Shown piece by piece: positions 1-52,217 of a stretch of 52,217 bases of DNA. Numbering within the stretch: position 1 is the first letter of the stretch; each line of letters begins with the position of its first letter. This stretch comes from Allokutzneria sp. NRRL B-24872. GTDB taxonomy: Bacteria > Actinomycetota > Actinomycetes > Mycobacteriales > Pseudonocardiaceae. The translations under genes and the position numbers were made by a program. Location: assembly GCF_002155965.1 (NCBI RefSeq), contig NZ_MUMH01000109.1, forward strand, positions 1-52,217, given 5' to 3'. A model generated the notes under the pieces. The model was not told where the DNA came from and did no database searches. It saw only the letters and a program-made list of their open reading frames with translations.

Positions 1-17
1 CACTTACAGGACACGGC

Positions 18-209
18 CTAGGCGATGACCAGAACCGACCACACGAGGAGGCCGTTCTCCTTGTCTTTCTCCTGTTCAACCGGCAAGCCCTTGGCCCGGT
101 CCTCTGCGGACTGGAACTTGAGGACCGGTTCCACGCCCATGACCAGCGCTCCGCGCGGGAAAACGAAGTCATGTGACGTCGGGAGCCTGCTCCCACCTGT
201 GATCGCCAT
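18..209 (-). CDS. Pra-type replication/integration/excision activator, shortened
   Basis: The 63-residue product starts MAITGGSRLPTSHDFVFPRG and continues with a GVEPV stretch and ENGLLVWSV, the pattern I know from the N-terminal half of Pra proteins of AICEs (pSAM2 relatives), which activate replication and excision. The ATG at 207-209 is preceded by GGAG with seven bases of spacing, so this start is better than the upstream one at 272. Known family members are about twice as long; here a TAG at 18-20 ends the frame just after the conserved VW segment. It could be a truncated, possibly inactive copy. It is divergent from the HTH gene at 369. Confidence 0.5.
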   Translation of the reverse strand: MAITGGSRLPTSHDFVFPRGALVMGVEPVLKFQSAEDRAKGLPVEQEKDKENGLLVWSVLVIA

Positions 210-306
210 CGTGGTTCTCCTGTTGTTCGTGCCGGTCAGGCCACCTGCCCAACATCTCGACACTCGCCACATTCGACGGAAAACCAGGACAAGAGCACCG
301 CATGAG

Positions 307-346
307 GGGACAACTACAGATGTCTTTGCTACCTTGAAGTTGTCCC
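307..346. promoter_or_regulatory. Inverted repeat, candidate operator of the HTH/PLD regulator
   Basis: GGGACAACT at 307-315 is repeated as its exact reverse complement AGTTGTCCC at 338-346, separated by 22 bases, so the half sites are about three helical turns apart. It lies in the divergent gap between the Pra-type gene and the regulator and ends 22 bases before the GTG at 369. Its role as an autoregulatory operator is inferred from position only. Confidence 0.45.
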
Positions 347-368
347 TAGATGTACTCGAGGAGACGCC

Positions 369-1112
369 GTGCCGAACCAGCGTTTGCGGGATGCCTTGCT
401 ACGCAACGGTTTGAACTTCGACCACGTGGCGAAGGCGGCGGGCGTCGACCCGAAGACGGTCGAACGCTGGACGACGCAGGACCGTACTCCGTACCCGCGC
501 CACCGGCACATCCTGGCGTCCATGCTCAGGGAGACCGAGACCTACCTCTGGCCGAACGCGGTCGCCGCGAGCGCCAAGAAGGAGATCAACGACTCCGAGG
601 TCGTGCAGGTCTACGCGCACCGCCACTCAATCCCGCAAGACGTGTGGACGCACCTTCTCGATCAGGCAAAGCTGAACATCTCGATCTTGATCTACGCGGG
701 CATGTTCCTGCTGGACAACCCTGGCCTGCTGAAGACGTTGCGCCGCAAGGCCGACGAAGGCGTGAAGATCCGTCTCCTGCTCGGTGACCCGGCAAGCCGC
801 GAGGTAGCGCGACGGGGCGAAGAAGAGGGCATCGGCAAGGGCACGCTCGCGGCGAAGATCCGCAACGCGTTGACGTTCTTCAAGCCGTTGGCGGATGGCT
901 CTACGGCGGAGATCAGGTGCCACAAGACCACGCTCTACAACTCGATCTACCGCTTTGACGACGAGATGTTGGTCAACACCCACGTCCACGGCTTCGTGGC
1001 AGCGCACGCCCCCGTGCTGCACCTCCGCCGACTGTCCGGCGGCGACCTCTTCGAGACCTACGCGGAGAGCTTCCAGGGCGTCTGGGACGACGCCAAGCCG
1101 CCCAAATGGTAG
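369..1112 (+). CDS. XRE-type HTH regulator with C-terminal phospholipase-D-like domain
   Basis: The 247-residue protein has an N-terminal helix-turn-helix (about residues 5 to 50, including FDHVAKAAGVDPKTVERW). A second domain begins with NISILIYAGMFLLDN and ends with a CHKTTLYNSIYRFDDEMLVN stretch, typical of the PLD-like regulators found in AICEs next to pra and NUDIX genes. The GTG start is preceded by GAGGAG. It reads divergently from the Pra-type gene and is followed nine bases later by the NUDIX gene, so the two are probably co-transcribed. It probably controls element maintenance or excision; whether the PLD-like domain is catalytic cannot be told from sequence. Confidence 0.75.
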   Translation: MPNQRLRDALLRNGLNFDHVAKAAGVDPKTVERWTTQDRTPYPRHRHILASMLRETETYLWPNAVAASAKKEINDSEVVQVYAHRHSIPQDVWTHLLDQAKLNISILIYAGMFLLDNPGLLKTLRRKADEGVKIRLLLGDPASREVARRGEEEGIGKGTLAAKIRNALTFFKPLADGSTAEIRCHKTTLYNSIYRFDDEMLVNTHVHGFVAAHAPVLHLRRLSGGDLFETYAESFQGVWDDAKPPKW

Positions 1113-1121
1113 GCAAGACCC

Positions 1122-1595
1122 ATGGCGCGCACCGATCACTACAAGGACCCGAACGCCCCGCAGGCGAACAGCATCGTTGTGGCCGTCACCGCGTTCATCC
1201 AAGACGAGCACAGCCGCGTGCTCCTGATTCGACGCACCGACAACAACATGTACGCGATGCCCGGCGGCGGGCAAGACGTAGGGGAACCGATCGGGCGCAC
1301 GGTCATCCGTGAGGTCAAGGAGGAGACCGGCGTAGACGTCGAGCCCACCGACGTCATCGGCATCTACTCCGACCCTGCGCACGTCATCGCGTACACAGAC
1401 GGCGAGGTCCGCCAGGAGTTCTCCATCTGCTTCCGCGCCCGCCTGATCGGTGGCGAGCTGCGCACGAGCGACGAGTCCAGCGAAGTCCACTGGGTAGCCC
1501 GCGAGGACCTGGCGAACCTCAACATCCACCCCTCGACCCGCCTTCGGATCGAACACGGATTCGACAACCACGGAACGCCCTACTTCGAGACCTGA
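1122..1595 (+). CDS. NUDIX hydrolase, Pif-like element protein
   Basis: The 157-residue protein carries a full Nudix box: a glycine, five residues, Glu, seven residues, then REVKEETGV. The core fold starts at about residue 18 (IVVAVTAFIQDE). In pSAM2 the Pif protein, which blocks redundant transfer, also carries a Nudix motif, and AICEs commonly pair such a gene with the HTH/PLD regulator, as here. The substrate is unknown. The start ATG follows the regulator's stop after nine bases. It could also be a house-cleaning NUDIX enzyme, but its position in the element favours the Pif-like role. Confidence 0.75.
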   Translation: MARTDHYKDPNAPQANSIVVAVTAFIQDEHSRVLLIRRTDNNMYAMPGGGQDVGEPIGRTVIREVKEETGVDVEPTDVIGIYSDPAHVIAYTDGEVRQEFSICFRARLIGGELRTSDESSEVHWVAREDLANLNIHPSTRLRIEHGFDNHGTPYFET

Positions 1596-1735
1596 CCCAG
1601 GCTCGCCGCTACTAGGCGTTCTGCATCTCACCCGCATACGCAAATAGGTAACATTGGTGAAAAATGCTGACACTTCGTCGGCGGTTTGCGGAAAACTCGC
1701 CTCAATCACGAAATTGCGGGATGGGTGGGACTGAA

Positions 1736-2467
1736 ATGTTCGAGGCGGCTGGCGAGTACCCGTGTGCTGTTACTGAAGGAGGCGAAGAGGGGCTTGAGTT
1801 AGGTTTTCTGTGGTGCGCCAACCAAATGGAGGATGGCGATGTTCTGACACTCTTTATTCCTCTAAGGTCGAGCCTGCGAAATAGTCGACTGCTTCAGGAT
1901 TGGTCGTCCTATCGTGACGTAGACGTGGTGACCTCTCGCGGCGCAAGCTTTATACGCTCCGCTGGACCTGTACTCGCTGTCTGGCCCGACATGGACGCGC
2001 TCGGCCAGATCAGCCGATCTGGCAGCAGGGTAAAAGCTCTATGTGTGGCTGCTTGGGTAGAGGAGTGGGTCCGGCCATGGGTTACGGCGACGCAAGCGGA
2101 GGTTTTGGGTGATGTGCAGGTATGGGCGGAGGTCTCGGCATCGGATGTGGATCCAGTGGTCGAGGAAGCAATGAAGGGGCTGACGCTCACGGTTAATCAT
2201 AACAATACAATTGCTGCTGGCTTTGAGAAAGATCAGGTAGTAGGGACTCTTCTAGTTCTCCACGACGCTGGCTATGAACTTGACAGTGAGGAGTTGCAGG
2301 GATGGGCGCTCGCCAACGGCTGGACGGGAAAGAATCCAAAGCATCTAGCAAGGTACGTGCGCGAAATTAACAGTGGTAAGCGACCTCGAACACGCTCGAT
2401 GCCGAAAAGTAGTTATCTTGATCATCTCAAGCGCAAAGTGGCGGGAGAGGGATCCGATGAAGAATAG
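1736..2467 (+). CDS. Protein of unknown function, low GC, paired with the OLD-type gene
   Basis: I do not recognise a named family. The chosen ATG at 1736 is preceded by GGTGGGA; an earlier in-frame ATG at 1664 has no clear ribosome site and would add 24 residues of unlikely-looking sequence. The C-terminal third has a compact, conserved-looking block (DQVVGTLLVLHDAGYELD, then WALANGWTG and PKHLARYVREINSGKRPR) ending in a basic tail. There is no signal peptide or membrane segment. GC content is far below that of chromosomal genes in the window. It ends six bases before the start used for the ATPase-TOPRIM gene, so the two probably form one transcript and may work together. Confidence 0.6.
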   Translation: MFEAAGEYPCAVTEGGEEGLELGFLWCANQMEDGDVLTLFIPLRSSLRNSRLLQDWSSYRDVDVVTSRGASFIRSAGPVLAVWPDMDALGQISRSGSRVKALCVAAWVEEWVRPWVTATQAEVLGDVQVWAEVSASDVDPVVEEAMKGLTLTVNHNNTIAAGFEKDQVVGTLLVLHDAGYELDSEELQGWALANGWTGKNPKHLARYVREINSGKRPRTRSMPKSSYLDHLKRKVAGEGSDEE

Positions 2468-2473
2468 GTTGAG

Positions 2474-4372
2474 TTGGCGGAGTTCTGGAGGTTGCGCGCA
2501 ATAATGCGTGAGCGCTCCGCAGATTTCTTCCCGGATGTCCACTGTTGTAGGTTCTGGCACGATCAGAGAACCTCAAGTTTGGGGGTCGAGTTGGATTCCA
2601 GTGTCGAGTACAAACCGCTTCTGTCGGGGATTGGTTTTGCTGGGTATCGCTCATTTGCGACCTGGCAGGAGTTTAATTTCGCGACCAAGGTAACCGTGCT
2701 GGCCGGAATAAATAACAGTGGAAAGTCGAACGTGCTGCGGTTTCTGCAGGACGTCATGCCCAAACTGCGCAGCAAGGGGAATACTGAACTCCCTAGTCAT
2801 GCAGTACTGGGCGATCTCGACCGCCCGCGCGGTTTCCGGACAGTCACGACGCTGGAGGTTGGCGTCCCCATTGCGCTCGGAACGTTTGGTGAACACCAGG
2901 ATCCGACAAAGCCCCGGGTGCGTCAGAGCTTCAACTCACTTGCTGAATTTCGAGAAGGCGTTATGTCCTTGTTGTGCGAGGCTGAAGGTCGGTATTGGTC
3001 GCGCTACATTTTGGGCAATGGCCAATTCTTTGTTGCGGATTCTCGAATCGAGAAGGCCATCAGTCAGTGGCCAGAGTGGAGTCGCTACTACCGATCCGCT
3101 CTCGATTCTTTGGGGGGCGGTGCCGTCAATGTTACGGACGTGATGCGCCGCCTCCTGACCTCAATTGGAGGCTTTTCGTCACTCCCTCAGGTTGTAACGA
3201 TCACAAGCGCGCGCCGAGTGGAGGCAACTGACGACGTTGAACCCGACTGGCTTTCGGGTCGGGGCATTATCCGGGCCCTGGGATCGATCCAAAACCCCTC
3301 GCACGACAAGTGGGAAGAGTCTCGGCCGCGGTGGACTGCTATCAACCGGTTCGTGCAGAACGTGCTCGGTGACCCAGACGCCTCGCTCAATATTCCGCAC
3401 GACTACTCGACCATCCAGGTCGAGACGCCTCAACGCGTCCTTCCACTGTCCAGCCTTGGCAGCGGCGTTGAACAGGTCATCGTGCTGGCCGCAGCAGCCA
3501 CCGTCACCACGGGATCCCTCGTTTGCGTCGAGGAGCCGGAGACGAACCTCCACCCACTTCTCCAGAAGAAGCTGGTCCGCTACCTCACTGACCAGACAGA
3601 CAATCAATACATCATTGCAACCCACTCTTCCCATCTCCTCGATGACGCCCGCGCAACCGCTTACCATGTGCGGCTCACCACCGAGGGCAGCGTCTCCCAC
3701 CTCGCTCGACGTCCACACGAACTGGTCAGAATCTGCAACGACCTCGGGTACCGTCCGTCGGACCTGCTCCAGGCGAATTGTGTCATCTGGGTTGAGGGAC
3801 CCTCCGATCGGATTTATGTCCGCCATTGGCTCAAACTGCTCGACCCGGGATTGGCGGAGGGCATCGACTACTCGGTCATGTTCTACGGGGGGAAACTCCT
3901 CGCGCACCTTACAGTCAGCGAGGATGCGCTTGAGGAGTTCATCAGCCTTCGGAGCCTCAACCGGGCGAGCGCGGTCCTTATCGACTCAGATAGGACGAGC
4001 GGCCGCAAGCATATTAGCAAGACCAAGGCGCGGATTAGAGACGAGTTCGCGATGGACTATCCGGCGCCCGGGTTCGCGTGGGTCACGAAGTGCTACACCA
4101 TCGAGAATTACATACCGGACGACATCTTGAAAGCTGCGGTCGAGCAAGTCCACCCCAGGTCGAATTATCGGTCGGTGGGCCAGTGGGAGAACCCACTTCC
4201 GAGCAAGGCAGACGGTCCGACTTTCGACAAGGTCGGCATCGCCGACGCGGTTACGGCGATGCTACAACCACGCCACCTCGATGTGTTCGATCTGCAAGCC
4301 CAAGTGACAGCGCTGCGCGACTTCGTGCGCGCTGCTAACGGCCATTCGATTGCACCAGGCCCCCTGAAGTAG
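2474..4372 (+). CDS. OLD-type ATPase with C-terminal TOPRIM nuclease domain, probable phage defence
   Basis: In the 632-residue frame, a Walker A motif GINNSGKS lies at residues 78-85, an ABC-type signature LSSLGSG at about 325, and Walker B VCVEEPETN followed by IIATHSS from about 350. A TOPRIM domain follows with VEGPSD near 440 and the DxD motif in LIDSDRTS near 505. This order is that of OLD-family nucleases, including GajA of Gabija. No UvrD-like partner is adjacent; the only neighbour in the transcript is the unknown protein upstream. The TTG at 2474 is weak and an ATG at 2504 is an alternative. The first 750 bases are visibly lower in GC than the rest, and the whole gene is below the chromosomal level, suggesting transfer. 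Confidence 0.75.
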   Translation: MAEFWRLRAIMRERSADFFPDVHCCRFWHDQRTSSLGVELDSSVEYKPLLSGIGFAGYRSFATWQEFNFATKVTVLAGINNSGKSNVLRFLQDVMPKLRSKGNTELPSHAVLGDLDRPRGFRTVTTLEVGVPIALGTFGEHQDPTKPRVRQSFNSLAEFREGVMSLLCEAEGRYWSRYILGNGQFFVADSRIEKAISQWPEWSRYYRSALDSLGGGAVNVTDVMRRLLTSIGGFSSLPQVVTITSARRVEATDDVEPDWLSGRGIIRALGSIQNPSHDKWEESRPRWTAINRFVQNVLGDPDASLNIPHDYSTIQVETPQRVLPLSSLGSGVEQVIVLAAAATVTTGSLVCVEEPETNLHPLLQKKLVRYLTDQTDNQYIIATHSSHLLDDARATAYHVRLTTEGSVSHLARRPHELVRICNDLGYRPSDLLQANCVIWVEGPSDRIYVRHWLKLLDPGLAEGIDYSVMFYGGKLLAHLTVSEDALEEFISLRSLNRASAVLIDSDRTSGRKHISKTKARIRDEFAMDYPAPGFAWVTKCYTIENYIPDDILKAAVEQVHPRSNYRSVGQWENPLPSKADGPTFDKVGIADAVTAMLQPRHLDVFDLQAQVTALRDFVRAANGHSIAPGPLK

Positions 4373-4964
4373 CTGGGATTACCAAGCAATCCGCCCGAAT
4401 CAGTGATGTCAAGCATCAGCCAAAGCACGACAACGGTCGATGTGAGTCCTTGCCGAATTGTGCTCTACGGGATCAAGGGCGCGCCGCCAGCGGCGGCGCT
4501 GTGTGCCCGTCGCCTTGGCAGCCGGAGCCGCATCCATCCCGGCAAAGGACGGCCTCCCGCTCCGCTCCGGCCGCCTGCCGGGCAGGCGCGGCCCGCAGCC
4601 TGGCGGAGGGGCGCCGCCGCCGACGGCGTGCAACGCCCAAGGCCCTTCCAGCTACCCGAGTCCGTGACGATCGCGTGATCCCCACCTTGGTCGAGGGGCC
4701 GGGGCGATCGACGCCCGCCGACGCTTCGCGCCAACGGCCAACGGGGGAGGGGCGCTAGGTGCTGACGTGCGACACCACCCCAACCGCCGTGAGCATCGGC
4801 CTTACGTTGGGGTGGCGTGCAGATGGATCTAGCCCGACTCCAGGCCGTCTACAGGCCGTCAGATGTCGGGCAGGCATGAGAAACGCCGAGAACTATCGAG
4901 ACCTATCCTCGCTGGTAGAGGGCCTTTCCAGGCGTGAACGGCCAGCTCGCATCCGGCCTGGTGA
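4373..4964. other. Non-coding right flank of the element, rich in inverted repeats
   Basis: No open frame here looks protein-like. The segment 4475-4760 is extremely GC-rich with strong hairpins, for example GCGCCGCC with GGCGGCGC near 4480 and GCCTGCC with GCAGGC near 4570. A direct repeat CAGGCCGTC occurs twice near 4845. These could be integrase or excisionase binding sites or a transfer locus; I see nothing that decides. Confidence 0.4.
4775..4815. repeat. Perfect 10-bp inverted repeat near the att boundary
   Basis: CCACCCCAAC at 4775-4784 pairs exactly with GTTGGGGTGG at 4806-4815 across a 21-base spacer. It lies about 150 bases inside the element end, a usual place for recombination accessory sites, though a transcription terminator is also possible. 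Confidence 0.4.
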
Positions 4965-5036
4965 GAGATCACCCAGATCTACGAGGGCACCAACCAGATC
5001 CAGCGCGTCGTGATGAGCCGCGCGCTGCTGAAGTGA
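4965..5036 (+). pseudogene. 3' fragment of an acyl-CoA dehydrogenase gene, probable attachment site
   Basis: Reading back from the TGA at 5034-5036, the frame gives EITQIYEGTNQIQRVVMSRA followed by LLK, the characteristic C-terminus of acyl-CoA dehydrogenases. One codon upstream of the glutamate the frame hits a TGA (4962-4964) and similarity ends abruptly. A strong terminator follows at 5053. The simplest reading is that an AICE recombined within the 3' end of this gene, and that the complete gene, with the element-borne copy of the end, lies beyond the left limit of the window. The exact crossover point cannot be placed with only one junction visible. Confidence 0.75.
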
Positions 5037-5052
5037 GGTAGTCCGCTCCTGG

Positions 5053-5081
5053 AAGGCCCCGGTCCCCGCGACCGGGGCCTT
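5053..5081 (+). terminator. Hairpin terminator of the interrupted acyl-CoA dehydrogenase gene
   Basis: A perfect 12-bp stem AAGGCCCCGGTC / GACCGGGGCCTT with a five-base loop starts 17 bases after the TGA of the gene fragment. There is no long T run, as is common in actinomycetes. Confidence 0.7.
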
Positions 5082-5193
5082 CGTCGTCCTGGGCTGGGCT
5101 CATTCAGGATTTGATTGAACGCTTGATCATCTTCACGTCGGCTTTAGTTCAAATTTGTACGGTCTCGAAGGAGGATCTACGGAAGGAACCACT

Positions 5194-5616
5194 GTGGGAA
5201 AGCTCGTGCACGCCCTGCGGGACGTGGTGCTGCTGCTGGCCAGGATCGGCATCGGCATCGTGTTCATCGCGCACGGAGTCTCCAAGTTCAGCGGCATCGA
5301 CGGCACCGCGGCGGGCTTCGGCAAGATGGGCATCCCGATGCCGACCCTGTCCGCCTACTTCGCCGCCACGGTCGAGACCTTCGGCGGCGCCGCCCTGATC
5401 GTCGGCGCCCTGCTGCCGGTCGCGGGCGTGCTGCTCGCCGTGGTGATGGTCGGCGCGGGCGTCTTCGTCCACTTCAAGAACGGCTTCTTCGCGCCGGGCG
5501 GCTACGAGTTCGTGATGACGCTCGCGCTAGCCGCACTGGCACTGGGCTTCGGCGGCGGCAAGTTCTCCGTCGACGCCGTGCTCGCCGCGCGCAAGGGCGA
5601 CCCCGTCATCGTGTGA
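5194..5616 (+). CDS. DoxX family membrane protein
   Basis: The 140-residue product has four hydrophobic segments and the family-typical start VVLLLARIGIGIVFIAHGVS followed by KFSG; the second half contains a GGAALIVGALLPVAGVLLAV segment. DoxX proteins are small inner-membrane proteins, in mycobacteria linked to detoxification and redox homeostasis; the exact activity is not set. The GTG at 5194 has GGAAGGA six bases upstream, so I reject the earlier start at 5155. It is transcribed alone: the acyl-CoA dehydrogenase terminator precedes it and its own terminator follows. A TTGAAC (5115-5120) / GTTCAA (5147-5152) inverted repeat upstream may be a regulator site. Confidence 0.85.
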   Translation: MGKLVHALRDVVLLLARIGIGIVFIAHGVSKFSGIDGTAAGFGKMGIPMPTLSAYFAATVETFGGAALIVGALLPVAGVLLAVVMVGAGVFVHFKNGFFAPGGYEFVMTLALAALALGFGGGKFSVDAVLAARKGDPVIV

Positions 5617-5636
5617 CCCCTGCTGCGTGACCCTTG

Positions 5637-5674
5637 TTGTGCCGGGCGGTCGATTTCCGCCCGGCACAAGGTTT
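5637..5674 (+). terminator. Terminator after the DoxX gene
   Basis: A perfect 13-bp stem TTGTGCCGGGCGG / CCGCCCGGCACAA with a seven-base loop, followed by GGTTTT, begins 20 bases after the DoxX stop codon. Confidence 0.8.
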
Positions 5675-5740
5675 TCCACTCGCCACCCGTGCCTTCACGC
5701 TCGCACGCATCGCGCCTACGCGAACGGCTCCTCTGACGCG

Positions 5741-5801
5741 TTGAACGCACTGAACGGGTCGTTTAGTGCGTTTGAAGTGCACCGAACGGCCCGTTCGGTG
5801 C
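5741..5801. repeat. Intergenic palindrome array, copy 1 (two units)
   Basis: Two palindromic units lie 32 bases apart: GCACTGAACG / CGTTTAGTGC (5747-5769, one wobble mismatch) and GCACCGAACG / CGTTCGGTGC (5779-5801, perfect), each with a three-base centre. They fill the gap between the convergent DoxX and TIGR03089 genes and end 12 bases from the latter's stop. They belong to the same family as the arrays at 24,989, 27,985 and 40,489. Confidence 0.65.
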
Positions 5802-5812
5802 GGTGGCCGGGG

Positions 5813-6520
5813 TCAGGTGGTGAGGTCGACGGTGATGCGTTCGGTGCGACGGCGGTCGGCGAGCTTGGCGGGGTCGGGGTTGGTGCACTGGACCAGCGCG
5901 CCGCCCGCGGCGATCACGGCGACGAGTCCGTCCACAATGGACTCCGGGGAGTGCCAGTCGAGGTCGGAGAGCACGCGGTCGCCCTCGGCGATGCCCTGCT
6001 CCGAAGCACGGGCGCGGGCCAGTGCCACCAACGCGTCCACGCTCAGCTCGTTCAGCGCGGGCTGCTCGCCGGGAACCACAGCGTAGGACCGGAAGAAGTC
6101 CCCGTGCACGCGGATCTCGCCGATGTAGTCCACGGTGCCGGGCTCGGGGTTGCGGATACCGCGGCCGAGCGGGTCGAGCGCGACCGCGGCGATGGTCTCG
6201 GCCTCCACCTCGAACCCTTGCGGCACAAAGGCGACTTCGAAGTCACCGGCGGCGGGATCGGTCACCACGGACGCGCCCGCCCACCACGAGCCGAGCAGCA
6301 CGCCGACGGTCTGCCAGTGCGCGGGCAGGGCGACGAGCACCCGCGCCCCGGGCTCCAGGAACACCTCGTCCCGCAGCCAGTTCGCCGTCTTCGCCGCCCA
6401 GTTCGCCACCGTCGCCCGCGACAGCTCGATGCGCGTGCCGTCGGCGTCGTCGTAGTGGCTGACCAGGGGCTTGGCCGAGTCGGTCATCAGCGGGGCGAAC
6501 AGGGCTTCGGTGACGTTCAT
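5813..6520 (-). CDS. TIGR03089 family protein
   Basis: The 235-residue product starts MNVTEALFAPL and matches my memory of TIGR03089, a protein found next to LCP and rhamnose genes in Actinobacteria (Rv3268 in M. tuberculosis). It looks like a shortened relative of the N-terminal part of acyl-adenylating enzymes (LSRATVANWAAKTANWLRDE, then ARVLVALPAHWQTVGVLLGS) but lacks the catalytic C-terminal part. Function unknown. The ATG at 6518-6520 was preferred over the longer frame up to 6682, whose first 54 residues overlap the upstream gene and are not protein-like. It ends close to array copy 1 and follows the LCP gene after 28 bases, so they are probably co-transcribed. Confidence 0.75.
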   Translation of the reverse strand: MNVTEALFAPLMTDSAKPLVSHYDDADGTRIELSRATVANWAAKTANWLRDEVFLEPGARVLVALPAHWQTVGVLLGSWWAGASVVTDPAAGDFEVAFVPQGFEVEAETIAAVALDPLGRGIRNPEPGTVDYIGEIRVHGDFFRSYAVVPGEQPALNELSVDALVALARARASEQGIAEGDRVLSDLDWHSPESIVDGLVAVIAAGGALVQCTNPDPAKLADRRRTERITVDLTT

Positions 6521-6548
6521 CAGCTGGTCGTCTCCACTCGTCGCGAGG

Positions 6549-7847
6549 TCAGTACACGCAGGGGATGCCGTCCGCGGTGATCGGCTCCTCGCTGGTGTTC
6601 GGCTGGTGGGCCGCAGCGCGGGAGGCACCGCCGTCCAGTCTGAGCGGACCGCGCCCGGCCATCTTCGGCGGGGTACCACCAACGAGGCCGCTCACCCACG
6701 CCCGGACCGCGTTCTTGTCCACGGCCACGATGCTCTGGCCGCGATCGTTGCGCGCGTTGATGTTCACCACCGGGATGGTGCGGAACTCGAAGCTGCCGCC
6801 CGCGAGCCCCTGGAACTGCCGCACCAGGTTCAGCGGCTCCCAGCCCTCGTCGAAGACCAGCGACTTGCGCGCGGCCTCGAACAGCGCGGACAGCTTCGCC
6901 GGATCGGTGAGCGTGCCGCTGGAGAGCATCTTCTTCACCACGGCGGCCATGAACACCTGCTGCCGCACGACGCGGTCGATGTCCCCGCGCGGCAGGCCGG
7001 AGCGCTGCCGGACGAACGCGAGCGCGTCCCCGCCTGCGATGGACTGCCTGCCCCTGCGGAAGTCCGCGCCGGAGTCCGGGTCGCTGGTGGACTGGCGCAG
7101 GCACACCTCGACCCCGCCGAGCGCCTCGGTCAGCAGGTAGAAGCCGTACAGGTTGATCTCCGCGTAGTGGTCGATCCGCAGCCCGGTCAGCTCCTGCACC
7201 GCGCGGCCGAGCGCGAGCCTGCCCGCCTGGTCGGACTCGCGCTCGCGGCGGCCGCGGTCGGTCACGCGCTGGGCGTCCAGCTCGGTGAGCCGCCGGTTCT
7301 TGCCGAGCACGTACGCGGCGTTGATCTTGGCGTCCTCGAAGCCGGGCACCGCGACGTAGGTGTCCCTGGGGATCGAGATCGCGGTCGCCTTGCCGCCGTT
7401 GTCCGGGATGCGCAGCACGATGATCGTGTCGGTGTTGAGGCTGGCGTTGGCCTCGGTGCGCAGCTTGCGCAGCACGCTCGGCGGCAGCTCGTTGCCCTGC
7501 GCGTCGGTGCGGCTGTCGCTGCCGACCAGCAGGATGTCCGTCGCGCCGTCGCGGGCGGGGGGCGCGCCCGGCTGGCTGCCGAGCTGGTTCACCACGTCGG
7601 TCGTGCTGACGTTGTCCTGCAAGCGTTCCAGTGTCGCCCAGCTCACTCCGCTGACCGCGAGCGCGGCAACGGACAGCAGCGCGGTGAGCACCCGGACGGC
7701 GTTGACCGCGATCCGCTTCCCCCTGCCCCGCCCGGGTTCCGCGCTCGACGGCTCGTCGGGTTCGTCGAGCGCGTCGAGTTCGGCGGGGTCCAGCGGCACG
7801 AACTTCTCGGGCTCGTCGTCCTCGTTCGGGCGCGGCCGGTCCGGCAC
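6549..7847 (-). CDS. LCP (LytR-CpsA-Psr) family cell-wall polymer ligase
   Basis: The 432-residue protein has an acidic cytoplasmic N-terminus, one membrane segment (about residues 45 to 70) and an extracellular LCP domain from about residue 100: DILLVGSDSRTDAQGNELP, SIPRDTYV, and the arginine-rich DIDRVVRQQ motif that binds the lipid diphosphate. LCP enzymes move arabinogalactan or other glycopolymers from lipid carrier onto peptidoglycan. It lacks the C-terminal LytR_C domain of its neighbour but shares the same tail, ADGIPCVY here. It is the second of two tandem LCP genes and lies next to the dTDP-rhamnose genes that make the linkage-unit sugar. Confidence 0.9.
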   Translation of the reverse strand: MPDRPRPNEDDEPEKFVPLDPAELDALDEPDEPSSAEPGRGRGKRIAVNAVRVLTALLSVAALAVSGVSWATLERLQDNVSTTDVVNQLGSQPGAPPARDGATDILLVGSDSRTDAQGNELPPSVLRKLRTEANASLNTDTIIVLRIPDNGGKATAISIPRDTYVAVPGFEDAKINAAYVLGKNRRLTELDAQRVTDRGRRERESDQAGRLALGRAVQELTGLRIDHYAEINLYGFYLLTEALGGVEVCLRQSTSDPDSGADFRRGRQSIAGGDALAFVRQRSGLPRGDIDRVVRQQVFMAAVVKKMLSSGTLTDPAKLSALFEAARKSLVFDEGWEPLNLVRQFQGLAGGSFEFRTIPVVNINARNDRGQSIVAVDKNAVRAWVSGLVGGTPPKMAGRGPLRLDGGASRAAAHQPNTSEEPITADGIPCVY

Positions 7848-7988
7848 GTGCTCCTCCTAGCGGAAATGGCGGGACAACGTGGAAAAGCGGCCGCTCCGCC
7901 GGGACCGAACGCCCGCGGGAGCCGCTACCCCAAGGCTAGCCAGCTCCACGCAGGTCACCGTACTTCTTAGTCCACCCGTTCGTGCCCT

Positions 7989-9824
7989 TTAGTTGATGCA
8001 GGGGATGCCGTCGGGCGTGGTCTCGGTCTGCTGGCCCTGGTTCGGCGCCGCCGGACGGAGCCCGTTCAGCTCCAGCAGCGGCTGCGCGGCCACGTTGTTC
8101 TTCTTGCCGGGCCCCGAGTAGTCCTTGCCGATGAACAGCCGAACGGTCCCCGCGGGGATCATCCGGTCCTTGTCCTCTTCGAGCACCGCGCCGCCGCCGA
8201 GCGCCTCGACGACCTTCTTGCCGAAGTCCTGCTGTCCCCTGGAGTAGCGCACGACGGTCTTCGCCCGCGAGACGGCGTTGTCGACGTTGCCCTTGGCGAA
8301 ACCCTTGGCCACCAAGGCGTCCAGCACGTCGTTGGCCAGTCCGGACGCGCCGGTGGCGTTGCGCACCTCGACGGTGATCGCCTTGTTGTCGGTCGCCGCG
8401 CCACCACCGGAGGGCGGTGTCGTCGAGGGCGCTGGTGGCTGCTCCTTGGTCTGGTTGGCCACGAAGTCCTTGACCTGCTTCGGGTCCACCTTGAGCGCGT
8501 CGCCGTCGCTGGTCTTGATGTCGCCCTCGATCGGGATGGTCTTGAACTCCACCCCGCCCGACATGACCGTCTGCATCTGCTGGGCGAACTGGAGCAGGTC
8601 CATGTTCTTGTCCACCACCACGGACTTCTTCACGGCGTTGACCAGCCCGGTCAGCTTGCCCGGGTCGGTCAGCGTGCCCGCCGAGGTGACCTTCTTCGCC
8701 ATCGACTTGAGGAAGGTCTGCTGGCGCACGATCCGGTCGAGGTCGCTGGGCAGGCCGTGCCGCTGCCGGACGAAGGCCAGCGCCTGCGCGCCCTCGATGG
8801 TCTGCACGCCCTTGGGGAAGTTCGCCCCGGACATGCTGTCCTTGGTCGCGGCCTTGAGGCAGACCTCGACACCGCCGATGGCCTTGGTGATCTCGTAGAA
8901 ACTGGCCAGGTTCACCTCGGCGTAGTGGTCGACGGTGACCCCGGTGAGCGCGCCGACCGTTTCCACCATGCCCTTGCGGCCCGCCGACGTGGACTCCTGC
9001 TCGACCTGCTGCTTGCTCTTGCCAGCGGCGCGCAGCTTCTTCGCGGCGGCGTTCTTGTTGAACGAGTACGCGGCGTTGATCTTGTGTTTGCCGAAGCCGC
9101 CCGAGATGTCCACGTAGGAGTCGCGCGGCAGCGAGATGCCGACCGGCTTCCCGTCGACCGGGATGTGCACCAGGATCATCGAGTCCGTGGTGTTGCCGCC
9201 CGCGTCACTGGCCCCGGCGTGCAGCTCGCGCAGCACCTCGGCCGGCAGCTCGTTGCCCTGCGCGTCGGTGCGGCTGTCCAGCCCGACCATCAGGATGTCG
9301 AGCGCGCCGTCCAGCGGCTTCGGGCCCTTCTGGGCCTCGGTGACGTCGTCGGTGGTGAAGTCGTTGAGCGTGCCCCACGCGTAGCCGGTGACGCACAACA
9401 CGATCACGGAGACCATCGCCGCGACGGTCTTGCCCGGGTGGAGCTTGCGCTTGGAAGCCGCCGCGCTCGCGGGCGCTGCCGCCGCCGAGCGCTTGGTGGT
9501 CCGCGCGCTCGGCTCGCGGGGAGCTTCGGAGCGCACGCGAGCGGTCTTGCGCGCCGGGGGCGGTCCCTGCGGCACGACGCGGGCATCGCGCGAGCGCCCT
9601 GCGCCCGCGGGCTGAGCACCCTGGCGGGGAGGCTGGCGGCGCGGCGGCTCACCGGGCGGGACCCGGTCGGCGGGAGGGGGAACGGCTCGTCCTCGACCGC
9701 CACCACCCGAGCCGGGAGGCTGCGATCGTCCCTGCTGGCCGGGCGTGGGCCTGCCGGGCTGGCTCCTCGGAACCCCGCGCCTGGGATTTCCCCCGGGCCG
9801 CATCGGCCGGTCGTCCACTCTCAC
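7989..9824 (-). CDS. LCP family ligase with LytR_C domain
   Basis: The 611-residue protein has a long Pro/Arg-rich cytoplasmic region (residues 1 to about 130), one membrane segment (TVAAMVSVIVLCVTGYAWG), an LCP domain with DILMVGLDSRTDAQGNELP, SLPRDSYV and DLDRIVRQQ, and a C-terminal LytR_C domain beginning ITVEVRNATGASGLANDVL. It ends PDGIPCIN. The GTG at 9824 follows GGGGAGGAG. It probably arose with the shorter LCP gene by duplication: the domain order and several motifs are the same. A 141-base gap separates the two and a divergent gap of 208 bases separates it from rmlB. Confidence 0.9.
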   Translation of the reverse strand: MRVDDRPMRPGGNPRRGVPRSQPGRPTPGQQGRSQPPGSGGGGRGRAVPPPADRVPPGEPPRRQPPRQGAQPAGAGRSRDARVVPQGPPPARKTARVRSEAPREPSARTTKRSAAAAPASAAASKRKLHPGKTVAAMVSVIVLCVTGYAWGTLNDFTTDDVTEAQKGPKPLDGALDILMVGLDSRTDAQGNELPAEVLRELHAGASDAGGNTTDSMILVHIPVDGKPVGISLPRDSYVDISGGFGKHKINAAYSFNKNAAAKKLRAAGKSKQQVEQESTSAGRKGMVETVGALTGVTVDHYAEVNLASFYEITKAIGGVEVCLKAATKDSMSGANFPKGVQTIEGAQALAFVRQRHGLPSDLDRIVRQQTFLKSMAKKVTSAGTLTDPGKLTGLVNAVKKSVVVDKNMDLLQFAQQMQTVMSGGVEFKTIPIEGDIKTSDGDALKVDPKQVKDFVANQTKEQPPAPSTTPPSGGGAATDNKAITVEVRNATGASGLANDVLDALVAKGFAKGNVDNAVSRAKTVVRYSRGQQDFGKKVVEALGGGAVLEEDKDRMIPAGTVRLFIGKDYSGPGKKNNVAAQPLLELNGLRPAAPNQGQQTETTPDGIPCIN

Positions 9825-10032
9825 TCCTCCCCGTCACTCGAACAGCTCGCGTCACGCCACCTGTGACCTCCCAGGCTAACGGCGTGCTGTCGCCTGGCCG
9901 GGCGACTCCCCGGTCTTGGGAGGACGTACCGCCCTTCCATCGGGTTGCTTCGAGAGTCACTACCCCTGTTCAGGCCCGTGGCAGACTTCGCGGCAGCGGG
10001 TACACCCAATGGGGGACTGGAGAGTGGAGACG

Positions 10033-11016
10033 ATGCGCGTACTGGTCACCGGGGGCGCCGGGTTCATCGGGTCGAACTACGTGCGCAAGGTGCTGACCGG
10101 CGCCTACCCGGTCTTCGCCGAGGCCGAGGTCGTGGTGCTGGACAAGCTCACCTACGCCGGGAACGAGGCCAACCTCGACCCCGTCGCGAGCCACCCGCGC
10201 CACCGCTTCATCAAGGGCGACATCTGCGACGCCGCGCTCGTGAACGAGGTCATGGTCGGCGTCTCGACCGTGGTGCACTTCGCCGCCGAGTCGCACGTGG
10301 ACCGCTCCATCCACGGTGCGTCGGACTTCGTGCTGACCAACGTGCTCGGCACGCAGACGCTGCTCCAGGCCGCTCTGGAGTCGGGCGTGTCGAAGTTCGT
10401 GCACGTGTCCACCGACGAGGTCTACGGCTCCATCGAGACCGGTTCGTGGACCGAGGAGCACATCCTGGAGCCGAACTCGCCGTACTCCGCGGCGAAGGCG
10501 TCCTCAGACCTGCTGGCCCGTTCGTACTTCCGCACCCACGGGCTGCCGGTGTGCATCACGCGCTGCTCGAACAACTACGGGCCCTACCACTTCCCCGAGA
10601 AGGTCATCCCGCTGTTCGTCACCAACCTGCTCGACGGGCACAAGGTGCCGCTCTACGGCGACGGCCTCAACGTCCGCGACTGGCTGCACGTTGACGACCA
10701 CTGCCGGGGCATCCAGCTCGTCGCCGAGGGCGGCCGGGCCGGTGAGATCTACAACATCGGCGGCGGCACCGAGCTGACCAACCGCGAGCTGACCGAGCAG
10801 CTGATCGCCGCGACCGGCAGGGACTGGTCGATGGTGGAGCCCGTCGCAGACCGCCTCGGCCACGACCGCCGCTACTCGGTGGACTGCACCAAGATCAGCA
10901 ACGAGCTGGGCTACTCGGCACAGGTGCCGTTCGAGCAGGGCCTCGCCGACGTGGTCGCCTGGTACCGCGACAACCGCTCCTGGTGGGAGCCGCTGAAGGA
11001 GCGCGCCGCGCTCTAG
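10033..11016 (+). CDS. rmlB: dTDP-glucose 4,6-dehydratase
   Basis: The 327-residue SDR enzyme turns dTDP-glucose into dTDP-4-keto-6-deoxyglucose, step two of dTDP-rhamnose synthesis. Visible are the NAD motif VTGGAGFIGS at the N-terminus, the STDEVYG motif, the YSAAK catalytic Tyr/Lys pair, and the NNYGPYHFPEK segment typical of RmlB. The ATG at 10033 was chosen because MRVLVTGG is the normal family start and GTGGAGA lies upstream; the open frame extends 39 codons further without similarity. rmlD follows after nine bases. rmlA and rmlC are not in this window. Confidence 0.95.
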   Translation: MRVLVTGGAGFIGSNYVRKVLTGAYPVFAEAEVVVLDKLTYAGNEANLDPVASHPRHRFIKGDICDAALVNEVMVGVSTVVHFAAESHVDRSIHGASDFVLTNVLGTQTLLQAALESGVSKFVHVSTDEVYGSIETGSWTEEHILEPNSPYSAAKASSDLLARSYFRTHGLPVCITRCSNNYGPYHFPEKVIPLFVTNLLDGHKVPLYGDGLNVRDWLHVDDHCRGIQLVAEGGRAGEIYNIGGGTELTNRELTEQLIAATGRDWSMVEPVADRLGHDRRYSVDCTKISNELGYSAQVPFEQGLADVVAWYRDNRSWWEPLKERAAL

Positions 11017-11025
11017 GCTGGCGCG

Positions 11026-11931
11026 GTGACCGACTTCGCTCTCCTCGTCCCCGGCGGTCGCGGTCAGCTCGGCGCGGACATCTCCGCACTGGCTGAGACC
11101 GCGGGCGCCGGGTTCGTGCACGCGCCCGGCTCCGCCGAACTGGACATCACCGACGCCGAGGCGGTCGCCGACGCCGTCAGCTCGCTCGCCACCACGGCAC
11201 GCGACGCGGGTCTGCGGCCCGTGGTGATCAACGCGGCTGCTTACACCGCCGTGGATGCCGCGGAGACCGATGAGGCCCGTGCGCTCGAAGTGAACGGTGA
11301 CGGCCCGCGCAACCTCGCGGCCGCATGCGCCGAACAGCGCGTTCGGTTGCTGCACGTCTCCACGGACTACGTGTTCCCCGGAGACGCCACAAGCCCCTAC
11401 GAGCCCGCTGATGCGACAGAGCCGCGCACTGCCTACGGCCGCACGAAGCTCGCGGGGGAGCGCGCGGTGCTCGACTCAGGCGCTGAGGCGTGGGTCGTGC
11501 GCACGGCGTGGGTCTACGGCGCGGTCGGCGGCAACTTCGTGAAGACGATGGCGAAGTTGGAGGCCCAGCGCGACAAGCTGACCGTTGTCGGCGACCAGGT
11601 GGGTTGTCCGACGTGGTCGGCCGATCTCGCGCGTGGCTTGCTGGAGCTCGCCGCGCTCGCCGAGGGCCCGAAGCAGCGCGTTCTGCACGCGGCGGGCGGT
11701 GGCGAGACCAGCTGGTACGGCTTCGCGCGCGCTGTCTTTGAAGAGCTCGGCGCGGACCCCACGCGCATTTCTCCGTGCACTACGGCGGACTTCCCGCGTC
11801 CAGCGCCACGGCCCGCGTACTCGGTGCTGTCGCCGCGCGCGTGGCAGGAGGCTGGGCTGAGCCCGCTGCGCCCGTGGCGTGAAGCGCTGGCGGCTGCGTT
11901 CGCGGAGCACGGGGAAGCGCTGCGATCCTGA
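11026..11931 (+). CDS. rmlD: dTDP-4-dehydrorhamnose reductase
   Basis: The 301-residue protein performs the last step of dTDP-L-rhamnose synthesis. It has an N-terminal nucleotide-binding loop (PGGRGQLGADI), the STDYVFPGD motif, the catalytic YGRTKLAGE motif and the late motif VGDQVGCPTWSADLA. It starts with GTG nine bases after rmlB, so the two form an operon. Its order next to LCP genes agrees with Rv3266c in M. tuberculosis. Confidence 0.93.
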   Translation: MTDFALLVPGGRGQLGADISALAETAGAGFVHAPGSAELDITDAEAVADAVSSLATTARDAGLRPVVINAAAYTAVDAAETDEARALEVNGDGPRNLAAACAEQRVRLLHVSTDYVFPGDATSPYEPADATEPRTAYGRTKLAGERAVLDSGAEAWVVRTAWVYGAVGGNFVKTMAKLEAQRDKLTVVGDQVGCPTWSADLARGLLELAALAEGPKQRVLHAAGGGETSWYGFARAVFEELGADPTRISPCTTADFPRPAPRPAYSVLSPRAWQEAGLSPLRPWREALAAAFAEHGEALRS

Positions 11932-11965
11932 TCACGTACTGACGGCGACACCGGGGAGCGCGCGC

Positions 11966-12511
11966 ATGGCGAAGTGGGGCAGGCAGCCCGAGGCGGAGTC
12001 CACGTCCAAGCCCAAGCGGCGCAAAGCGGGCTGGACCAAGCTCACCGGCACACTGCTGATGATCGTGGTGGTAGGCGCGCTGGGCTACCTGTTGGCCAAC
12101 ACCGCCCTCACCGCCAACCGTCTGCCCAACCCAAGCGCGAGCGACCTGCGCGGCACTGCCGTCACGCAGTCCTGCGCGGACGTGGGACCGGTCGGCTCCA
12201 ACGGCTTCGGGAAGTACTCGCGGTGCACCGCGGAGGTGTCGTGGGAGAACGGCACGCGCGAGACCCGCGAGTTCGACGGTGGCGAACTGACCGTGAAGGA
12301 CATCGGGCAGTCCGTGCGCGTTGTTCGGGTGACCACGCCGCCGTACTCGTGGTTGCCCGCACCGGAGTCTTATCAGCGCGAAGGCGGCGACCGTGCGGGT
12401 GAGTGGACTGCGACGCTGATCTACGTGATCGTCGGCGGCGTGATCCTGGTGAGCGGCGCTGCGGTGCTCGGCGGACTGCTCTCCTTCATCCGAGGCATCT
12501 TCGCCCGCTAG
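11966..12511 (+). CDS. Small membrane protein with two membrane segments, function unknown
   Basis: The 181-residue protein has a basic N-terminus, one membrane segment at about residues 30 to 52 (LTGTLLMIVVVGALGYLLAN), an outside part with two cysteines (QSCADVG and SRCTAEV) that could form a disulfide, and a second membrane segment near the C-terminus (IYVIVGGVILVSGAAVLGG). I do not recognise a functional family. It follows rmlD after 34 bases in the same direction and its 3' end overlaps the convergent lyase gene by four bases. Confidence 0.75.
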   Translation: MAKWGRQPEAESTSKPKRRKAGWTKLTGTLLMIVVVGALGYLLANTALTANRLPNPSASDLRGTAVTQSCADVGPVGSNGFGKYSRCTAEVSWENGTRETREFDGGELTVKDIGQSVRVVRVTTPPYSWLPAPESYQREGGDRAGEWTATLIYVIVGGVILVSGAAVLGGLLSFIRGIFAR

Positions 12512-13407
12512 GTGACTGGCGGGAACGTGCCCGCGCGGCCCAGGAGCGCCGGGACTTCGCGCCCCGTGCGTTCGGACAGCCACGCGGAGATCTCCAGCAC
12601 CACGTCGATGTCCACGCCGGTGCGCACACCCATGCGGTCCAGCGCGTACAGCACGTCCTCGGTCGCGATGTTGCCGTGCGGCGACGGCGTGTACGGGCAC
12701 CCGCCGATACCGCCGACGGTCACGTCGAGGCTTGCGACACCGCAGTCCAGCGCTGCGAGCGCGTTCGCGTACCCGGTGTTGCGGGTGTTGTGGAAGTGAC
12801 CGCGCAGCGGCACCCCGTGCGCCACCGCGCGCACTCCGGTGGCGAGCGCGCGCACCTGGTCGGGAGTGCCGACGCCGATGGTGTCGGCGAGGGAGATCTC
12901 GTCGGGACGGGCCTCGGCGATCCGGCGGGCGATGCCGATGACCTCCTCCGGCGGGACCTCGCCGCTGAACGGGCAGCCGAAGGCCGTCGCGATGGTCACG
13001 GTGGTCCGGACGCCGGTGCTCACCGCCTCCGCGGCGATCTCCGTCCAGGCCCGCAGCGCGTCCTCGACGCCGACGCCCAGGTTGCGCCTGCTGAACTCCT
13101 CGGTGGTGGACACGACCACGTTGATCTCGTCGACCCCGGCCTCCAGCGCGCGGTGCAGGCCCTTGCGGTCGAGCACCAGTCCGGCGTAGGAAACCCCGGG
13201 GACCCTCGGGACCGACGCCATCACGTCCTCGGCGTCGGCCAGCTGGGGGACCCGCTCGGGGTTGCCGAAGCTGACGGCCTCGATCCGCCGGAGCCCGGCG
13301 GACACGCAGCACTCGATGAGCTCGATCTTGTCGACGGTGGTGAGCGGGCGCGACTCGTTCCCCGGGCCGCCCCTGGGCCCGACCTCGATCAACTCCACGC
13401 TGCGCAT
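12508..13407 (-). CDS. HMG-CoA lyase-like enzyme of the DRE-TIM family, with altered metal loop
   Basis: The 299-residue TIM-barrel protein has the HMG-CoA lyase landmarks HFHNTRNTGYANA (two metal-binding His), the flexible-loop GGIGGCPYTPSPHGN with the conserved Cys and the metal-binding Asn. However, the first motif reads VGPRGGPGNE where family members have VGPRDGLQNE, so the Asp that binds the divalent metal is a Gly. It may act on a different substrate. The ATG at 13405-13407 with GGGCGGG upstream was chosen; the open frame goes 30 codons further into the operator region. It is divergent from the GntR gene and shares a control region with it. Confidence 0.8.
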   Translation of the reverse strand: MRSVELIEVGPRGGPGNESRPLTTVDKIELIECCVSAGLRRIEAVSFGNPERVPQLADAEDVMASVPRVPGVSYAGLVLDRKGLHRALEAGVDEINVVVSTTEEFSRRNLGVGVEDALRAWTEIAAEAVSTGVRTTVTIATAFGCPFSGEVPPEEVIGIARRIAEARPDEISLADTIGVGTPDQVRALATGVRAVAHGVPLRGHFHNTRNTGYANALAALDCGVASLDVTVGGIGGCPYTPSPHGNIATEDVLYALDRMGVRTGVDIDVVLEISAWLSERTGREVPALLGRAGTFPPVT

Positions 13408-13417
13408 CGACCCGCCC

Positions 13418-13427
13418 TTGTATACAA
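13418..13427. promoter_or_regulatory. FadR-type GntR operator 1
   Basis: TTGTATACAA is a perfect palindrome matching the FadR-subfamily pattern TNGTNNNACNA in its core GTATAC. It lies 11 bases upstream of the lyase start codon, in the gap shared with the divergent GntR gene. Confidence 0.6.
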
Positions 13428-13491
13428 CTTCCTGGCTGGTTGAAGGATTGATTTCCGCAGACAGTTGTGTCAAGCCGAATTGGACTCTAAT

Positions 13492-13501
13492 TTGCATACA
13501 A
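13492..13501. promoter_or_regulatory. FadR-type GntR operator 2
   Basis: TTGCATACAA differs from operator 1 at one base. It lies 37 bases upstream of the GntR start codon. The centres of the two sites are 74 bases apart, or seven helical turns, which would allow looping. Confidence 0.55.
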
Positions 13502-13538
13502 AAGATCGGTAGGCTGGGGACCGACCGCGTCGACGACG

Positions 13539-14192
13539 GTGGTGACTGAAGTGGCTCTGGCGGCCGAGAAGGCCTACGAGGTCGTGCGCACGGCGATCCT
13601 GGACGGCAGCTACCCGCCCGGTGAACGGCTCGGCGAGGTCGAGCTGGCCGAGGCGCTGGGGATCAGCCGCACCCCGATCCGGGAGGCGCTGCGCAGGCTG
13701 GAGGTCGAGGGCCTGGTCGAGGTGCTGCCGCACCGCGGCGCCCGGGTCACCAGCTGGTCGCACGAGGACCTGGACGAGATCTACGAGCTGCGCGTCCTGC
13801 TGGAGTCCTTCGCGGCGGCGCGGGCGGCCTCGCGGATCTCCGACGGCGAGCTGGGCAGGATGGACGAGCTGCGCCAGGACATGGCGCGCGCCGTGCACTC
13901 CGGCGACGTGGAGCGGATCGCCGCGTGCAACGCCGAGTTCCACGGCATCATCCGGCGCGCCGCCTCCAGCACCCGGCTGGTCACCATGCTCAACGCCGTG
14001 ATCCAACTGCCCCTTGTGCTCCAGACCTTTCACCGCTACACCCATGAGGACCTCCAGCGCAGCGTCGCCCACCACAGCGAGCTGGTGCACGCGTTCAGAG
14101 CGAGGGACCCGGCATGGGCGGAGTCGGTGATGCGTTCTCATGTGCTGGCGGCGCGGCGGGTGCTCGCGGGCCGGTCGAGGGATGAGGAGTAG
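13539..14192 (+). CDS. GntR family regulator, FadR subfamily (FCD domain)
   Basis: The 217-residue protein has an N-terminal winged helix (AYEVVRTAILDGSYPPGERL, ELAEALGISRTPIREALRRL) and a C-terminal all-helical FCD ligand domain with likely metal-binding residues in CNAEFH and the later HHSELVH. It probably represses itself and the lyase gene through the two TTGYATACAA sites in the divergent gap, and possibly hyuA, which starts eight bases after it. GTG codons at 13539 and 13542 are equally possible starts. The ligand is unknown; an acyl-CoA or organic acid would fit the neighbours. Confidence 0.88.
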   Translation: MVTEVALAAEKAYEVVRTAILDGSYPPGERLGEVELAEALGISRTPIREALRRLEVEGLVEVLPHRGARVTSWSHEDLDEIYELRVLLESFAAARAASRISDGELGRMDELRQDMARAVHSGDVERIAACNAEFHGIIRRAASSTRLVTMLNAVIQLPLVLQTFHRYTHEDLQRSVAHHSELVHAFRARDPAWAESVMRSHVLAARRVLAGRSRDEE

Positions 14193-14199
14193 ACACGCC

Positions 14200-16206
14200 A
14201 TGGGGTACCGCCTCGGCGTCGACGTCGGTGGCACCTTCACCGACGTGCTGCTGGTCGACCAGGCCACCGGCCGCACGTTCCGCGTCAAGACTCCCTCCAC
14301 CCCCGACAACGCCGGGCTCGGCGTGCGCAGGGGCATCGCGCTGGTCTGCGAGCAGGCCGGGATCGCCCCCGGCGAGGTCAGCCAGGTGGTGCACGGCACG
14401 ACGTTGGCCACCAACCTGATCCTGCAGGGCAAGGGCGCGCGGGTCGGCCTGGTGACCACGCACGGCTTCCGCAGGATGCTGCAGATCGCCCGCTCCTACC
14501 TGCCCGGCCCGCTCGCCGGTTGGGTGCAGTGGCCGAAGCCGGAACCGTTGGCGCGCATGGAGAACACCATCGAGGTGGCGGAGCGCGTCGACCCCGAGGG
14601 GCGCGTTGTGCGCCCGCTGGACGTGCAGGGCGCGCGCGAGGCCCTGCGCGGGCTCCGCGGCTCCGGCATCGAGGCGCTGACGATCTCGCTGCTCAACTCC
14701 TACGCCAACGACGTGCACGAGCGGATGCTCGCCGAGGTCGCCGCCGAAGAGCTGCCCGGCCTGCCGATCTCCTTGTCCGCCAGCGTGATCGCCGAGCCCA
14801 AGGAGTACGAGCGCGCGCTCGCCGCCGTCGCCGACAGCTACGTCCGGCCCTCGGTCTCCCGCTACCTCGCCGACCTCGGCGACGTGCTGAGCACGGCGGG
14901 GATCACCGCGCCGCTGTCGATCCTGCGCGGCGACGGCGTGCAGACCATGCCCGACCGCGCCGCCGACCACCCGCTGGGCCTGCTGTTGTCCGGTCCGGTC
15001 GGCGGGGTCGCGGGCGCGAGCTGGTTCGCCGAGCAGTTGGGGCTGCGCGACTTCCTGACCTTCGACATGGGCGGCACCTCCACCGACATCACGTTGGTCC
15101 GCGACGGCCGCCCCCGCCTCGCCAAGCAGGCCATCGTCGGCAAGCTGGAGGTCCGGACCAGCAGTGTCGACGTTCGCAGCGTCGGCGCTGGCGGCGGTTC
15201 GATCGCCTTCGTCGACGAGCAGGGCGACCTGGTCGTCGGTCCCGAGTCCGCCGGAGCGCGGCCCGGCCCGGTCGCCTACGGGCTCGGCGGCGACGAGCCC
15301 ACGGTCACCGACGCGAACGTGCTGCTCGGGCACCTGCCCGGCAAGCTCGCCGGCGGCGAGATCATGCTCGACCGCACCGCCGCGCGCAGGGCGTTGAAGG
15401 GCCTCGCGCACGATCTTGGCATTTCGCGCTCCTTCGAGGCCGCCGAGCAGGTCGTCGAGACCGTCAACGAGAACATGGCCGCCGCGCTGCGCCTGGTCAG
15501 CGTGCGCCAGGGCGCCGAGCCCAAGGACTTCGCGCTGCTCGCCTACGGTGGTGCGGGACCGTTGCACGCCAACGCGATCGGCGTGCTCACCGGCAGCTGG
15601 CCGGTGATCGTCCCGCCCGCTCCTGGCGTGCTGTGCGCGCACGGCGACGCCACCGCAGGCCTGCGCGACGAGGACACTGCAATCGTTCGCCGTCCCCTCG
15701 ATGAAATCGATGACAGTGAGTTCAGGGCGTTGGTCGACGACCTGGAGAAGTCCGTGTGCCACCGCCTGGAAGACCTCGGAGTCACCCGCGCCGAGCAGAC
15801 CCTGTGCCGCTCGGCCGTGCTCCGCTCGGAAGGCCGGGAGGCGCACGTCCAGCTCACTGACGCCCTGCTCGCCTCAGCCGATCCCCTTGGCGCGCTTGGT
15901 TTCCCGCTGTCCGCCGAACTCGTCCGCATCGACCTCGTCGCCCAGGGACCGCGCCTGCACGTCGCGCCCACTGCGCTGCCTCCCGGCGAGGAGGTCCCCG
16001 TGACCGCGCTCGTCGCGCACACCGAGATCTGGCACGGCGGGCGCCCCGTGGACGCGCGCATCTACGATCGGGCGAAACTGTTGGCGGGCAACGTGATCGT
16101 CGGCCCCGCGATCATCGTGGAGATGGACTCCACGACCCTCGTGCTCCCCGAGCACTCCGCCACCGTCCACCCCACCGGCTGCCTCCTCCTCCGCCCGCGC
16201 CCGTAG
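14200..16206 (+). CDS. HyuA-type hydantoinase/5-oxoprolinase large subunit
   Basis: The 668-residue protein shows the two ATP-binding motifs of the family: GVDVGGTFTDVLLVD at the N-terminus and FDMGGTSTDITLVRDG about residue 290, with the ECHR-like VVHGTTLATN near residue 65. HyuA enzymes open hydantoin or oxoproline rings with ATP, normally with a HyuB subunit. No HyuB gene follows: an IS30 element is inserted 18 bases after the stop and the next gene beyond it is an unrelated glycosyltransferase on the other strand. The ATG at 14200 has GAGGAG nearby. It is likely co-transcribed with the GntR gene. Confidence 0.85.
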   Translation: MGYRLGVDVGGTFTDVLLVDQATGRTFRVKTPSTPDNAGLGVRRGIALVCEQAGIAPGEVSQVVHGTTLATNLILQGKGARVGLVTTHGFRRMLQIARSYLPGPLAGWVQWPKPEPLARMENTIEVAERVDPEGRVVRPLDVQGAREALRGLRGSGIEALTISLLNSYANDVHERMLAEVAAEELPGLPISLSASVIAEPKEYERALAAVADSYVRPSVSRYLADLGDVLSTAGITAPLSILRGDGVQTMPDRAADHPLGLLLSGPVGGVAGASWFAEQLGLRDFLTFDMGGTSTDITLVRDGRPRLAKQAIVGKLEVRTSSVDVRSVGAGGGSIAFVDEQGDLVVGPESAGARPGPVAYGLGGDEPTVTDANVLLGHLPGKLAGGEIMLDRTAARRALKGLAHDLGISRSFEAAEQVVETVNENMAAALRLVSVRQGAEPKDFALLAYGGAGPLHANAIGVLTGSWPVIVPPAPGVLCAHGDATAGLRDEDTAIVRRPLDEIDDSEFRALVDDLEKSVCHRLEDLGVTRAEQTLCRSAVLRSEGREAHVQLTDALLASADPLGALGFPLSAELVRIDLVAQGPRLHVAPTALPPGEEVPVTALVAHTEIWHGGRPVDARIYDRAKLLAGNVIVGPAIIVEMDSTTLVLPEHSATVHPTGCLLLRPRP

Positions 16207-16223
16207 TCCTCGCGTTTTGGCTA

Positions 16224-17326
16224 GGCGGTCTCCAGTGGTTGTTGCAACGCCGTGTTGTGGTGGTGTTGTGGCTGGTTGGAGGTGGTTGGGGTGCCGGGTG
16301 CTCGGTTGTCGTTGGAGGAGCGGGAGGAGATCTCGCTGGGGGTGGGGGCGCGGTTGTCGGCTTCGGAGATCGCTCGTCGGATTGGGCGGTCTCCCTCGAC
16401 TGTGTGTCGGGAGTTGGCGGCGAATCGGAGGTGGGTGAATCGTCGCGGGTGGTGGATTGGGCGGTCGTATCGGGCGGTGAAGGCGCATCGGGAGGCGGGG
16501 GTGCGGGCGCGGCGGCCTCGGCCGGGCAAGCTGGCCACCCATGACGCGTTGCGGTTGCTGGTGGCGGTGTTGTTGGGGGCGGGCTGGTCCCCGCGGCAGA
16601 TCAGCGTCATGCTGAAGCGGATGTTCGCCGATGACGAGGGCATGCGCGTGTCACACGAGACGATCTATCTCGGTGTGTATGAGTCTCTGTTCGTGCAGGG
16701 CCGGGGCGAGCTGCGCAAGACCCTCTCCCGGTTGTTGCATACCGGCCGCACGCGCCGGAAACCGTTGGGCCGCAATGATAATCGGGGCACGATCCCCGAT
16801 ATGGTCAACATCTCCGATCGTCCCGCTGAAGTCGAGGATCGGGCGGTGTTCGGGCACTGGGAGGGTGATCTGCTGCTGGGCGCGCCGGGCAAGGGGGCGG
16901 TGATCACCCTGGTCGAGCGGGCTTCCCGGTTCGTGCTGCTGGCCCCGCTACCAGGACAGCACACCGCCGAGATCGTCAGTGCCGAGCTGGCCCGGATGAT
17001 CACGACCCTGCCCGAGACCCTGCGCCGGTCGCTGACCTGGGACCAGGGCAAAGAAATGGCCCGGCACGCCGAGTTCACCGTCGCTACCGGGCTGCCGGTC
17101 TACTTCTGCGACCCGCACTCACCCTGGCAACGCGGCTCGAATGAGAACACCAACGGCCTACTCCGTCGGTTCTGGCCCAAAGGCAGCGACTTCCGTGACC
17201 TCACCCACGCCGACTGCGCCCGCATCGCCTGGCTGCTCAACACCCGCCCCCGCCAGACCCTCGGATGGGACAATCCCGCCCAGGCCCTGAACAATGCCCT
17301 CGTTGCAACAGCCACCTGAGACCACC
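16224..17326 (+). mobile_element. Complete IS30-family insertion sequence
   Basis: The 1103-base element is bounded by 26-base imperfect inverted repeats: 16224-16249 begins GGCGGTCTCC and 17301-17326 reads as GGTGGTCTCA on the other strand, 22 of 26 positions agreeing and the inner ends identical (TGTTGCAACG). A CTA triplet flanks it on both sides (16221-16223 and 17327-17329), a likely target duplication. One transposase gene fills the element, with an uninterrupted frame, so it may still be active. Confidence 0.9.
16291..17319 (+). CDS. IS30-family transposase
   Basis: The 342-residue protein has an N-terminal HTH (LSASEIARRIGRSPSTVCRE) and a DDE catalytic domain: the first Asp in FGHWEGDLLLG, the second in LTWDQGKEM, and the Glu in NENTNGLLRRFWPKG, all typical of IS30. 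The GTG at 16291 follows GGAGG at a good distance; an upstream start at 16252 would place the N-terminus almost in the inverted repeat. The last codons run into the right inverted repeat. No frameshift is seen. Confidence 0.92.
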   Translation: MPGARLSLEEREEISLGVGARLSASEIARRIGRSPSTVCRELAANRRWVNRRGWWIGRSYRAVKAHREAGVRARRPRPGKLATHDALRLLVAVLLGAGWSPRQISVMLKRMFADDEGMRVSHETIYLGVYESLFVQGRGELRKTLSRLLHTGRTRRKPLGRNDNRGTIPDMVNISDRPAEVEDRAVFGHWEGDLLLGAPGKGAVITLVERASRFVLLAPLPGQHTAEIVSAELARMITTLPETLRRSLTWDQGKEMARHAEFTVATGLPVYFCDPHSPWQRGSNENTNGLLRRFWPKGSDFRDLTHADCARIAWLLNTRPRQTLGWDNPAQALNNALVATAT

Positions 17327-17414
17327 CTACGTGTTGTGATTTGCGAGCGCTCTCATTCGCAACAACGTGACAAAACGCGAAACCTGGCCGGGTGCGGAGG
17401 TGCGAAGACCTGGG

Positions 17415-18491
17415 TCAGGGGGCGGCGCGGCGGTAGGCGGAGACGGTGAGTTCGGCGCAGCGGCGCCAGGTGAACTCGGCGGCACGGGTGCGGCGGGCGG
17501 CGAGGGTGGCGGCGTCGGCGGAAGCCTTGACGACGGTCTCCAGCGCGTCGGTCAACGCCTCGACATCGCCGACGGGGACGTGCATCGCCTGTCCACCAGC
17601 GACTTCGCGCAGCGACGGCACGTCGGAGCACACGACGGGCACGCCGCACGCGAGCGCTTCGAGCACGGGCAGGCCGAAACCCTCGTCGCGGGACGGCAGG
17701 ACCAGGGCGGACGCCCCGGCCACCACGCGGCGCAGGTCGAGCTCGGACAGGTAGCCGGTGCGGATCACGTCGCCGTCCACGCGCGCGGCACCGGGACCGG
17801 CGAGCACGAGCGGCGGCAGCGCGGCACTGGCACCGTGCGCCTTCAACAGGTTCGGCAAGCCCTTGCGGGGGTTCTCCGCGCCGACGTAGAGCACGTAGCT
17901 CTCCGGCAGCTTCAGCCGCCTGCGCAGCGGAAGGCTCGGGGCCTGGGCCACGAACCACGCGGGGTCGACGCCGAGCGGAGTCACGACGATCTTGTCCGTG
18001 GGCACGCGGAGCCGTTCGTGCACGACGTCGGCGACGGCCTGGGTCGGCGTGACGATCACGGCGGCGCGCTTGGCGGAGACGCGGACCAGCTCGGGCAGGT
18101 CGCTCTCCACCTGGGACAGTTCGTCCGCCGCGTCGAGGAACGCCAGGTCGTGGATGGTCAGCACGCCGCCCGCCCGCAGTGACGGCGGCAGCACGAAGTT
18201 GGTGCCGTGCACGACATCCGTGGTCCCGGCGAACAGCTCGATCGGCGGGAGCGAGGACTTCAGCCAGCACGCGCGCAGCGCCCGCGCGGGCACCGGCAGA
18301 CCGCGAGCCTTCACGCCGTGCGGCACGACGGTGCGCAGCTGCCGCCAGCCCCGCGTGGTGAAGGCCACCGCGCGGACCTGGACCTCGGCCATCGACGCCA
18401 GCTCCTCAGCCAGCGCGGAGGTGTAGCGGCCGACGCCCGTCCGGTCGCCCAGCAACGGGTTTCCGTCCAGCAGGACCCGCAAGACAGCCAT
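17415..18491 (-). CDS. Glycosyltransferase family 4-type protein
   Basis: The 358-residue GT-B enzyme has the family features GVGRYTSALAEEL at the N-terminus, a middle VLYVGAENPRKGLPNLLKA segment and the donor-binding EGFGLPVLEALACG motif with its two glutamates. It transfers a sugar from an NDP-sugar donor; donor and acceptor are unknown. The ATG at 18489-18491 overlaps the stop of the upstream glycosyltransferase as TGATG, which favours it over the TTG one codon earlier and suggests coupled translation. The gap after the gene up to the IS element (17327-17414) holds only an interrupted inverted repeat. Confidence 0.88.
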   Translation of the reverse strand: MAVLRVLLDGNPLLGDRTGVGRYTSALAEELASMAEVQVRAVAFTTRGWRQLRTVVPHGVKARGLPVPARALRACWLKSSLPPIELFAGTTDVVHGTNFVLPPSLRAGGVLTIHDLAFLDAADELSQVESDLPELVRVSAKRAAVIVTPTQAVADVVHERLRVPTDKIVVTPLGVDPAWFVAQAPSLPLRRRLKLPESYVLYVGAENPRKGLPNLLKAHGASAALPPLVLAGPGAARVDGDVIRTGYLSELDLRRVVAGASALVLPSRDEGFGLPVLEALACGVPVVCSDVPSLREVAGGQAMHVPVGDVEALTDALETVVKASADAATLAARRTRAAEFTWRRCAELTVSAYRRAAP

Positions 18492-20971
18492 CAACGGCCC
18501 CGCAATCTCTCACGCACCAGTCGGCGCAGACGCCCGGAGGCGCGCTTGGCGACCTCGGCGGCTCCACCGGCTTCGAGGTATTCCTTCACCAGGGTGACGT
18601 CCCTGCGCACGCGCTGCGCCACCCCGACCGGCAGCACGGCGGGCGCCGGAGCACCCGTCCTGCGGTCGGCGGCGGGAAGCGGGTTGCGGCAGAACTCCAC
18701 GAGCGGTGCCAACACCTGCTCCCAGGTGAACCGCTCCCGCACCACGGCGATGTTCTCCGAGCACCGCGCGGCGAACTCCGCGTCGTAGAGCACCTTCTCC
18801 AACGCGTCGGCCAGCGCCTGCGGGTCCTCGGCCGGGACGACCAGGCCGAGCCCTTCGGTGCGCACCATGTCGGCGAACGCGTCGCCGTCGGTGGTGATGA
18901 TCGGCAGCCCGGCCCACAGGTAGTCCAGCGTCCTGGTGCGGAACGCGAAGGTCGTCTCCACGTGCTCGTAGTGCGTGGTGACGCCGCAGTTCGCGTCCAG
19001 CAGCCAGTTCTGCCGCTCGTCGTAGGGCACCCAGCCCTCGTTGAAGAACACGTGCCGCCCCACGATGTCCAGCTGCTCAGCGAGCCGCCGGGTCTGGGTG
19101 GCCATGTCCATCTCGGGGACGTCGGGGTTCGGGTGGCGCATGCCGAGGAAGCAGAGCTTCACGTCGTTCCGCTTGTGCCGCAAGCGATCCACCGCGTTGA
19201 CCAGGGTCAGCGGGTCGAACCAGGAGTAGACGCCGCCCGCCCAGAGGATGACCTTGTCGTACTCGCCGACACCGTCCACAGTGGACCGAAGTCCCGGGCC
19301 GGTGCGCTCCGCGGGCTTGGCGGACAGGCCGAAAGGCGAGACCGCGAGCAGGGAGCGCACGGTCGGGTCGGCGTCGTAGAGCATCGGCGTGAGCCGCCCG
19401 ATCGCGCCGAGGTGGCCCAGCCACAGGTGCCGCTGCCGCTCCGAGGCGCAGAGGAAGAAGTCGCCGCGCTCCAACTGGTTGCTCAGCACAGTGGTGACCA
19501 CGTCGACCACGTGCGCGCGCTGGCCCGGGTCGAGGTCCTTGCCCTGCTCCAGCTGCTCCAGGTGCATCGGGTCGTAGACGTCGCAGACCAGGACCTGCTC
19601 GGAGGTCTTGAGCCACGGCAGCATCTCCAGCACGTGGCCCTGCAGCACGATCACGTCCGCCCACGGCGTCTGCTCGTGCATCTTCGCCGGGGGGATGTAG
19701 CGCACCGGGAACGGCGCTTCCGGCGGCTGGCAGTGCTTGTTCAGCGTGACCAGGCGGACCTCGTGCTCGCGGCCCAGCACCTCGGCCATGTTCCACGCGC
19801 GGATCGCCGGACCGGCCATCTTCTTCGAGATCGAGTCGGCGGTGATCACCATGATCTTGCGCGGACGGCCGTAGATCTCGTCAACGCCAAGGGTTTCCAC
19901 CAGCGCGTCGTGCGCGAGCAGGTACGGGATCTCCGGCGACGCGCGCTCCATCGCGTTGCGCATCAACGGGAGCAGGTCCCGGTCGGAGCGGCGCCGCGCC
20001 TTCTGCTCGACCTCGCGGGAAGCCTTGAGCGACGGCATCATCTCGACGAACCGGTCGATCGCCAGCACCCCGGCGAGGGTGATCCTGGGGACCTCGACCG
20101 GGGCCGTCAGGTCGGCGCCCTCGGGCTTGCGGGTGATCTCCAGCTGCTCCGGGTCGACGCCGCCGCGCGCGGTCGCCCTGCGCACGGTCAGCGCGAGCGC
20201 GGCGGGCAGCGCCTTCGCCAGCGTCTCGTCCTCGACGTTCTTGTAGAGCGCCGCGAGCGCGTTGCGCTCCAACAGGTAGGCCTCACGCGAATTGTCCACA
20301 GTGGACATCGACGCGTGGTGCCGGTGGTAGGCGAGGCAGCGCGGCTCGAAGCGGACGCGCCAGCCGCGCAGGTTCATCCGCCAGCCGAGGTCGACGTCCT
20401 CGTAGAACATGAAGAAGCGCTCGTCGAAGCCGCCCAGCTCGCGGAAGACCTCCGCGCGCACGAACAGCGAGGAGCCGGTGCCGAAGAGCACGTCCTTGGC
20501 CACGTCGTGGCTGCCGTCGTCCGGCTGACCGCCGTGCAGCTTGTAGCCCGCGCCGTACCAGGACAGCCCGCCGTCGACGAAGTCGATCTTCTCGCCGTCC
20601 CAGTCGAGCACCTTGCCCGCGACCGCGCCGATCGTGCGGTCCGCCGCCAGCACCGCGACCGCCGCGCGCGCCCAGTTCCGGTGCGGGCGGGCGTCGTTGT
20701 TCAGGAAGGCCAGCACCTGGCCCTTGGCGTGCTGGACGCCGAGGTTGCAGCCGCCCGCGAAGCCCAGGTTGGCCGGGGCCTGCACCAGCCGAACACCCGG
20801 CTCGGCGCGCAGCCGCTCGGCGGAGCCGTCGCCCGAGGCGTTGTCGACGCAGATGACGTCCAGCTGGTCGCTCGGGTAGTCCAGGTCCGTGCGCAGCGCG
20901 CGCACGCAGGTGAGGGTGTCCTCGACCCCGCGGTAGTTGACCACCACCACGGAGACCTTGGGCGTGAGCAC
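18491..20971 (-). CDS. Two-domain glycosyltransferase, GT2 fused to GT4
   Basis: The 826-residue protein has an N-terminal GT2 domain (VSVVVVNYRGVEDTLTCVRA, CVDNASGDGS, NLGFAGGCNLG, FMFYEDVDLGWRM) up to about residue 250, a linker of about 120 residues, and a C-terminal GT-B domain (IMVITADSISKKMAGPAIRA, KVILWAGGVYSWFDP, LDYLWAGLPIITTDG). Such fusions build repeating or decorated surface polysaccharides; two successive sugar transfers by one protein are likely. There are no membrane segments. It is the first gene of a two-gene minus-strand unit with the GT4 gene at 17415. Two copies of the GTCCACAGTGGAC palindrome lie inside it (19274, 20294). Confidence 0.88.
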   Translation of the reverse strand: MLTPKVSVVVVNYRGVEDTLTCVRALRTDLDYPSDQLDVICVDNASGDGSAERLRAEPGVRLVQAPANLGFAGGCNLGVQHAKGQVLAFLNNDARPHRNWARAAVAVLAADRTIGAVAGKVLDWDGEKIDFVDGGLSWYGAGYKLHGGQPDDGSHDVAKDVLFGTGSSLFVRAEVFRELGGFDERFFMFYEDVDLGWRMNLRGWRVRFEPRCLAYHRHHASMSTVDNSREAYLLERNALAALYKNVEDETLAKALPAALALTVRRATARGGVDPEQLEITRKPEGADLTAPVEVPRITLAGVLAIDRFVEMMPSLKASREVEQKARRRSDRDLLPLMRNAMERASPEIPYLLAHDALVETLGVDEIYGRPRKIMVITADSISKKMAGPAIRAWNMAEVLGREHEVRLVTLNKHCQPPEAPFPVRYIPPAKMHEQTPWADVIVLQGHVLEMLPWLKTSEQVLVCDVYDPMHLEQLEQGKDLDPGQRAHVVDVVTTVLSNQLERGDFFLCASERQRHLWLGHLGAIGRLTPMLYDADPTVRSLLAVSPFGLSAKPAERTGPGLRSTVDGVGEYDKVILWAGGVYSWFDPLTLVNAVDRLRHKRNDVKLCFLGMRHPNPDVPEMDMATQTRRLAEQLDIVGRHVFFNEGWVPYDERQNWLLDANCGVTTHYEHVETTFAFRTRTLDYLWAGLPIITTDGDAFADMVRTEGLGLVVPAEDPQALADALEKVLYDAEFAARCSENIAVVRERFTWEQVLAPLVEFCRNPLPAADRRTGAPAPAVLPVGVAQRVRRDVTLVKEYLEAGGAAEVAKRASGRLRRLVRERLRGR

Positions 20972-21112
20972 GCTCCTGGCTCCTTCCGGCCGTGCCGTTC
21001 GAGGGCATAAGCCTGCCCTATCCGGCGTTGATCAGTACGGGGGCCGGGTGCAACGCCAGGTGATCTGGCGCTCACCGTATGGTGACCTGCGCACCCAGGT
21101 AGGGAGGCAGTG

Positions 21113-21703
21113 ATGGGCCAGCTTCGGATCCGGCCGCTGCACAAGCTGTCGGATGACCAGTTCGATGTCGTCCAGGACATCTTTGAGCAGGCATATCCCG
21201 ACTGGCTGCGGTTGTCCATCGACGAGCTCGACGGCGGGAAGGGCTCCGATCGGATCGCCGTCGCCGGGATGTTCGGCGAGGAGCCGGTGGGCTTCGCGGC
21301 CGTCCGCGTGCTCCCCCGATCGGGTTGGACTTTCCTCAGGTACTTCGCGATCGCGGGCGACCGCAGGCGCGAAGGGCTCGGCAGGCGCATGTGGACCGAG
21401 CTGACCGAGTACCTCGCGGTCAACGTCGCCCCGCGCCGCCTGCTGTGGGAGGCGCAGCTGCCCGAGCGCGCCGCCCCCGGGTCGCCGCAGCACGAAGCGC
21501 GCAGCACCGCGCTGGCCTTCTACGAGTCCATCGGCGGCGAGGTGCTGCCGGTGCACGACTACGTGATGCCGACGACGCTCGGGCTGCCCGCCGAGCCGAT
21601 GCTGCTGATGGCGCTCGACCCGACCAGTCCGGTGAAGGACCCGAACGGCCTGGTCAAGGCGTTGCTGTCGGAGCACTACGGCGTCGAGCGCTACGAGGTC
21701 TGA
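21113..21703 (+). CDS. GNAT family N-acetyltransferase
   Basis: The 196-residue protein has the acetyl-CoA binding motif in AIAGDRRREGLGRRMWTEL (R-x-x-G-x-G/A type) and a late family strand around LAFYESIGGEVLPV. The acceptor is unknown; its place between sugar transferases does not prove a sugar role. The ATG at 21113 follows GGGAGG; a GTG one codon earlier is possible. Its 3' end overlaps the convergent glycosyltransferase by 13 bases. It starts 141 bases from the divergent GT2-GT4 gene. Confidence 0.82.
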   Translation: MGQLRIRPLHKLSDDQFDVVQDIFEQAYPDWLRLSIDELDGGKGSDRIAVAGMFGEEPVGFAAVRVLPRSGWTFLRYFAIAGDRRREGLGRRMWTELTEYLAVNVAPRRLLWEAQLPERAAPGSPQHEARSTALAFYESIGGEVLPVHDYVMPTTLGLPAEPMLLMALDPTSPVKDPNGLVKALLSEHYGVERYEV

Positions 21704-22590
21704 CCGGCCCACCGCGCCCAGACCTCGCGCCGCCGCGCGGAGGTCGCGAAGCGCCGCGTTCTCGGCAGGCGGAGCAGCACCTCGCCGAGCACGCGCAGCC
21801 GCAGCCGGACGGAGAAGTTCAGCGCGTCCGGCCGTGACCTGCGCAGCGGCAGCACGAGCGTCAGCGCCGCGAACTTCGCGAGCTGCCGCAACGCGATCGG
21901 TGTCGGAGCGCAGCGCAGCAGCATGAGCAGGCGGTTCCGCTCGTTCCACAGGTGGAAGCTCCGCGAACCGGGCTGCGTGCTCACGCCGTGCAGGTGGAGT
22001 GCGCGCGCACTCGGAGCTGCGACGATCTCGTGCCCGTCGAGCCGGAGCCGCCACGCGGTGTCGGTGTCCTCGTAGTAGCAGAAGAAGCCCGCCGGAACGC
22101 CGCCGATCGCGCGGAGGACTCGCGTTCGCAGCAGCACCGCTCCGCCGCAGAAACCAAAGACTTCTTCGGTTTCCCGGTCGACGTCCGCGCCGTGGCCGTC
22201 GTGGGTCAGGCGCACCCCGGTCGACTGCACCGCTCCGCCCGGGGTGAGCAGGACCGAGCTGGCCGCCGCCGCGCGCGGGCTCGCGTCGAGCGCGTTTTCA
22301 AGTGCTCCCAACCATCCGGGCTCGGGCGCGGCGTCATCGTTGAGCCAGGCGACGAACTCCGTGCGCACACGGGGCAGTGCCGCCGCGATCCCGCCCGCGT
22401 AGCCGACGTTCTTGTTGAGCCGCAACACCTCCACGTCGCGCAGCAGCTCGGCGGTGCCGTCGTCGGACGCGTTGTCCACCACGAGTGTCCTGTGTGGACG
22501 ATCCTGGGCGCGGAGGGCGGCGAGGCACGCCTCGATGTGCTCGCGCCCCCGCCACGTCACGACGACCACCGTGCTCCGCACACCGCCCAC
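21691..22590 (-). CDS. Glycosyltransferase family 2 protein
   Basis: The 299-residue GT-A enzyme shows STVVVVTWRGREHIEACLAA at the N-terminus, the VVDNASDDGT motif, the metal-binding WLNDDAAPEP and the YYEDTDTAWRL acceptor-side motif, as in rhamnosyl and related transferases of the WbbL type. The C-terminal 70 residues are basic and hydrophobic, possibly membrane-associating. It faces the GNAT gene and is divergent from the GT4 gene at 22608, with only 17 bases between the two start codons, so their promoters must overlap neighbouring coding sequence. Confidence 0.88.
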   Translation of the reverse strand: MGGVRSTVVVVTWRGREHIEACLAALRAQDRPHRTLVVDNASDDGTAELLRDVEVLRLNKNVGYAGGIAAALPRVRTEFVAWLNDDAAPEPGWLGALENALDASPRAAAASSVLLTPGGAVQSTGVRLTHDGHGADVDRETEEVFGFCGGAVLLRTRVLRAIGGVPAGFFCYYEDTDTAWRLRLDGHEIVAAPSARALHLHGVSTQPGSRSFHLWNERNRLLMLLRCAPTPIALRQLAKFAALTLVLPLRRSRPDALNFSVRLRLRVLGEVLLRLPRTRRFATSARRREVWARWAGQTS

Positions 22591-22607
22591 CCTGGGAAAG
22601 TACCCGC

Positions 22608-23735
22608 ATGCCGGAGTTGGTTGTGGTGGCGGAGCAGTTGCTGGCGCCCGTGCCTGGCGGGACCGCGCGGTACACCAGGGAGCTGGTGCGCGCGCTCGCC
22701 GTGACCGCGCCCGAGAACTGGGAGGTCAGCACCGTCGTCGCACGGCACGCCGACCCGGGCCCCGCGATCGTCCCCGGCGTGAACGGGCCGCGCGTGCTCA
22801 GCCTGCCCAGGAGGGCGCTGACCGCCGCGTGGGAGCGCGGATTGCCGTTGTGGCCGGGCGGCGACTCCGTGCACGCACCAACCCCTCTGGCGCCTGCGCG
22901 GGCGAAGCTCGGCCGGAGCCTCGTCGTCACCGTGCACGACACCGTCCCTTGGACTCATCCCGAGACGCTGACCAGGCGTGGAGCGAGCTGGCACCAGCGC
23001 ATGATCACGCGTGCCGTTTCACGTGCTGACGCGATCGTCGTGCCGACCGCCGCCGTCGCTGATGATCTTCGCCGCCACGCGCCGGGCTCGGTGGACGTCC
23101 AGGTGATCGGCGAAGGCGTTCCGGCGAGTCTGCGTGCGCCGTCCGAAGCTGTCCGCGAAGCCGTTGTGCGGCGCCTCGACGTGCCGCGCCGCTATGTGCT
23201 GGCAGTGGGCACTGTTGAGCCGCGCAAGGGGCTTGACGTGCTGATCAAGGCGCTGGCCGATGTCGCGGACGTTCCGCTGCTCGTCGTTGGCGCGCAAGGT
23301 TGGGGCGGCGTCGACCTGACGGCGCTCGCGCGTGCCGCGGGACTGGAAACCGGGCGGGTGCGGCACCTCGGCGCGGTGTCCGACGCGGATCTCGGAGTGC
23401 TGCTGCACGGGGCTTCGGTTCTCGTCGCTCCGAGCCAGGCCGAAGGGTTCGGACTGCCCGTGCTCGAAGCCATGGCGGCCGGGGTTCCCGTGGTCCACTC
23501 CGACGCGCCCGCGCTGGTCGAGGTGGCTGGCGGAGCCGGGATCTCCGTGCCCAGGAACGACTCCGGTGCCCTGGCCGTCGCTCTGCGCACCGTGCTGACC
23601 GATCCGGCTCGGGCGGGGGAGATGATCGAGGCGGGCAGGCTGCGCGCGCAGGACTACAGCTGGGAGAACGCGGCGCAGTTGGCTTGGCAAGTGCACCAGC
23701 GGTGCTACGCGGCCGCGCGGGCGAAGATCACCTGA
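22608..23735 (+). CDS. Glycosyltransferase family 4-type protein
   Basis: The 375-residue GT-B enzyme has GGTARYTRELVRAL near the start, VLAVGTVEPRKGLDVLIKAL in the middle and the EGFGLPVLEAMAAGVPVV donor motif. The family and layout match its neighbours at 17415 and 23827, so the three are probably related by duplication. The ATG at 22608 was preferred because the 41 codons before it run antisense through the 5' end of the divergent GT2 gene. Confidence 0.87.
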   Translation: MPELVVVAEQLLAPVPGGTARYTRELVRALAVTAPENWEVSTVVARHADPGPAIVPGVNGPRVLSLPRRALTAAWERGLPLWPGGDSVHAPTPLAPARAKLGRSLVVTVHDTVPWTHPETLTRRGASWHQRMITRAVSRADAIVVPTAAVADDLRRHAPGSVDVQVIGEGVPASLRAPSEAVREAVVRRLDVPRRYVLAVGTVEPRKGLDVLIKALADVADVPLLVVGAQGWGGVDLTALARAAGLETGRVRHLGAVSDADLGVLLHGASVLVAPSQAEGFGLPVLEAMAAGVPVVHSDAPALVEVAGGAGISVPRNDSGALAVALRTVLTDPARAGEMIEAGRLRAQDYSWENAAQLAWQVHQRCYAAARAKIT

Positions 23736-23826
23736 TCAGGTCTTTGATCGTCTTCCCCTGGTTCCGGCCGCATCCGAATCCCGGAATGCCGACGTGTGCG
23801 AGCGCGAGCGGGATTAGGCTACCCGG

Positions 23827-24978
23827 GTGGTGTTCCCCGATCCCCGCGTGCTCATCGACGCCACCTCCGTGCCCGCCGACCGCGGTGGGGTCGGCCGCTA
23901 CGTCGACGCGCTCGTTGCCGCACTGGACGCTGACGGCTCCCTGATCACCGTCGTCTGCCAGCCGCGCGACGCCGAGCTGTACGGCAAGCTCGCCCCGAAC
24001 GCGCGCGTCGTCGTCGCCACCGAGACCGTCGCGACCAGGACCTCGCGGCTCACATGGGAGCAGGCCACGCTGCCCGGGCTCGTCCGCAAGCTCAACGTGC
24101 AGGTGGTCCACTCGCCGCACTACACGGCTCCGCTGGCCAATCCCGTCGCGTCCGTCGTCACGCTGCACGACGCCACGTTCTTCACCGACGTGACACTGCA
24201 CTCCTCCGTGAAGGCCCGCTTCTTCCGCGCGTGGACCAGGACCTCGCTGCGCCGTGCCGCCGTCTGCGTGGTGCCCAGCCGCGCCACCGCCTCCGAGCTG
24301 ATCCGCGTCGCCGGCGCCGATCCGCACGCGCTGCACATCGCCCCGCACGGCGTCGAGCACGACCGCTTCCACCCGCCCGCGCCGGAGGAGGTGCAGCGCG
24401 TCCGCGACGACCTGTCGCTGCGCGACTCCGAGTACGTCGCCTTCCTCGGCACCCTCGAACCGCGCAAGAACGTTCCCGCGCTGATCCGCGGCTTCGCCAG
24501 GGCCTGCCGCGGTCGCGCCAGCCCGCCCGCGCTCGTGCTCGCCGGTCAGCCCGGTTGGGACAGCCAGGTCGAGCGCGCGCTGGACTCCGTTCCGCACCGC
24601 CTGCGCGTGATCCGCTCCGGCTACCTGCCCTTCGACAACCTCGCCGGATTCCTCGGCGGCGCCCAGCTCGTCTGCTACCCCAGCCTCGGCGAGGGCTTCG
24701 GCCTGCCCATGCTGGAGGCCATGGCGTGCGGGGCCTCCGTGCTCACCACGCGCCGCCTCAGCCTCCCCGAGGTCGGCGGCGACGCCGTCGCGTACTGCGG
24801 CGTCGGCGCCGGGGACATCGCCGCCGCCCTCGCCGACCTCTTCGACGACCCCGACCGCCGCGCTTCGCTGTCCGCCGCCGCCCAGCTCCGCGCCAAGGAG
24901 TTCACCTGGACCGCCAGCGCCGCCAAGCACCGCGAGGCCTACGCCCGCGCCGCCGTCATCCACCGCCGAGGCCGCTGA
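23827..24978 (+). CDS. Glycosyltransferase family 4-type protein
   Basis: The 383-residue GT-B enzyme begins with GTG and has VLIDATSVPADRGGVGRYVD at the N-terminus, YVAFLGTLEPRKNVPALIRG in the middle and EGFGLPMLEAMACGASVL as donor motif, the mannosyltransferase-like pattern. It follows the previous GT4 gene after 91 bases and probably shares its transcript. A 30-bp repeat array begins 11 bases after its stop codon. Confidence 0.88.
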   Translation: MVFPDPRVLIDATSVPADRGGVGRYVDALVAALDADGSLITVVCQPRDAELYGKLAPNARVVVATETVATRTSRLTWEQATLPGLVRKLNVQVVHSPHYTAPLANPVASVVTLHDATFFTDVTLHSSVKARFFRAWTRTSLRRAAVCVVPSRATASELIRVAGADPHALHIAPHGVEHDRFHPPAPEEVQRVRDDLSLRDSEYVAFLGTLEPRKNVPALIRGFARACRGRASPPALVLAGQPGWDSQVERALDSVPHRLRVIRSGYLPFDNLAGFLGGAQLVCYPSLGEGFGLPMLEAMACGASVLTTRRLSLPEVGGDAVAYCGVGAGDIAAALADLFDDPDRRASLSAAAQLRAKEFTWTASAAKHREAYARAAVIHRRGR

Positions 24979-24988
24979 CCCGCACTCG

Positions 24989-25165
24989 CCCCGAACGCCC
25001 CCTCAGGTACTTCAACGCCCCGAACGGCCCTTTCGGGTACTTGAACTCCCCGAACGACCCGTTCAGGTACTTGGGAGCCCTGAACGGCCCTTTCGGGTAC
25101 TTGGGAGGAGCACTGAACGACCCGTTCAGTGCGCTCAACGCACCAATCGGGCCGTTCGCTCGCGG
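24989..25165. repeat. Intergenic palindrome array, copy 2 (six units)
   Basis: Six units start at 24989, 25018, 25048, 25078, 25111 and 25141, so the period is 29, 30, 30, 33 and 30 bases. Typical units read CCCCGAACGGCCCTTTCGGG then TACTTGAACT. Each unit holds a palindrome; the fifth is perfect (CACTGAACG / CGTTCAGTG with a three-base centre). Units are too divergent and too short-spaced for CRISPR. This is the only copy of the family not between convergent genes. Confidence 0.7.
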
Positions 25166-25197
25166 TCCGCCCCCGCACGCGTGGTCGACAGCTGCGT

Positions 25198-25216
25198 AAC
25201 CAATGCGGCATTGGTT
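25198..25216. repeat. Perfect 19-base palindrome
   Basis: AACCAATGC and GCATTGGTT flank a single G. It lies between array copy 2 and the WbbL-like gene, 304 bases before that start. It could be an operator. The rest of the gap, 25,217-25,520, is GC-rich, holds one GTCCACTGTGGAC palindrome (25255-25267), and otherwise shows nothing I can name. Confidence 0.4.
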
Positions 25217-25520
25217 GCGTCTGACGAAACGAATGCCACATCGGGGACACAACAGTCCACTGTGGACACATCGTGGCGGTGAGCGGAGTTCCGCCCGAGT
25301 GGTGCCCCAGGCTCGATGCGCGTCGGCGTTCGGAGCGATGCTGGAATCGGGGGGACCTCCGAGCGTGCGAAAGCCACCCTCGCCCGCGCGGAGTGCGGCT
25401 GAGCACGGCGAACGCGGCCGGGTGCTCGGAGCGGGAGGGGTGGAGCCCGGCGGTGGCGCGGGCGCGGCGCCTCGGGAGCGGTCGGAGCGCTGCTCGCGCG
25501 GAGGTGCAGAATGTGACCCC

Positions 25521-26393
25521 GTGACCCGCGAACCCAAGTCCTACGGTGACGAGCTCGGCGTGATCACGGTGACGTACTCGCCGGGGGAGACCCTGGGCAG
25601 ATTCCTGGACACGCTGGCCAAGGCGACCAGCCGCGACGTGCGCGTGGTGCTCGCGGACAACGGCTCGACGGACGGGGTGCCCGAGGCTGCGGCCGCTGAG
25701 CGGGAGAACGTCGAGTTCCTGCCGACGGGCGGCAACCTGGGCTACGGCGGTGGCGCGAACCGAGGGGTGGCGGCGCTGCCGGACTCGGTGGGCTGGGTCG
25801 TGGTGGCCAACCCGGACCTGGAGTGGGGCGACGGCTCGCTGGACGAGCTGATCACGGCGGCGCGGCGGTGGCCGAGGGGTGGCGCGTTCGGGCCGCTGAT
25901 CCGCGAACCCGACGGCGAGGTGTACCCGTCGGCGCGGTTGCTGCCGGAGCTGGGGCGGGGCATCGGCCACGCGCTGTTCAGCAAGGTCTGGGCGGGCAAC
26001 CCGTGGACCAAGCAGTACCGCCAGGAGGACAAGGCCGTCCGCGAGCGCGTCGCGGGGTGGCTGTCCGGCTCGTGCCTGCTGATGCGGCGCGAGGCCTTCG
26101 ACTCGGTCGCCGGGTTCGACCCGCGCTACTTCATGTTCTTCGAGGACGTCGACCTCGGCGACCGGCTGACCCGCAAGGGCTGGCAGAACGTCTACGTGCC
26201 CTCCGCCGAGGTCGTGCACATCGGCGGGGTCTCCACGGCGAAGGTCAAGCCGAAGATGCTGGCGGCGCACCACGACAGCGCCTACCGCTACCTCGCCGAC
26301 CGGCACCCCGGCCCGCTCTGGGCGCCCGTCCGCCTGGCGATCAAGGCCGGTCTGGCGCTGCGCCTGAAGCTCGAGGTCCGCGGCGCGCGCTAG
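25521..26393 (+). CDS. GT2 rhamnosyltransferase, WbbL-like
   Basis: The 290-residue GT-A enzyme has ITVTYSPGETLGRFLDTLA, VLADNGSTDG, the NPDLEWGDGS metal motif and the FFEDVDLGDRLTRKGW motif. In mycobacteria the WbbL rhamnosyltransferase (Rv3265c) adds rhamnose from dTDP-rhamnose to GlcNAc-PP-decaprenol, making the linker that joins arabinogalactan to peptidoglycan. The same neighbour, a nucleotidyltransferase, is present here. The GTG at 25521 was chosen because similarity to the family begins there; the frame is open to 25203 without recognisable sequence. The 3' end overlaps the convergent small gene by four bases. Confidence 0.85.
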   Translation: MTREPKSYGDELGVITVTYSPGETLGRFLDTLAKATSRDVRVVLADNGSTDGVPEAAAAERENVEFLPTGGNLGYGGGANRGVAALPDSVGWVVVANPDLEWGDGSLDELITAARRWPRGGAFGPLIREPDGEVYPSARLLPELGRGIGHALFSKVWAGNPWTKQYRQEDKAVRERVAGWLSGSCLLMRREAFDSVAGFDPRYFMFFEDVDLGDRLTRKGWQNVYVPSAEVVHIGGVSTAKVKPKMLAAHHDSAYRYLADRHPGPLWAPVRLAIKAGLALRLKLEVRGAR

Positions 26394-26788
26394 GACCAGT
26401 TCTGCTGCTGCGGGTGGGGGTCGGTCCGCTGCTGCGGCGGGTAGGGCGGCGGCTGCTGGGGGTTGTGCGGCAGCTGCTGCGTCGGCTGGTTCTGCGGCAT
26501 CCGCTGCGTCTGCCCCTGCCCCTGCTGCCCCTGGCGCGGCTGCTGGAACTGCTCGGTGCGCTGCTGGGGGTGCTGTTGCGGGTAGCGCACGGGGCGCCCG
26601 CCCTGGGGCAGCACCATCGTCGACTCCGGGTCGGAGCCGCGCGGGTCGTTGGCCGCGATCACGATGCGCGGGATCTGCACCGTGCTGGCCGCGTCCATCG
26701 GGGAGGTGGCGTCATCGGGTGTGACGACGAAGGAGCCTCGTGCCCTGGCACGCGCCAGCAGCTCCTCGGCGCGTTCACGGGGGTCCAT
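26390..26788 (-). CDS. Small actinobacterial protein with Gln/Pro-rich tail
   Basis: The 132-residue protein has an ordered-looking N-terminal half (DPRERAEELLARARARGSFV, then TVQIPRIVIAANDPR) and a disordered C-terminal half, from about residue 62, made mostly of Gln and Pro. I have seen similar N-termini in other actinomycetes next to wbbL-type genes, but no function is known to me. There is no signal peptide or membrane segment. It is divergent from the nucleotidyltransferase gene (112-base gap) and overlaps the end of the WbbL-like gene. Confidence 0.7.
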   Translation of the reverse strand: MDPRERAEELLARARARGSFVVTPDDATSPMDAASTVQIPRIVIAANDPRGSDPESTMVLPQGGRPVRYPQQHPQQRTEQFQQPRQGQQGQGQTQRMPQNQPTQQLPHNPQQPPPYPPQQRTDPHPQQQNWS

Positions 26789-26900
26789 TTCGCTGACCTC
26801 TCCTACCGCCGGGTCCTGGTGGGCCTCAACCTATCGTGCTCGGCATCTGCCAGAGTATTCGTTCGCCGGGCATCCGTCAGCCACCCAAGGAGCGAGAAGC

Positions 26901-27968
26901 ATGAGCGTTGACGCCGTCCTGCTCGTCGGCGGAAAGGGCACCCGGCTGCGGCCGTTGACGCTCTCCGCCCCCAAGCCGATGCTGCCGACCGCTGGTGTGC
27001 CGTTCCTCACGCACATGCTCTCCCGCATCCGCGCAGCCGGGATCACCCACGTCGTGCTGGGCACCTCGTACAAGGCGGAGGTCTTCGAGGAGCACTTCGG
27101 CGACGGCTCCCACCTGGGCCTTGAGCTGGAGTACGTGGTCGAGGAGGTCCCGCTCGGCACCGGCGGCGGCATCCGCAACGTGGCCGACCGGCTGCGCGGC
27201 GACACCGCGATGATCTTCAACGGGGACATCCTGTCCGGGGTGGATCTCGGCGCCGTGCTGAACACCCACCGCGAAGCCGACGCGGACGTGACCCTGCACC
27301 TGGTAAAGGTCGAGGACCCGCGCCGGTTCGGCTGCGTCCCGACCGACGCGGACGGCCGCGTCACGGCCTTCCTGGAGAAGACCGACAACCCGCCGACCGA
27401 TCAGATCAACGCGGGTTGCTACGTGTTCCGCCGATCGGTGCTCGAATCCATCCCCGCGGGCCGCGAGGTTTCCGTTGAGCGCGAAACGTTCCCGGGGCTG
27501 CTCGCCGCCGGAGCGCGGGTGCAGGGGCACGTCGACGCCTCCTACTGGCTCGACCTCGGCACCCCGGCGGCGTTCGTGCAGGGCTCCGCTGACCTCGCGC
27601 GCGGCATCGCCCCGTCGGCCGCTCTGCCCCGGCCCGCCGGTGAGGCGATCGTGCTCGACGGCGCTGTGCTGCGCGAAGGCGCCACGGTCACCGGTGGTTC
27701 GACGATCGGCGCTGGGTGCCAGCTCGGCGTTGACGCGCGCGTTGACGGTGCCGTGGTCTTCGAGGGCGCGGTGATCGGCGCGGGCGCCGTGGTCGAGCGC
27801 TCCGTCATCGGCGCGCACGCCCGCATCGGCGACGGCGCGGTCGTCCAGGACGCGGTGATCGGCGACGGCGCGGTCGTCGGCGCGAACTGCGAGCTGCGCG
27901 ACGGCGTCCGCCTGTGGCCCGGAGTGCAACTCCCCGACGGCGGTCTCCGCTTCTCCGCCGACGCCTGA
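26901..27968 (+). CDS. Sugar-1-phosphate nucleotidyltransferase (mannose-1-phosphate guanylyltransferase type)
   Basis: The 355-residue protein has the nucleotide-binding signature VLLVGGKGTRLRPLTLSAPK-P at the N-terminus, GTGGGIRNV, the metal-binding FNGDIL, and a C-terminal left-handed beta-helix of hexapeptide repeats (from about residue 250, for example VIGAGAVVERSVIGAHARIG). It corresponds in position to Rv3264c, described as a GDP-mannose-forming enzyme (ManB/ManC naming varies). The ATG at 26901 follows AAGGAG. With phosphomannomutase and ManA further down it would complete GDP-mannose synthesis from fructose-6-phosphate. Confidence 0.88.
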   Translation: MSVDAVLLVGGKGTRLRPLTLSAPKPMLPTAGVPFLTHMLSRIRAAGITHVVLGTSYKAEVFEEHFGDGSHLGLELEYVVEEVPLGTGGGIRNVADRLRGDTAMIFNGDILSGVDLGAVLNTHREADADVTLHLVKVEDPRRFGCVPTDADGRVTAFLEKTDNPPTDQINAGCYVFRRSVLESIPAGREVSVERETFPGLLAAGARVQGHVDASYWLDLGTPAAFVQGSADLARGIAPSAALPRPAGEAIVLDGAVLREGATVTGGSTIGAGCQLGVDARVDGAVVFEGAVIGAGAVVERSVIGAHARIGDGAVVQDAVIGDGAVVGANCELRDGVRLWPGVQLPDGGLRFSADA

Positions 27969-27984
27969 CCCTCCGCCAATGCCG

Positions 27985-28055
27985 CGTTTGTGTGGTTGAG
28001 CGTGCTGAATGAGTCATTGAGGCGGCTCAACCACCTCAACGAGTCATTCAGCACG
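27985..28055. repeat. Intergenic palindrome array, copy 3 (two units, large hairpin)
   Basis: Units at 28004 and 28034 are exactly 30 bases apart. The segment 27992-28034 folds as 21 + 1 + 21 bases, 17 of 21 pairs matching (outer arm GTGGTTGAGC / GCTCAACCAC after allowing mismatches). Read on the minus strand the array agrees with the array at 40,489 in 58 of 70 positions. It lies between the convergent nucleotidyltransferase and phospholipase-D-like genes and may end both transcripts. Confidence 0.7.
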
Positions 28056-28091
28056 TAAGACCCACGCGGCGCTCCGGGCTGCGGCGCGGGG

Positions 28092-29165
28092 TTACGAGGT
28101 CTTCATGGTGGTGAAGTTGGCGCGGTACTGGTCGTGCAGGGGCGCGGAGTGCAGGCGCAGCAACGCCTCGTCGTTCTGGTGCAGGGCGGCGTCGGTGTAG
28201 TTGTGGCTGCCGGTGAAGACCCACTTGCTGTGCTTCTGCCCCGCGTAGGTGCCCTCGATGAGCATGTATTTCGAGTGCACGATGAGGTTGCCGGGGATCT
28301 TCTTCACGGTGATCCGTGGGTGGTTCTTCAAGTGACCGGCGCTGCCCGTGTCGAGCTTGGTGTGCATGACCTCGACGCGGCACTTCTTGTCCGCGAGCGA
28401 ACGGAGTTTCGCGGCGATGCCGTCGCGGCTGAAGTTCCACATCGCCACGCGGATGATGGTTCCGCCCGCGCAGTCCACGTTGCCGAGCACGTTGGTGATG
28501 GTGTCGGAGCCCGCGCGCGGGAAGAAGTAGGTCTTGGCGTTGCCGCTGAGGTCTGAGCGGAAGTAGTCGTTGTTCTTCTTCTGCGCCACCAGATCCGTGA
28601 AGTACCGCAGATAGGAGTTGTAGAGCCCGGTGTTCCCGGCGAGGGTCACCGAGTTGTTCCACATCTTGGTGGTGTTGCCCGGAGTGAGGTTCGCTGAGCC
28701 CTGCACGACGACGTTCTTCGAGCCCGACGTGTCGGAGAACAGGAAGAACTTGTTGTGCATGATCGGCGTGCCCGCGTTGCCGATGCACGCGCGCCCCTTG
28801 GTGCACACGACGGCCCACGAGGGCTTCGACCGGTCGGTGCCGAGCTTCTTCACGAGCTCGACGGCGGCGGGCTTCGCGGAGTGCTTGCTGTCCAAGACGA
28901 CCCGAACCTTCACGCCACGGTCCCGCGCGGCCACCAGATCACCGAGGACGCCGCCGTCGTTGAAGTGGAAGATCGCGATGGAGACGGTCGAGCCCACTGC
29001 GGCGCCCTTGATCAGGGACCGCAGGTGGTCGACGATGACGCGTTGCTGCCCCGGCGTGCGCGGATCGTTGAACACCGCGCCGTCCCGCACCGCGGCACTG
29101 GCGGGCAGGGTGATCGAGCTGGCCGCGACCAATCCGGCGACCAGCACTCGTAGTGAACGTCGCAT
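28092..29165 (-). CDS. Secreted phospholipase-D-like protein
   Basis: The 357-residue protein has a signal peptide (basic MRRS, hydrophobic core, cleavage likely after PASA, near residue 24). Two HKD-type motifs are visible: HNKFFLFSD followed by QGSANLT near residue 140, and HSKYMLIEG followed by FTGSHNYTD near residue 320. Both depart slightly from the HxKx4D rule: the first has Asp one residue late, the second has Glu. It is likely an extracellular phosphodiesterase or nuclease. The ATG at 29163-29165 starts the only sensible signal peptide; the frame is open much further upstream, antisense to the AlkA-like gene. It is transcribed alone. Confidence 0.82.
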   Translation of the reverse strand: MRRSLRVLVAGLVAASSITLPASAAVRDGAVFNDPRTPGQQRVIVDHLRSLIKGAAVGSTVSIAIFHFNDGGVLGDLVAARDRGVKVRVVLDSKHSAKPAAVELVKKLGTDRSKPSWAVVCTKGRACIGNAGTPIMHNKFFLFSDTSGSKNVVVQGSANLTPGNTTKMWNNSVTLAGNTGLYNSYLRYFTDLVAQKKNNDYFRSDLSGNAKTYFFPRAGSDTITNVLGNVDCAGGTIIRVAMWNFSRDGIAAKLRSLADKKCRVEVMHTKLDTGSAGHLKNHPRITVKKIPGNLIVHSKYMLIEGTYAGQKHSKWVFTGSHNYTDAALHQNDEALLRLHSAPLHDQYRANFTTMKTS

Positions 29166-29226
29166 CGCATGACTCTCCCCGCTCGCAAGCAATTCGGCAA
29201 GCATCTTTACAAATGAGGCGGGTAGC

Positions 29227-30153
29227 GTGCTGCGCGTGCGCGCGGCGAGTGCGGTCGAGACGGAGTGGGTGCCGGGGTTCGAGGTCGATCCCGTCGCACT
29301 GCTGCGCCCGCACCGACGCGGCCACGGCGACCCGGCGTGGAAGCTCGACGCGCGCGGAACTGTCTGGCGGGCCTGCACAACGCCCCTCGGCACAGCCACC
29401 ATCGCGATCCGACGCGGAGCCGCGCACATCCGGGCACGCGCGTGGGGGCCGGGCGCGGAGTGGGTGATCGACGGCCTGCCTGACCTGCTCGGAGCCTCCG
29501 ACGACGACAGCGGCTTCGTCGCGCACCACCCGCTGATCGCCGAAGCTCGGACGTTGCGGCCGAACCTGCGCCTGGGCTCGACGCGGCGCGTGTGGGACGC
29601 ACTGCTGCCCGCGATCCTGGAGCAGAAGGTCACCGGCAAAGAAGCGTGGCGGACGTGGCGCGAGCTGTGTGCGCGCTTCGGCGAGCCAGCTCCCGGCCCC
29701 ACGCCCGAGCCCATGTTCGCGCCGCCGACGCCGGAGCGCGTGCGCGCGATCCCGGACTGGGAGTGGCACCGCGCCGGGCTGGACGGAGGTCGTCGGCGCG
29801 CGCTGCTGGCCGCCGCCTCGGTCGCGGACCGGCTCGAGCGCGCGGCGGAACTCCGTGGTGTGCAAGGAAGAGACCTGCTCAGACGCATCCCGGGGATCGG
29901 GGTGTGGACGGCCGCCGAGGTCGCCCAGCGGGCCTGGGGCGACCCGGACGCGGTGAGCTTCGGCGACTTCCACCTCGCGAAGATCGTCGGCTGGGCCCTG
30001 CTGGGCCGCGACATCGACGACGCGCACCTGCACGAGCTGCTGAAACCTTATGCGCCGCAACGGCAGCGGGCGATCCGCTACCTGGAAGGAGCCGGGGTGC
30101 GGCGCCCGAGGTTCGGGCCGAGGTACTCCCCGCGCGACTACCGCGCGTTCTGA
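29227..30153 (+). CDS. DNA-3-methyladenine glycosylase II, AlkA-like (HhH-GPD)
   Basis: The 308-residue protein has the helix-hairpin-helix LLRRIPGIGVWTAAEVAQRA near residue 220 followed by GDPDAVSFGDFHLAK, which carries the catalytic Asp of the HhH-GPD superfamily. The N-terminal part resembles the AlkA N-domain. It removes alkylated or damaged bases from DNA. It starts with GTG 62 bases from the divergent secreted-protein gene. Its 3' end overlaps the convergent membrane-protein gene by 16 bases. Confidence 0.83.
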   Translation: MLRVRAASAVETEWVPGFEVDPVALLRPHRRGHGDPAWKLDARGTVWRACTTPLGTATIAIRRGAAHIRARAWGPGAEWVIDGLPDLLGASDDDSGFVAHHPLIAEARTLRPNLRLGSTRRVWDALLPAILEQKVTGKEAWRTWRELCARFGEPAPGPTPEPMFAPPTPERVRAIPDWEWHRAGLDGGRRRALLAAASVADRLERAAELRGVQGRDLLRRIPGIGVWTAAEVAQRAWGDPDAVSFGDFHLAKIVGWALLGRDIDDAHLHELLKPYAPQRQRAIRYLEGAGVRRPRFGPRYSPRDYRAF

Positions 30154-31295
30154 AGCTCGCGGAACGTGCGCTCACGGATCTCGGCCACCACCGGGGAGCC
30201 CGTGAAAGCCCGGGAAACCGAAGTCAGCCAAGCGGTTTCCGACTCCACACACGGATCTTCCCGAGGCGGAGCGCGGTGCGGTGAGCCCCATTGGTACTCG
30301 GCGTCGTGGGACACCAGCGCGGCGGCGAGCGAACAAGCCTCCACCAACACCGCCAGCTCCCGGGAATCGACGCTCGGAGCTGCTTCGCGCACCCAGGAGT
30401 CGATCTGGGGTGGCACGAACGGGCGCAGCGCGAGGTCGCCGTCCCTGATCTCGATGATCCTGCGGTAGAGCGCGAACTCCACGTTGCGCGGAAGCCTGCT
30501 CCGCGAGGTCAGCGCGATGCGGGGGAGCGCGGCGGTCAACTCCGTCCACAGTGGACCAATCGCGTGATAGCCCCGGTGGGCGGCCACGCGGCGCAACACC
30601 TTGTCCCACCACGCCATCGTCGAGCCGACCAGCCACAACAGCACCGATACCACAGCGAGCACGCGGTCCACCGGCGCGCGCAGCGACGGCGAGAGGTCGA
30701 AACCCAGCATCAGCAACGGTTGCAGCGACGACCAAGCACCCCACAACGCGCTGCACACCGCCGCCGCGATGATCGTCACCAGGCCGGAGCGGAACAGGCC
30801 GGGCTCGCACTGCCGCGCGTAGCGGCTGATCACATGCACGAACACCGCGATGCAGCCGGTGGCGTACAACAGGAAGACCAGGCCGTACGCGATCAACGCG
30901 GGATTGGACATCGCGGCGGCGAAGATGTTCTTCGAGAAGTCCTTGCCGGAGAACGACATCAGGACGGTCAAGGTCGCCCACGTCACGAACAGCAGCGTGC
31001 GCAGGACGCGCGGTGGGCGCTCGGCCCGAGGCGAGTACGCGATGCCGACCATGTGGTAGACGGCGAGCAGTTGGACGAAGTTCCCCAGCAGTCGCGCGGT
31101 GTTCGGCATCGGCTGCACGAGCACGATCAGCCGCTCGGTCTCCGGCGCGAGCACCACCAGGCTCACGGCGATCCACATCAGGAACAGCAGCAGGTGGCGG
31201 AGTCCGGGCGCGGGCGGGTTGGCGCGGGCGACCACCAGTTTGCGCACGACGACACCCGTGATCAGCGCGCAGGTCGGCAGGTGGAACTCAATCAC
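30138..31295 (-). CDS. MAB_1171c-family putative transporter (polytopic membrane protein)
   Basis: The 385-residue protein has about seven membrane segments in its first 240 residues and a soluble C-terminal part of about 145 residues. The pattern (HVISRYARQCEPGLFRSGL, then a cytoplasmic SRLPRNVEFALYRRIIEIRD) is what I know as the MAB_1171c family, named a transporter without proof. It is usually the third gene after an XRE regulator and an ImmA/IrrE peptidase, as here. The GTG at 31293-31295 overlaps the end of the peptidase gene by eight bases, so translation is likely coupled. Confidence 0.78.
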   Translation of the reverse strand: MIEFHLPTCALITGVVVRKLVVARANPPAPGLRHLLLFLMWIAVSLVVLAPETERLIVLVQPMPNTARLLGNFVQLLAVYHMVGIAYSPRAERPPRVLRTLLFVTWATLTVLMSFSGKDFSKNIFAAAMSNPALIAYGLVFLLYATGCIAVFVHVISRYARQCEPGLFRSGLVTIIAAAVCSALWGAWSSLQPLLMLGFDLSPSLRAPVDRVLAVVSVLLWLVGSTMAWWDKVLRRVAAHRGYHAIGPLWTELTAALPRIALTSRSRLPRNVEFALYRRIIEIRDGDLALRPFVPPQIDSWVREAAPSVDSRELAVLVEACSLAAALVSHDAEYQWGSPHRAPPREDPCVESETAWLTSVSRAFTGSPVVAEIRERTFRELQNAR

Positions 31296-31803
31296 CGCCG
31301 CGCCGCCCCTCGAAGATCGACTCCAGCCCGCCGAGGCCGTGCGCGCCCTGGGGCCGCCGGCGCCCACGGCGGGCGCGGTGCAGCACGAGCGAGGCGAACA
31401 GCTCCGCCTCCTGCTCCTTCTCCTCGTCGTAGGAGGTCCTGCCGAGCACCCGCCGCACCAGCTCGGGGGAGAGGTTGGGCGTCAGCACCGCCGAGACGGC
31501 GTCGTCGACAACCTCGTCGCCGACGTGCCCGCAGAGCAGGTGACCGAGCTCGTGCACGAGGATGTGCTCCTGGTGCAGCGCGCTCGTGTCGGCGGCGTAG
31601 AAGATGTAGTCGGCCCGGTCGGTCGCCGCCAGCACCCCGCACGGGGTGGCCGGGCGCGACGGCAGCTCGACCAGCTCGATCGGCCGCCCCCGTTGCGCGG
31701 CAAGGGTTTCCACGAAAACACCGATGTCGAACGGGTCGGGCAGCACCAGCTCACCGACGACGCGCCTGCACCGGCGCCACAGCGCGAACCTCTTCGACCG
31801 CAT
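31288..31803 (-). CDS. ImmA/IrrE-type zinc metallopeptidase
   Basis: The 171-residue protein carries HELGHLLCGH, the HExxH zinc motif with a downstream His, about residue 85, and an acidic YDEEKEQEAELFASLVL helix that supplies the third zinc ligand, all typical of the ImmA/IrrE (formerly DUF955) family. Such peptidases cleave partner XRE regulators. The likely partner is the XRE gene 23 bases upstream in the same transcript. The ATG at 31801-31803 begins the real frame; the longer open frame upstream is antisense to and out of phase with the XRE gene. Confidence 0.85.
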   Translation of the reverse strand: MRSKRFALWRRCRRVVGELVLPDPFDIGVFVETLAAQRGRPIELVELPSRPATPCGVLAATDRADYIFYAADTSALHQEHILVHELGHLLCGHVGDEVVDDAVSAVLTPNLSPELVRRVLGRTSYDEEKEQEAELFASLVLHRARRGRRRPQGAHGLGGLESIFEGRRGGD

Positions 31804-31826
31804 GCGGAACTCAGCCTCCCCCTGGC

Positions 31827-32261
31827 TCAGGTGCCGCGCTGGGCCTCCCTGCGCTCGATAGCATCGATGATGTCGTTCACCGTGCCAAGGCCCTCTTCGG
31901 AGAGGTTGACCGCGCGCAGCGCCATCCGCCGCACCTCGCTGTTGCGCAAGGCTGCGAGCAGGTCGAGTTCCTTGGCGATCGCCGCACCCTTCTCGTCGTC
32001 GAAGAAGTAGGCGGGCGGCACCTGGAAGAACTCGGCCAGCGCCTCCAGGTGGCGCTTGGTCGGGTTGTCCCGCCGACCGGTGCGCAGCTGCCAGAGGTAG
32101 GTCGCGGAGAAGGACTCGCCGGTGGCCTCCCGGCACGCCTTCGCCACCTCCTCGTGGCTGTGCTGGTCCCCGTTCGGCCTGCGGACCACGCGGAACAGGT
32201 GGTCGATCTTCTCGGCCAGCACCCCGGCCGCCGAGTCCTCCGCCGCTGAGTCCTCCACCAT
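31827..32261 (-). CDS. XRE-family regulator of the ImmA/IrrE cassette
   Basis: The 144-residue protein has an HTH of the type common in Streptomyces regulators (SHEEVAKACREATGESFSAT, then YLWQLRTGRRDNPTKRHLEA) followed by a helical C-terminal part. It heads the three-gene cassette and is probably the target of the peptidase. The ATG at 32259-32261 follows GGAGGGATCG and was preferred over the start at 32312. It is divergent from the secreted repeat protein at 32393 with a 131-base gap, so it may control that gene as well. Confidence 0.85.
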   Translation of the reverse strand: MVEDSAAEDSAAGVLAEKIDHLFRVVRRPNGDQHSHEEVAKACREATGESFSATYLWQLRTGRRDNPTKRHLEALAEFFQVPPAYFFDDEKGAAIAKELDLLAALRNSEVRRMALRAVNLSEEGLGTVNDIIDAIERREAQRGT

Positions 32262-32392
32262 CGATCCCTCCCCGCGTCCATGAGCCCAGATGGATGAAGA
32301 TGCTACAGCCATTCGTCTCCGTTGACACGTGTCATAAGCTGAGATGGATGGGGTCGGGGGATCGAGGAAATCTGAGTTTAGGGGGAACCACC

Positions 32393-32920
32393 ATGAAGAA
32401 GCTCGTCCTGAGCGCCGTTCTCAGCACCACTGTCCTTGGCGCGCTTGCCTTCTCGGCCGCGCCCGCGATCGCCGCACCCGCTGCCCAGCAGGGCCCGAGC
32501 GCTGCCGCGACGCAGCTCTTCGACGGCCGCCAGATCGGCAGCACGCCGGGCCTGGCGATCGAGGGCGCGCTGAACTCGGCGTACAACCGCGCGTCCTGGG
32601 CCGGGTACTCGCGCTCGCAGTGCACGGTCCTGCGCACGTCGTACTTCCCGGTCAGTGGGGGCTACGACGGCTCAGCCGTGATCAGCTGCACGCGTCCCGG
32701 TGCCAAGGCGGCGACCATCGCCGAGACGCGGAACTTCCACGCCAGTGACTACGGCTCGGACAAGAAGCGCGCCATCAACAGCGCCCTCGACTCGGCGCGC
32801 AGGCACGCGGCGATCGCGGGCTACGTCCCGGCGAGCCAGTGCGTGACCGTGCACACCGACTCGTCGCGGATCAGCGTCGGGTTCTGGCACGCCAACGTGG
32901 TGATCAGCTGCACTCGCTGA
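32393..32920 (+). CDS. Secreted protein of two repeated units, function unknown
   Basis: The 175-residue protein has a clear signal peptide (MKKLVLSAVLSTTVLGALAF..., cleavage likely after PAIA, near residue 27). The mature part consists of two copies of a unit of about 65 residues: the first runs through YNRASWAGYSRSQCTVL to VISCTR, the second through ARRHAAIAGYVPASQCVTVH to VISCTR. Each has two cysteines in the same places, probably one disulfide each. No family is recognised. It is divergent from the XRE/ImmA cassette and ends before a strong terminator, so it is a single-gene transcript. Confidence 0.75.
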   Translation: MKKLVLSAVLSTTVLGALAFSAAPAIAAPAAQQGPSAAATQLFDGRQIGSTPGLAIEGALNSAYNRASWAGYSRSQCTVLRTSYFPVSGGYDGSAVISCTRPGAKAATIAETRNFHASDYGSDKKRAINSALDSARRHAAIAGYVPASQCVTVHTDSSRISVGFWHANVVISCTR

Positions 32921-32943
32921 TCTCCGGGTAAGGGAGGGAGAGA

Positions 32944-32977
32944 GGGCCGCGTGCCGACCCCAGGCGGCACGCGGCCC
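32944..32977 (+). terminator. Terminator between convergent secreted-protein and NUDIX genes
   Basis: A perfect 13-bp stem GGGCCGCGTGCCG / CGGCACGCGGCCC with an eight-base loop lies 24 bases after the secreted-protein stop and 14 bases from the end of the convergent NUDIX gene; it could serve both directions. Confidence 0.8.
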
Positions 32978-32990
32978 CACTACCGCAGGT

Positions 32991-33530
32991 TCAGCGCATC
33001 GCGAGCGCGCGGCGCACCAGGTCGGGGATCGAGTCCACCTCGGACGGCAGCTCGTCCACCGGCCACCACTGGAGGTCGACGGACTCCGCGCTGCGAACCG
33101 GCTTCGCGCCAACGGGAGCGCGCACCACGAAGCGCACGTCCAGGTGCCGCGTCGGCACGCCGAGCGAGCACGTGATCGGGTGCGCCTCGATGTGCACCGG
33201 GCGCGGATCGATCGTCAGGCCGCGGATTCCGGACTCCTCGGTGGCTTCGCGCAGCGCCGCCGCGACGAGGGTGTCGTCCTCCGGTTCGCAGTGACCGCCG
33301 AGCTGGACCCAGCGGCCGACGCGCGGGTGCAGGGTCAGCAGCACGTGCTCCGACGTCGCGTCCAGCACGACCGCCGAAGCCGTGATGTGCCCTGGCGCGC
33401 AAGCACGTTCGCACGCGTCGGGGCGCGCGGCGAGGAAGGCGAGGATCGCGTGCTTGACCGACTGCTGCGCGTGGTCCTGCGGCTCCCAGTCGGTCAACCG
33501 TCGGACGACGTCCGCGTGCAGCGTGCTCAC
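32991..33530 (-). CDS. NUDIX hydrolase, third gene of the F420 operon
   Basis: The 179-residue protein has a Nudix box ([20 protein letters not shown] then EESG) in the middle and an N-terminal extension of about 45 residues with [20 protein letters not shown]. It starts with GTG overlapping the fbiB stop as GTGA, so it is translationally coupled to fbiB. I believe such a NUDIX gene often follows fbiB in actinomycetes, which suggests a cofactor-related or house-cleaning role, but the substrate is unknown. Confidence 0.82.
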
Positions 33531-34888
33531 AGTTCGACCAGTCCTTCCGCGAGCTCGCGCGGCGGGCGCGGGCTCGGATCGCCGTCCAACGGGTGCCCGA
33601 CCGCGACGCCGCCCAGCGGCTCCCAGTTCGCGGGCAGGTCCAGCACGCCCCGAACCACGTCGGGGCAGAAGATCGTCGAGGAAACCCAGCAGGAGCCCAG
33701 TTCCTCGGCCGCCAGCGCGACGAGCAGGCCCTGCACGGCGGCTCCACCGGCGACGGTGAACATCGTCCGCTCGGCCTCGGACCTGAGCGCGTCCGGGTAG
33801 CTGTGCGCGCCGTCGCGAACGAGGAACGGCAGCACGATCTCCGGTGCCTCGTAAAGGATTCGGCCTCGTCCAACGCGGCGCTCGATGCGCTCGGGAGTCA
33901 TCCCGTCACCGGTCAGATCCGCCCGCCAGGCCTCGGTCATCGCGTCGAGCAGCTTCGCCCGCAGCGCGCGGTCGCGCAGCCACACGAAGCGCACGGGGCG
34001 GGTGTGGTGCGGCGCGGGCGCGGTCAGCGCGGCGGCGACCGCCCTGCGCACCGCGTCGGCGTCGACGGGGCGGTCGTGGTCGTAGAAGCGGACGGAGCGC
34101 CGCGTCAGCACCGCCTCGCGCCGACCCTGCGCGATGGCCAGATCGGTGCCGAGCCGGAACAGGTCCTCTTCCAACGGCCGCAACAGGTCCCGTGCCGTCG
34201 ACCCATCGTCCACATAGGACATTCCGCGCACCACGGCGACGGGTGTCCCGCCGAGCTTGCCCTTGACCAGGTCGCCGGCGGCGGCCAGCTCGTCGGCGAT
34301 GGCGATCATGGTCACCGCGAGCTCGTTGCCCTGCGCGTCGATCTTGCCCTGGTAGCCGTGGATCACCGGCAGCCCGGCCGAGCCGATCGCGACGTCGGTC
34401 TGGCCGATCCGCCACGTCCGGCCCATCGTGTCAGTGATCACCACGGCCACGTCCACGCCGAGCTCGTCCTTGACGCCCGCGCGCAGTGCGGCAGCCGAGG
34501 CGTCGGGGTCCTCCGGCAGCAACGCGATCTCGTCGGTCGCGACGTTGGAGGCGTCCACTCCGGCCGCGGCCTGGATGATGCCGAGGCGGTTGCGGGTGAT
34601 CAGCGTGCTGCGGAACTGGGCGACGACGGCGTCGGACTCGGCGCGCACCAGCTCCCTGCGCAGCTTCTCCCGGCCCTCCTTGTCGCGGGGCGCCGTGACC
34701 AGTCGTCCCTCCACTTTGGACACGACCTTGCTGGTCACCACGAGCACGTCGCCCTCGCGCAGCCACGGCGCCGCCGAGGTGATCGCGCCGAGCAGGTCAT
34801 CACCCGGGCGGAACTCCGGAAGCCCTTCGACCGCAAGCACTTCGACCTTCGGCGAAGCGTGGTCGGCGGGGGCGGTGGTTTCGGTCAC
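33527..34888 (-). CDS. fbiB: Coenzyme F420:L-glutamate ligase / dehydro-F420 reductase
   Basis: The 453-residue protein has the CofE-type ligase domain in its first 245 residues ([55 protein letters not shown]) and a nitroreductase-like FMN domain in the C-terminal 200 residues ([32 protein letters not shown]). The two-domain form is the actinobacterial FbiB, which adds glutamates to F420-0 and reduces the dehydro precursor. The GTG start overlaps the fbiA stop by four bases. Operon order fbiA-fbiB-NUDIX. Confidence 0.95.
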
Positions 34889-35886
34889 GCTGACACTCCC
34901 GCGAGAGAGAACGCCTCGGCCACCATCGCCGAGGTGGCGTCGACATCGGTCATGAGCATCGGCGCGGACACCACCCGGACACCGGGAACGTCCGCGCGGT
35001 CGCCGGTGTGCACCAGCCAGCCGTCCAGCAGCCCGTCGGCGGAGGCGGTCCGGGAGCCGTAGTGCCTGCCGACCGCCTGCGCGCTGGTCTCGACGCCGAT
35101 CGCGGTCAGGCACGCGTCGGCCATGCCCCGCAGCGGCTTGCCGTCGATGATCGGCGAGATCCCGATCACCGGCGCCTTGCCCTCGCGCAGCGCGGTCCTG
35201 ATGCCGGGCACCGCCAGCACGGTGCCGACGCTGACCACCGGGTTCGACGGGGCGAGCAGCACCACGTCGGCCTCGGCGATCGCCTCCAGCACGCCGGGAG
35301 CGGGCTTGGCCTCGTCGGCGCCGACCGCGACGATCGCGTGCGCGGGCAGCGAGGCGCGGTGGCGCACCCACCATTCCTGGAAGTGCACAGCGCGGCGCTC
35401 ACCGGAGTCCGGGTCGTCGATCGCCACGTGCGTCTCCACGCGGTCGTCGCTGGCGGGCAGCAGGCTCACCCCTGGCTGCCACCGGTCGCACAGCGCGGCG
35501 GTCACCTCGGAGAGCGGGAAGCCCGCGCGCAGCATCCTGGACCGGATCAGGTGTGTCGCGATGTCCCGGTCACCGAGCCCGAACCACGTCGGGTCGGCGC
35601 CGTAGGCCGCCAGCTCCTCCTTGACCGTCCAGCTCTCCCCGGCCCGGCCCCAACCCCGCTCGGAGTCGATCCCGCCGCCGAGGGTGTACATGCAGGTGTC
35701 CAGATCTGGACAGATCCGCAGCCCGTGCATCCACACGTCGTCGCCGGTGTTCACCAGCGCCGTGATCCGGTGCGGGGACTCGGTCGCCCCGGCAGCGACA
35801 CCGACTGCGGGCATGCCGAGCGCGGCCTTCACCCCCAGCAGGAACCGGGCTCCGCCAACACCGCCGACCAGCACAACGACCTTCAC
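34885..35886 (-). CDS. fbiA: 2-phospho-L-lactate transferase (phosphoenolpyruvate transferase), F420 synthesis
   Basis: The 333-residue CofD-family protein begins [20 protein letters not shown] and contains [35 protein letters not shown] and [18 protein letters not shown], which line the Fo and nucleotide sites. It joins Fo to the phospho-three-carbon unit, giving F420-0 or its dehydro form. The GTG at 35884-35886 was chosen because the conserved N-terminus starts there. It is the first gene of the operon and corresponds to Rv3261. Confidence 0.95.
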
Positions 35887-35924
35887 GAAGGGCCATCCTC
35901 GCACGCGCGGTCCCGGCGCCGGGC

Positions 35925-36674
35925 TCAACGCCAGAACATGAACATGTACTGCCCCAGGAACGCGGCGAGGTCGTTCCCGCCGACGAGCCCGAACAGGGCC
36001 TGGGACACGCTGTGGAACGCCGCGCCGATCGGCGGAATTCCGATCAGCACCGCGAACAGCACCAGCGGCGCCCACTGGCGGGCCTTCGCGCCCATCTCCT
36101 GCCAGCGGTAGGGCAGGTAGGGCTCGAGCGCGCCGTACCCGTCGAGACCGGGCACCGGCAGGATGTTCAGCACGAAGGCCATCACCTGCAGCAGCGCCAG
36201 GTAGGACAGCCCCGCGGCCAGTCCCGGTGCCGGTTGGGTGATCGTCACGGCCAGTGCGAGAACGATTCCGAGAACCAGGTTTGCCAGCGGCCCGGCAAGG
36301 GAAACAGCGGACTCAGCCCGCTTGTCGCGCAGCGCGTGCCGGTTGATCCAGACCGCGCCGCCGGGAAGCGGGATGCCGCCGATCGCCAGGAAGAGCAACG
36401 GGAGCAGCAGGCTGAGCACTGGATCGGTGTAGCGGCGCGGGTCGAGGGTCAGGTAGCCCTTGAACACCACCGAGTGGTCACCCCCGCGGTAGGCGAAGAA
36501 CGCGTGCCCGAACTCGTGCAGGCACAAAGAAGCCGTCCACCCCCCAAGAACCGTGAGCACGATGCCGATGGTCATGACGACCTGGTTGTCCACAGTAGAC
36601 AGGAAGCAGCCGACAGCAGTGATCGCCAGGATGAGCAGGAACAGGGGGCTCGGTCGTACCGCTTGTCGGATCAC
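35925..36674 (-). CDS. Site-2-protease-like membrane metallopeptidase (M50)
   Basis: The 249-residue protein has six hydrophobic segments, the zinc motif HEFGH in TASLCLHEFGHAFFAYRGG and the third-ligand motif LNILPVPGLDGYGALEP, as in M50 peptidases. It would cut membrane-embedded substrates such as anti-sigma factors; no such partner is seen nearby. It lies 38 bases upstream of fbiA in the same direction and could be co-transcribed with it, and it is divergent from whiB2. The palindrome variant GTCCACAGTAGAC lies inside it at 36588. Confidence 0.85.
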   Translation of the reverse strand: MIRQAVRPSPLFLLILAITAVGCFLSTVDNQVVMTIGIVLTVLGGWTASLCLHEFGHAFFAYRGGDHSVVFKGYLTLDPRRYTDPVLSLLLPLLFLAIGGIPLPGGAVWINRHALRDKRAESAVSLAGPLANLVLGIVLALAVTITQPAPGLAAGLSYLALLQVMAFVLNILPVPGLDGYGALEPYLPYRWQEMGAKARQWAPLVLFAVLIGIPPIGAAFHSVSQALFGLVGGNDLAAFLGQYMFMFWR

Positions 36675-36745
36675 GCGGCCAGTCTGCCCGTGCCCGCGTG
36701 GGCGTTTCCAGCCGCATGGGGGGTCCCCCGTCGTGTGTACTTGGC

Positions 36746-36788
36746 TTGACCCCCTTGCATCACACGGGTGTAATCACATTGGTGTCAT
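36746..36788 (+). promoter_or_regulatory. whiB2 promoter with two tandem palindromic sites
   Basis: TTGACC (36746-36751) and TGTAAT (36769-36774) are 17 bases apart, a good -35/-10 pair. A palindrome ATCACACGGGTGTAAT (36759-36774) covers the spacer and the -10, and a second copy of the same design, ATCACATTGGTGTCAT (36773-36788), follows 14 bases on. A repressor bound to these sites would block the promoter. The regulator is unknown. Confidence 0.55.
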
Positions 36789-36851
36789 TCGCCGGGAGAG
36801 AGGGCGAATGGGTCCGCCAACCGGGGAGCGGAAGGCGAGGAGGCGGACGTG

Positions 36852-37220
36852 ATGAAGGACGAAGGAAACCGCGTGGGGTCGCGGGGGGAAGCCGCGCCCA
36901 CGAGCATCGGGGTCATCGCCGACCTGTTCGAGAGCGACGATGACGAGTTCGACTGGCAGGAAGAAGCGCTGTGCGCGCAAACGGACCCGGAGGCGTTCTT
37001 CCCCGAGAAGGGCGGTTCCACCCGTGAGGCCAAGCGCATCTGCGGCGGCTGCGCCGTCCGGTCGGAATGCCTCGAATACGCACTCGCGCACGACGAACGC
37101 TTCGGCATTTGGGGCGGTTTGTCCGAGCGCGAGCGGCGGAAGCTGAAGAAGCGGCCGGAAGACGTGCTCCTGATGGACGGCAGCCTCGCCGTCGAACAGG
37201 TGGACGGGCTGACCGCCTGA
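36852..37220 (+). CDS. whiB2: WhiB-family iron-sulfur regulator (WhiB2 / WhmD type)
   Basis: The 122-residue protein has the four-cysteine pattern of WhiB proteins: one Cys in EEALCAQTDPEAFFPEKG, then CGGC and SEC in RICGGCAVRSECLEYALA, followed by the turn motif FGIWGGLSERERR and a basic tail (KLKKR). It binds a 4Fe-4S cluster and works with the main sigma factor in cell division or sporulation. The ATG at 36852 and the GTG just before it are both possible after GGAGG. The gene order with fbiA and the DUF3499 gene matches Rv3260c. Confidence 0.95.
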   Translation: MKDEGNRVGSRGEAAPTSIGVIADLFESDDDEFDWQEEALCAQTDPEAFFPEKGGSTREAKRICGGCAVRSECLEYALAHDERFGIWGGLSERERRKLKKRPEDVLLMDGSLAVEQVDGLTA

Positions 37221-37243
37221 GTGCCGGACGGTGCTGACGCCGT

Positions 37244-37275
37244 AACGTGACCCCGTAAGCGCTCGGGGTCACGTT
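37244..37275 (+). terminator. whiB2 terminator
   Basis: A perfect 12-bp stem AACGTGACCCCG / CGGGGTCACGTT with an eight-base loop lies 24 bases after the whiB2 stop and 20 bases before the next start, which should largely separate the two genes. Confidence 0.75.
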
Positions 37276-37295
37276 CGGCAGCGGGAGGCCATGCG

Positions 37296-40200
37296 GTGGC
37301 GGGGTTGTCGCATGTCGATCGCGGTACTCCGCTGCTGCGGACCGCGCCGGTGCTCGCCGTCCTGGTCTGCCACGACGCCGATCCCTGGCTCGACGACGCG
37401 CTCGCCGCACTGCGCGCGCTCACCCTGCGGCCGAGGCACGTCCTGGCCGTGGACACCGGTTCCGTCGACGGCACAGCGGAAACGCTGCGCGCCGCGTGCA
37501 CCGGTGTCGACAAGACCCTCGACGGCGTTCTCACGCTGCCGAGGGAGACCGGGTTCGGAGCCGCCAGCGCCGCCGCCGTGACCGCGGCGTTGCAGCGCTG
37601 GGGTGATCCCGGCCAGTGGATCTGGCTGCTGCACGACGACTGCGCGCCCGAACCCGACTGCCTCGCCGCGCTGCTGACGGTCGCCGAGGTGTCCCCGTCC
37701 GCCGCCGTGCTGGGCCCGCTCTGTCTGGAGTGGACAGATCCCAGGCTGGTGGTCGAAGCGGGCGTCTCCACCGACTCCTCCGGGCACCGGCAGACCGGAC
37801 TCGGGCCGGACGAGCTGGACTGGGGCCGCTACGGCGAGCCCGGGACGGTCGGCGTCTGGATCGAGCAGAACACCGAGGCACTGGCCGTGTCCTCCGCCGG
37901 AGCGCTGGTGCGCCGCGAGGTCTGGCAGAAGCTGCACGGCTTCGACGAGGCGTTGCCGCTGTTCGGTGACGACATCGATTTCGGCTGGCGGGCGAATCTC
38001 GCCGGGTACGTGGTGATCGTCGTGCCAGCCGCGCGAATCCGGCACGCCGCCGCCGCGTCGAAGGGCAAACGTTCGCTCGACGCGCTCGACCGGAATTCCG
38101 GACTGTCCCGCGGTTTCCTCGCAACGCGGGCACGGCGGGAACACGGTCTGCGCACGGTTCTGGTCAACGGCACGCTGTTGTCGTTCCTTCTCGGACTGCC
38201 CCGGTTGGCGATTCTCGGGCTGCTGCGCGGAATCGGATTCGCCTTGCTGCGGCGGTTTTCCGAGGCGCGCGCGGAACTGAGCGCGACCGCGCGACTGCTC
38301 AGCGGGCGAACCGGGCTCCTCGCCGCTCGACGTGATCGACGCTTTCACCGAGATCCGGACGCGCGCGATGTTCGCGGACTGTTCACCTCGCGCTTGACCA
38401 GGCTGCGCAACGCTTTCCGCGGCGGATTGATCCACTTCCTGCGCAGCAGGCTGCGCGCCGACGCCGCGCTCGGCAGGCTGCCCGCGCGCGCCGATCGCCT
38501 GCCGACCTGGGCACCGGTGGCCCAGGCCGGTCCGTCCGCGCTCCCCGCAGGAGCACTCGGGCGCGGCGGGCGGCCGAAACGCCAGGCAGCCGGGCTGCGC
38601 CGCCCAGCGCGCGCCGTCGTCGTGGAGGTCCCCGAGCCCGTCGCGTTCCGGCCGAGCCCCCGGCCGCGCGCTTCCGTCGAAGCTCCCGCGCTGGTGGTGG
38701 TCGAGGTCGATCGCGCTCGCGTCGTCCGCGAAGTGCTGCTGTCCCCGGCCGTGCTGCTCGTCGCCGTTCTGGCCCTGCTCGCTTGGGCGATCCACTCGGC
38801 CCGTTTTGGCGGAGTTCTCTCCGGTGGCGCTCTGCTGCCGATCGGTGATCTCGGGCAGACGTGGTCGGACTACCTGGCGAGCTGGCACGGGGTCGGCGGC
38901 GGCACCACGGCTTCGGCGACCCCCGCGCTCGCCGTGCTGGGCTCGCTCGGCGCGCTGCTCGGAGGACCGCCGGTCGCCGTCGCGGTGCTGCTGCTCGGAG
39001 ATCTGCCGCTGTCCGGCCTCGCCGGGTACCTCGCGACTCGGCGGCTTCGCGTGGCGCGGTGGGTTCGCGCGGTGGCTGCCGCGGGCTACGCGCTGCTGCC
39101 CGCCGCGACCGCCGCGACGGCGCAGGGCAGGCTCGATGTCGTTGTGGTGCACGTGTTCCTGCCGCTCGTGCTCGCGGGTGTCGTGGGTGCTGGCCAGCCC
39201 GGGGCGGGCTCCTGGCTGTCGCGCGCCTCGGGCACTGCGCTCGGCATCGCGGTGATCGGCGCGTTCTCGCCGCTGACCCACGTGCTGGTGCTCGTCGTCG
39301 CGGTGATCGCGTTCGTGCTCATGGGTGGGCGCGTGCTCACGTTGGCGGCGATCGTGTTGCTGCCCTTGGGTTTGCTGCTGCCGTGGCCCGCCGTGGTCGT
39401 GCAACACCCCGAAGTGCTGCTTCCCGGTGGCCCGTCGGCTTCCGCGCTCTCCCTCGCGGCGCTGAGCCCGGGCGGGCCCGGCGCCACGCCCTGGGTGGGC
39501 TTCGCGCTCCTCGCGGCGGTCCTGCTCGCGGTCGTCCTGTGCCCGCGCCGCGAGGTGCTGCCAGGCGTCGGGCTCGTGCTGCTCGGCGCCGTTGTGGTGG
39601 CGGTCGTGCCCGGTTTCGCGGGCGCTCCGCTGCTCCTCGTCGGCTGCGGGCTGCTGTGGATCTTGCTCGCCGCAGTGGCTCACGGAGCGCGGCCGCTGGC
39701 CTTCGCCGCGCCCGTGGTGCTGCTCTGGCTCGCTGTTGGCGCGCTCGTCGTGGGGCGCGAAGGTCCGTTGCGGGCGGGGGAGGAGGCGGTGCTCGGCAAG
39801 GCCCAGGCCGCTGAGCTGGCCGCGACCTCGTCCTGGCAGTTGATCGTCGACGAGCGGCCGTCGTTGGTGCTGGGCCGCTCACCGCGCTTCGGCGATCTTG
39901 AGCTTCGGCCGCGCACCCCCGCGATGGCCGCCGGCTTCACCAGCTTCGACCAACCCGTGGTGCGGGACGCGGTGTCCCGCGCGGCGGCGGCCGGAGTGCG
40001 CTTCGTCGTCCTGCCCGACTCGGAGACCGCGAGCCGCGTCCAGGCGTTCGCGGCCGACCTCGTGGCGACCGTTCCGGCGCGCTCCGACGGCCGGCCCGTG
40101 CTCCGCCTGCTCCGCGTCCAGCCGCCCGCCGTCCTGCTCCCCGCCGACGTCGGAGTGCTCGCGCGCTCCACCTCGCCGCCCCCGTCGGAGCTCCTCGGCG

Positions 40201-40499
40201 TGGTCCCCGTGCCCGGCGGAGCACCCTCGGTCGCCGTGCGGGTGTCGCGGGGAGCGGAGGCGCGGCTGCTCGTGCTCGCCGCCCTAGACGAGCCCGGCTG
40301 GCGCGCGTCGATCGACGGCGACCCCGCCAACCTCACCAGGGCCTGGGGCGGTCAGGTCGCGCTCACCCTCCCCGGCCGCGAGGTCGACGTCCGCGTCGAG
40401 GTTGCCACCGGTTCACGGGACGTCCTGCTCCTCGTCCAGGCCTTCGCTGCCCTCTTCGCCCTCCTCACCGCCCTCCCCACCCGCTTTCGTGCTGAATGA
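37296..40499 (+). CDS. GT2 glycosyltransferase fused to a large polytopic membrane region
   Basis: The 1067-residue protein has an N-terminal GT2 domain (VLAVLVCHDADPWLDDALAA, VDTGSVDGT, the LLHDDCAPEPD metal motif, LFGDDIDFGWRANL) up to about residue 270, a basic linker of about 200 residues, and then about a dozen membrane segments between residues 485 and 830. An outside C-terminal domain of about 180 residues and one last membrane segment follow. This suggests sugar transfer coupled to export or a second transfer outside the membrane. The GTG at 37296 follows GGGAGG. Its stop codon lies inside the first unit of repeat array copy 4. Confidence 0.85.
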   Translation: MAGLSHVDRGTPLLRTAPVLAVLVCHDADPWLDDALAALRALTLRPRHVLAVDTGSVDGTAETLRAACTGVDKTLDGVLTLPRETGFGAASAAAVTAALQRWGDPGQWIWLLHDDCAPEPDCLAALLTVAEVSPSAAVLGPLCLEWTDPRLVVEAGVSTDSSGHRQTGLGPDELDWGRYGEPGTVGVWIEQNTEALAVSSAGALVRREVWQKLHGFDEALPLFGDDIDFGWRANLAGYVVIVVPAARIRHAAAASKGKRSLDALDRNSGLSRGFLATRARREHGLRTVLVNGTLLSFLLGLPRLAILGLLRGIGFALLRRFSEARAELSATARLLSGRTGLLAARRDRRFHRDPDARDVRGLFTSRLTRLRNAFRGGLIHFLRSRLRADAALGRLPARADRLPTWAPVAQAGPSALPAGALGRGGRPKRQAAGLRRPARAVVVEVPEPVAFRPSPRPRASVEAPALVVVEVDRARVVREVLLSPAVLLVAVLALLAWAIHSARFGGVLSGGALLPIGDLGQTWSDYLASWHGVGGGTTASATPALAVLGSLGALLGGPPVAVAVLLLGDLPLSGLAGYLATRRLRVARWVRAVAAAGYALLPAATAATAQGRLDVVVVHVFLPLVLAGVVGAGQPGAGSWLSRASGTALGIAVIGAFSPLTHVLVLVVAVIAFVLMGGRVLTLAAIVLLPLGLLLPWPAVVVQHPEVLLPGGPSASALSLAALSPGGPGATPWVGFALLAAVLLAVVLCPRREVLPGVGLVLLGAVVVAVVPGFAGAPLLLVGCGLLWILLAAVAHGARPLAFAAPVVLLWLAVGALVVGREGPLRAGEEAVLGKAQAAELAATSSWQLIVDERPSLVLGRSPRFGDLELRPRTPAMAAGFTSFDQPVVRDAVSRAAAAGVRFVVLPDSETASRVQAFAADLVATVPARSDGRPVLRLLRVQPPAVLLPADVGVLARSTSPPPSELLGVVPVPGGAPSVAVRVSRGAEARLLVLAALDEPGWRASIDGDPANLTRAWGGQVALTLPGREVDVRVEVATGSRDVLLLVQAFAALFALLTALPTRFRAE

Positions 40500-40572
40500 C
40501 TCATTGGTGTGGTTGAACGCGCTGAATGACTCGTTCAGCACGTTCAACCACATGAACGAGTCATTCAGGTGG
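40489..40572. repeat. Intergenic palindrome array, copy 4 (three units, 43-base hairpin)
   Basis: Units at 40491, 40521 and 40551 are exactly 30 bases apart and read GCTGAATGACTCATT or close variants. The segment 40509-40551 folds as 21 + 1 + 21 bases with only two G-U-type mismatches (outer arm GTGGTTGAACG / CGTTCAACCAC). The first unit contains the TGA of the membrane glycosyltransferase. The array lies between convergent genes and is similar to copy 3 in the opposite orientation. Confidence 0.75.
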
Positions 40573-40623
40573 AAAGCGGAGTGATCTTGGTCGCGGTGGG
40601 GTGTGGGGTGGATGCCTAGGTGG

Positions 40624-41097
40624 TCACTCGCCGTCGACGATGTCGGGATCGAGGCCGAGGTAGCTGGCCACCTGCTCGATCAGCAGGTCGTGGACGAGGT
40701 CGGAGAGGTCGGCGCCGTCGCGAGCGCGGGCTTCGAGCGGGCGGCGGTAGAGCACGATCCGGGCCCTGGTCGGGACACCCCTGCTGTCGACCCCGGCGGG
40801 CACCAGGCGGGCCAGCGGGACGCTGCCGTCCTCGACCACGTCCTCGCCCCAGGACAGCTCGTCCGGGGCCGATCCGAGCACTTCGGGGACGTCGTCGACG
40901 GCCACGTCGAGCTCGGTCAGCTCGTTGCGCCAACGGGCCTCGATCGGCTCCAAGGCCTCCAGCACCACCGCGTCGAAGCGCTCCGAGCGGCTGCGCGCCG
41001 CGGGCAGGTTGGCGGGGTAGAGCTGCCCCCGCAGTCCCCGGCCGTGCCGATCGCGCCGTCGCCGGTTTCCTCGCTGTGCCCCGTGAGCCGTCACCAC
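40624..41097 (-). CDS. Zincin-like protein family member lacking the HExxH motif
   Basis: The 157-residue protein resembles the small metallopeptidase family (Zincin_1) found beside whiB2 in actinomycetes (Rv3259): RRRDRHGRGLRG at the start, RFDAVVLEALEPIEARWRNEL, VPTRARIVLYRRPLEARA, and a C-terminal helix. Where related proteins have HEVAHHFG this one has EQVASYLG, so all zinc ligands and the catalytic Glu are missing and it cannot be a peptidase by that mechanism. GTG at 41097 or 41094 and an ATG at 41139 are all possible starts. It is divergent from the DUF3499 gene. Confidence 0.75.
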   Translation of the reverse strand: MVTAHGAQRGNRRRRDRHGRGLRGQLYPANLPAARSRSERFDAVVLEALEPIEARWRNELTELDVAVDDVPEVLGSAPDELSWGEDVVEDGSVPLARLVPAGVDSRGVPTRARIVLYRRPLEARARDGADLSDLVHDLLIEQVASYLGLDPDIVDGE

Positions 41098-41187
41098 GGC
41101 CCGCAGAGTACGCCGGTCGGCCGCAGCACCGTGTGTCATCAGCGTGCCTGACGACGCCACGCCCCGTGAAGCGCTATCGTCCCCATC

Positions 41188-41550
41188 GTGCGCAGCGTGA
41201 GGCAATGCTCGCGGACCGGGTGTGTCAACCCGGCTGTTGCCACGCTCACCTATGCCTACACCGACTCCACCGCCGTGGTCGGACCGCTCGCCACCTACGC
41301 CGAACCGCACAGCTACGACCTGTGCGAAGTTCACGCGATGCGCCTGACGGTCCCCCGCGGCTGGGAGGTCGTGCGGCACGAGGGCGAGTTCACCGTCCCG
41401 CAGCCCTCCGTCGACGATCTCACCGCGCTGGCCGAGGCCGTGCGCGAGGCGGGCCGGGCCGACCGCCCGGTCGACCGCCCCGAGATCTCGGTGGGCACCG
41501 GACGCCGTGGCCACCTCCGGGTCCTGCCCGATCCCAACGACGAGCGATAG
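41188..41550 (+). CDS. DUF3499 family protein, probable zinc-binding
   Basis: The 120-residue protein matches the family of Rv3258c. It starts VRSVRQCSRTGCVNPAVATL and has DLCEVHAMRLTVPRGWEV; the CxxxxC and CxxH pairs look like a zinc site. The tail is charged and likely disordered. Function is unknown, but it is nearly always found next to phosphomannomutase and the zincin-like gene in actinomycetes. It starts with GTG and lies 115 bases before the phosphomannomutase gene. Confidence 0.85.
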   Translation: MRSVRQCSRTGCVNPAVATLTYAYTDSTAVVGPLATYAEPHSYDLCEVHAMRLTVPRGWEVVRHEGEFTVPQPSVDDLTALAEAVREAGRADRPVDRPEISVGTGRRGHLRVLPDPNDER

Positions 41551-41665
41551 GGCACCAGAAGCACTGAGTGCCGAGTGGCCGGGGGAGCGTCAACCGCTCG
41601 CCGGTAGGCTGCTGCCGTCAGTTCGTTGACGGAAATCCTCCCGTAGCCGACCAGTTGGAGATGGC

Positions 41666-43012
41666 GTGCGCGACCTGTCCGGCATCGTGAAGGCATACGA
41701 CATCCGCGGGGTGGTGGGAGAGCAGATCGACGTCGACGTCGTCCGCGACCTCGGCGCCGCCTTCGCCCGCTTCGTCGGCGGGCCCGCGGTGGTGATCGGC
41801 TACGACATGCGCGACTCCTCGCCGTCGCTGTCGGCCGCCTTCGCCGAGGGCGTCACCGGCCAGGGCGTCGACGTGGTCGACATCGGCCTGGCCAGCACCG
41901 ACATGCTCTACTTCGCCTCGGGGCGGCTGGAGCTGCCCGGCGCGATGTTCACCGCGAGCCACAACCCGGCGAAGTACAACGGGATCAAGCTCTGCCGCGC
42001 CGGCGCCTCGCCGGTCGGCCAGGACAGCGGTCTCTCGGAGATCCGGCAGATGGTCGAGGACGGCGTCCCCGGCTTCCTCGGCGCCAAGGGCAGCGTGTCC
42101 CAGCGCGACATGCTCGACGGCTACGCCGAGTTCCTCGGCACGCTGGTCGACCTCTCCGGCATCCGCCCGCTGAAGATCGTGGTGGACGCGGGCAACGGCA
42201 TGGGCGGCTACACGGTGCCCAGGGTCTTCGACGGCCTGCCCGTCGAGGTCCTGCCGATGTACTTCGAGCTGGACGGGAACTTCCCCAACCACGAGGCCAA
42301 CCCGCTGGACCCGAAGAACATCGTCGACCTGCAGGCGAAGGTCCGCGAGGTCGGCGCCGACGCCGGTGTGGCCTTCGACGGCGACGCCGACCGCTGCTTC
42401 GTGGTGGACGCCGACGGCGCCCCGGTCTCGCCGAGCGCGATCACCGCGCTGGTCGCCGTGCGCGAGCTGGCCAAGGACCCGGGCGGCACGATCATCCACA
42501 ACCTGATCACCTCCAAGGGCGTCCCGGAGATCGTCACCGAGCACGGCGGCAAGGCCGTGCGGACCCGCGTCGGGCACTCCTTCATCAAGCAGACGATGGC
42601 CGAGACCGGCGCGATCTTCGGCGGCGAGCACTCGGCGCACTACTACTTCCGCGACTTCTGGCGGGCCGACTCCGGCATGCTGGCCGCGCTGCACGTGCTG
42701 GCCGCGCTGGGCGAGACCGACAAGCCGCTGTCGGAGCTGATGGCGCAGTACTCCCGCTACTCGGCCTCCGGCGAGATCAACTCCACCGTCGCCGACCAGG
42801 CGGGCCGGATGGAGGCCGTGCGCGAGGCGTTCGCCGGGGACGGCGTGGAGATCGACGAGCTCGACGGGCTGACCGTCGACCTCGGCGAGGGCTCCTGGTT
42901 CAACCTGCGGGCGTCCAACACCGAGCCGCTGCTGCGGCTGAACATCGAGGCCCCGACCGCCGACGCCGTCGCCGAGCTGCGCGACCGCGTTCTGGCGATC
43001 GTCCGAGCCTGA
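41666..43012 (+). CDS. manB: Phosphomannomutase/phosphoglucomutase
   Basis: The 448-residue protein shows all four active-site parts of the alpha-phosphohexomutase family: the phosphoserine loop FTASHNPAKYNGIK, the metal loop FDGDADRC, the sugar-binding GEHSAHYYF and the phosphate-binding RASNTEPLLRLN. It interconverts mannose-6-phosphate and mannose-1-phosphate for GDP-mannose, feeding mannosylated lipids and glycoproteins. It starts with GTG and is probably the first gene of the operon manB, Trm112-like, SIS, manA. It corresponds to Rv3257c. Confidence 0.93.
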   Translation: MRDLSGIVKAYDIRGVVGEQIDVDVVRDLGAAFARFVGGPAVVIGYDMRDSSPSLSAAFAEGVTGQGVDVVDIGLASTDMLYFASGRLELPGAMFTASHNPAKYNGIKLCRAGASPVGQDSGLSEIRQMVEDGVPGFLGAKGSVSQRDMLDGYAEFLGTLVDLSGIRPLKIVVDAGNGMGGYTVPRVFDGLPVEVLPMYFELDGNFPNHEANPLDPKNIVDLQAKVREVGADAGVAFDGDADRCFVVDADGAPVSPSAITALVAVRELAKDPGGTIIHNLITSKGVPEIVTEHGGKAVRTRVGHSFIKQTMAETGAIFGGEHSAHYYFRDFWRADSGMLAALHVLAALGETDKPLSELMAQYSRYSASGEINSTVADQAGRMEAVREAFAGDGVEIDELDGLTVDLGEGSWFNLRASNTEPLLRLNIEAPTADAVAELRDRVLAIVRA

Positions 43013-43034
43013 AGCCGCTGGAGGAGACGAGAAC

Positions 43035-43244
43035 ATGGCCGTACAGCTCGACGCCCAGCTGCTGGAGATCCTGGCGTGCCCCGGCGATGACCACGGCGCC
43101 CTGGCCACCGGGACCCCGGACGACGCCGAGGCGGACTACCTGACGTGCACCGTGTGCGCCCGGCGCTACCCGGTGCGCGACGGCATCCCGGTTCTGCTGC
43201 TCGAGGAGGCCGAGGGCGGCCCCGAGGACTCGGCGAAGGCGTGA
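43035..43244 (+). CDS. Trm112-like small zinc-ribbon protein
   Basis: The 69-residue protein has the Trm112 pattern LLEILACPGDD at the start and LTCTVCARRYPVRDGIPVLL in the second half. Three cysteines are clear and the first ligand pair is incomplete (CPGDD instead of CPxC). In eukaryotes Trm112 activates methyltransferases; the bacterial role is open. It lies 22 bases after manB, and its stop overlaps the GTG of the next gene. Confidence 0.85.
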   Translation: MAVQLDAQLLEILACPGDDHGALATGTPDDAEADYLTCTVCARRYPVRDGIPVLLLEEAEGGPEDSAKA

Positions 43245-44332
43245 CGGTGTTGCTCGACGACACACTGCTGGACGACCCGCGCAGGCTCCAGGCCGTCGAC
43301 GGGGGCGGGCTGCTGCGCGCCGCCGCCATGGCGGGCGCCCAGGTCCGCGCCACCGAGGAGGCGGCGACCGAGGGCGACATCGAGCGGATGATCGGCCGCG
43401 ATCGCCCGCGCGCCCTCGTGCTGCTGACCAGGCCGGGGGTCGGGCCGGCGAGCGCTCAGCTGCTGGCCGCGCTGCTCGGCCCGGCCTGCCCGGTGCCGGT
43501 GGTGCTCTCCGACGTCGTGCCCGGCTGGGTCGGCGCGCTGGACCTGGTGATCGCGCACACCGACGACCCCGGTGACCGCGTGCTCGCCGAGTCAGTCGAG
43601 CTGGCCACCAGGCGCGGCGCCCGCATGGTCATCACCGCCCCGGAGGACGGCCCGGTCGCCCAGGCCGCCGCCGGGCGGGCGCTGCTGCTGCCCCCGCGCA
43701 TCCCGGTGCCGGGGGCGCTGAGCTTCGCCAGGGTGCTGGCCGCCGGGCTGATCACCCTCTCCACCCTCGGCCTGCTGCGCGCCGACCTGGGGGCGCTGGC
43801 CGACGAGCTCGACCGCGAGGCCGAGCGCGACCACCCGATGCACGAGTCCTTCGTCAACCCGGCGAAGTCCCTCGCGCTGCGGCTGGCCGACCGGACCCCG
43901 CTGCTGTGGGGCCTCGACCACGCGGCCACCGCCGTCGCGGCGCACGGGGCGCTCGCGCTGGCCTCCTTCTCGGGGGTCGTCGCGGACGTCGCGGGCTACC
44001 CGCAGGCCGTGATCCGGCCCGCGCTGCACCGCGCCGCGGTCAGCGCGACCAGCCAGGCCGACATCTTCGCCGACCCGGACGACGACGAGGGCGTCCCGCC
44101 GCGCGTGCTGCTGCTGGCCGTCTCGCAGGGGCCGGTCGCCGACGCCGCGCGCCGGGCGGCCTCGGAGTCGCTGCGCGGGGCCGACGTGATCGCGCCCGCC
44201 GAGGAGGTCACCGGGGACGAGGCGCTGCGTGCGGCGTTGCTCGCAGTGCGCTTCGACCTCGCCTCCCTCTACCTTGGTCTCGCCGCCGGACGCCTCGGTG
44301 GCCCCGGGATCGTGGCCCCGGCCGCGCTCTGA
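43241..44332 (+). CDS. SIS-domain protein of the mannose operon
   Basis: The 363-residue protein corresponds in position to Rv3256c and resembles the isomerase part of bifunctional phosphoglucose/phosphomannose isomerases, but without clear catalytic motifs. The N-terminal half has a sugar-phosphate-binding look (RALVLLTRPGVGPASAQLLA, VPVVLSDVVPGW); the C-terminal half is helical with LFxL-type repeats. It might regulate or assist mannose-6-phosphate supply. The GTG overlaps the stop of the Trm112-like gene by four bases. Confidence 0.75.
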   Translation: MTVLLDDTLLDDPRRLQAVDGGGLLRAAAMAGAQVRATEEAATEGDIERMIGRDRPRALVLLTRPGVGPASAQLLAALLGPACPVPVVLSDVVPGWVGALDLVIAHTDDPGDRVLAESVELATRRGARMVITAPEDGPVAQAAAGRALLLPPRIPVPGALSFARVLAAGLITLSTLGLLRADLGALADELDREAERDHPMHESFVNPAKSLALRLADRTPLLWGLDHAATAVAAHGALALASFSGVVADVAGYPQAVIRPALHRAAVSATSQADIFADPDDDEGVPPRVLLLAVSQGPVADAARRAASESLRGADVIAPAEEVTGDEALRAALLAVRFDLASLYLGLAAGRLGGPGIVAPAAL

Positions 44333-44370
44333 GAGTCTGGTCCCGGCCGAGGTAGGGAGCGAGAGGAAGA

Positions 44371-45600
44371 GTGGATCTACTGCGCAACGCGGTGCGCCCG
44401 TACGCGTGGGGCTCGCGCACCGTGATCGCGGACCTGCTCGGTCGGCCGGTACCCGCTCCCCACCCGGAGGCCGAGCTCTGGATGGGCGCCCACCCCGGCG
44501 ACCCGTCCTGGCTGGTCGGCCCGGACGGCTCCGAGGTCTCGCTGCTGGAGGCCGTCAACGCCGACCCCACCGGGCAGCTCGGCGAGGGCTGCCTGAACCG
44601 CTGGAGCGGCCGGCTGCCGTTCCTGATGAAGGTGCTCGCGGCCGAGGAGCCGCTGAGCCTGCAGGCCCACCCCTCCGCCGAGCAGGCCGCCGAGGGCTTC
44701 GAGCGCGAGGAGCGGGCTGGCGTCCCGCGCGATGCGGCCAACCGCAACTACCCCGACCCCACGGCCAAGCCCGAGCTGGTGTGCGCGCTGTCGCAGTTCC
44801 ACGCGCTCGCCGGGTTCCGCGAGGCCGAGCGGACCGTGCGGCTGCTGGCCGCGCTGGACGTGCCGGAGCTGCGCGGGCACGCACAGCTGCTGGCCGCCGA
44901 TCCCACCGAGAACGGCCTGCGGTTCCTGTTCACCACGTGGATCACGCTGCCGCAGACCGCGCTGGACGAGCTGCTGCCGCCGGTGCTCGACGCCTGCGTG
45001 CGCCACCTCCGCGAGCGCGGCGAGTTCGCCTTGGAGTGCCGGACGATCCTGGAGCTGGGCGAGCGCCACTCGGGCGACGCGGGCGTGCTGTGCGCGCTGC
45101 TGATGAACCGGCTGGTGCTCGAACCCGGCGAGGCGATCTACCTGCCAGCGGGCAACCTGCACGCCTACCTCCAGGGCAGCGCCGTGGAGATCCTGGCCAA
45201 CTCCGACAACATCCTGCGCGGCGGGCTCACCCCGAAGCACGTGGACGTGCCGGAACTGTTGCGGGTGCTGGACTTCTCGTGCGGTGACATGCCGGTGCTG
45301 CGCGGAGAGCAGGCGCAGCCGCACCTGACCGTCTACCGCACGCCCGCCGCCGAGTTCGAACTGTCGCGTGTGGACTGGCCAGCCAACGCGCCGAACGGCG
45401 ACGTCCCCTTGGGCGGTGAGGGCCCGCAGATCGTGATCTGCGTGGAGGGCTCGGTGCGCCTGCACACCCACGACGGCGACGAGCTGGTGCTGGAGCGCGG
45501 GGAGTCCGCGTGGCTGTCGGCCAGCGACGGCAAGGCGCACATCGGCCCGGCCGGAGCGGCCGCCGCACGTGTTTTCCGCGCCACTTCAGGGGAACACTGA
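44371..45600 (+). CDS. manA: Mannose-6-phosphate isomerase, class I
   Basis: The 409-residue cupin enzyme converts fructose-6-phosphate to mannose-6-phosphate. It begins DLLRNAVRPYAWGSRTVIAD and has the zinc-binding LQAHPSAEQA, KPELVCALSQFHALAGFR and the catalytic-site EPGEAIYLPAGNLHAYLQG followed by ANSDNILRGGLTPKHVD. It starts with GTG 38 bases after the SIS gene. It corresponds to Rv3255c. Confidence 0.94.
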   Translation: MDLLRNAVRPYAWGSRTVIADLLGRPVPAPHPEAELWMGAHPGDPSWLVGPDGSEVSLLEAVNADPTGQLGEGCLNRWSGRLPFLMKVLAAEEPLSLQAHPSAEQAAEGFEREERAGVPRDAANRNYPDPTAKPELVCALSQFHALAGFREAERTVRLLAALDVPELRGHAQLLAADPTENGLRFLFTTWITLPQTALDELLPPVLDACVRHLRERGEFALECRTILELGERHSGDAGVLCALLMNRLVLEPGEAIYLPAGNLHAYLQGSAVEILANSDNILRGGLTPKHVDVPELLRVLDFSCGDMPVLRGEQAQPHLTVYRTPAAEFELSRVDWPANAPNGDVPLGGEGPQIVICVEGSVRLHTHDGDELVLERGESAWLSASDGKAHIGPAGAAAARVFRATSGEH

Positions 45601-45634
45601 CCGGGCGTTCGGCGCATGCCCTAAGGTCACCCCG

Positions 45635-45660
45635 ACAATTCGGACCCACAATTCGGACCC
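45635..45660. repeat. Exact 13-bp tandem repeat upstream of the cation transporter
   Basis: ACAATTCGGACCC occurs twice without a gap (45635-45647 and 45648-45660), followed by ACAA. It ends 17 bases before the start codon of the CDF gene. It may be a regulator site or affect translation initiation. Confidence 0.55.
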
Positions 45661-45677
45661 ACAACAGGGGAGCAGAA

Positions 45678-46607
45678 GTGGCTGCTGGGGGCGGAACCAA
45701 GGCGATCGTGGCCGCACTGCTGGCGAACGCAGGCATCGCGGTGTCGAAGTTCGTCGGGTTCTTCATCACGGGCTCGTCGTCGATGCTGGCCGAGGCGGTG
45801 CACTCGGTCGCGGACACCTCGAACCAGGGCCTGCTGCTGGTCGGCCAGAAGACCGCGCGGCGCGAGGCCACGAAGGAGCACCCGTTCGGGTACGGCCGCG
45901 ACCGGTACTTCTACTCCTTCGTCGTGGCGCTGCTGCTGTTCACCCTGGGCTCGGTCTTCGCGCTGTACGAGGGCATCCACAAGCTGGAAGCTCCTGAGGC
46001 GCTGAACTCGCCGATGGTCGCGGTGGTCATCCTGGTGGTCGCGATCGTCCTGGAGACCTTCAGCTTCCGCACCGCGATCGTGGAATCCCGTGCCATCAAG
46101 GGCGACGCCACCTGGTGGCAGTTCATCCGCCGCGCCAAGACCCCTGAGCTGCCCGTGGTGCTGCTGGAGGACGCGGGCGCGCTCTTCGGACTCATCCTCG
46201 CGCTCGGCGGTGTCGGCCTGACCTACGCCACCGGCGACCCGACGTGGGACGCCATCGGCACCATCTGCATCGGTGTCCTGCTCGGCGTCATCGCGGTCAT
46301 CCTGATCGGCGAGACCAAGAGCCTGCTGATCGGTGAGGGCGCCAACCCCGACGTGCTCAACGTGATCATCGAGGAGCTGCAGGCCGGCAAGGTCGACCGC
46401 GTGCTGCACGTCCGCACCCAGTACGTCGGCCCGGACGAGCTGCTGATCGCCGCGAAGATCTCGCTGATCGGCACCAGGAGCATCGACGACGTGGCCGACG
46501 CCATCAACGACGCGGAGCACCGCGTGCGGGCCAAGGTTCCCGAGGCCCGGCTGATCTACCTGGAGCCCGACATCGACCGCTCGGCGGCCGCCCAGAACGC
46601 CAAGTGA
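45678..46607 (+). CDS. Cation diffusion facilitator (CDF) family transporter
   Basis: The 309-residue protein has about six membrane segments and the CDF metal-site pattern (SSSMLAEAVHSVADTSNQGL) in the second segment, where the HxxxD pair binds the ion, with HPFGYGRDRYFYSF after it. The C-terminal 90 residues form the soluble metal-sensing domain. It exports zinc, manganese or iron; the ion cannot be named. The GTG at 45678 follows GGGGAG. The 13-bp tandem repeat lies immediately upstream and an 11-bp repeat pair immediately downstream. Confidence 0.87.
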   Translation: MAAGGGTKAIVAALLANAGIAVSKFVGFFITGSSSMLAEAVHSVADTSNQGLLLVGQKTARREATKEHPFGYGRDRYFYSFVVALLLFTLGSVFALYEGIHKLEAPEALNSPMVAVVILVVAIVLETFSFRTAIVESRAIKGDATWWQFIRRAKTPELPVVLLEDAGALFGLILALGGVGLTYATGDPTWDAIGTICIGVLLGVIAVILIGETKSLLIGEGANPDVLNVIIEELQAGKVDRVLHVRTQYVGPDELLIAAKISLIGTRSIDDVADAINDAEHRVRAKVPEARLIYLEPDIDRSAAAQNAK

Positions 46608-46640
46608 AGATCTTTTCCTAAGCCTTCCCTAAATCTTCAC
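46604..46640. promoter_or_regulatory. 11-bp direct repeats framed by an 8-bp inverted repeat
   Basis: TCTTTTCCTAA (46611-46621) and GCCTTCCCTAA (46622-46632) are tandem 11-bp repeats, the spacing used by OmpR/PhoB-type regulators. They are framed by GTGAAGAT (46604-46611) and ATCTTCAC (46633-46640), the first of which includes the CDF stop codon. The site is about 100 bases upstream of the permease start and could act on it, or end the CDF transcript. Confidence 0.45.
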
Positions 46641-46740
46641 CCGAATCAGCTATGGGGCCTTGACCCCTCAGTACAGTGTGCCCGCACATCGCGGGTGTCT
46701 GTCGAGGGACGCCCACGTCGAGGGGTCAAGGAGGACCGGC

Positions 46741-48291
46741 GTGTCTGGTCTGTGGCGCAAGAAAACCATCGAACAGTCCATTGCGGACACCGATGAGCCG
46801 GAGACGCGGCTACGCAAGGACCTCAGCGCCTGGGACCTCACGGTCTTCGGTGTCGCGGTGGTCATCGGCGCCGGCATCTTCACGCTCGCCGCGAGCACAG
46901 CGGGCAACCTGACCGGACCGTCGGTCACGGTGTCCTTCGTGCTCGCCGCGATCGCCTGCGGTCTCGCGGCCGTCTGCTACGCGGAGTTCGCCTCCACGGT
47001 GCCGGTCGCGGGCAGCGCGTACACGTACTCGTACGCGACCTTCGGCGAGTTCGTGGCGTGGATTCTCGGCTGGGACCTGATCCTGGAGTTCGCGCTCGCG
47101 GCAGCGGTCGTCGGCAAGGGCTGGTCGAGCTACCTCCAGACGGTGATGGGCTCCTTCGGCCTGAACACCTCGACCACCGTGTCGATCGGCGGGCTCGACT
47201 TCGACTGGGGCGCGGTGCTGATCGTGGTCGCGCTCAGCGTGCTGCTCGCCCTCGGTACCAAGATGTCCTCGCGGGTCAGCCAGGTCATCACCGCCATCAA
47301 GGTGTTCGTGGTGCTGCTGGTGATCGCCGTCGGCATCGGCTACATCAACACCGACAACTACTCGCCGTTCATCCCGCCCGCCGCCGAGGCCGCGGCCTCC
47401 GGGCACGGCAGCGGTCTTGAGCAGTCGCTGTTCTCGCTGATCTCCGGCGTGGAGTCCTCGCAGTTCGGCGTCTACGGCATGCTCGCGGGCGCGGCGCTGG
47501 TGTTCTTCGCCTTCATCGGCTTCGACATCGTGGCCACCACGGCGGAGGAGACCAAGAACCCGCAGCGCAACGTGCCGCGCGGCATCCTGGGCTCGCTGGC
47601 CATCGTCACCGTGCTCTACGTGGCGGTCTCGCTGGTGATCACCGGTATCCGGCCGTACACCGAGCTGAAGAACAAGGTCGGCCCCAACGGCGAGGCGGTC
47701 CGCGCGAACCTGGCGACGGCCTTCTCCGACGCGGGCATCAACTGGCTCGGGATCAACTGGTCGCAGATCATCGCGGTCGGTGCCCTCGCCGGCCTGACCA
47801 CGGTGGTCATGGTGCTGCTGCTCGGCCAGAGCCGGGTGCTGTTCGCGATGTCCCGCGACGGCCTGATCCCGCGCGGTCTCGCCGTCACCGGCAACCGCGG
47901 CACCCCGGTCCGCGCCACGGTTCTGGTCGGCATCGTCGTGGCGATCGCGGCGGGCTTCTTCCCGACCGGCACCCTCGAAGAGATGGTCAACGTCGGAACG
48001 CTGTTCGCCTTCGTGCTGGTCTCCGCCGGTGTGCTGGTGCTGCGCAAGACCCACCCGGAGCTGCCGCGCGGCTTCCGCGCCCCGATGGTCCCGCTGGTGC
48101 CGATCCTGGCGATCCTCGCCTGCCTGTGGCTGATGCTGAACCTCACGGCGCTGACCTGGGTCCGGTTCCTGATCTGGATGGCGCTCGGCGTGGTCGTGTA
48201 CTTCGCCTACGGCGCCCGCCACTCGGTGCTGCGCTCGCGCGAGGTCCAGCTCGGTGAGAAGACGACGGCGTCGGAGAAGTCCGACTCCTGA
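46741..48291 (+). CDS. APC-family amino acid permease
   Basis: The 516-residue protein has about 12 membrane segments and the APC start pattern LSAWDLTVFGVAVVIGAGIF followed by FVLAAIACGLAAVCYAEFAS, with GFDIVATTAEETKNPQRNVP in the middle, as in cationic amino acid transporters (compare Rv3253c, which has this position). The GTG at 46741 follows AAGGAGG at a good distance; earlier in-frame starts are rejected. The N-terminus (residues 1-35) is cytoplasmic. It is a single-gene transcript ended by the hairpin at 48309. Confidence 0.9.
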   Translation: MSGLWRKKTIEQSIADTDEPETRLRKDLSAWDLTVFGVAVVIGAGIFTLAASTAGNLTGPSVTVSFVLAAIACGLAAVCYAEFASTVPVAGSAYTYSYATFGEFVAWILGWDLILEFALAAAVVGKGWSSYLQTVMGSFGLNTSTTVSIGGLDFDWGAVLIVVALSVLLALGTKMSSRVSQVITAIKVFVVLLVIAVGIGYINTDNYSPFIPPAAEAAASGHGSGLEQSLFSLISGVESSQFGVYGMLAGAALVFFAFIGFDIVATTAEETKNPQRNVPRGILGSLAIVTVLYVAVSLVITGIRPYTELKNKVGPNGEAVRANLATAFSDAGINWLGINWSQIIAVGALAGLTTVVMVLLLGQSRVLFAMSRDGLIPRGLAVTGNRGTPVRATVLVGIVVAIAAGFFPTGTLEEMVNVGTLFAFVLVSAGVLVLRKTHPELPRGFRAPMVPLVPILAILACLWLMLNLTALTWVRFLIWMALGVVVYFAYGARHSVLRSREVQLGEKTTASEKSDS

Positions 48292-48308
48292 CCTGACCTC
48301 TGGTCTGA

Positions 48309-48367
48309 ACAACGACCGGCCGGGGTCGTCCACGTAATCTGCGTGGGCGGCCCCGGCCGTCTTGTTC
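48309..48367 (+). terminator. Long hairpin terminator after the permease gene
   Basis: CGGCCGGGG (48317-48325) pairs with CCCCGGCCG (48351-48359), and inside it CCACG (48330-48334) pairs with CGTGG (48342-48346); AACAAC and TTGTT lie outside. It is 18 bases after the stop codon. Confidence 0.7.
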
Positions 48368-48389
48368 ATCGATCCCACGAGGAGCACCG

Positions 48390-49742
48390 ATGTTCGAATC
48401 CGTTCTCGTCGCCAACCGCGGTGAGATCGCCCGACGGGTCCTGCGCACCGCTCGCAGGCTCGGCATCAGGACCATCGCCGTCCACTCCGACGTCGATGCG
48501 AACCTGCCCTTCGTCCGCGAGGCCGACGAGGCGGTGCTGCTCGGCGGCGCCCCGATCGGCGAGTCCTACCGCAACGCCGAGAAGGTCCTCGCGGCCGCGC
48601 GCTCCACCGGCGCCAAGGCCGTGCACCCCGGCTACGGCTTCCTGTCGGAGAACACCGACTTCGCCCGCGCCGTGCAGGAGGCGGGCATCGCCTGGGTCGG
48701 CCCCGGCGCCGCCGCGATCTCCGCGATGGGCGACAAGGTCGCCGCGCGTGCCGCCATGGCCGCCGCCGGTGTCCCGGTCGCCCCCGGCTCCGCCGACGCC
48801 GTGTCCTCAGTGGACGAAGCCGTGGCCGAGGCCGAGCGCGTCGGCTATCCGGTGATGATCAAGGCCTCGGCCGGTGGTGGCGGCATGGGCATGGCCACCG
48901 CCGCCGCCGTGGACGCTCTGCGCGCGGAGTTCGAGAAGGTCACCGCCTTCGCCGAGCGCACCTTCGGCGACGGCCGCGTGTTCGTCGAGCGCTTCTTCCC
49001 GAGCGTGCGCCACGTCGAGGTCCAGGTCCTCGGGCTCAACGACGGCCGCGTCATCGCGCTGGGCGAGCGGGACTGCTCCGTGCAGCGCCGCAACCAGAAG
49101 GTGGCCGAGGAGACCCCGTCGCCCGCCGTGGACGCCGCGCTGCGCGCCGCCATGTGCGCCGCCGCCGTGCGCGCCGCCGAGGCAGTGGACTACCGCAACG
49201 CGGGCACCGTCGAGTTCCTGCTCGACCCCGCCACCAAGGAGTTCTTCTTCCTGGAGATGAACACCCGCCTCCAGGTCGAGCACCCGATCACCGAGGCGAT
49301 CTTCGGCGTGGACCTCGTCGAGGAGCAGCTGCGCGTGGCCGCGGGCCTGGAGCCGGGCTTCGACGTGGACGCGCTCAAGTCCACCGGGCACGCGATCGAG
49401 CTGCGGATCAACGCCGAGGACTCCAAGCGCTTCTTCCCCGGCCCCGGTGCGATCACCGAGTGGGTCGAGCCCGAGGGCGACGGCGTGCGCGTGGACTCCG
49501 GCTACGGCCCGGACACCGTGGTGACGCCGAACTACGACTCGCTGATGGCCAAGCTCGTGCTCATCGGCGCCGACCGCGCGGACGCGCTGGAGAAGGCGCG
49601 GAAGGCCGTCGCGGACTTCACGATCGTCGGTCCGAAGTCCAACCTGGCCTTCCACGCCGAACTGCTGGAGAACCCCGAGTTCCTCAGCGGTGACTACGAC
49701 ACCGGCATCATCGGCCGCATGCGCGCCAAGCCGAAGAAGTGA
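48390..49742 (+). CDS. Biotin carboxylase subunit (acyl-CoA carboxylase, AccC type)
   Basis: The 450-residue protein has the biotin carboxylase domains only: VLVANRGEIARRVLRTARRL, HPGYGFLSEN, the ATP-grasp KASAGGGGMGMA, GERDCSVQRRNQKV, and FLEMNTRLQVEHPITE. There is no biotinyl (BCCP) domain, unlike AccA3-type fused alpha chains of actinomycetes, so it needs a separate carrier protein not seen here. The ATG follows GAGGAG. It ends directly against the convergent aldo/keto reductase genes. Confidence 0.9.
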   Translation: MFESVLVANRGEIARRVLRTARRLGIRTIAVHSDVDANLPFVREADEAVLLGGAPIGESYRNAEKVLAAARSTGAKAVHPGYGFLSENTDFARAVQEAGIAWVGPGAAAISAMGDKVAARAAMAAAGVPVAPGSADAVSSVDEAVAEAERVGYPVMIKASAGGGGMGMATAAAVDALRAEFEKVTAFAERTFGDGRVFVERFFPSVRHVEVQVLGLNDGRVIALGERDCSVQRRNQKVAEETPSPAVDAALRAAMCAAAVRAAEAVDYRNAGTVEFLLDPATKEFFFLEMNTRLQVEHPITEAIFGVDLVEEQLRVAAGLEPGFDVDALKSTGHAIELRINAEDSKRFFPGPGAITEWVEPEGDGVRVDSGYGPDTVVTPNYDSLMAKLVLIGADRADALEKARKAVADFTIVGPKSNLAFHAELLENPEFLSGDYDTGIIGRMRAKPKK

Positions 49743-50606
49743 TCACGCGTCGAGGCGGGCCAGCTCCTCCTCGCTGAGGACGAGGTGGACCGCCTCGACC
49801 GAGGAGCGGACGGTCTCCGGGCGCGAGGACCCGGGGATCGGGATCACCCGCTCCGACTGCGCCAGCTCCCAGGCGAGGCAGACCTGCTGCGCGCTGACCC
49901 CGCGCTCGGCGGCGATCTCGGCGAAGGCCGCGTGCTGTGAGCCGAGGCCGGCCGCCCCGCCCATGCCGCCCAGCGGGCTCCACGGCAGGAACCCGATGCC
50001 CAGCTCGTCGCACAGCTCCAGCTCCGGCAGGGACGACCGGAAGCGCGGCGAGAACTCGTTCTGCACGCTGGCCAGGCGGCCGCCGAGGATCTTGTTGGCG
50101 GAGCGGATCTCGTCGGGGTTGAAGTTCGACACCCCGGCCAGCTGGATCTTGCCCTCGTCCAGCAGGTCCGCGAGCGCGCTCACGGACTCCTCGATCGGCA
50201 CCTTCGGGTCCGGTCGGTGCAGCTGGTAGAGGCCGATCGCCTCGACGCCGAGCCTGCGCAGCGAGCCCTCGCAGGCCCGCTTCAGGTACTCCGGGCTGCC
50301 ATCGAGGTCGAAGCCGTCGTCGGGCGTGCGGGTGTGCCCGCCCTTGGTGGCGACCAAGACGTCGTCGCGGCCCTTCAGCGCCGCCGCGATCAGCTCCTCG
50401 TTGTGCCCGAACTCCGCCGTCGTCACCGCGTACGCGTCGGCGGTGTCGATGAAGGTGATCCCCGCGTCCAGCGCGGCGTGCACGGTCGCGATGGCCTGCT
50501 CCCGCGTCGGCATCGCCTTGCCGGAGGGCGGCATCGACAGCGGCATGCCGCCGAGGCCGATCGCGGAGACGGAGATCGTGCCGATCCTGCGCTGCTGCAA
50601 TGTCAC
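49743..50606 (-). CDS. Aldo/keto reductase, second of a tandem pair
   Basis: The 287-residue TIM-barrel reductase has the catalytic tetrad parts FIDTADAYAV (Asp, Tyr), VLVATKGG (Lys) and LYQLHRPD (His), and the NADPH-binding PIPGSSRPETVRSS at the end. It reduces aldehydes or ketones; the substrate is open. Its start overlaps the end of the upstream paralogue as ATGA, so the two are one operon. The proteins are close in length and share many motifs. Confidence 0.9.
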   Translation of the reverse strand: MTLQQRRIGTISVSAIGLGGMPLSMPPSGKAMPTREQAIATVHAALDAGITFIDTADAYAVTTAEFGHNEELIAAALKGRDDVLVATKGGHTRTPDDGFDLDGSPEYLKRACEGSLRRLGVEAIGLYQLHRPDPKVPIEESVSALADLLDEGKIQLAGVSNFNPDEIRSANKILGGRLASVQNEFSPRFRSSLPELELCDELGIGFLPWSPLGGMGGAAGLGSQHAAFAEIAAERGVSAQQVCLAWELAQSERVIPIPGSSRPETVRSSVEAVHLVLSEEELARLDA

Positions 50607-51436
50607 TCCTTGTCCAGCGTGGTCAACTCATCTTCGGTCAGCCGCAGGTGCGCCGCGGCGGCCGAGTCGCGGATGGTCGTCGGCCTGCGCGAGCCCGGGA
50701 TCGGGATCACCACCGGCGACTGCGCCAGCTCCCAGGCCAGGCAGACCCGTTGCGGGCTCACCCCGTGCGCCTTCGCGACCTCGGCGAAGGCGCCGCCGAT
50801 CCGGCCCGCCGCCCCGACTCCGCCCAGCGGGCTGTACGGCAGGAACGCGATGCCCAGCTCGTCGCACAGCTCCAGCTCCGGTCGCGACGAGCGCACGCGC
50901 GGAGAGAACTCGTTCTGCACGCTGGCCAATCGCCCGCCCAGCGCCTCGTTGGCTTCTCGGATCTGCGCGGTGTCCACATTGGACATTCCGACCGTGCGCA
51001 CCTTCCCGGCGTCGAGCAGTTCGCCGAGCGCGCCAGCCGATTCGCTCAGCGGCACCGAAGGATCGGGCGCGTGCAGCTGGTAGAGCCCGATCGCCTCAAC
51101 GTCGAGCCGCCGCAACGACGCGTCGCAGGCTTTCTTCAGGTACTCCGGCGACCCGTTCAGCCCCCAGCCGCCGTGCTCCCGCGTGCACCCGGCCTTCGTC
51201 GCGATCAGCACGTCCTCGCGGCCAGCGACGGCCTCCGCCACCAACTCCTCGCCGTGGCCGAAGTCGGTGTGGTCGAGGCAGTACGCGTCCGCCGTGTCGA
51301 TCAGCGTCACCCCCGCCTCCAGCGCGGCGCGGATCGTCGCCAGCGCCGTCTGCCTGCCGGGGCGGCCGGAGTCCGACAGCGGCCACTCACCGAGGCCGAT
51401 CGCGCTCACGGGGACTCCGCCGATGGTCCTGTGCAT
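50603..51436 (-). CDS. Aldo/keto reductase, first of a tandem pair
   Basis: The 277-residue paralogue of the gene downstream has LIDTADAYCL, VLIATKAG and LYQLHAPD as tetrad parts, and PIPGSRRPTTIRDS as cofactor motif. It begins MHRTIGGVPVSAIGLGEWPL. The divergent gap of 54 bases to the MutL-type gene must hold both promoters. Differences in the substrate loop (TREHGGWGLNG against TRTPDDGFDLDG) suggest the two copies have different substrates. Confidence 0.9.
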   Translation of the reverse strand: MHRTIGGVPVSAIGLGEWPLSDSGRPGRQTALATIRAALEAGVTLIDTADAYCLDHTDFGHGEELVAEAVAGREDVLIATKAGCTREHGGWGLNGSPEYLKKACDASLRRLDVEAIGLYQLHAPDPSVPLSESAGALGELLDAGKVRTVGMSNVDTAQIREANEALGGRLASVQNEFSPRVRSSRPELELCDELGIAFLPYSPLGGVGAAGRIGGAFAEVAKAHGVSPQRVCLAWELAQSPVVIPIPGSRRPTTIRDSAAAAHLRLTEDELTTLDKE

Positions 51437-51490
51437 GCGGACAGCCTGAACCAGTCAGAGTTGGAGTGCCAACCAAGTACGTTGGCGGGC

Positions 51491-52217
51491 ATGAATTCCG
51501 TTCTCTGCCTCGACGTCGGCTCGACGTGGACGAAGGGCGCGCTGATCGGCCACGACGGGAGCCTGCTCGGCACCGCTCAGCACCGCACCACGCCACCCGA
51601 GGTGATGAACGGCATCACGGCGGTCGCGGAGGCCGTCGGCGGTGATCCCGCTGGGGCGCTGGTCTGCTCCTCCGCGGGTGGTGGGCTGCGCCTCGCGGTC
51701 GTCGGCCAGGAACGCATGGTCAGTGCCGAGGCGGGCTACCGCGTCGCCCTGTCCGCTGGCGCGAAGGTCGTGCACGTCGCCGCCGGGGAGCTCGACGGCT
51801 CCGGGATTCGCGCGCTCCGCGAGAGCCGCCCCGACGTCGTGCTGCTCGTCGGCGGCACGGACGGTGGCGAGACCCGCGTGCTGTTGCACAACGCGCACCG
51901 CATCGCCGCGAACCGCCTGCGCTGCCCCGTCGTCCTCGCGGGGAACGTCCAGGCGGGGCAGGAGGCTCTGGCGACTCTGCACGCCACCAAGCGCACCGTC
52001 GTTCCGACCGACAACGTCCTGCCCGACGTCGGCGAACTCGCTCCTGGCCCGGCGCGGCGCGCGATCCGCGAGGTGTTCCTCCAGCACGTGATCGGCGGCA
52101 AGGGGCTCTCGCGCGGGCCCCGGTTCCGCCGCATGGTGCGCGCCGTGACGCCCGACGCCGTGCTGCGCGGTGTTTCCCGGCTCGCCGGGGCCATCGCCGC
52201 CGACGAGGACAGCCCCG
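51491..52217 (+). CDS. MutL-type protein (glutamate mutase-associated ATPase), cut by window end
   Basis: The frame stays open to the window end. The first 242 residues show the ASKHA-type phosphate-binding start VLCLDVGSTWTKGALIGHDG, CSSAGGGLRLAVVG, and LLVGGTDGGE, followed by GNVQAGQEALATL, which is the pattern of the glutamate mutase L (MutL) family. These proteins are associated with B12-dependent mutases, perhaps as reactivating ATPases; in actinomycetes they often occur alone. No mutase gene is visible in the window. The ATG at 51491 is preceded by a weak ribosome site (GGCGGG). Confidence 0.8.
   Translation, partial: MNSVLCLDVGSTWTKGALIGHDGSLLGTAQHRTTPPEVMNGITAVAEAVGGDPAGALVCSSAGGGLRLAVVGQERMVSAEAGYRVALSAGAKVVHVAAGELDGSGIRALRESRPDVVLLVGGTDGGETRVLLHNAHRIAANRLRCPVVLAGNVQAGQEALATLHATKRTVVPTDNVLPDVGELAPGPARRAIREVFLQHVIGGKGLSRGPRFRRMVRAVTPDAVLRGVSRLAGAIAADEDSP

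Follow-up and report, generated by a model that had tools for sequence, protein, structure and literature searches.

Hairpin repeat arrays downstream of stop codons in Allokutzneria: a dispersed family with probable likeness to REPINs

Introduction

What are the groups of short palindromes, mostly 30 bp apart, that stand in four places between the genes of a 52,217-nucleotide stretch of DNA from Allokutzneria sp. NRRL B-24872 (contig NZ_MUMH01000109.1 of assembly GCF_002155965.1; the whole stretch is here called the window, and the strain the host)? A sequence-only reading had known no named repeat family that fits, and had proposed paired terminators, sites for a DNA-binding protein or a short non-autonomous mobile repeat. 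The observation is real and it is genome-wide. The best-studied repeats of such shape are REPINs, which are tied to the RAYT transposase, and the arrays are probably a family of short dispersed hairpin repeats that work like REPINs, an inverted pair of cores being what would spread, fold into one long hairpin and accumulate after stop codons. The family is an abundant one in antibiotic-producing actinobacteria, and its host genus is without a RAYT match. Because each species has its own sequences at shared sites, two questions become open to test: by what route such repeats spread when the known enzyme is not there, and how transcripts are ended between convergent genes of GC-rich actinobacteria where a U-tract is lacking.

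The four arrays of the window

5721 to 5802, no strand assigned: array 1, with cores at 5751-5765 and 5783-5797 and a degenerate unit, recognised by eye and in register, at 5721-5735
24992 to 25158, no strand assigned: array 2, with cores at 25051-25065, 25081-25095 and 25114-25128 and degenerate units at 24992-25006, 25021-25035 and 25144-25158
27976 to 28055, no strand assigned: array 3, with cores at 28006-28020 and 28036-28050 and, at its left end, a degenerate unit at 27976-27990, CCAATGCCGCGTTTG
40481 to 40579, no strand assigned: array 4, with cores at 40493-40507, 40523-40537 and 40553-40567 within one 99-bp inverted repeat
40497 to 40499, plus strand: TGA stop codon that array 4, through its first core, supplies to the upstream gene (37350-40499)

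All four stand where the sequence-only reading had placed them and with the spacing it gave, exactly 30 bp in the third and fourth and 29-33 bp in the first and second. Its total of 13 units falls between the 10 cores, spread over the four arrays, that have two or fewer mismatches to TGAAYGRNYCRTTCA and the 15 units reached when degenerate in-register ones are added by eye (those starting at 5721, 24992, 25021, 25144 and 27976). GAAYGRNYCRTTC is present 5 times in the window, where 100 shuffles give an expectation of 0.06 and in no case yield 5. By our own gene calls three of the four gaps are convergent, as had been claimed (5616+/5813- for array 1, 27968+/28092- for array 3 and 40499+/40624- for array 4), and the remaining one, that of array 2, is tandem (24978+/25521+, an overlapping weak gene call of score 16.6 being set aside). 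The claim that all are between genes gives way at array 4, where the upstream stop codon at 40497-40499 is inside the first core; the upstream gene's stop codon also opens three more host arrays, at C3 19384, at C7 47641 and as the first array of the C28 stretch (distance -3). All four arrays fold, with z of -5.2 for array 1 (5722-5806), -3.9 for array 2 (25040-25138) and -6.6 for array 3 (27975-28062), and array 4 (40479-40582) reaches -70 kcal/mol and z -12.4, its inverted repeat having 49-nt arms of 84% complementarity. Rfam gave no match in the window at gathering score or above. The repetitive conceptual peptide that had been pointed out is a consequence of the 30-bp period, and a coding repeat was considered and rejected on the gene calls, of which only two weak ones (scores 16.6 and 28.6) overlap arrays in the host.

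A different palindrome, GTCCACNGTGGAC, occurs four times in the window (19274, 20294, 25255 and 30544) against 0.01 expected, and is the commonest 6-1-6 palindrome, runs of N being set aside, with 54 occurrences in the host sample described below and 36 per 800-kb sister sample.

How are the arrays built? The host sample (1,013,253 bp in 30 contigs or parts, with runs of N in its sequence) has 28 arrays with 109 units, from which array density is not to be extrapolated since the C1, C2, C3, C5, C6, C7, C20 and C28 stretches were taken for their known matches, and C8-C11, C13-C19, C21-C27, C29 and C30 by number. Spacing there is exactly 30 bp in 56 of 81 cases. The cores are of two subfamilies, split by their middle bases, and in 69 of the 78 scored host pairs neighbouring units are of one subfamily. 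Junctions that are out of register are found in 7 of 9 mixed-subfamily pairs versus 16 of 69 same-subfamily pairs in the host (Fisher p 0.002), and in 9 of 14 versus 20 of 97 when the sisters are included (p 0.0015), and so the arrays are joined blocks with the 30-bp period inside each. The number of units varies between arrays and between species, and a 55-bp two-core unit recurs at separate places in the host with 0, 1, 2 and 3 mismatches, there being 17 placements with up to 9. Candidate end modules of the form CCAATGCCGCGTTTGG were recognised by eye in only some of the arrays. Similar in look to these degenerate end units is the palindrome ACCAATGCGGCATTGGT, at 25199-25215 of the window in the gap ahead of the gene at 25521, with 3 more exact copies in 3 of 296 loci.

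Distribution

Further copies in the genome, for which the sequence-only reading had advised a search, are far from few: TGAAYGANTCRTTCA has 147 copies in the host genome and the reversed-pattern control none. Copies inside genes were also looked for, and none of the 28 host-sample arrays is within a gene call scoring above 60. The host has 69 core pairs 30 bp apart; G034 has 14 and G068 has 28, and these two are the sister species among the three of Allokutzneria compared (800 kb of each, in one run syntenic with the window, served as sister samples). The single-core pattern is present in 53 of 297 genomes of the family, and its control matched 1 genome; it is frequent in six, namely the host (147), G238 (26), G068 (24), G277 (18), G034 (7) and G193 (5); each of the remaining 47 has 1 or 2 matches, mostly a lone TGAACGACTCGTTCA. 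This lone TGAACGACTCGTTCA, at 1-2 per genome, is found in many species of genus groups g8, g27 and g28 that have no arrays by the single-core pattern, and may be an unrelated conserved site.

With spacing left free, core pairs were detected in 42 of the 200 family genomes searched and in 14 of 46 genera, with up to 89 per genome, and the reversed pattern, palindromic and of the same composition, gave 0 in every part of that search. A class-wide scan for the 30-bp core pair found it in 2 of 394 genomes, the host being one. The scan of named genomes yielded at least 110 stretches; the matches listed are mostly from Amycolatopsis, and among them are also Saccharopolyspora, Halosaccharopolyspora, Actinomycetospora, Allokutzneria, Kutzneria, Gandjariella, Rhodococcus and Asanoa, though as the stretches were picked by pattern they are no measure of invariance in the core or in its 30-bp spacing. 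The repeat family is widespread in Pseudonocardiaceae, yet not limited to it. Core spacing varies by genus, being 23, 30 or 31 bp. Genus group g42 has the same core with 31-bp spacing and a GTCAC...GTGAC stem, and g22 the same core in arrays of 23-bp or 31-33-bp spacing.

Two cores, one hairpin

Each core is nearly a palindrome in itself, so that two folds are in competition: local hairpins, which are small, and one long hairpin in which core 1 pairs with core 2. The palindromic core had been put forward as the feature; it exists, and the more general property is that two cores pair with each other rather than that one is a palindrome. A partner core 20-40 bp away (four or fewer mismatches) accompanies 44 of the 45 exact cores of the host sample, where chance would give 0.08, and 7 of 8 in G068 and 1 of 1 in G034. 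For 131 isolated pairs among the listed matches from named genomes, core-to-core pairing at the variable positions is 0.95 versus 0.48 expected, and local core pairing is likewise above chance (0.79 versus about 0.45); their arms pair outer with outer at 0.61 (0.39 expected), inner with inner at 0.67 (0.41) and locally at 0.51 (0.38). The 84 pairs from Allokutzneria have core-to-core pairing of 0.76 versus 0.62 expected (z 1.3 to 4.8), local pairing not above chance (0.64-0.65 versus 0.61-0.62) and inner spacers that are unpaired (0.51 versus 0.56 expected), the permutation controls for pairing being ones that leave the relatedness of copies in place. Sister copies fetched because they resemble array 3 commonly combine TGAATGAGTCATTGA with TCAATGACTCATTCA, by which the local palindromes are broken and the long hairpin is kept.

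The first and last cores of whole arrays also pair, with 1 of 2000 permutations as good for 39 host and sister arrays and 0 of 2000 for 101 arrays among the listed named matches. Flipping whole arrays as a test for dyad symmetry gave z 0.3 in the host, 2.3 in the sisters and 7.9 in the named matches listed, and the negative host value is evidence against a strict array-wide dyad. By comparison of the copies, the conserved entity is the pair of cores, and across genera the two covary as one predicted long hairpin. An older stem enclosing the array, hinted at by eye in some convergent gaps, was rejected, as the 22 nt beyond the arrays pair no better than permuted ones: in such gaps permutations were as good in 928 of 2000 for the host and sisters and in 176 of 2000 for the named matches listed.

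Could the pairs nevertheless be sites for a dimeric protein, nucleoid-associated or regulatory, that requires two palindromes 30 bp apart? Such a protein would suit a core motif that many genera share although their arms and spacers differ, with the reversed palindrome of the same composition at 0, though the motif was part of the search pattern and its recurrence across genera is therefore partly circular as evidence. A binding site would not, however, be expected to be so seldom alone (1 core in 45), to covary core with core, to have sister cores in which the local palindrome is commonly broken and the long hairpin kept, or to be spaced at 23, 30 or 31 bp according to genus. With the further difficulty of location given below, the protein-site proposal of the sequence-only reading is weakened and we regard it as rather improbable.

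Position, and the ending of transcripts

Arrays of at least two units in the host and sisters are in 20 convergent, 15 tandem and 4 divergent gaps, with 4 at contig edges and 2 in called genes (both in G034), the boundaries being approximate since the gene calls come from our own codon-usage script. As convergent gaps are 405 of 2283 overall in Allokutzneria, arrays are enriched there (p 2e-6). The named loci among the matches listed have 51 convergent, 40 tandem and 4 divergent positions, 11 at contig edges and 9 in called genes, again with convergent gaps enriched (p 2e-12). By genus, and again for the matches listed, the convergent, tandem and divergent counts are 28, 20 and 2 in Amycolatopsis, 5, 1 and 0 in Saccharopolyspora with Halosaccharopolyspora, 3, 1 and 0 in Actinomycetospora and 2, 3 and 0 in Rhodococcus, a further 30 loci being without genus title. 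The median distance from an array to the stop codon that faces it is 39 nt in the host and 21.5 nt in the named loci listed. Divergent gaps, where promoters are, are depleted of arrays (p 0.003 in Allokutzneria and 2e-7 for the named matches listed), which is a point against sites for a DNA-binding protein. One divergent gap, at host C2 44524, has a two-core array that is kept in the host, G034 and G068, with outer arms that change together (CTCCC/GGGAG, GCGCAC/GTGCG, GCCC/GGG), and it adjoins a conserved TGTCTG...CAGACA palindrome.

Are the arrays then ordinary bidirectional terminators of the host, which arose and evolved locally in each gap with no copying between loci? Like intrinsic (Rho-independent) terminators they present a strong hairpin right behind a stop codon, and they favour the space between convergent genes. 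The three Allokutzneria samples have 18 convergent gaps of 0-600 nt with an array and 250 without one, and in the host such array-less gaps also have strong hairpins (median -27.5 kcal/mol versus -16.9 when shuffled). When the array is subtracted, a convergent gap is shorter than those that lack one, 29 versus 55 nt in Allokutzneria (p 0.018) and 15 versus 60.5 nt in the named matches listed (p 5e-4), as local terminators would allow. The whole gap with its array is longer, however (108.5 versus 55 and 105 versus 60.5, respectively), and the two differences together fit insertion with partial replacement. Moreover a U-tract is absent, a T run of at least four following in 2 of 334 array ends, so that the arrays fall outside the classical definition of an intrinsic terminator, from which they differ also in having a sequence that is common genome-wide. 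Part of PMC8355165 does discuss hairpins without a U trail as terminators. In the relevant part of PMC3049150, enrichment between convergent genes is described for BOX, RUP, SPRITE and IS elements and taken to indicate that such elements are parasitic, and position alone is therefore no proof of function. Of the paired terminators of the sequence-only reading, position and hairpin are borne out, and what goes against them is the lack of a U-tract, the array-less state of most convergent gaps and two sister sites, considered below, with neither an array nor another hairpin. A terminator role for the arrays is plausible but unproven.

Known repeats and the search for a moving enzyme

Are the arrays classical REPINs, moved by RAYT, a Y1 HUH transposase? 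With REP, REPIN and BIME elements they share short, high-copy, extragenic palindromic units, dispersal, a location at gene 3′ ends and inverted pairs able to form one long hairpin. They differ in the exact 30-bp concatenation into blocks, in the lack of a GTAG or CGTC tag and in the lack of a Y1 transposase in the host genus. GTAG is not enriched at array ends (1 of 48 in the host with 1.2 expected, 1 of 38 in the sisters with 1.1 expected, 7 of 241 in the named matches listed with 6.6 expected), nor is CGTC (7, 2 and 10, with 5.1, 4.3 and 33.7 expected, respectively). The RAYT family PF01797 was found neither in the host nor in its two sisters, nor in 16 of the 18 array-bearing genomes searched: the first 10 genomes scanned, 6 with arrays and 4 without core matches, gave 0, and a further 12 with arrays gave 2, of which G111 has two matches and G108 a marginal one. 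That a RAYT was overlooked through incomplete assembly of the host is unlikely because G034 is a single complete contig. Nor did a Pfam scan of 10 array neighbours, 6 at named loci and 4 in the window, give any transposase family, one gene being matchless. A RAYT-driven REPIN was on these grounds, the absence of PF01797 and of either tag, rejected as the explanation, and we consider it very improbable.

Two other systems invite comparison. The BOX elements of Streptococcus (boxA - boxB(n) - boxC) are likewise modular with variable tandem internal modules, a hairpin and over-representation between convergent genes, according to part of PMC3049150; the modules here differ in being self-palindromic 30-bp units, BOX is from another phylum, and the two are set apart by description. 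DNA uptake signals of Neisseria and Pasteurellaceae can, in inverted pairs, form hairpins that serve as terminators, and the portion of PMC1852404 that bears on this has them enriched between convergent genes. Might the arrays be such signals? They too have a sequence-specific motif, inverted pairs between convergent genes and lineage ‘dialects’, for which the same portion offers a parallel. By that account a genome generally has 1,000 or more uptake signals, whereas here there are 147 exact cores, nearly always paired, and 0 of 28 host arrays are in a well-supported gene, and to this explanation we give hardly any credence.

In the open-licence PMC literature no description of this hairpin-array family was found. 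The main text of the REP survey PMC3733652, as far as it bears on this, has no occurrence of Actinobacteria, and a table in the stem-loop survey PMC2267715 includes Mycobacterium and Corynebacterium. The arrays are best described as a dispersed hairpin repeat that works like REPINs and grows by modules like BOX; given the negative results for the tag and for the RAYT, they are not filed as REP or REPIN.

Turnover between sister species

Within the window each array has had its own fate in the sisters. The orthologous gap of array 1 is without an array in both. At the site of array 2 both have arrays, of differing sequence. At that of array 3, G068 has an array of other sequence and G034 an ordinary hairpin and no array, and in the place of array 4 both have single units. 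In 38 orthologous comparisons an array is present in 20 and absent in 18, these not being independent, as some sites were entered from two sides, and single or degenerate units cut by the gap border being scored as absent; for 2 of the 18 (host C3 26358) the sister gap exceeds 700 nt and may hold a gene outside the calls used. At least four sites have kept an array in two or three species, which is what locally maintained terminators would do, and the unit number at one site is 9 in G068 but 1 in G034. At host C3 19384 (gap 0 in G034) and at G068 151388 (gaps of 0 and 4 nt) the other species have no array and no hairpin to speak of, and the array is therefore not needed there, which is awkward for host terminators. 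Of the 18 comparisons in which the array is absent, 14 have another hairpin of -12 kcal/mol or better; that such a hairpin stands in for the array was set aside, there being no special evidence for it, as array-less gaps generally hold hairpins.

Also against terminators that evolved locally, which we think unlikely, are spacer words that dozens of unlinked loci in a single species have in identical form and that its sisters lack. GTGGTTNNNCGNRCTGAAYGANTC has 92 occurrences in the host and 0 in both G034 and G068; GGGAATCYAACGCCC has 51 in G068 and 0 in the host and G034. Where two species have arrays at one site, the orthologue is outscored by the best copy from another place in the same sampled genome in 19 of 20 comparisons. 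A choice of the best of many favours paralogues, however, and it is fairer to count all of them, of which on average 0.67 beat the orthologue. The orthologue is better than the median of the non-orthologous copies in its own genome in 13 of the 20. No target-site duplication was recognised by eye at the empty orthologous sites, where the flanks have diverged.

Of the three proposals of the sequence-only reading, the short non-autonomous mobile repeat is thus the best supported, by dispersed lineage-specific variants and by presence or absence at orthologous sites, although the agent that moves it was not found. For a dispersed hairpin repeat working like REPINs, the spreading entity would be an inverted pair of 15-bp cores, 30 bp apart in Allokutzneria, that folds into one long hairpin. 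In that genus pairs would have been joined into blocks of exact 30-bp period, with blocks of different subfamilies coming to lie side by side. The core pair would be copied to new sites and survive after stop codons, either because insertion is least harmful there or because a strong hairpin is useful there. Accumulation just after stop codons, chiefly between convergent genes, would then follow, and transcripts that come in from either side are probably ended or protected by the hairpin. We infer that copying between loci, be it transposition by an enzyme not found or gene conversion, made the lineage-specific variants; an effect of the arrays on transcript ends is suggested with less assurance.

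More tentatively, copying that is independent of RAYT may keep hundreds of dispersed 3′-end hairpins similar to one another in any one species, even as some of the positions they occupy are retained from species to species. If so, gene ends throughout the genome would evolve in concert and every lineage would come to have a hairpin ‘dialect’ of its own; insertion of new copies would favour places next to or within existing ones, and in this way the 30-bp arrays would be built.

A second long inverted-repeat element, with ends GTCTTCAAGTACC and GGTACTTGAAGAC (there are mismatches in its third and first copies), fills three gaps of G068. They are orthologous to host C2 8080 and to 132976 and 501498 of the G034 sample, places that in the host or G034 are taken up by a hairpin array. 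The end of this element and the arms of the arrays have AAGTACC in common.
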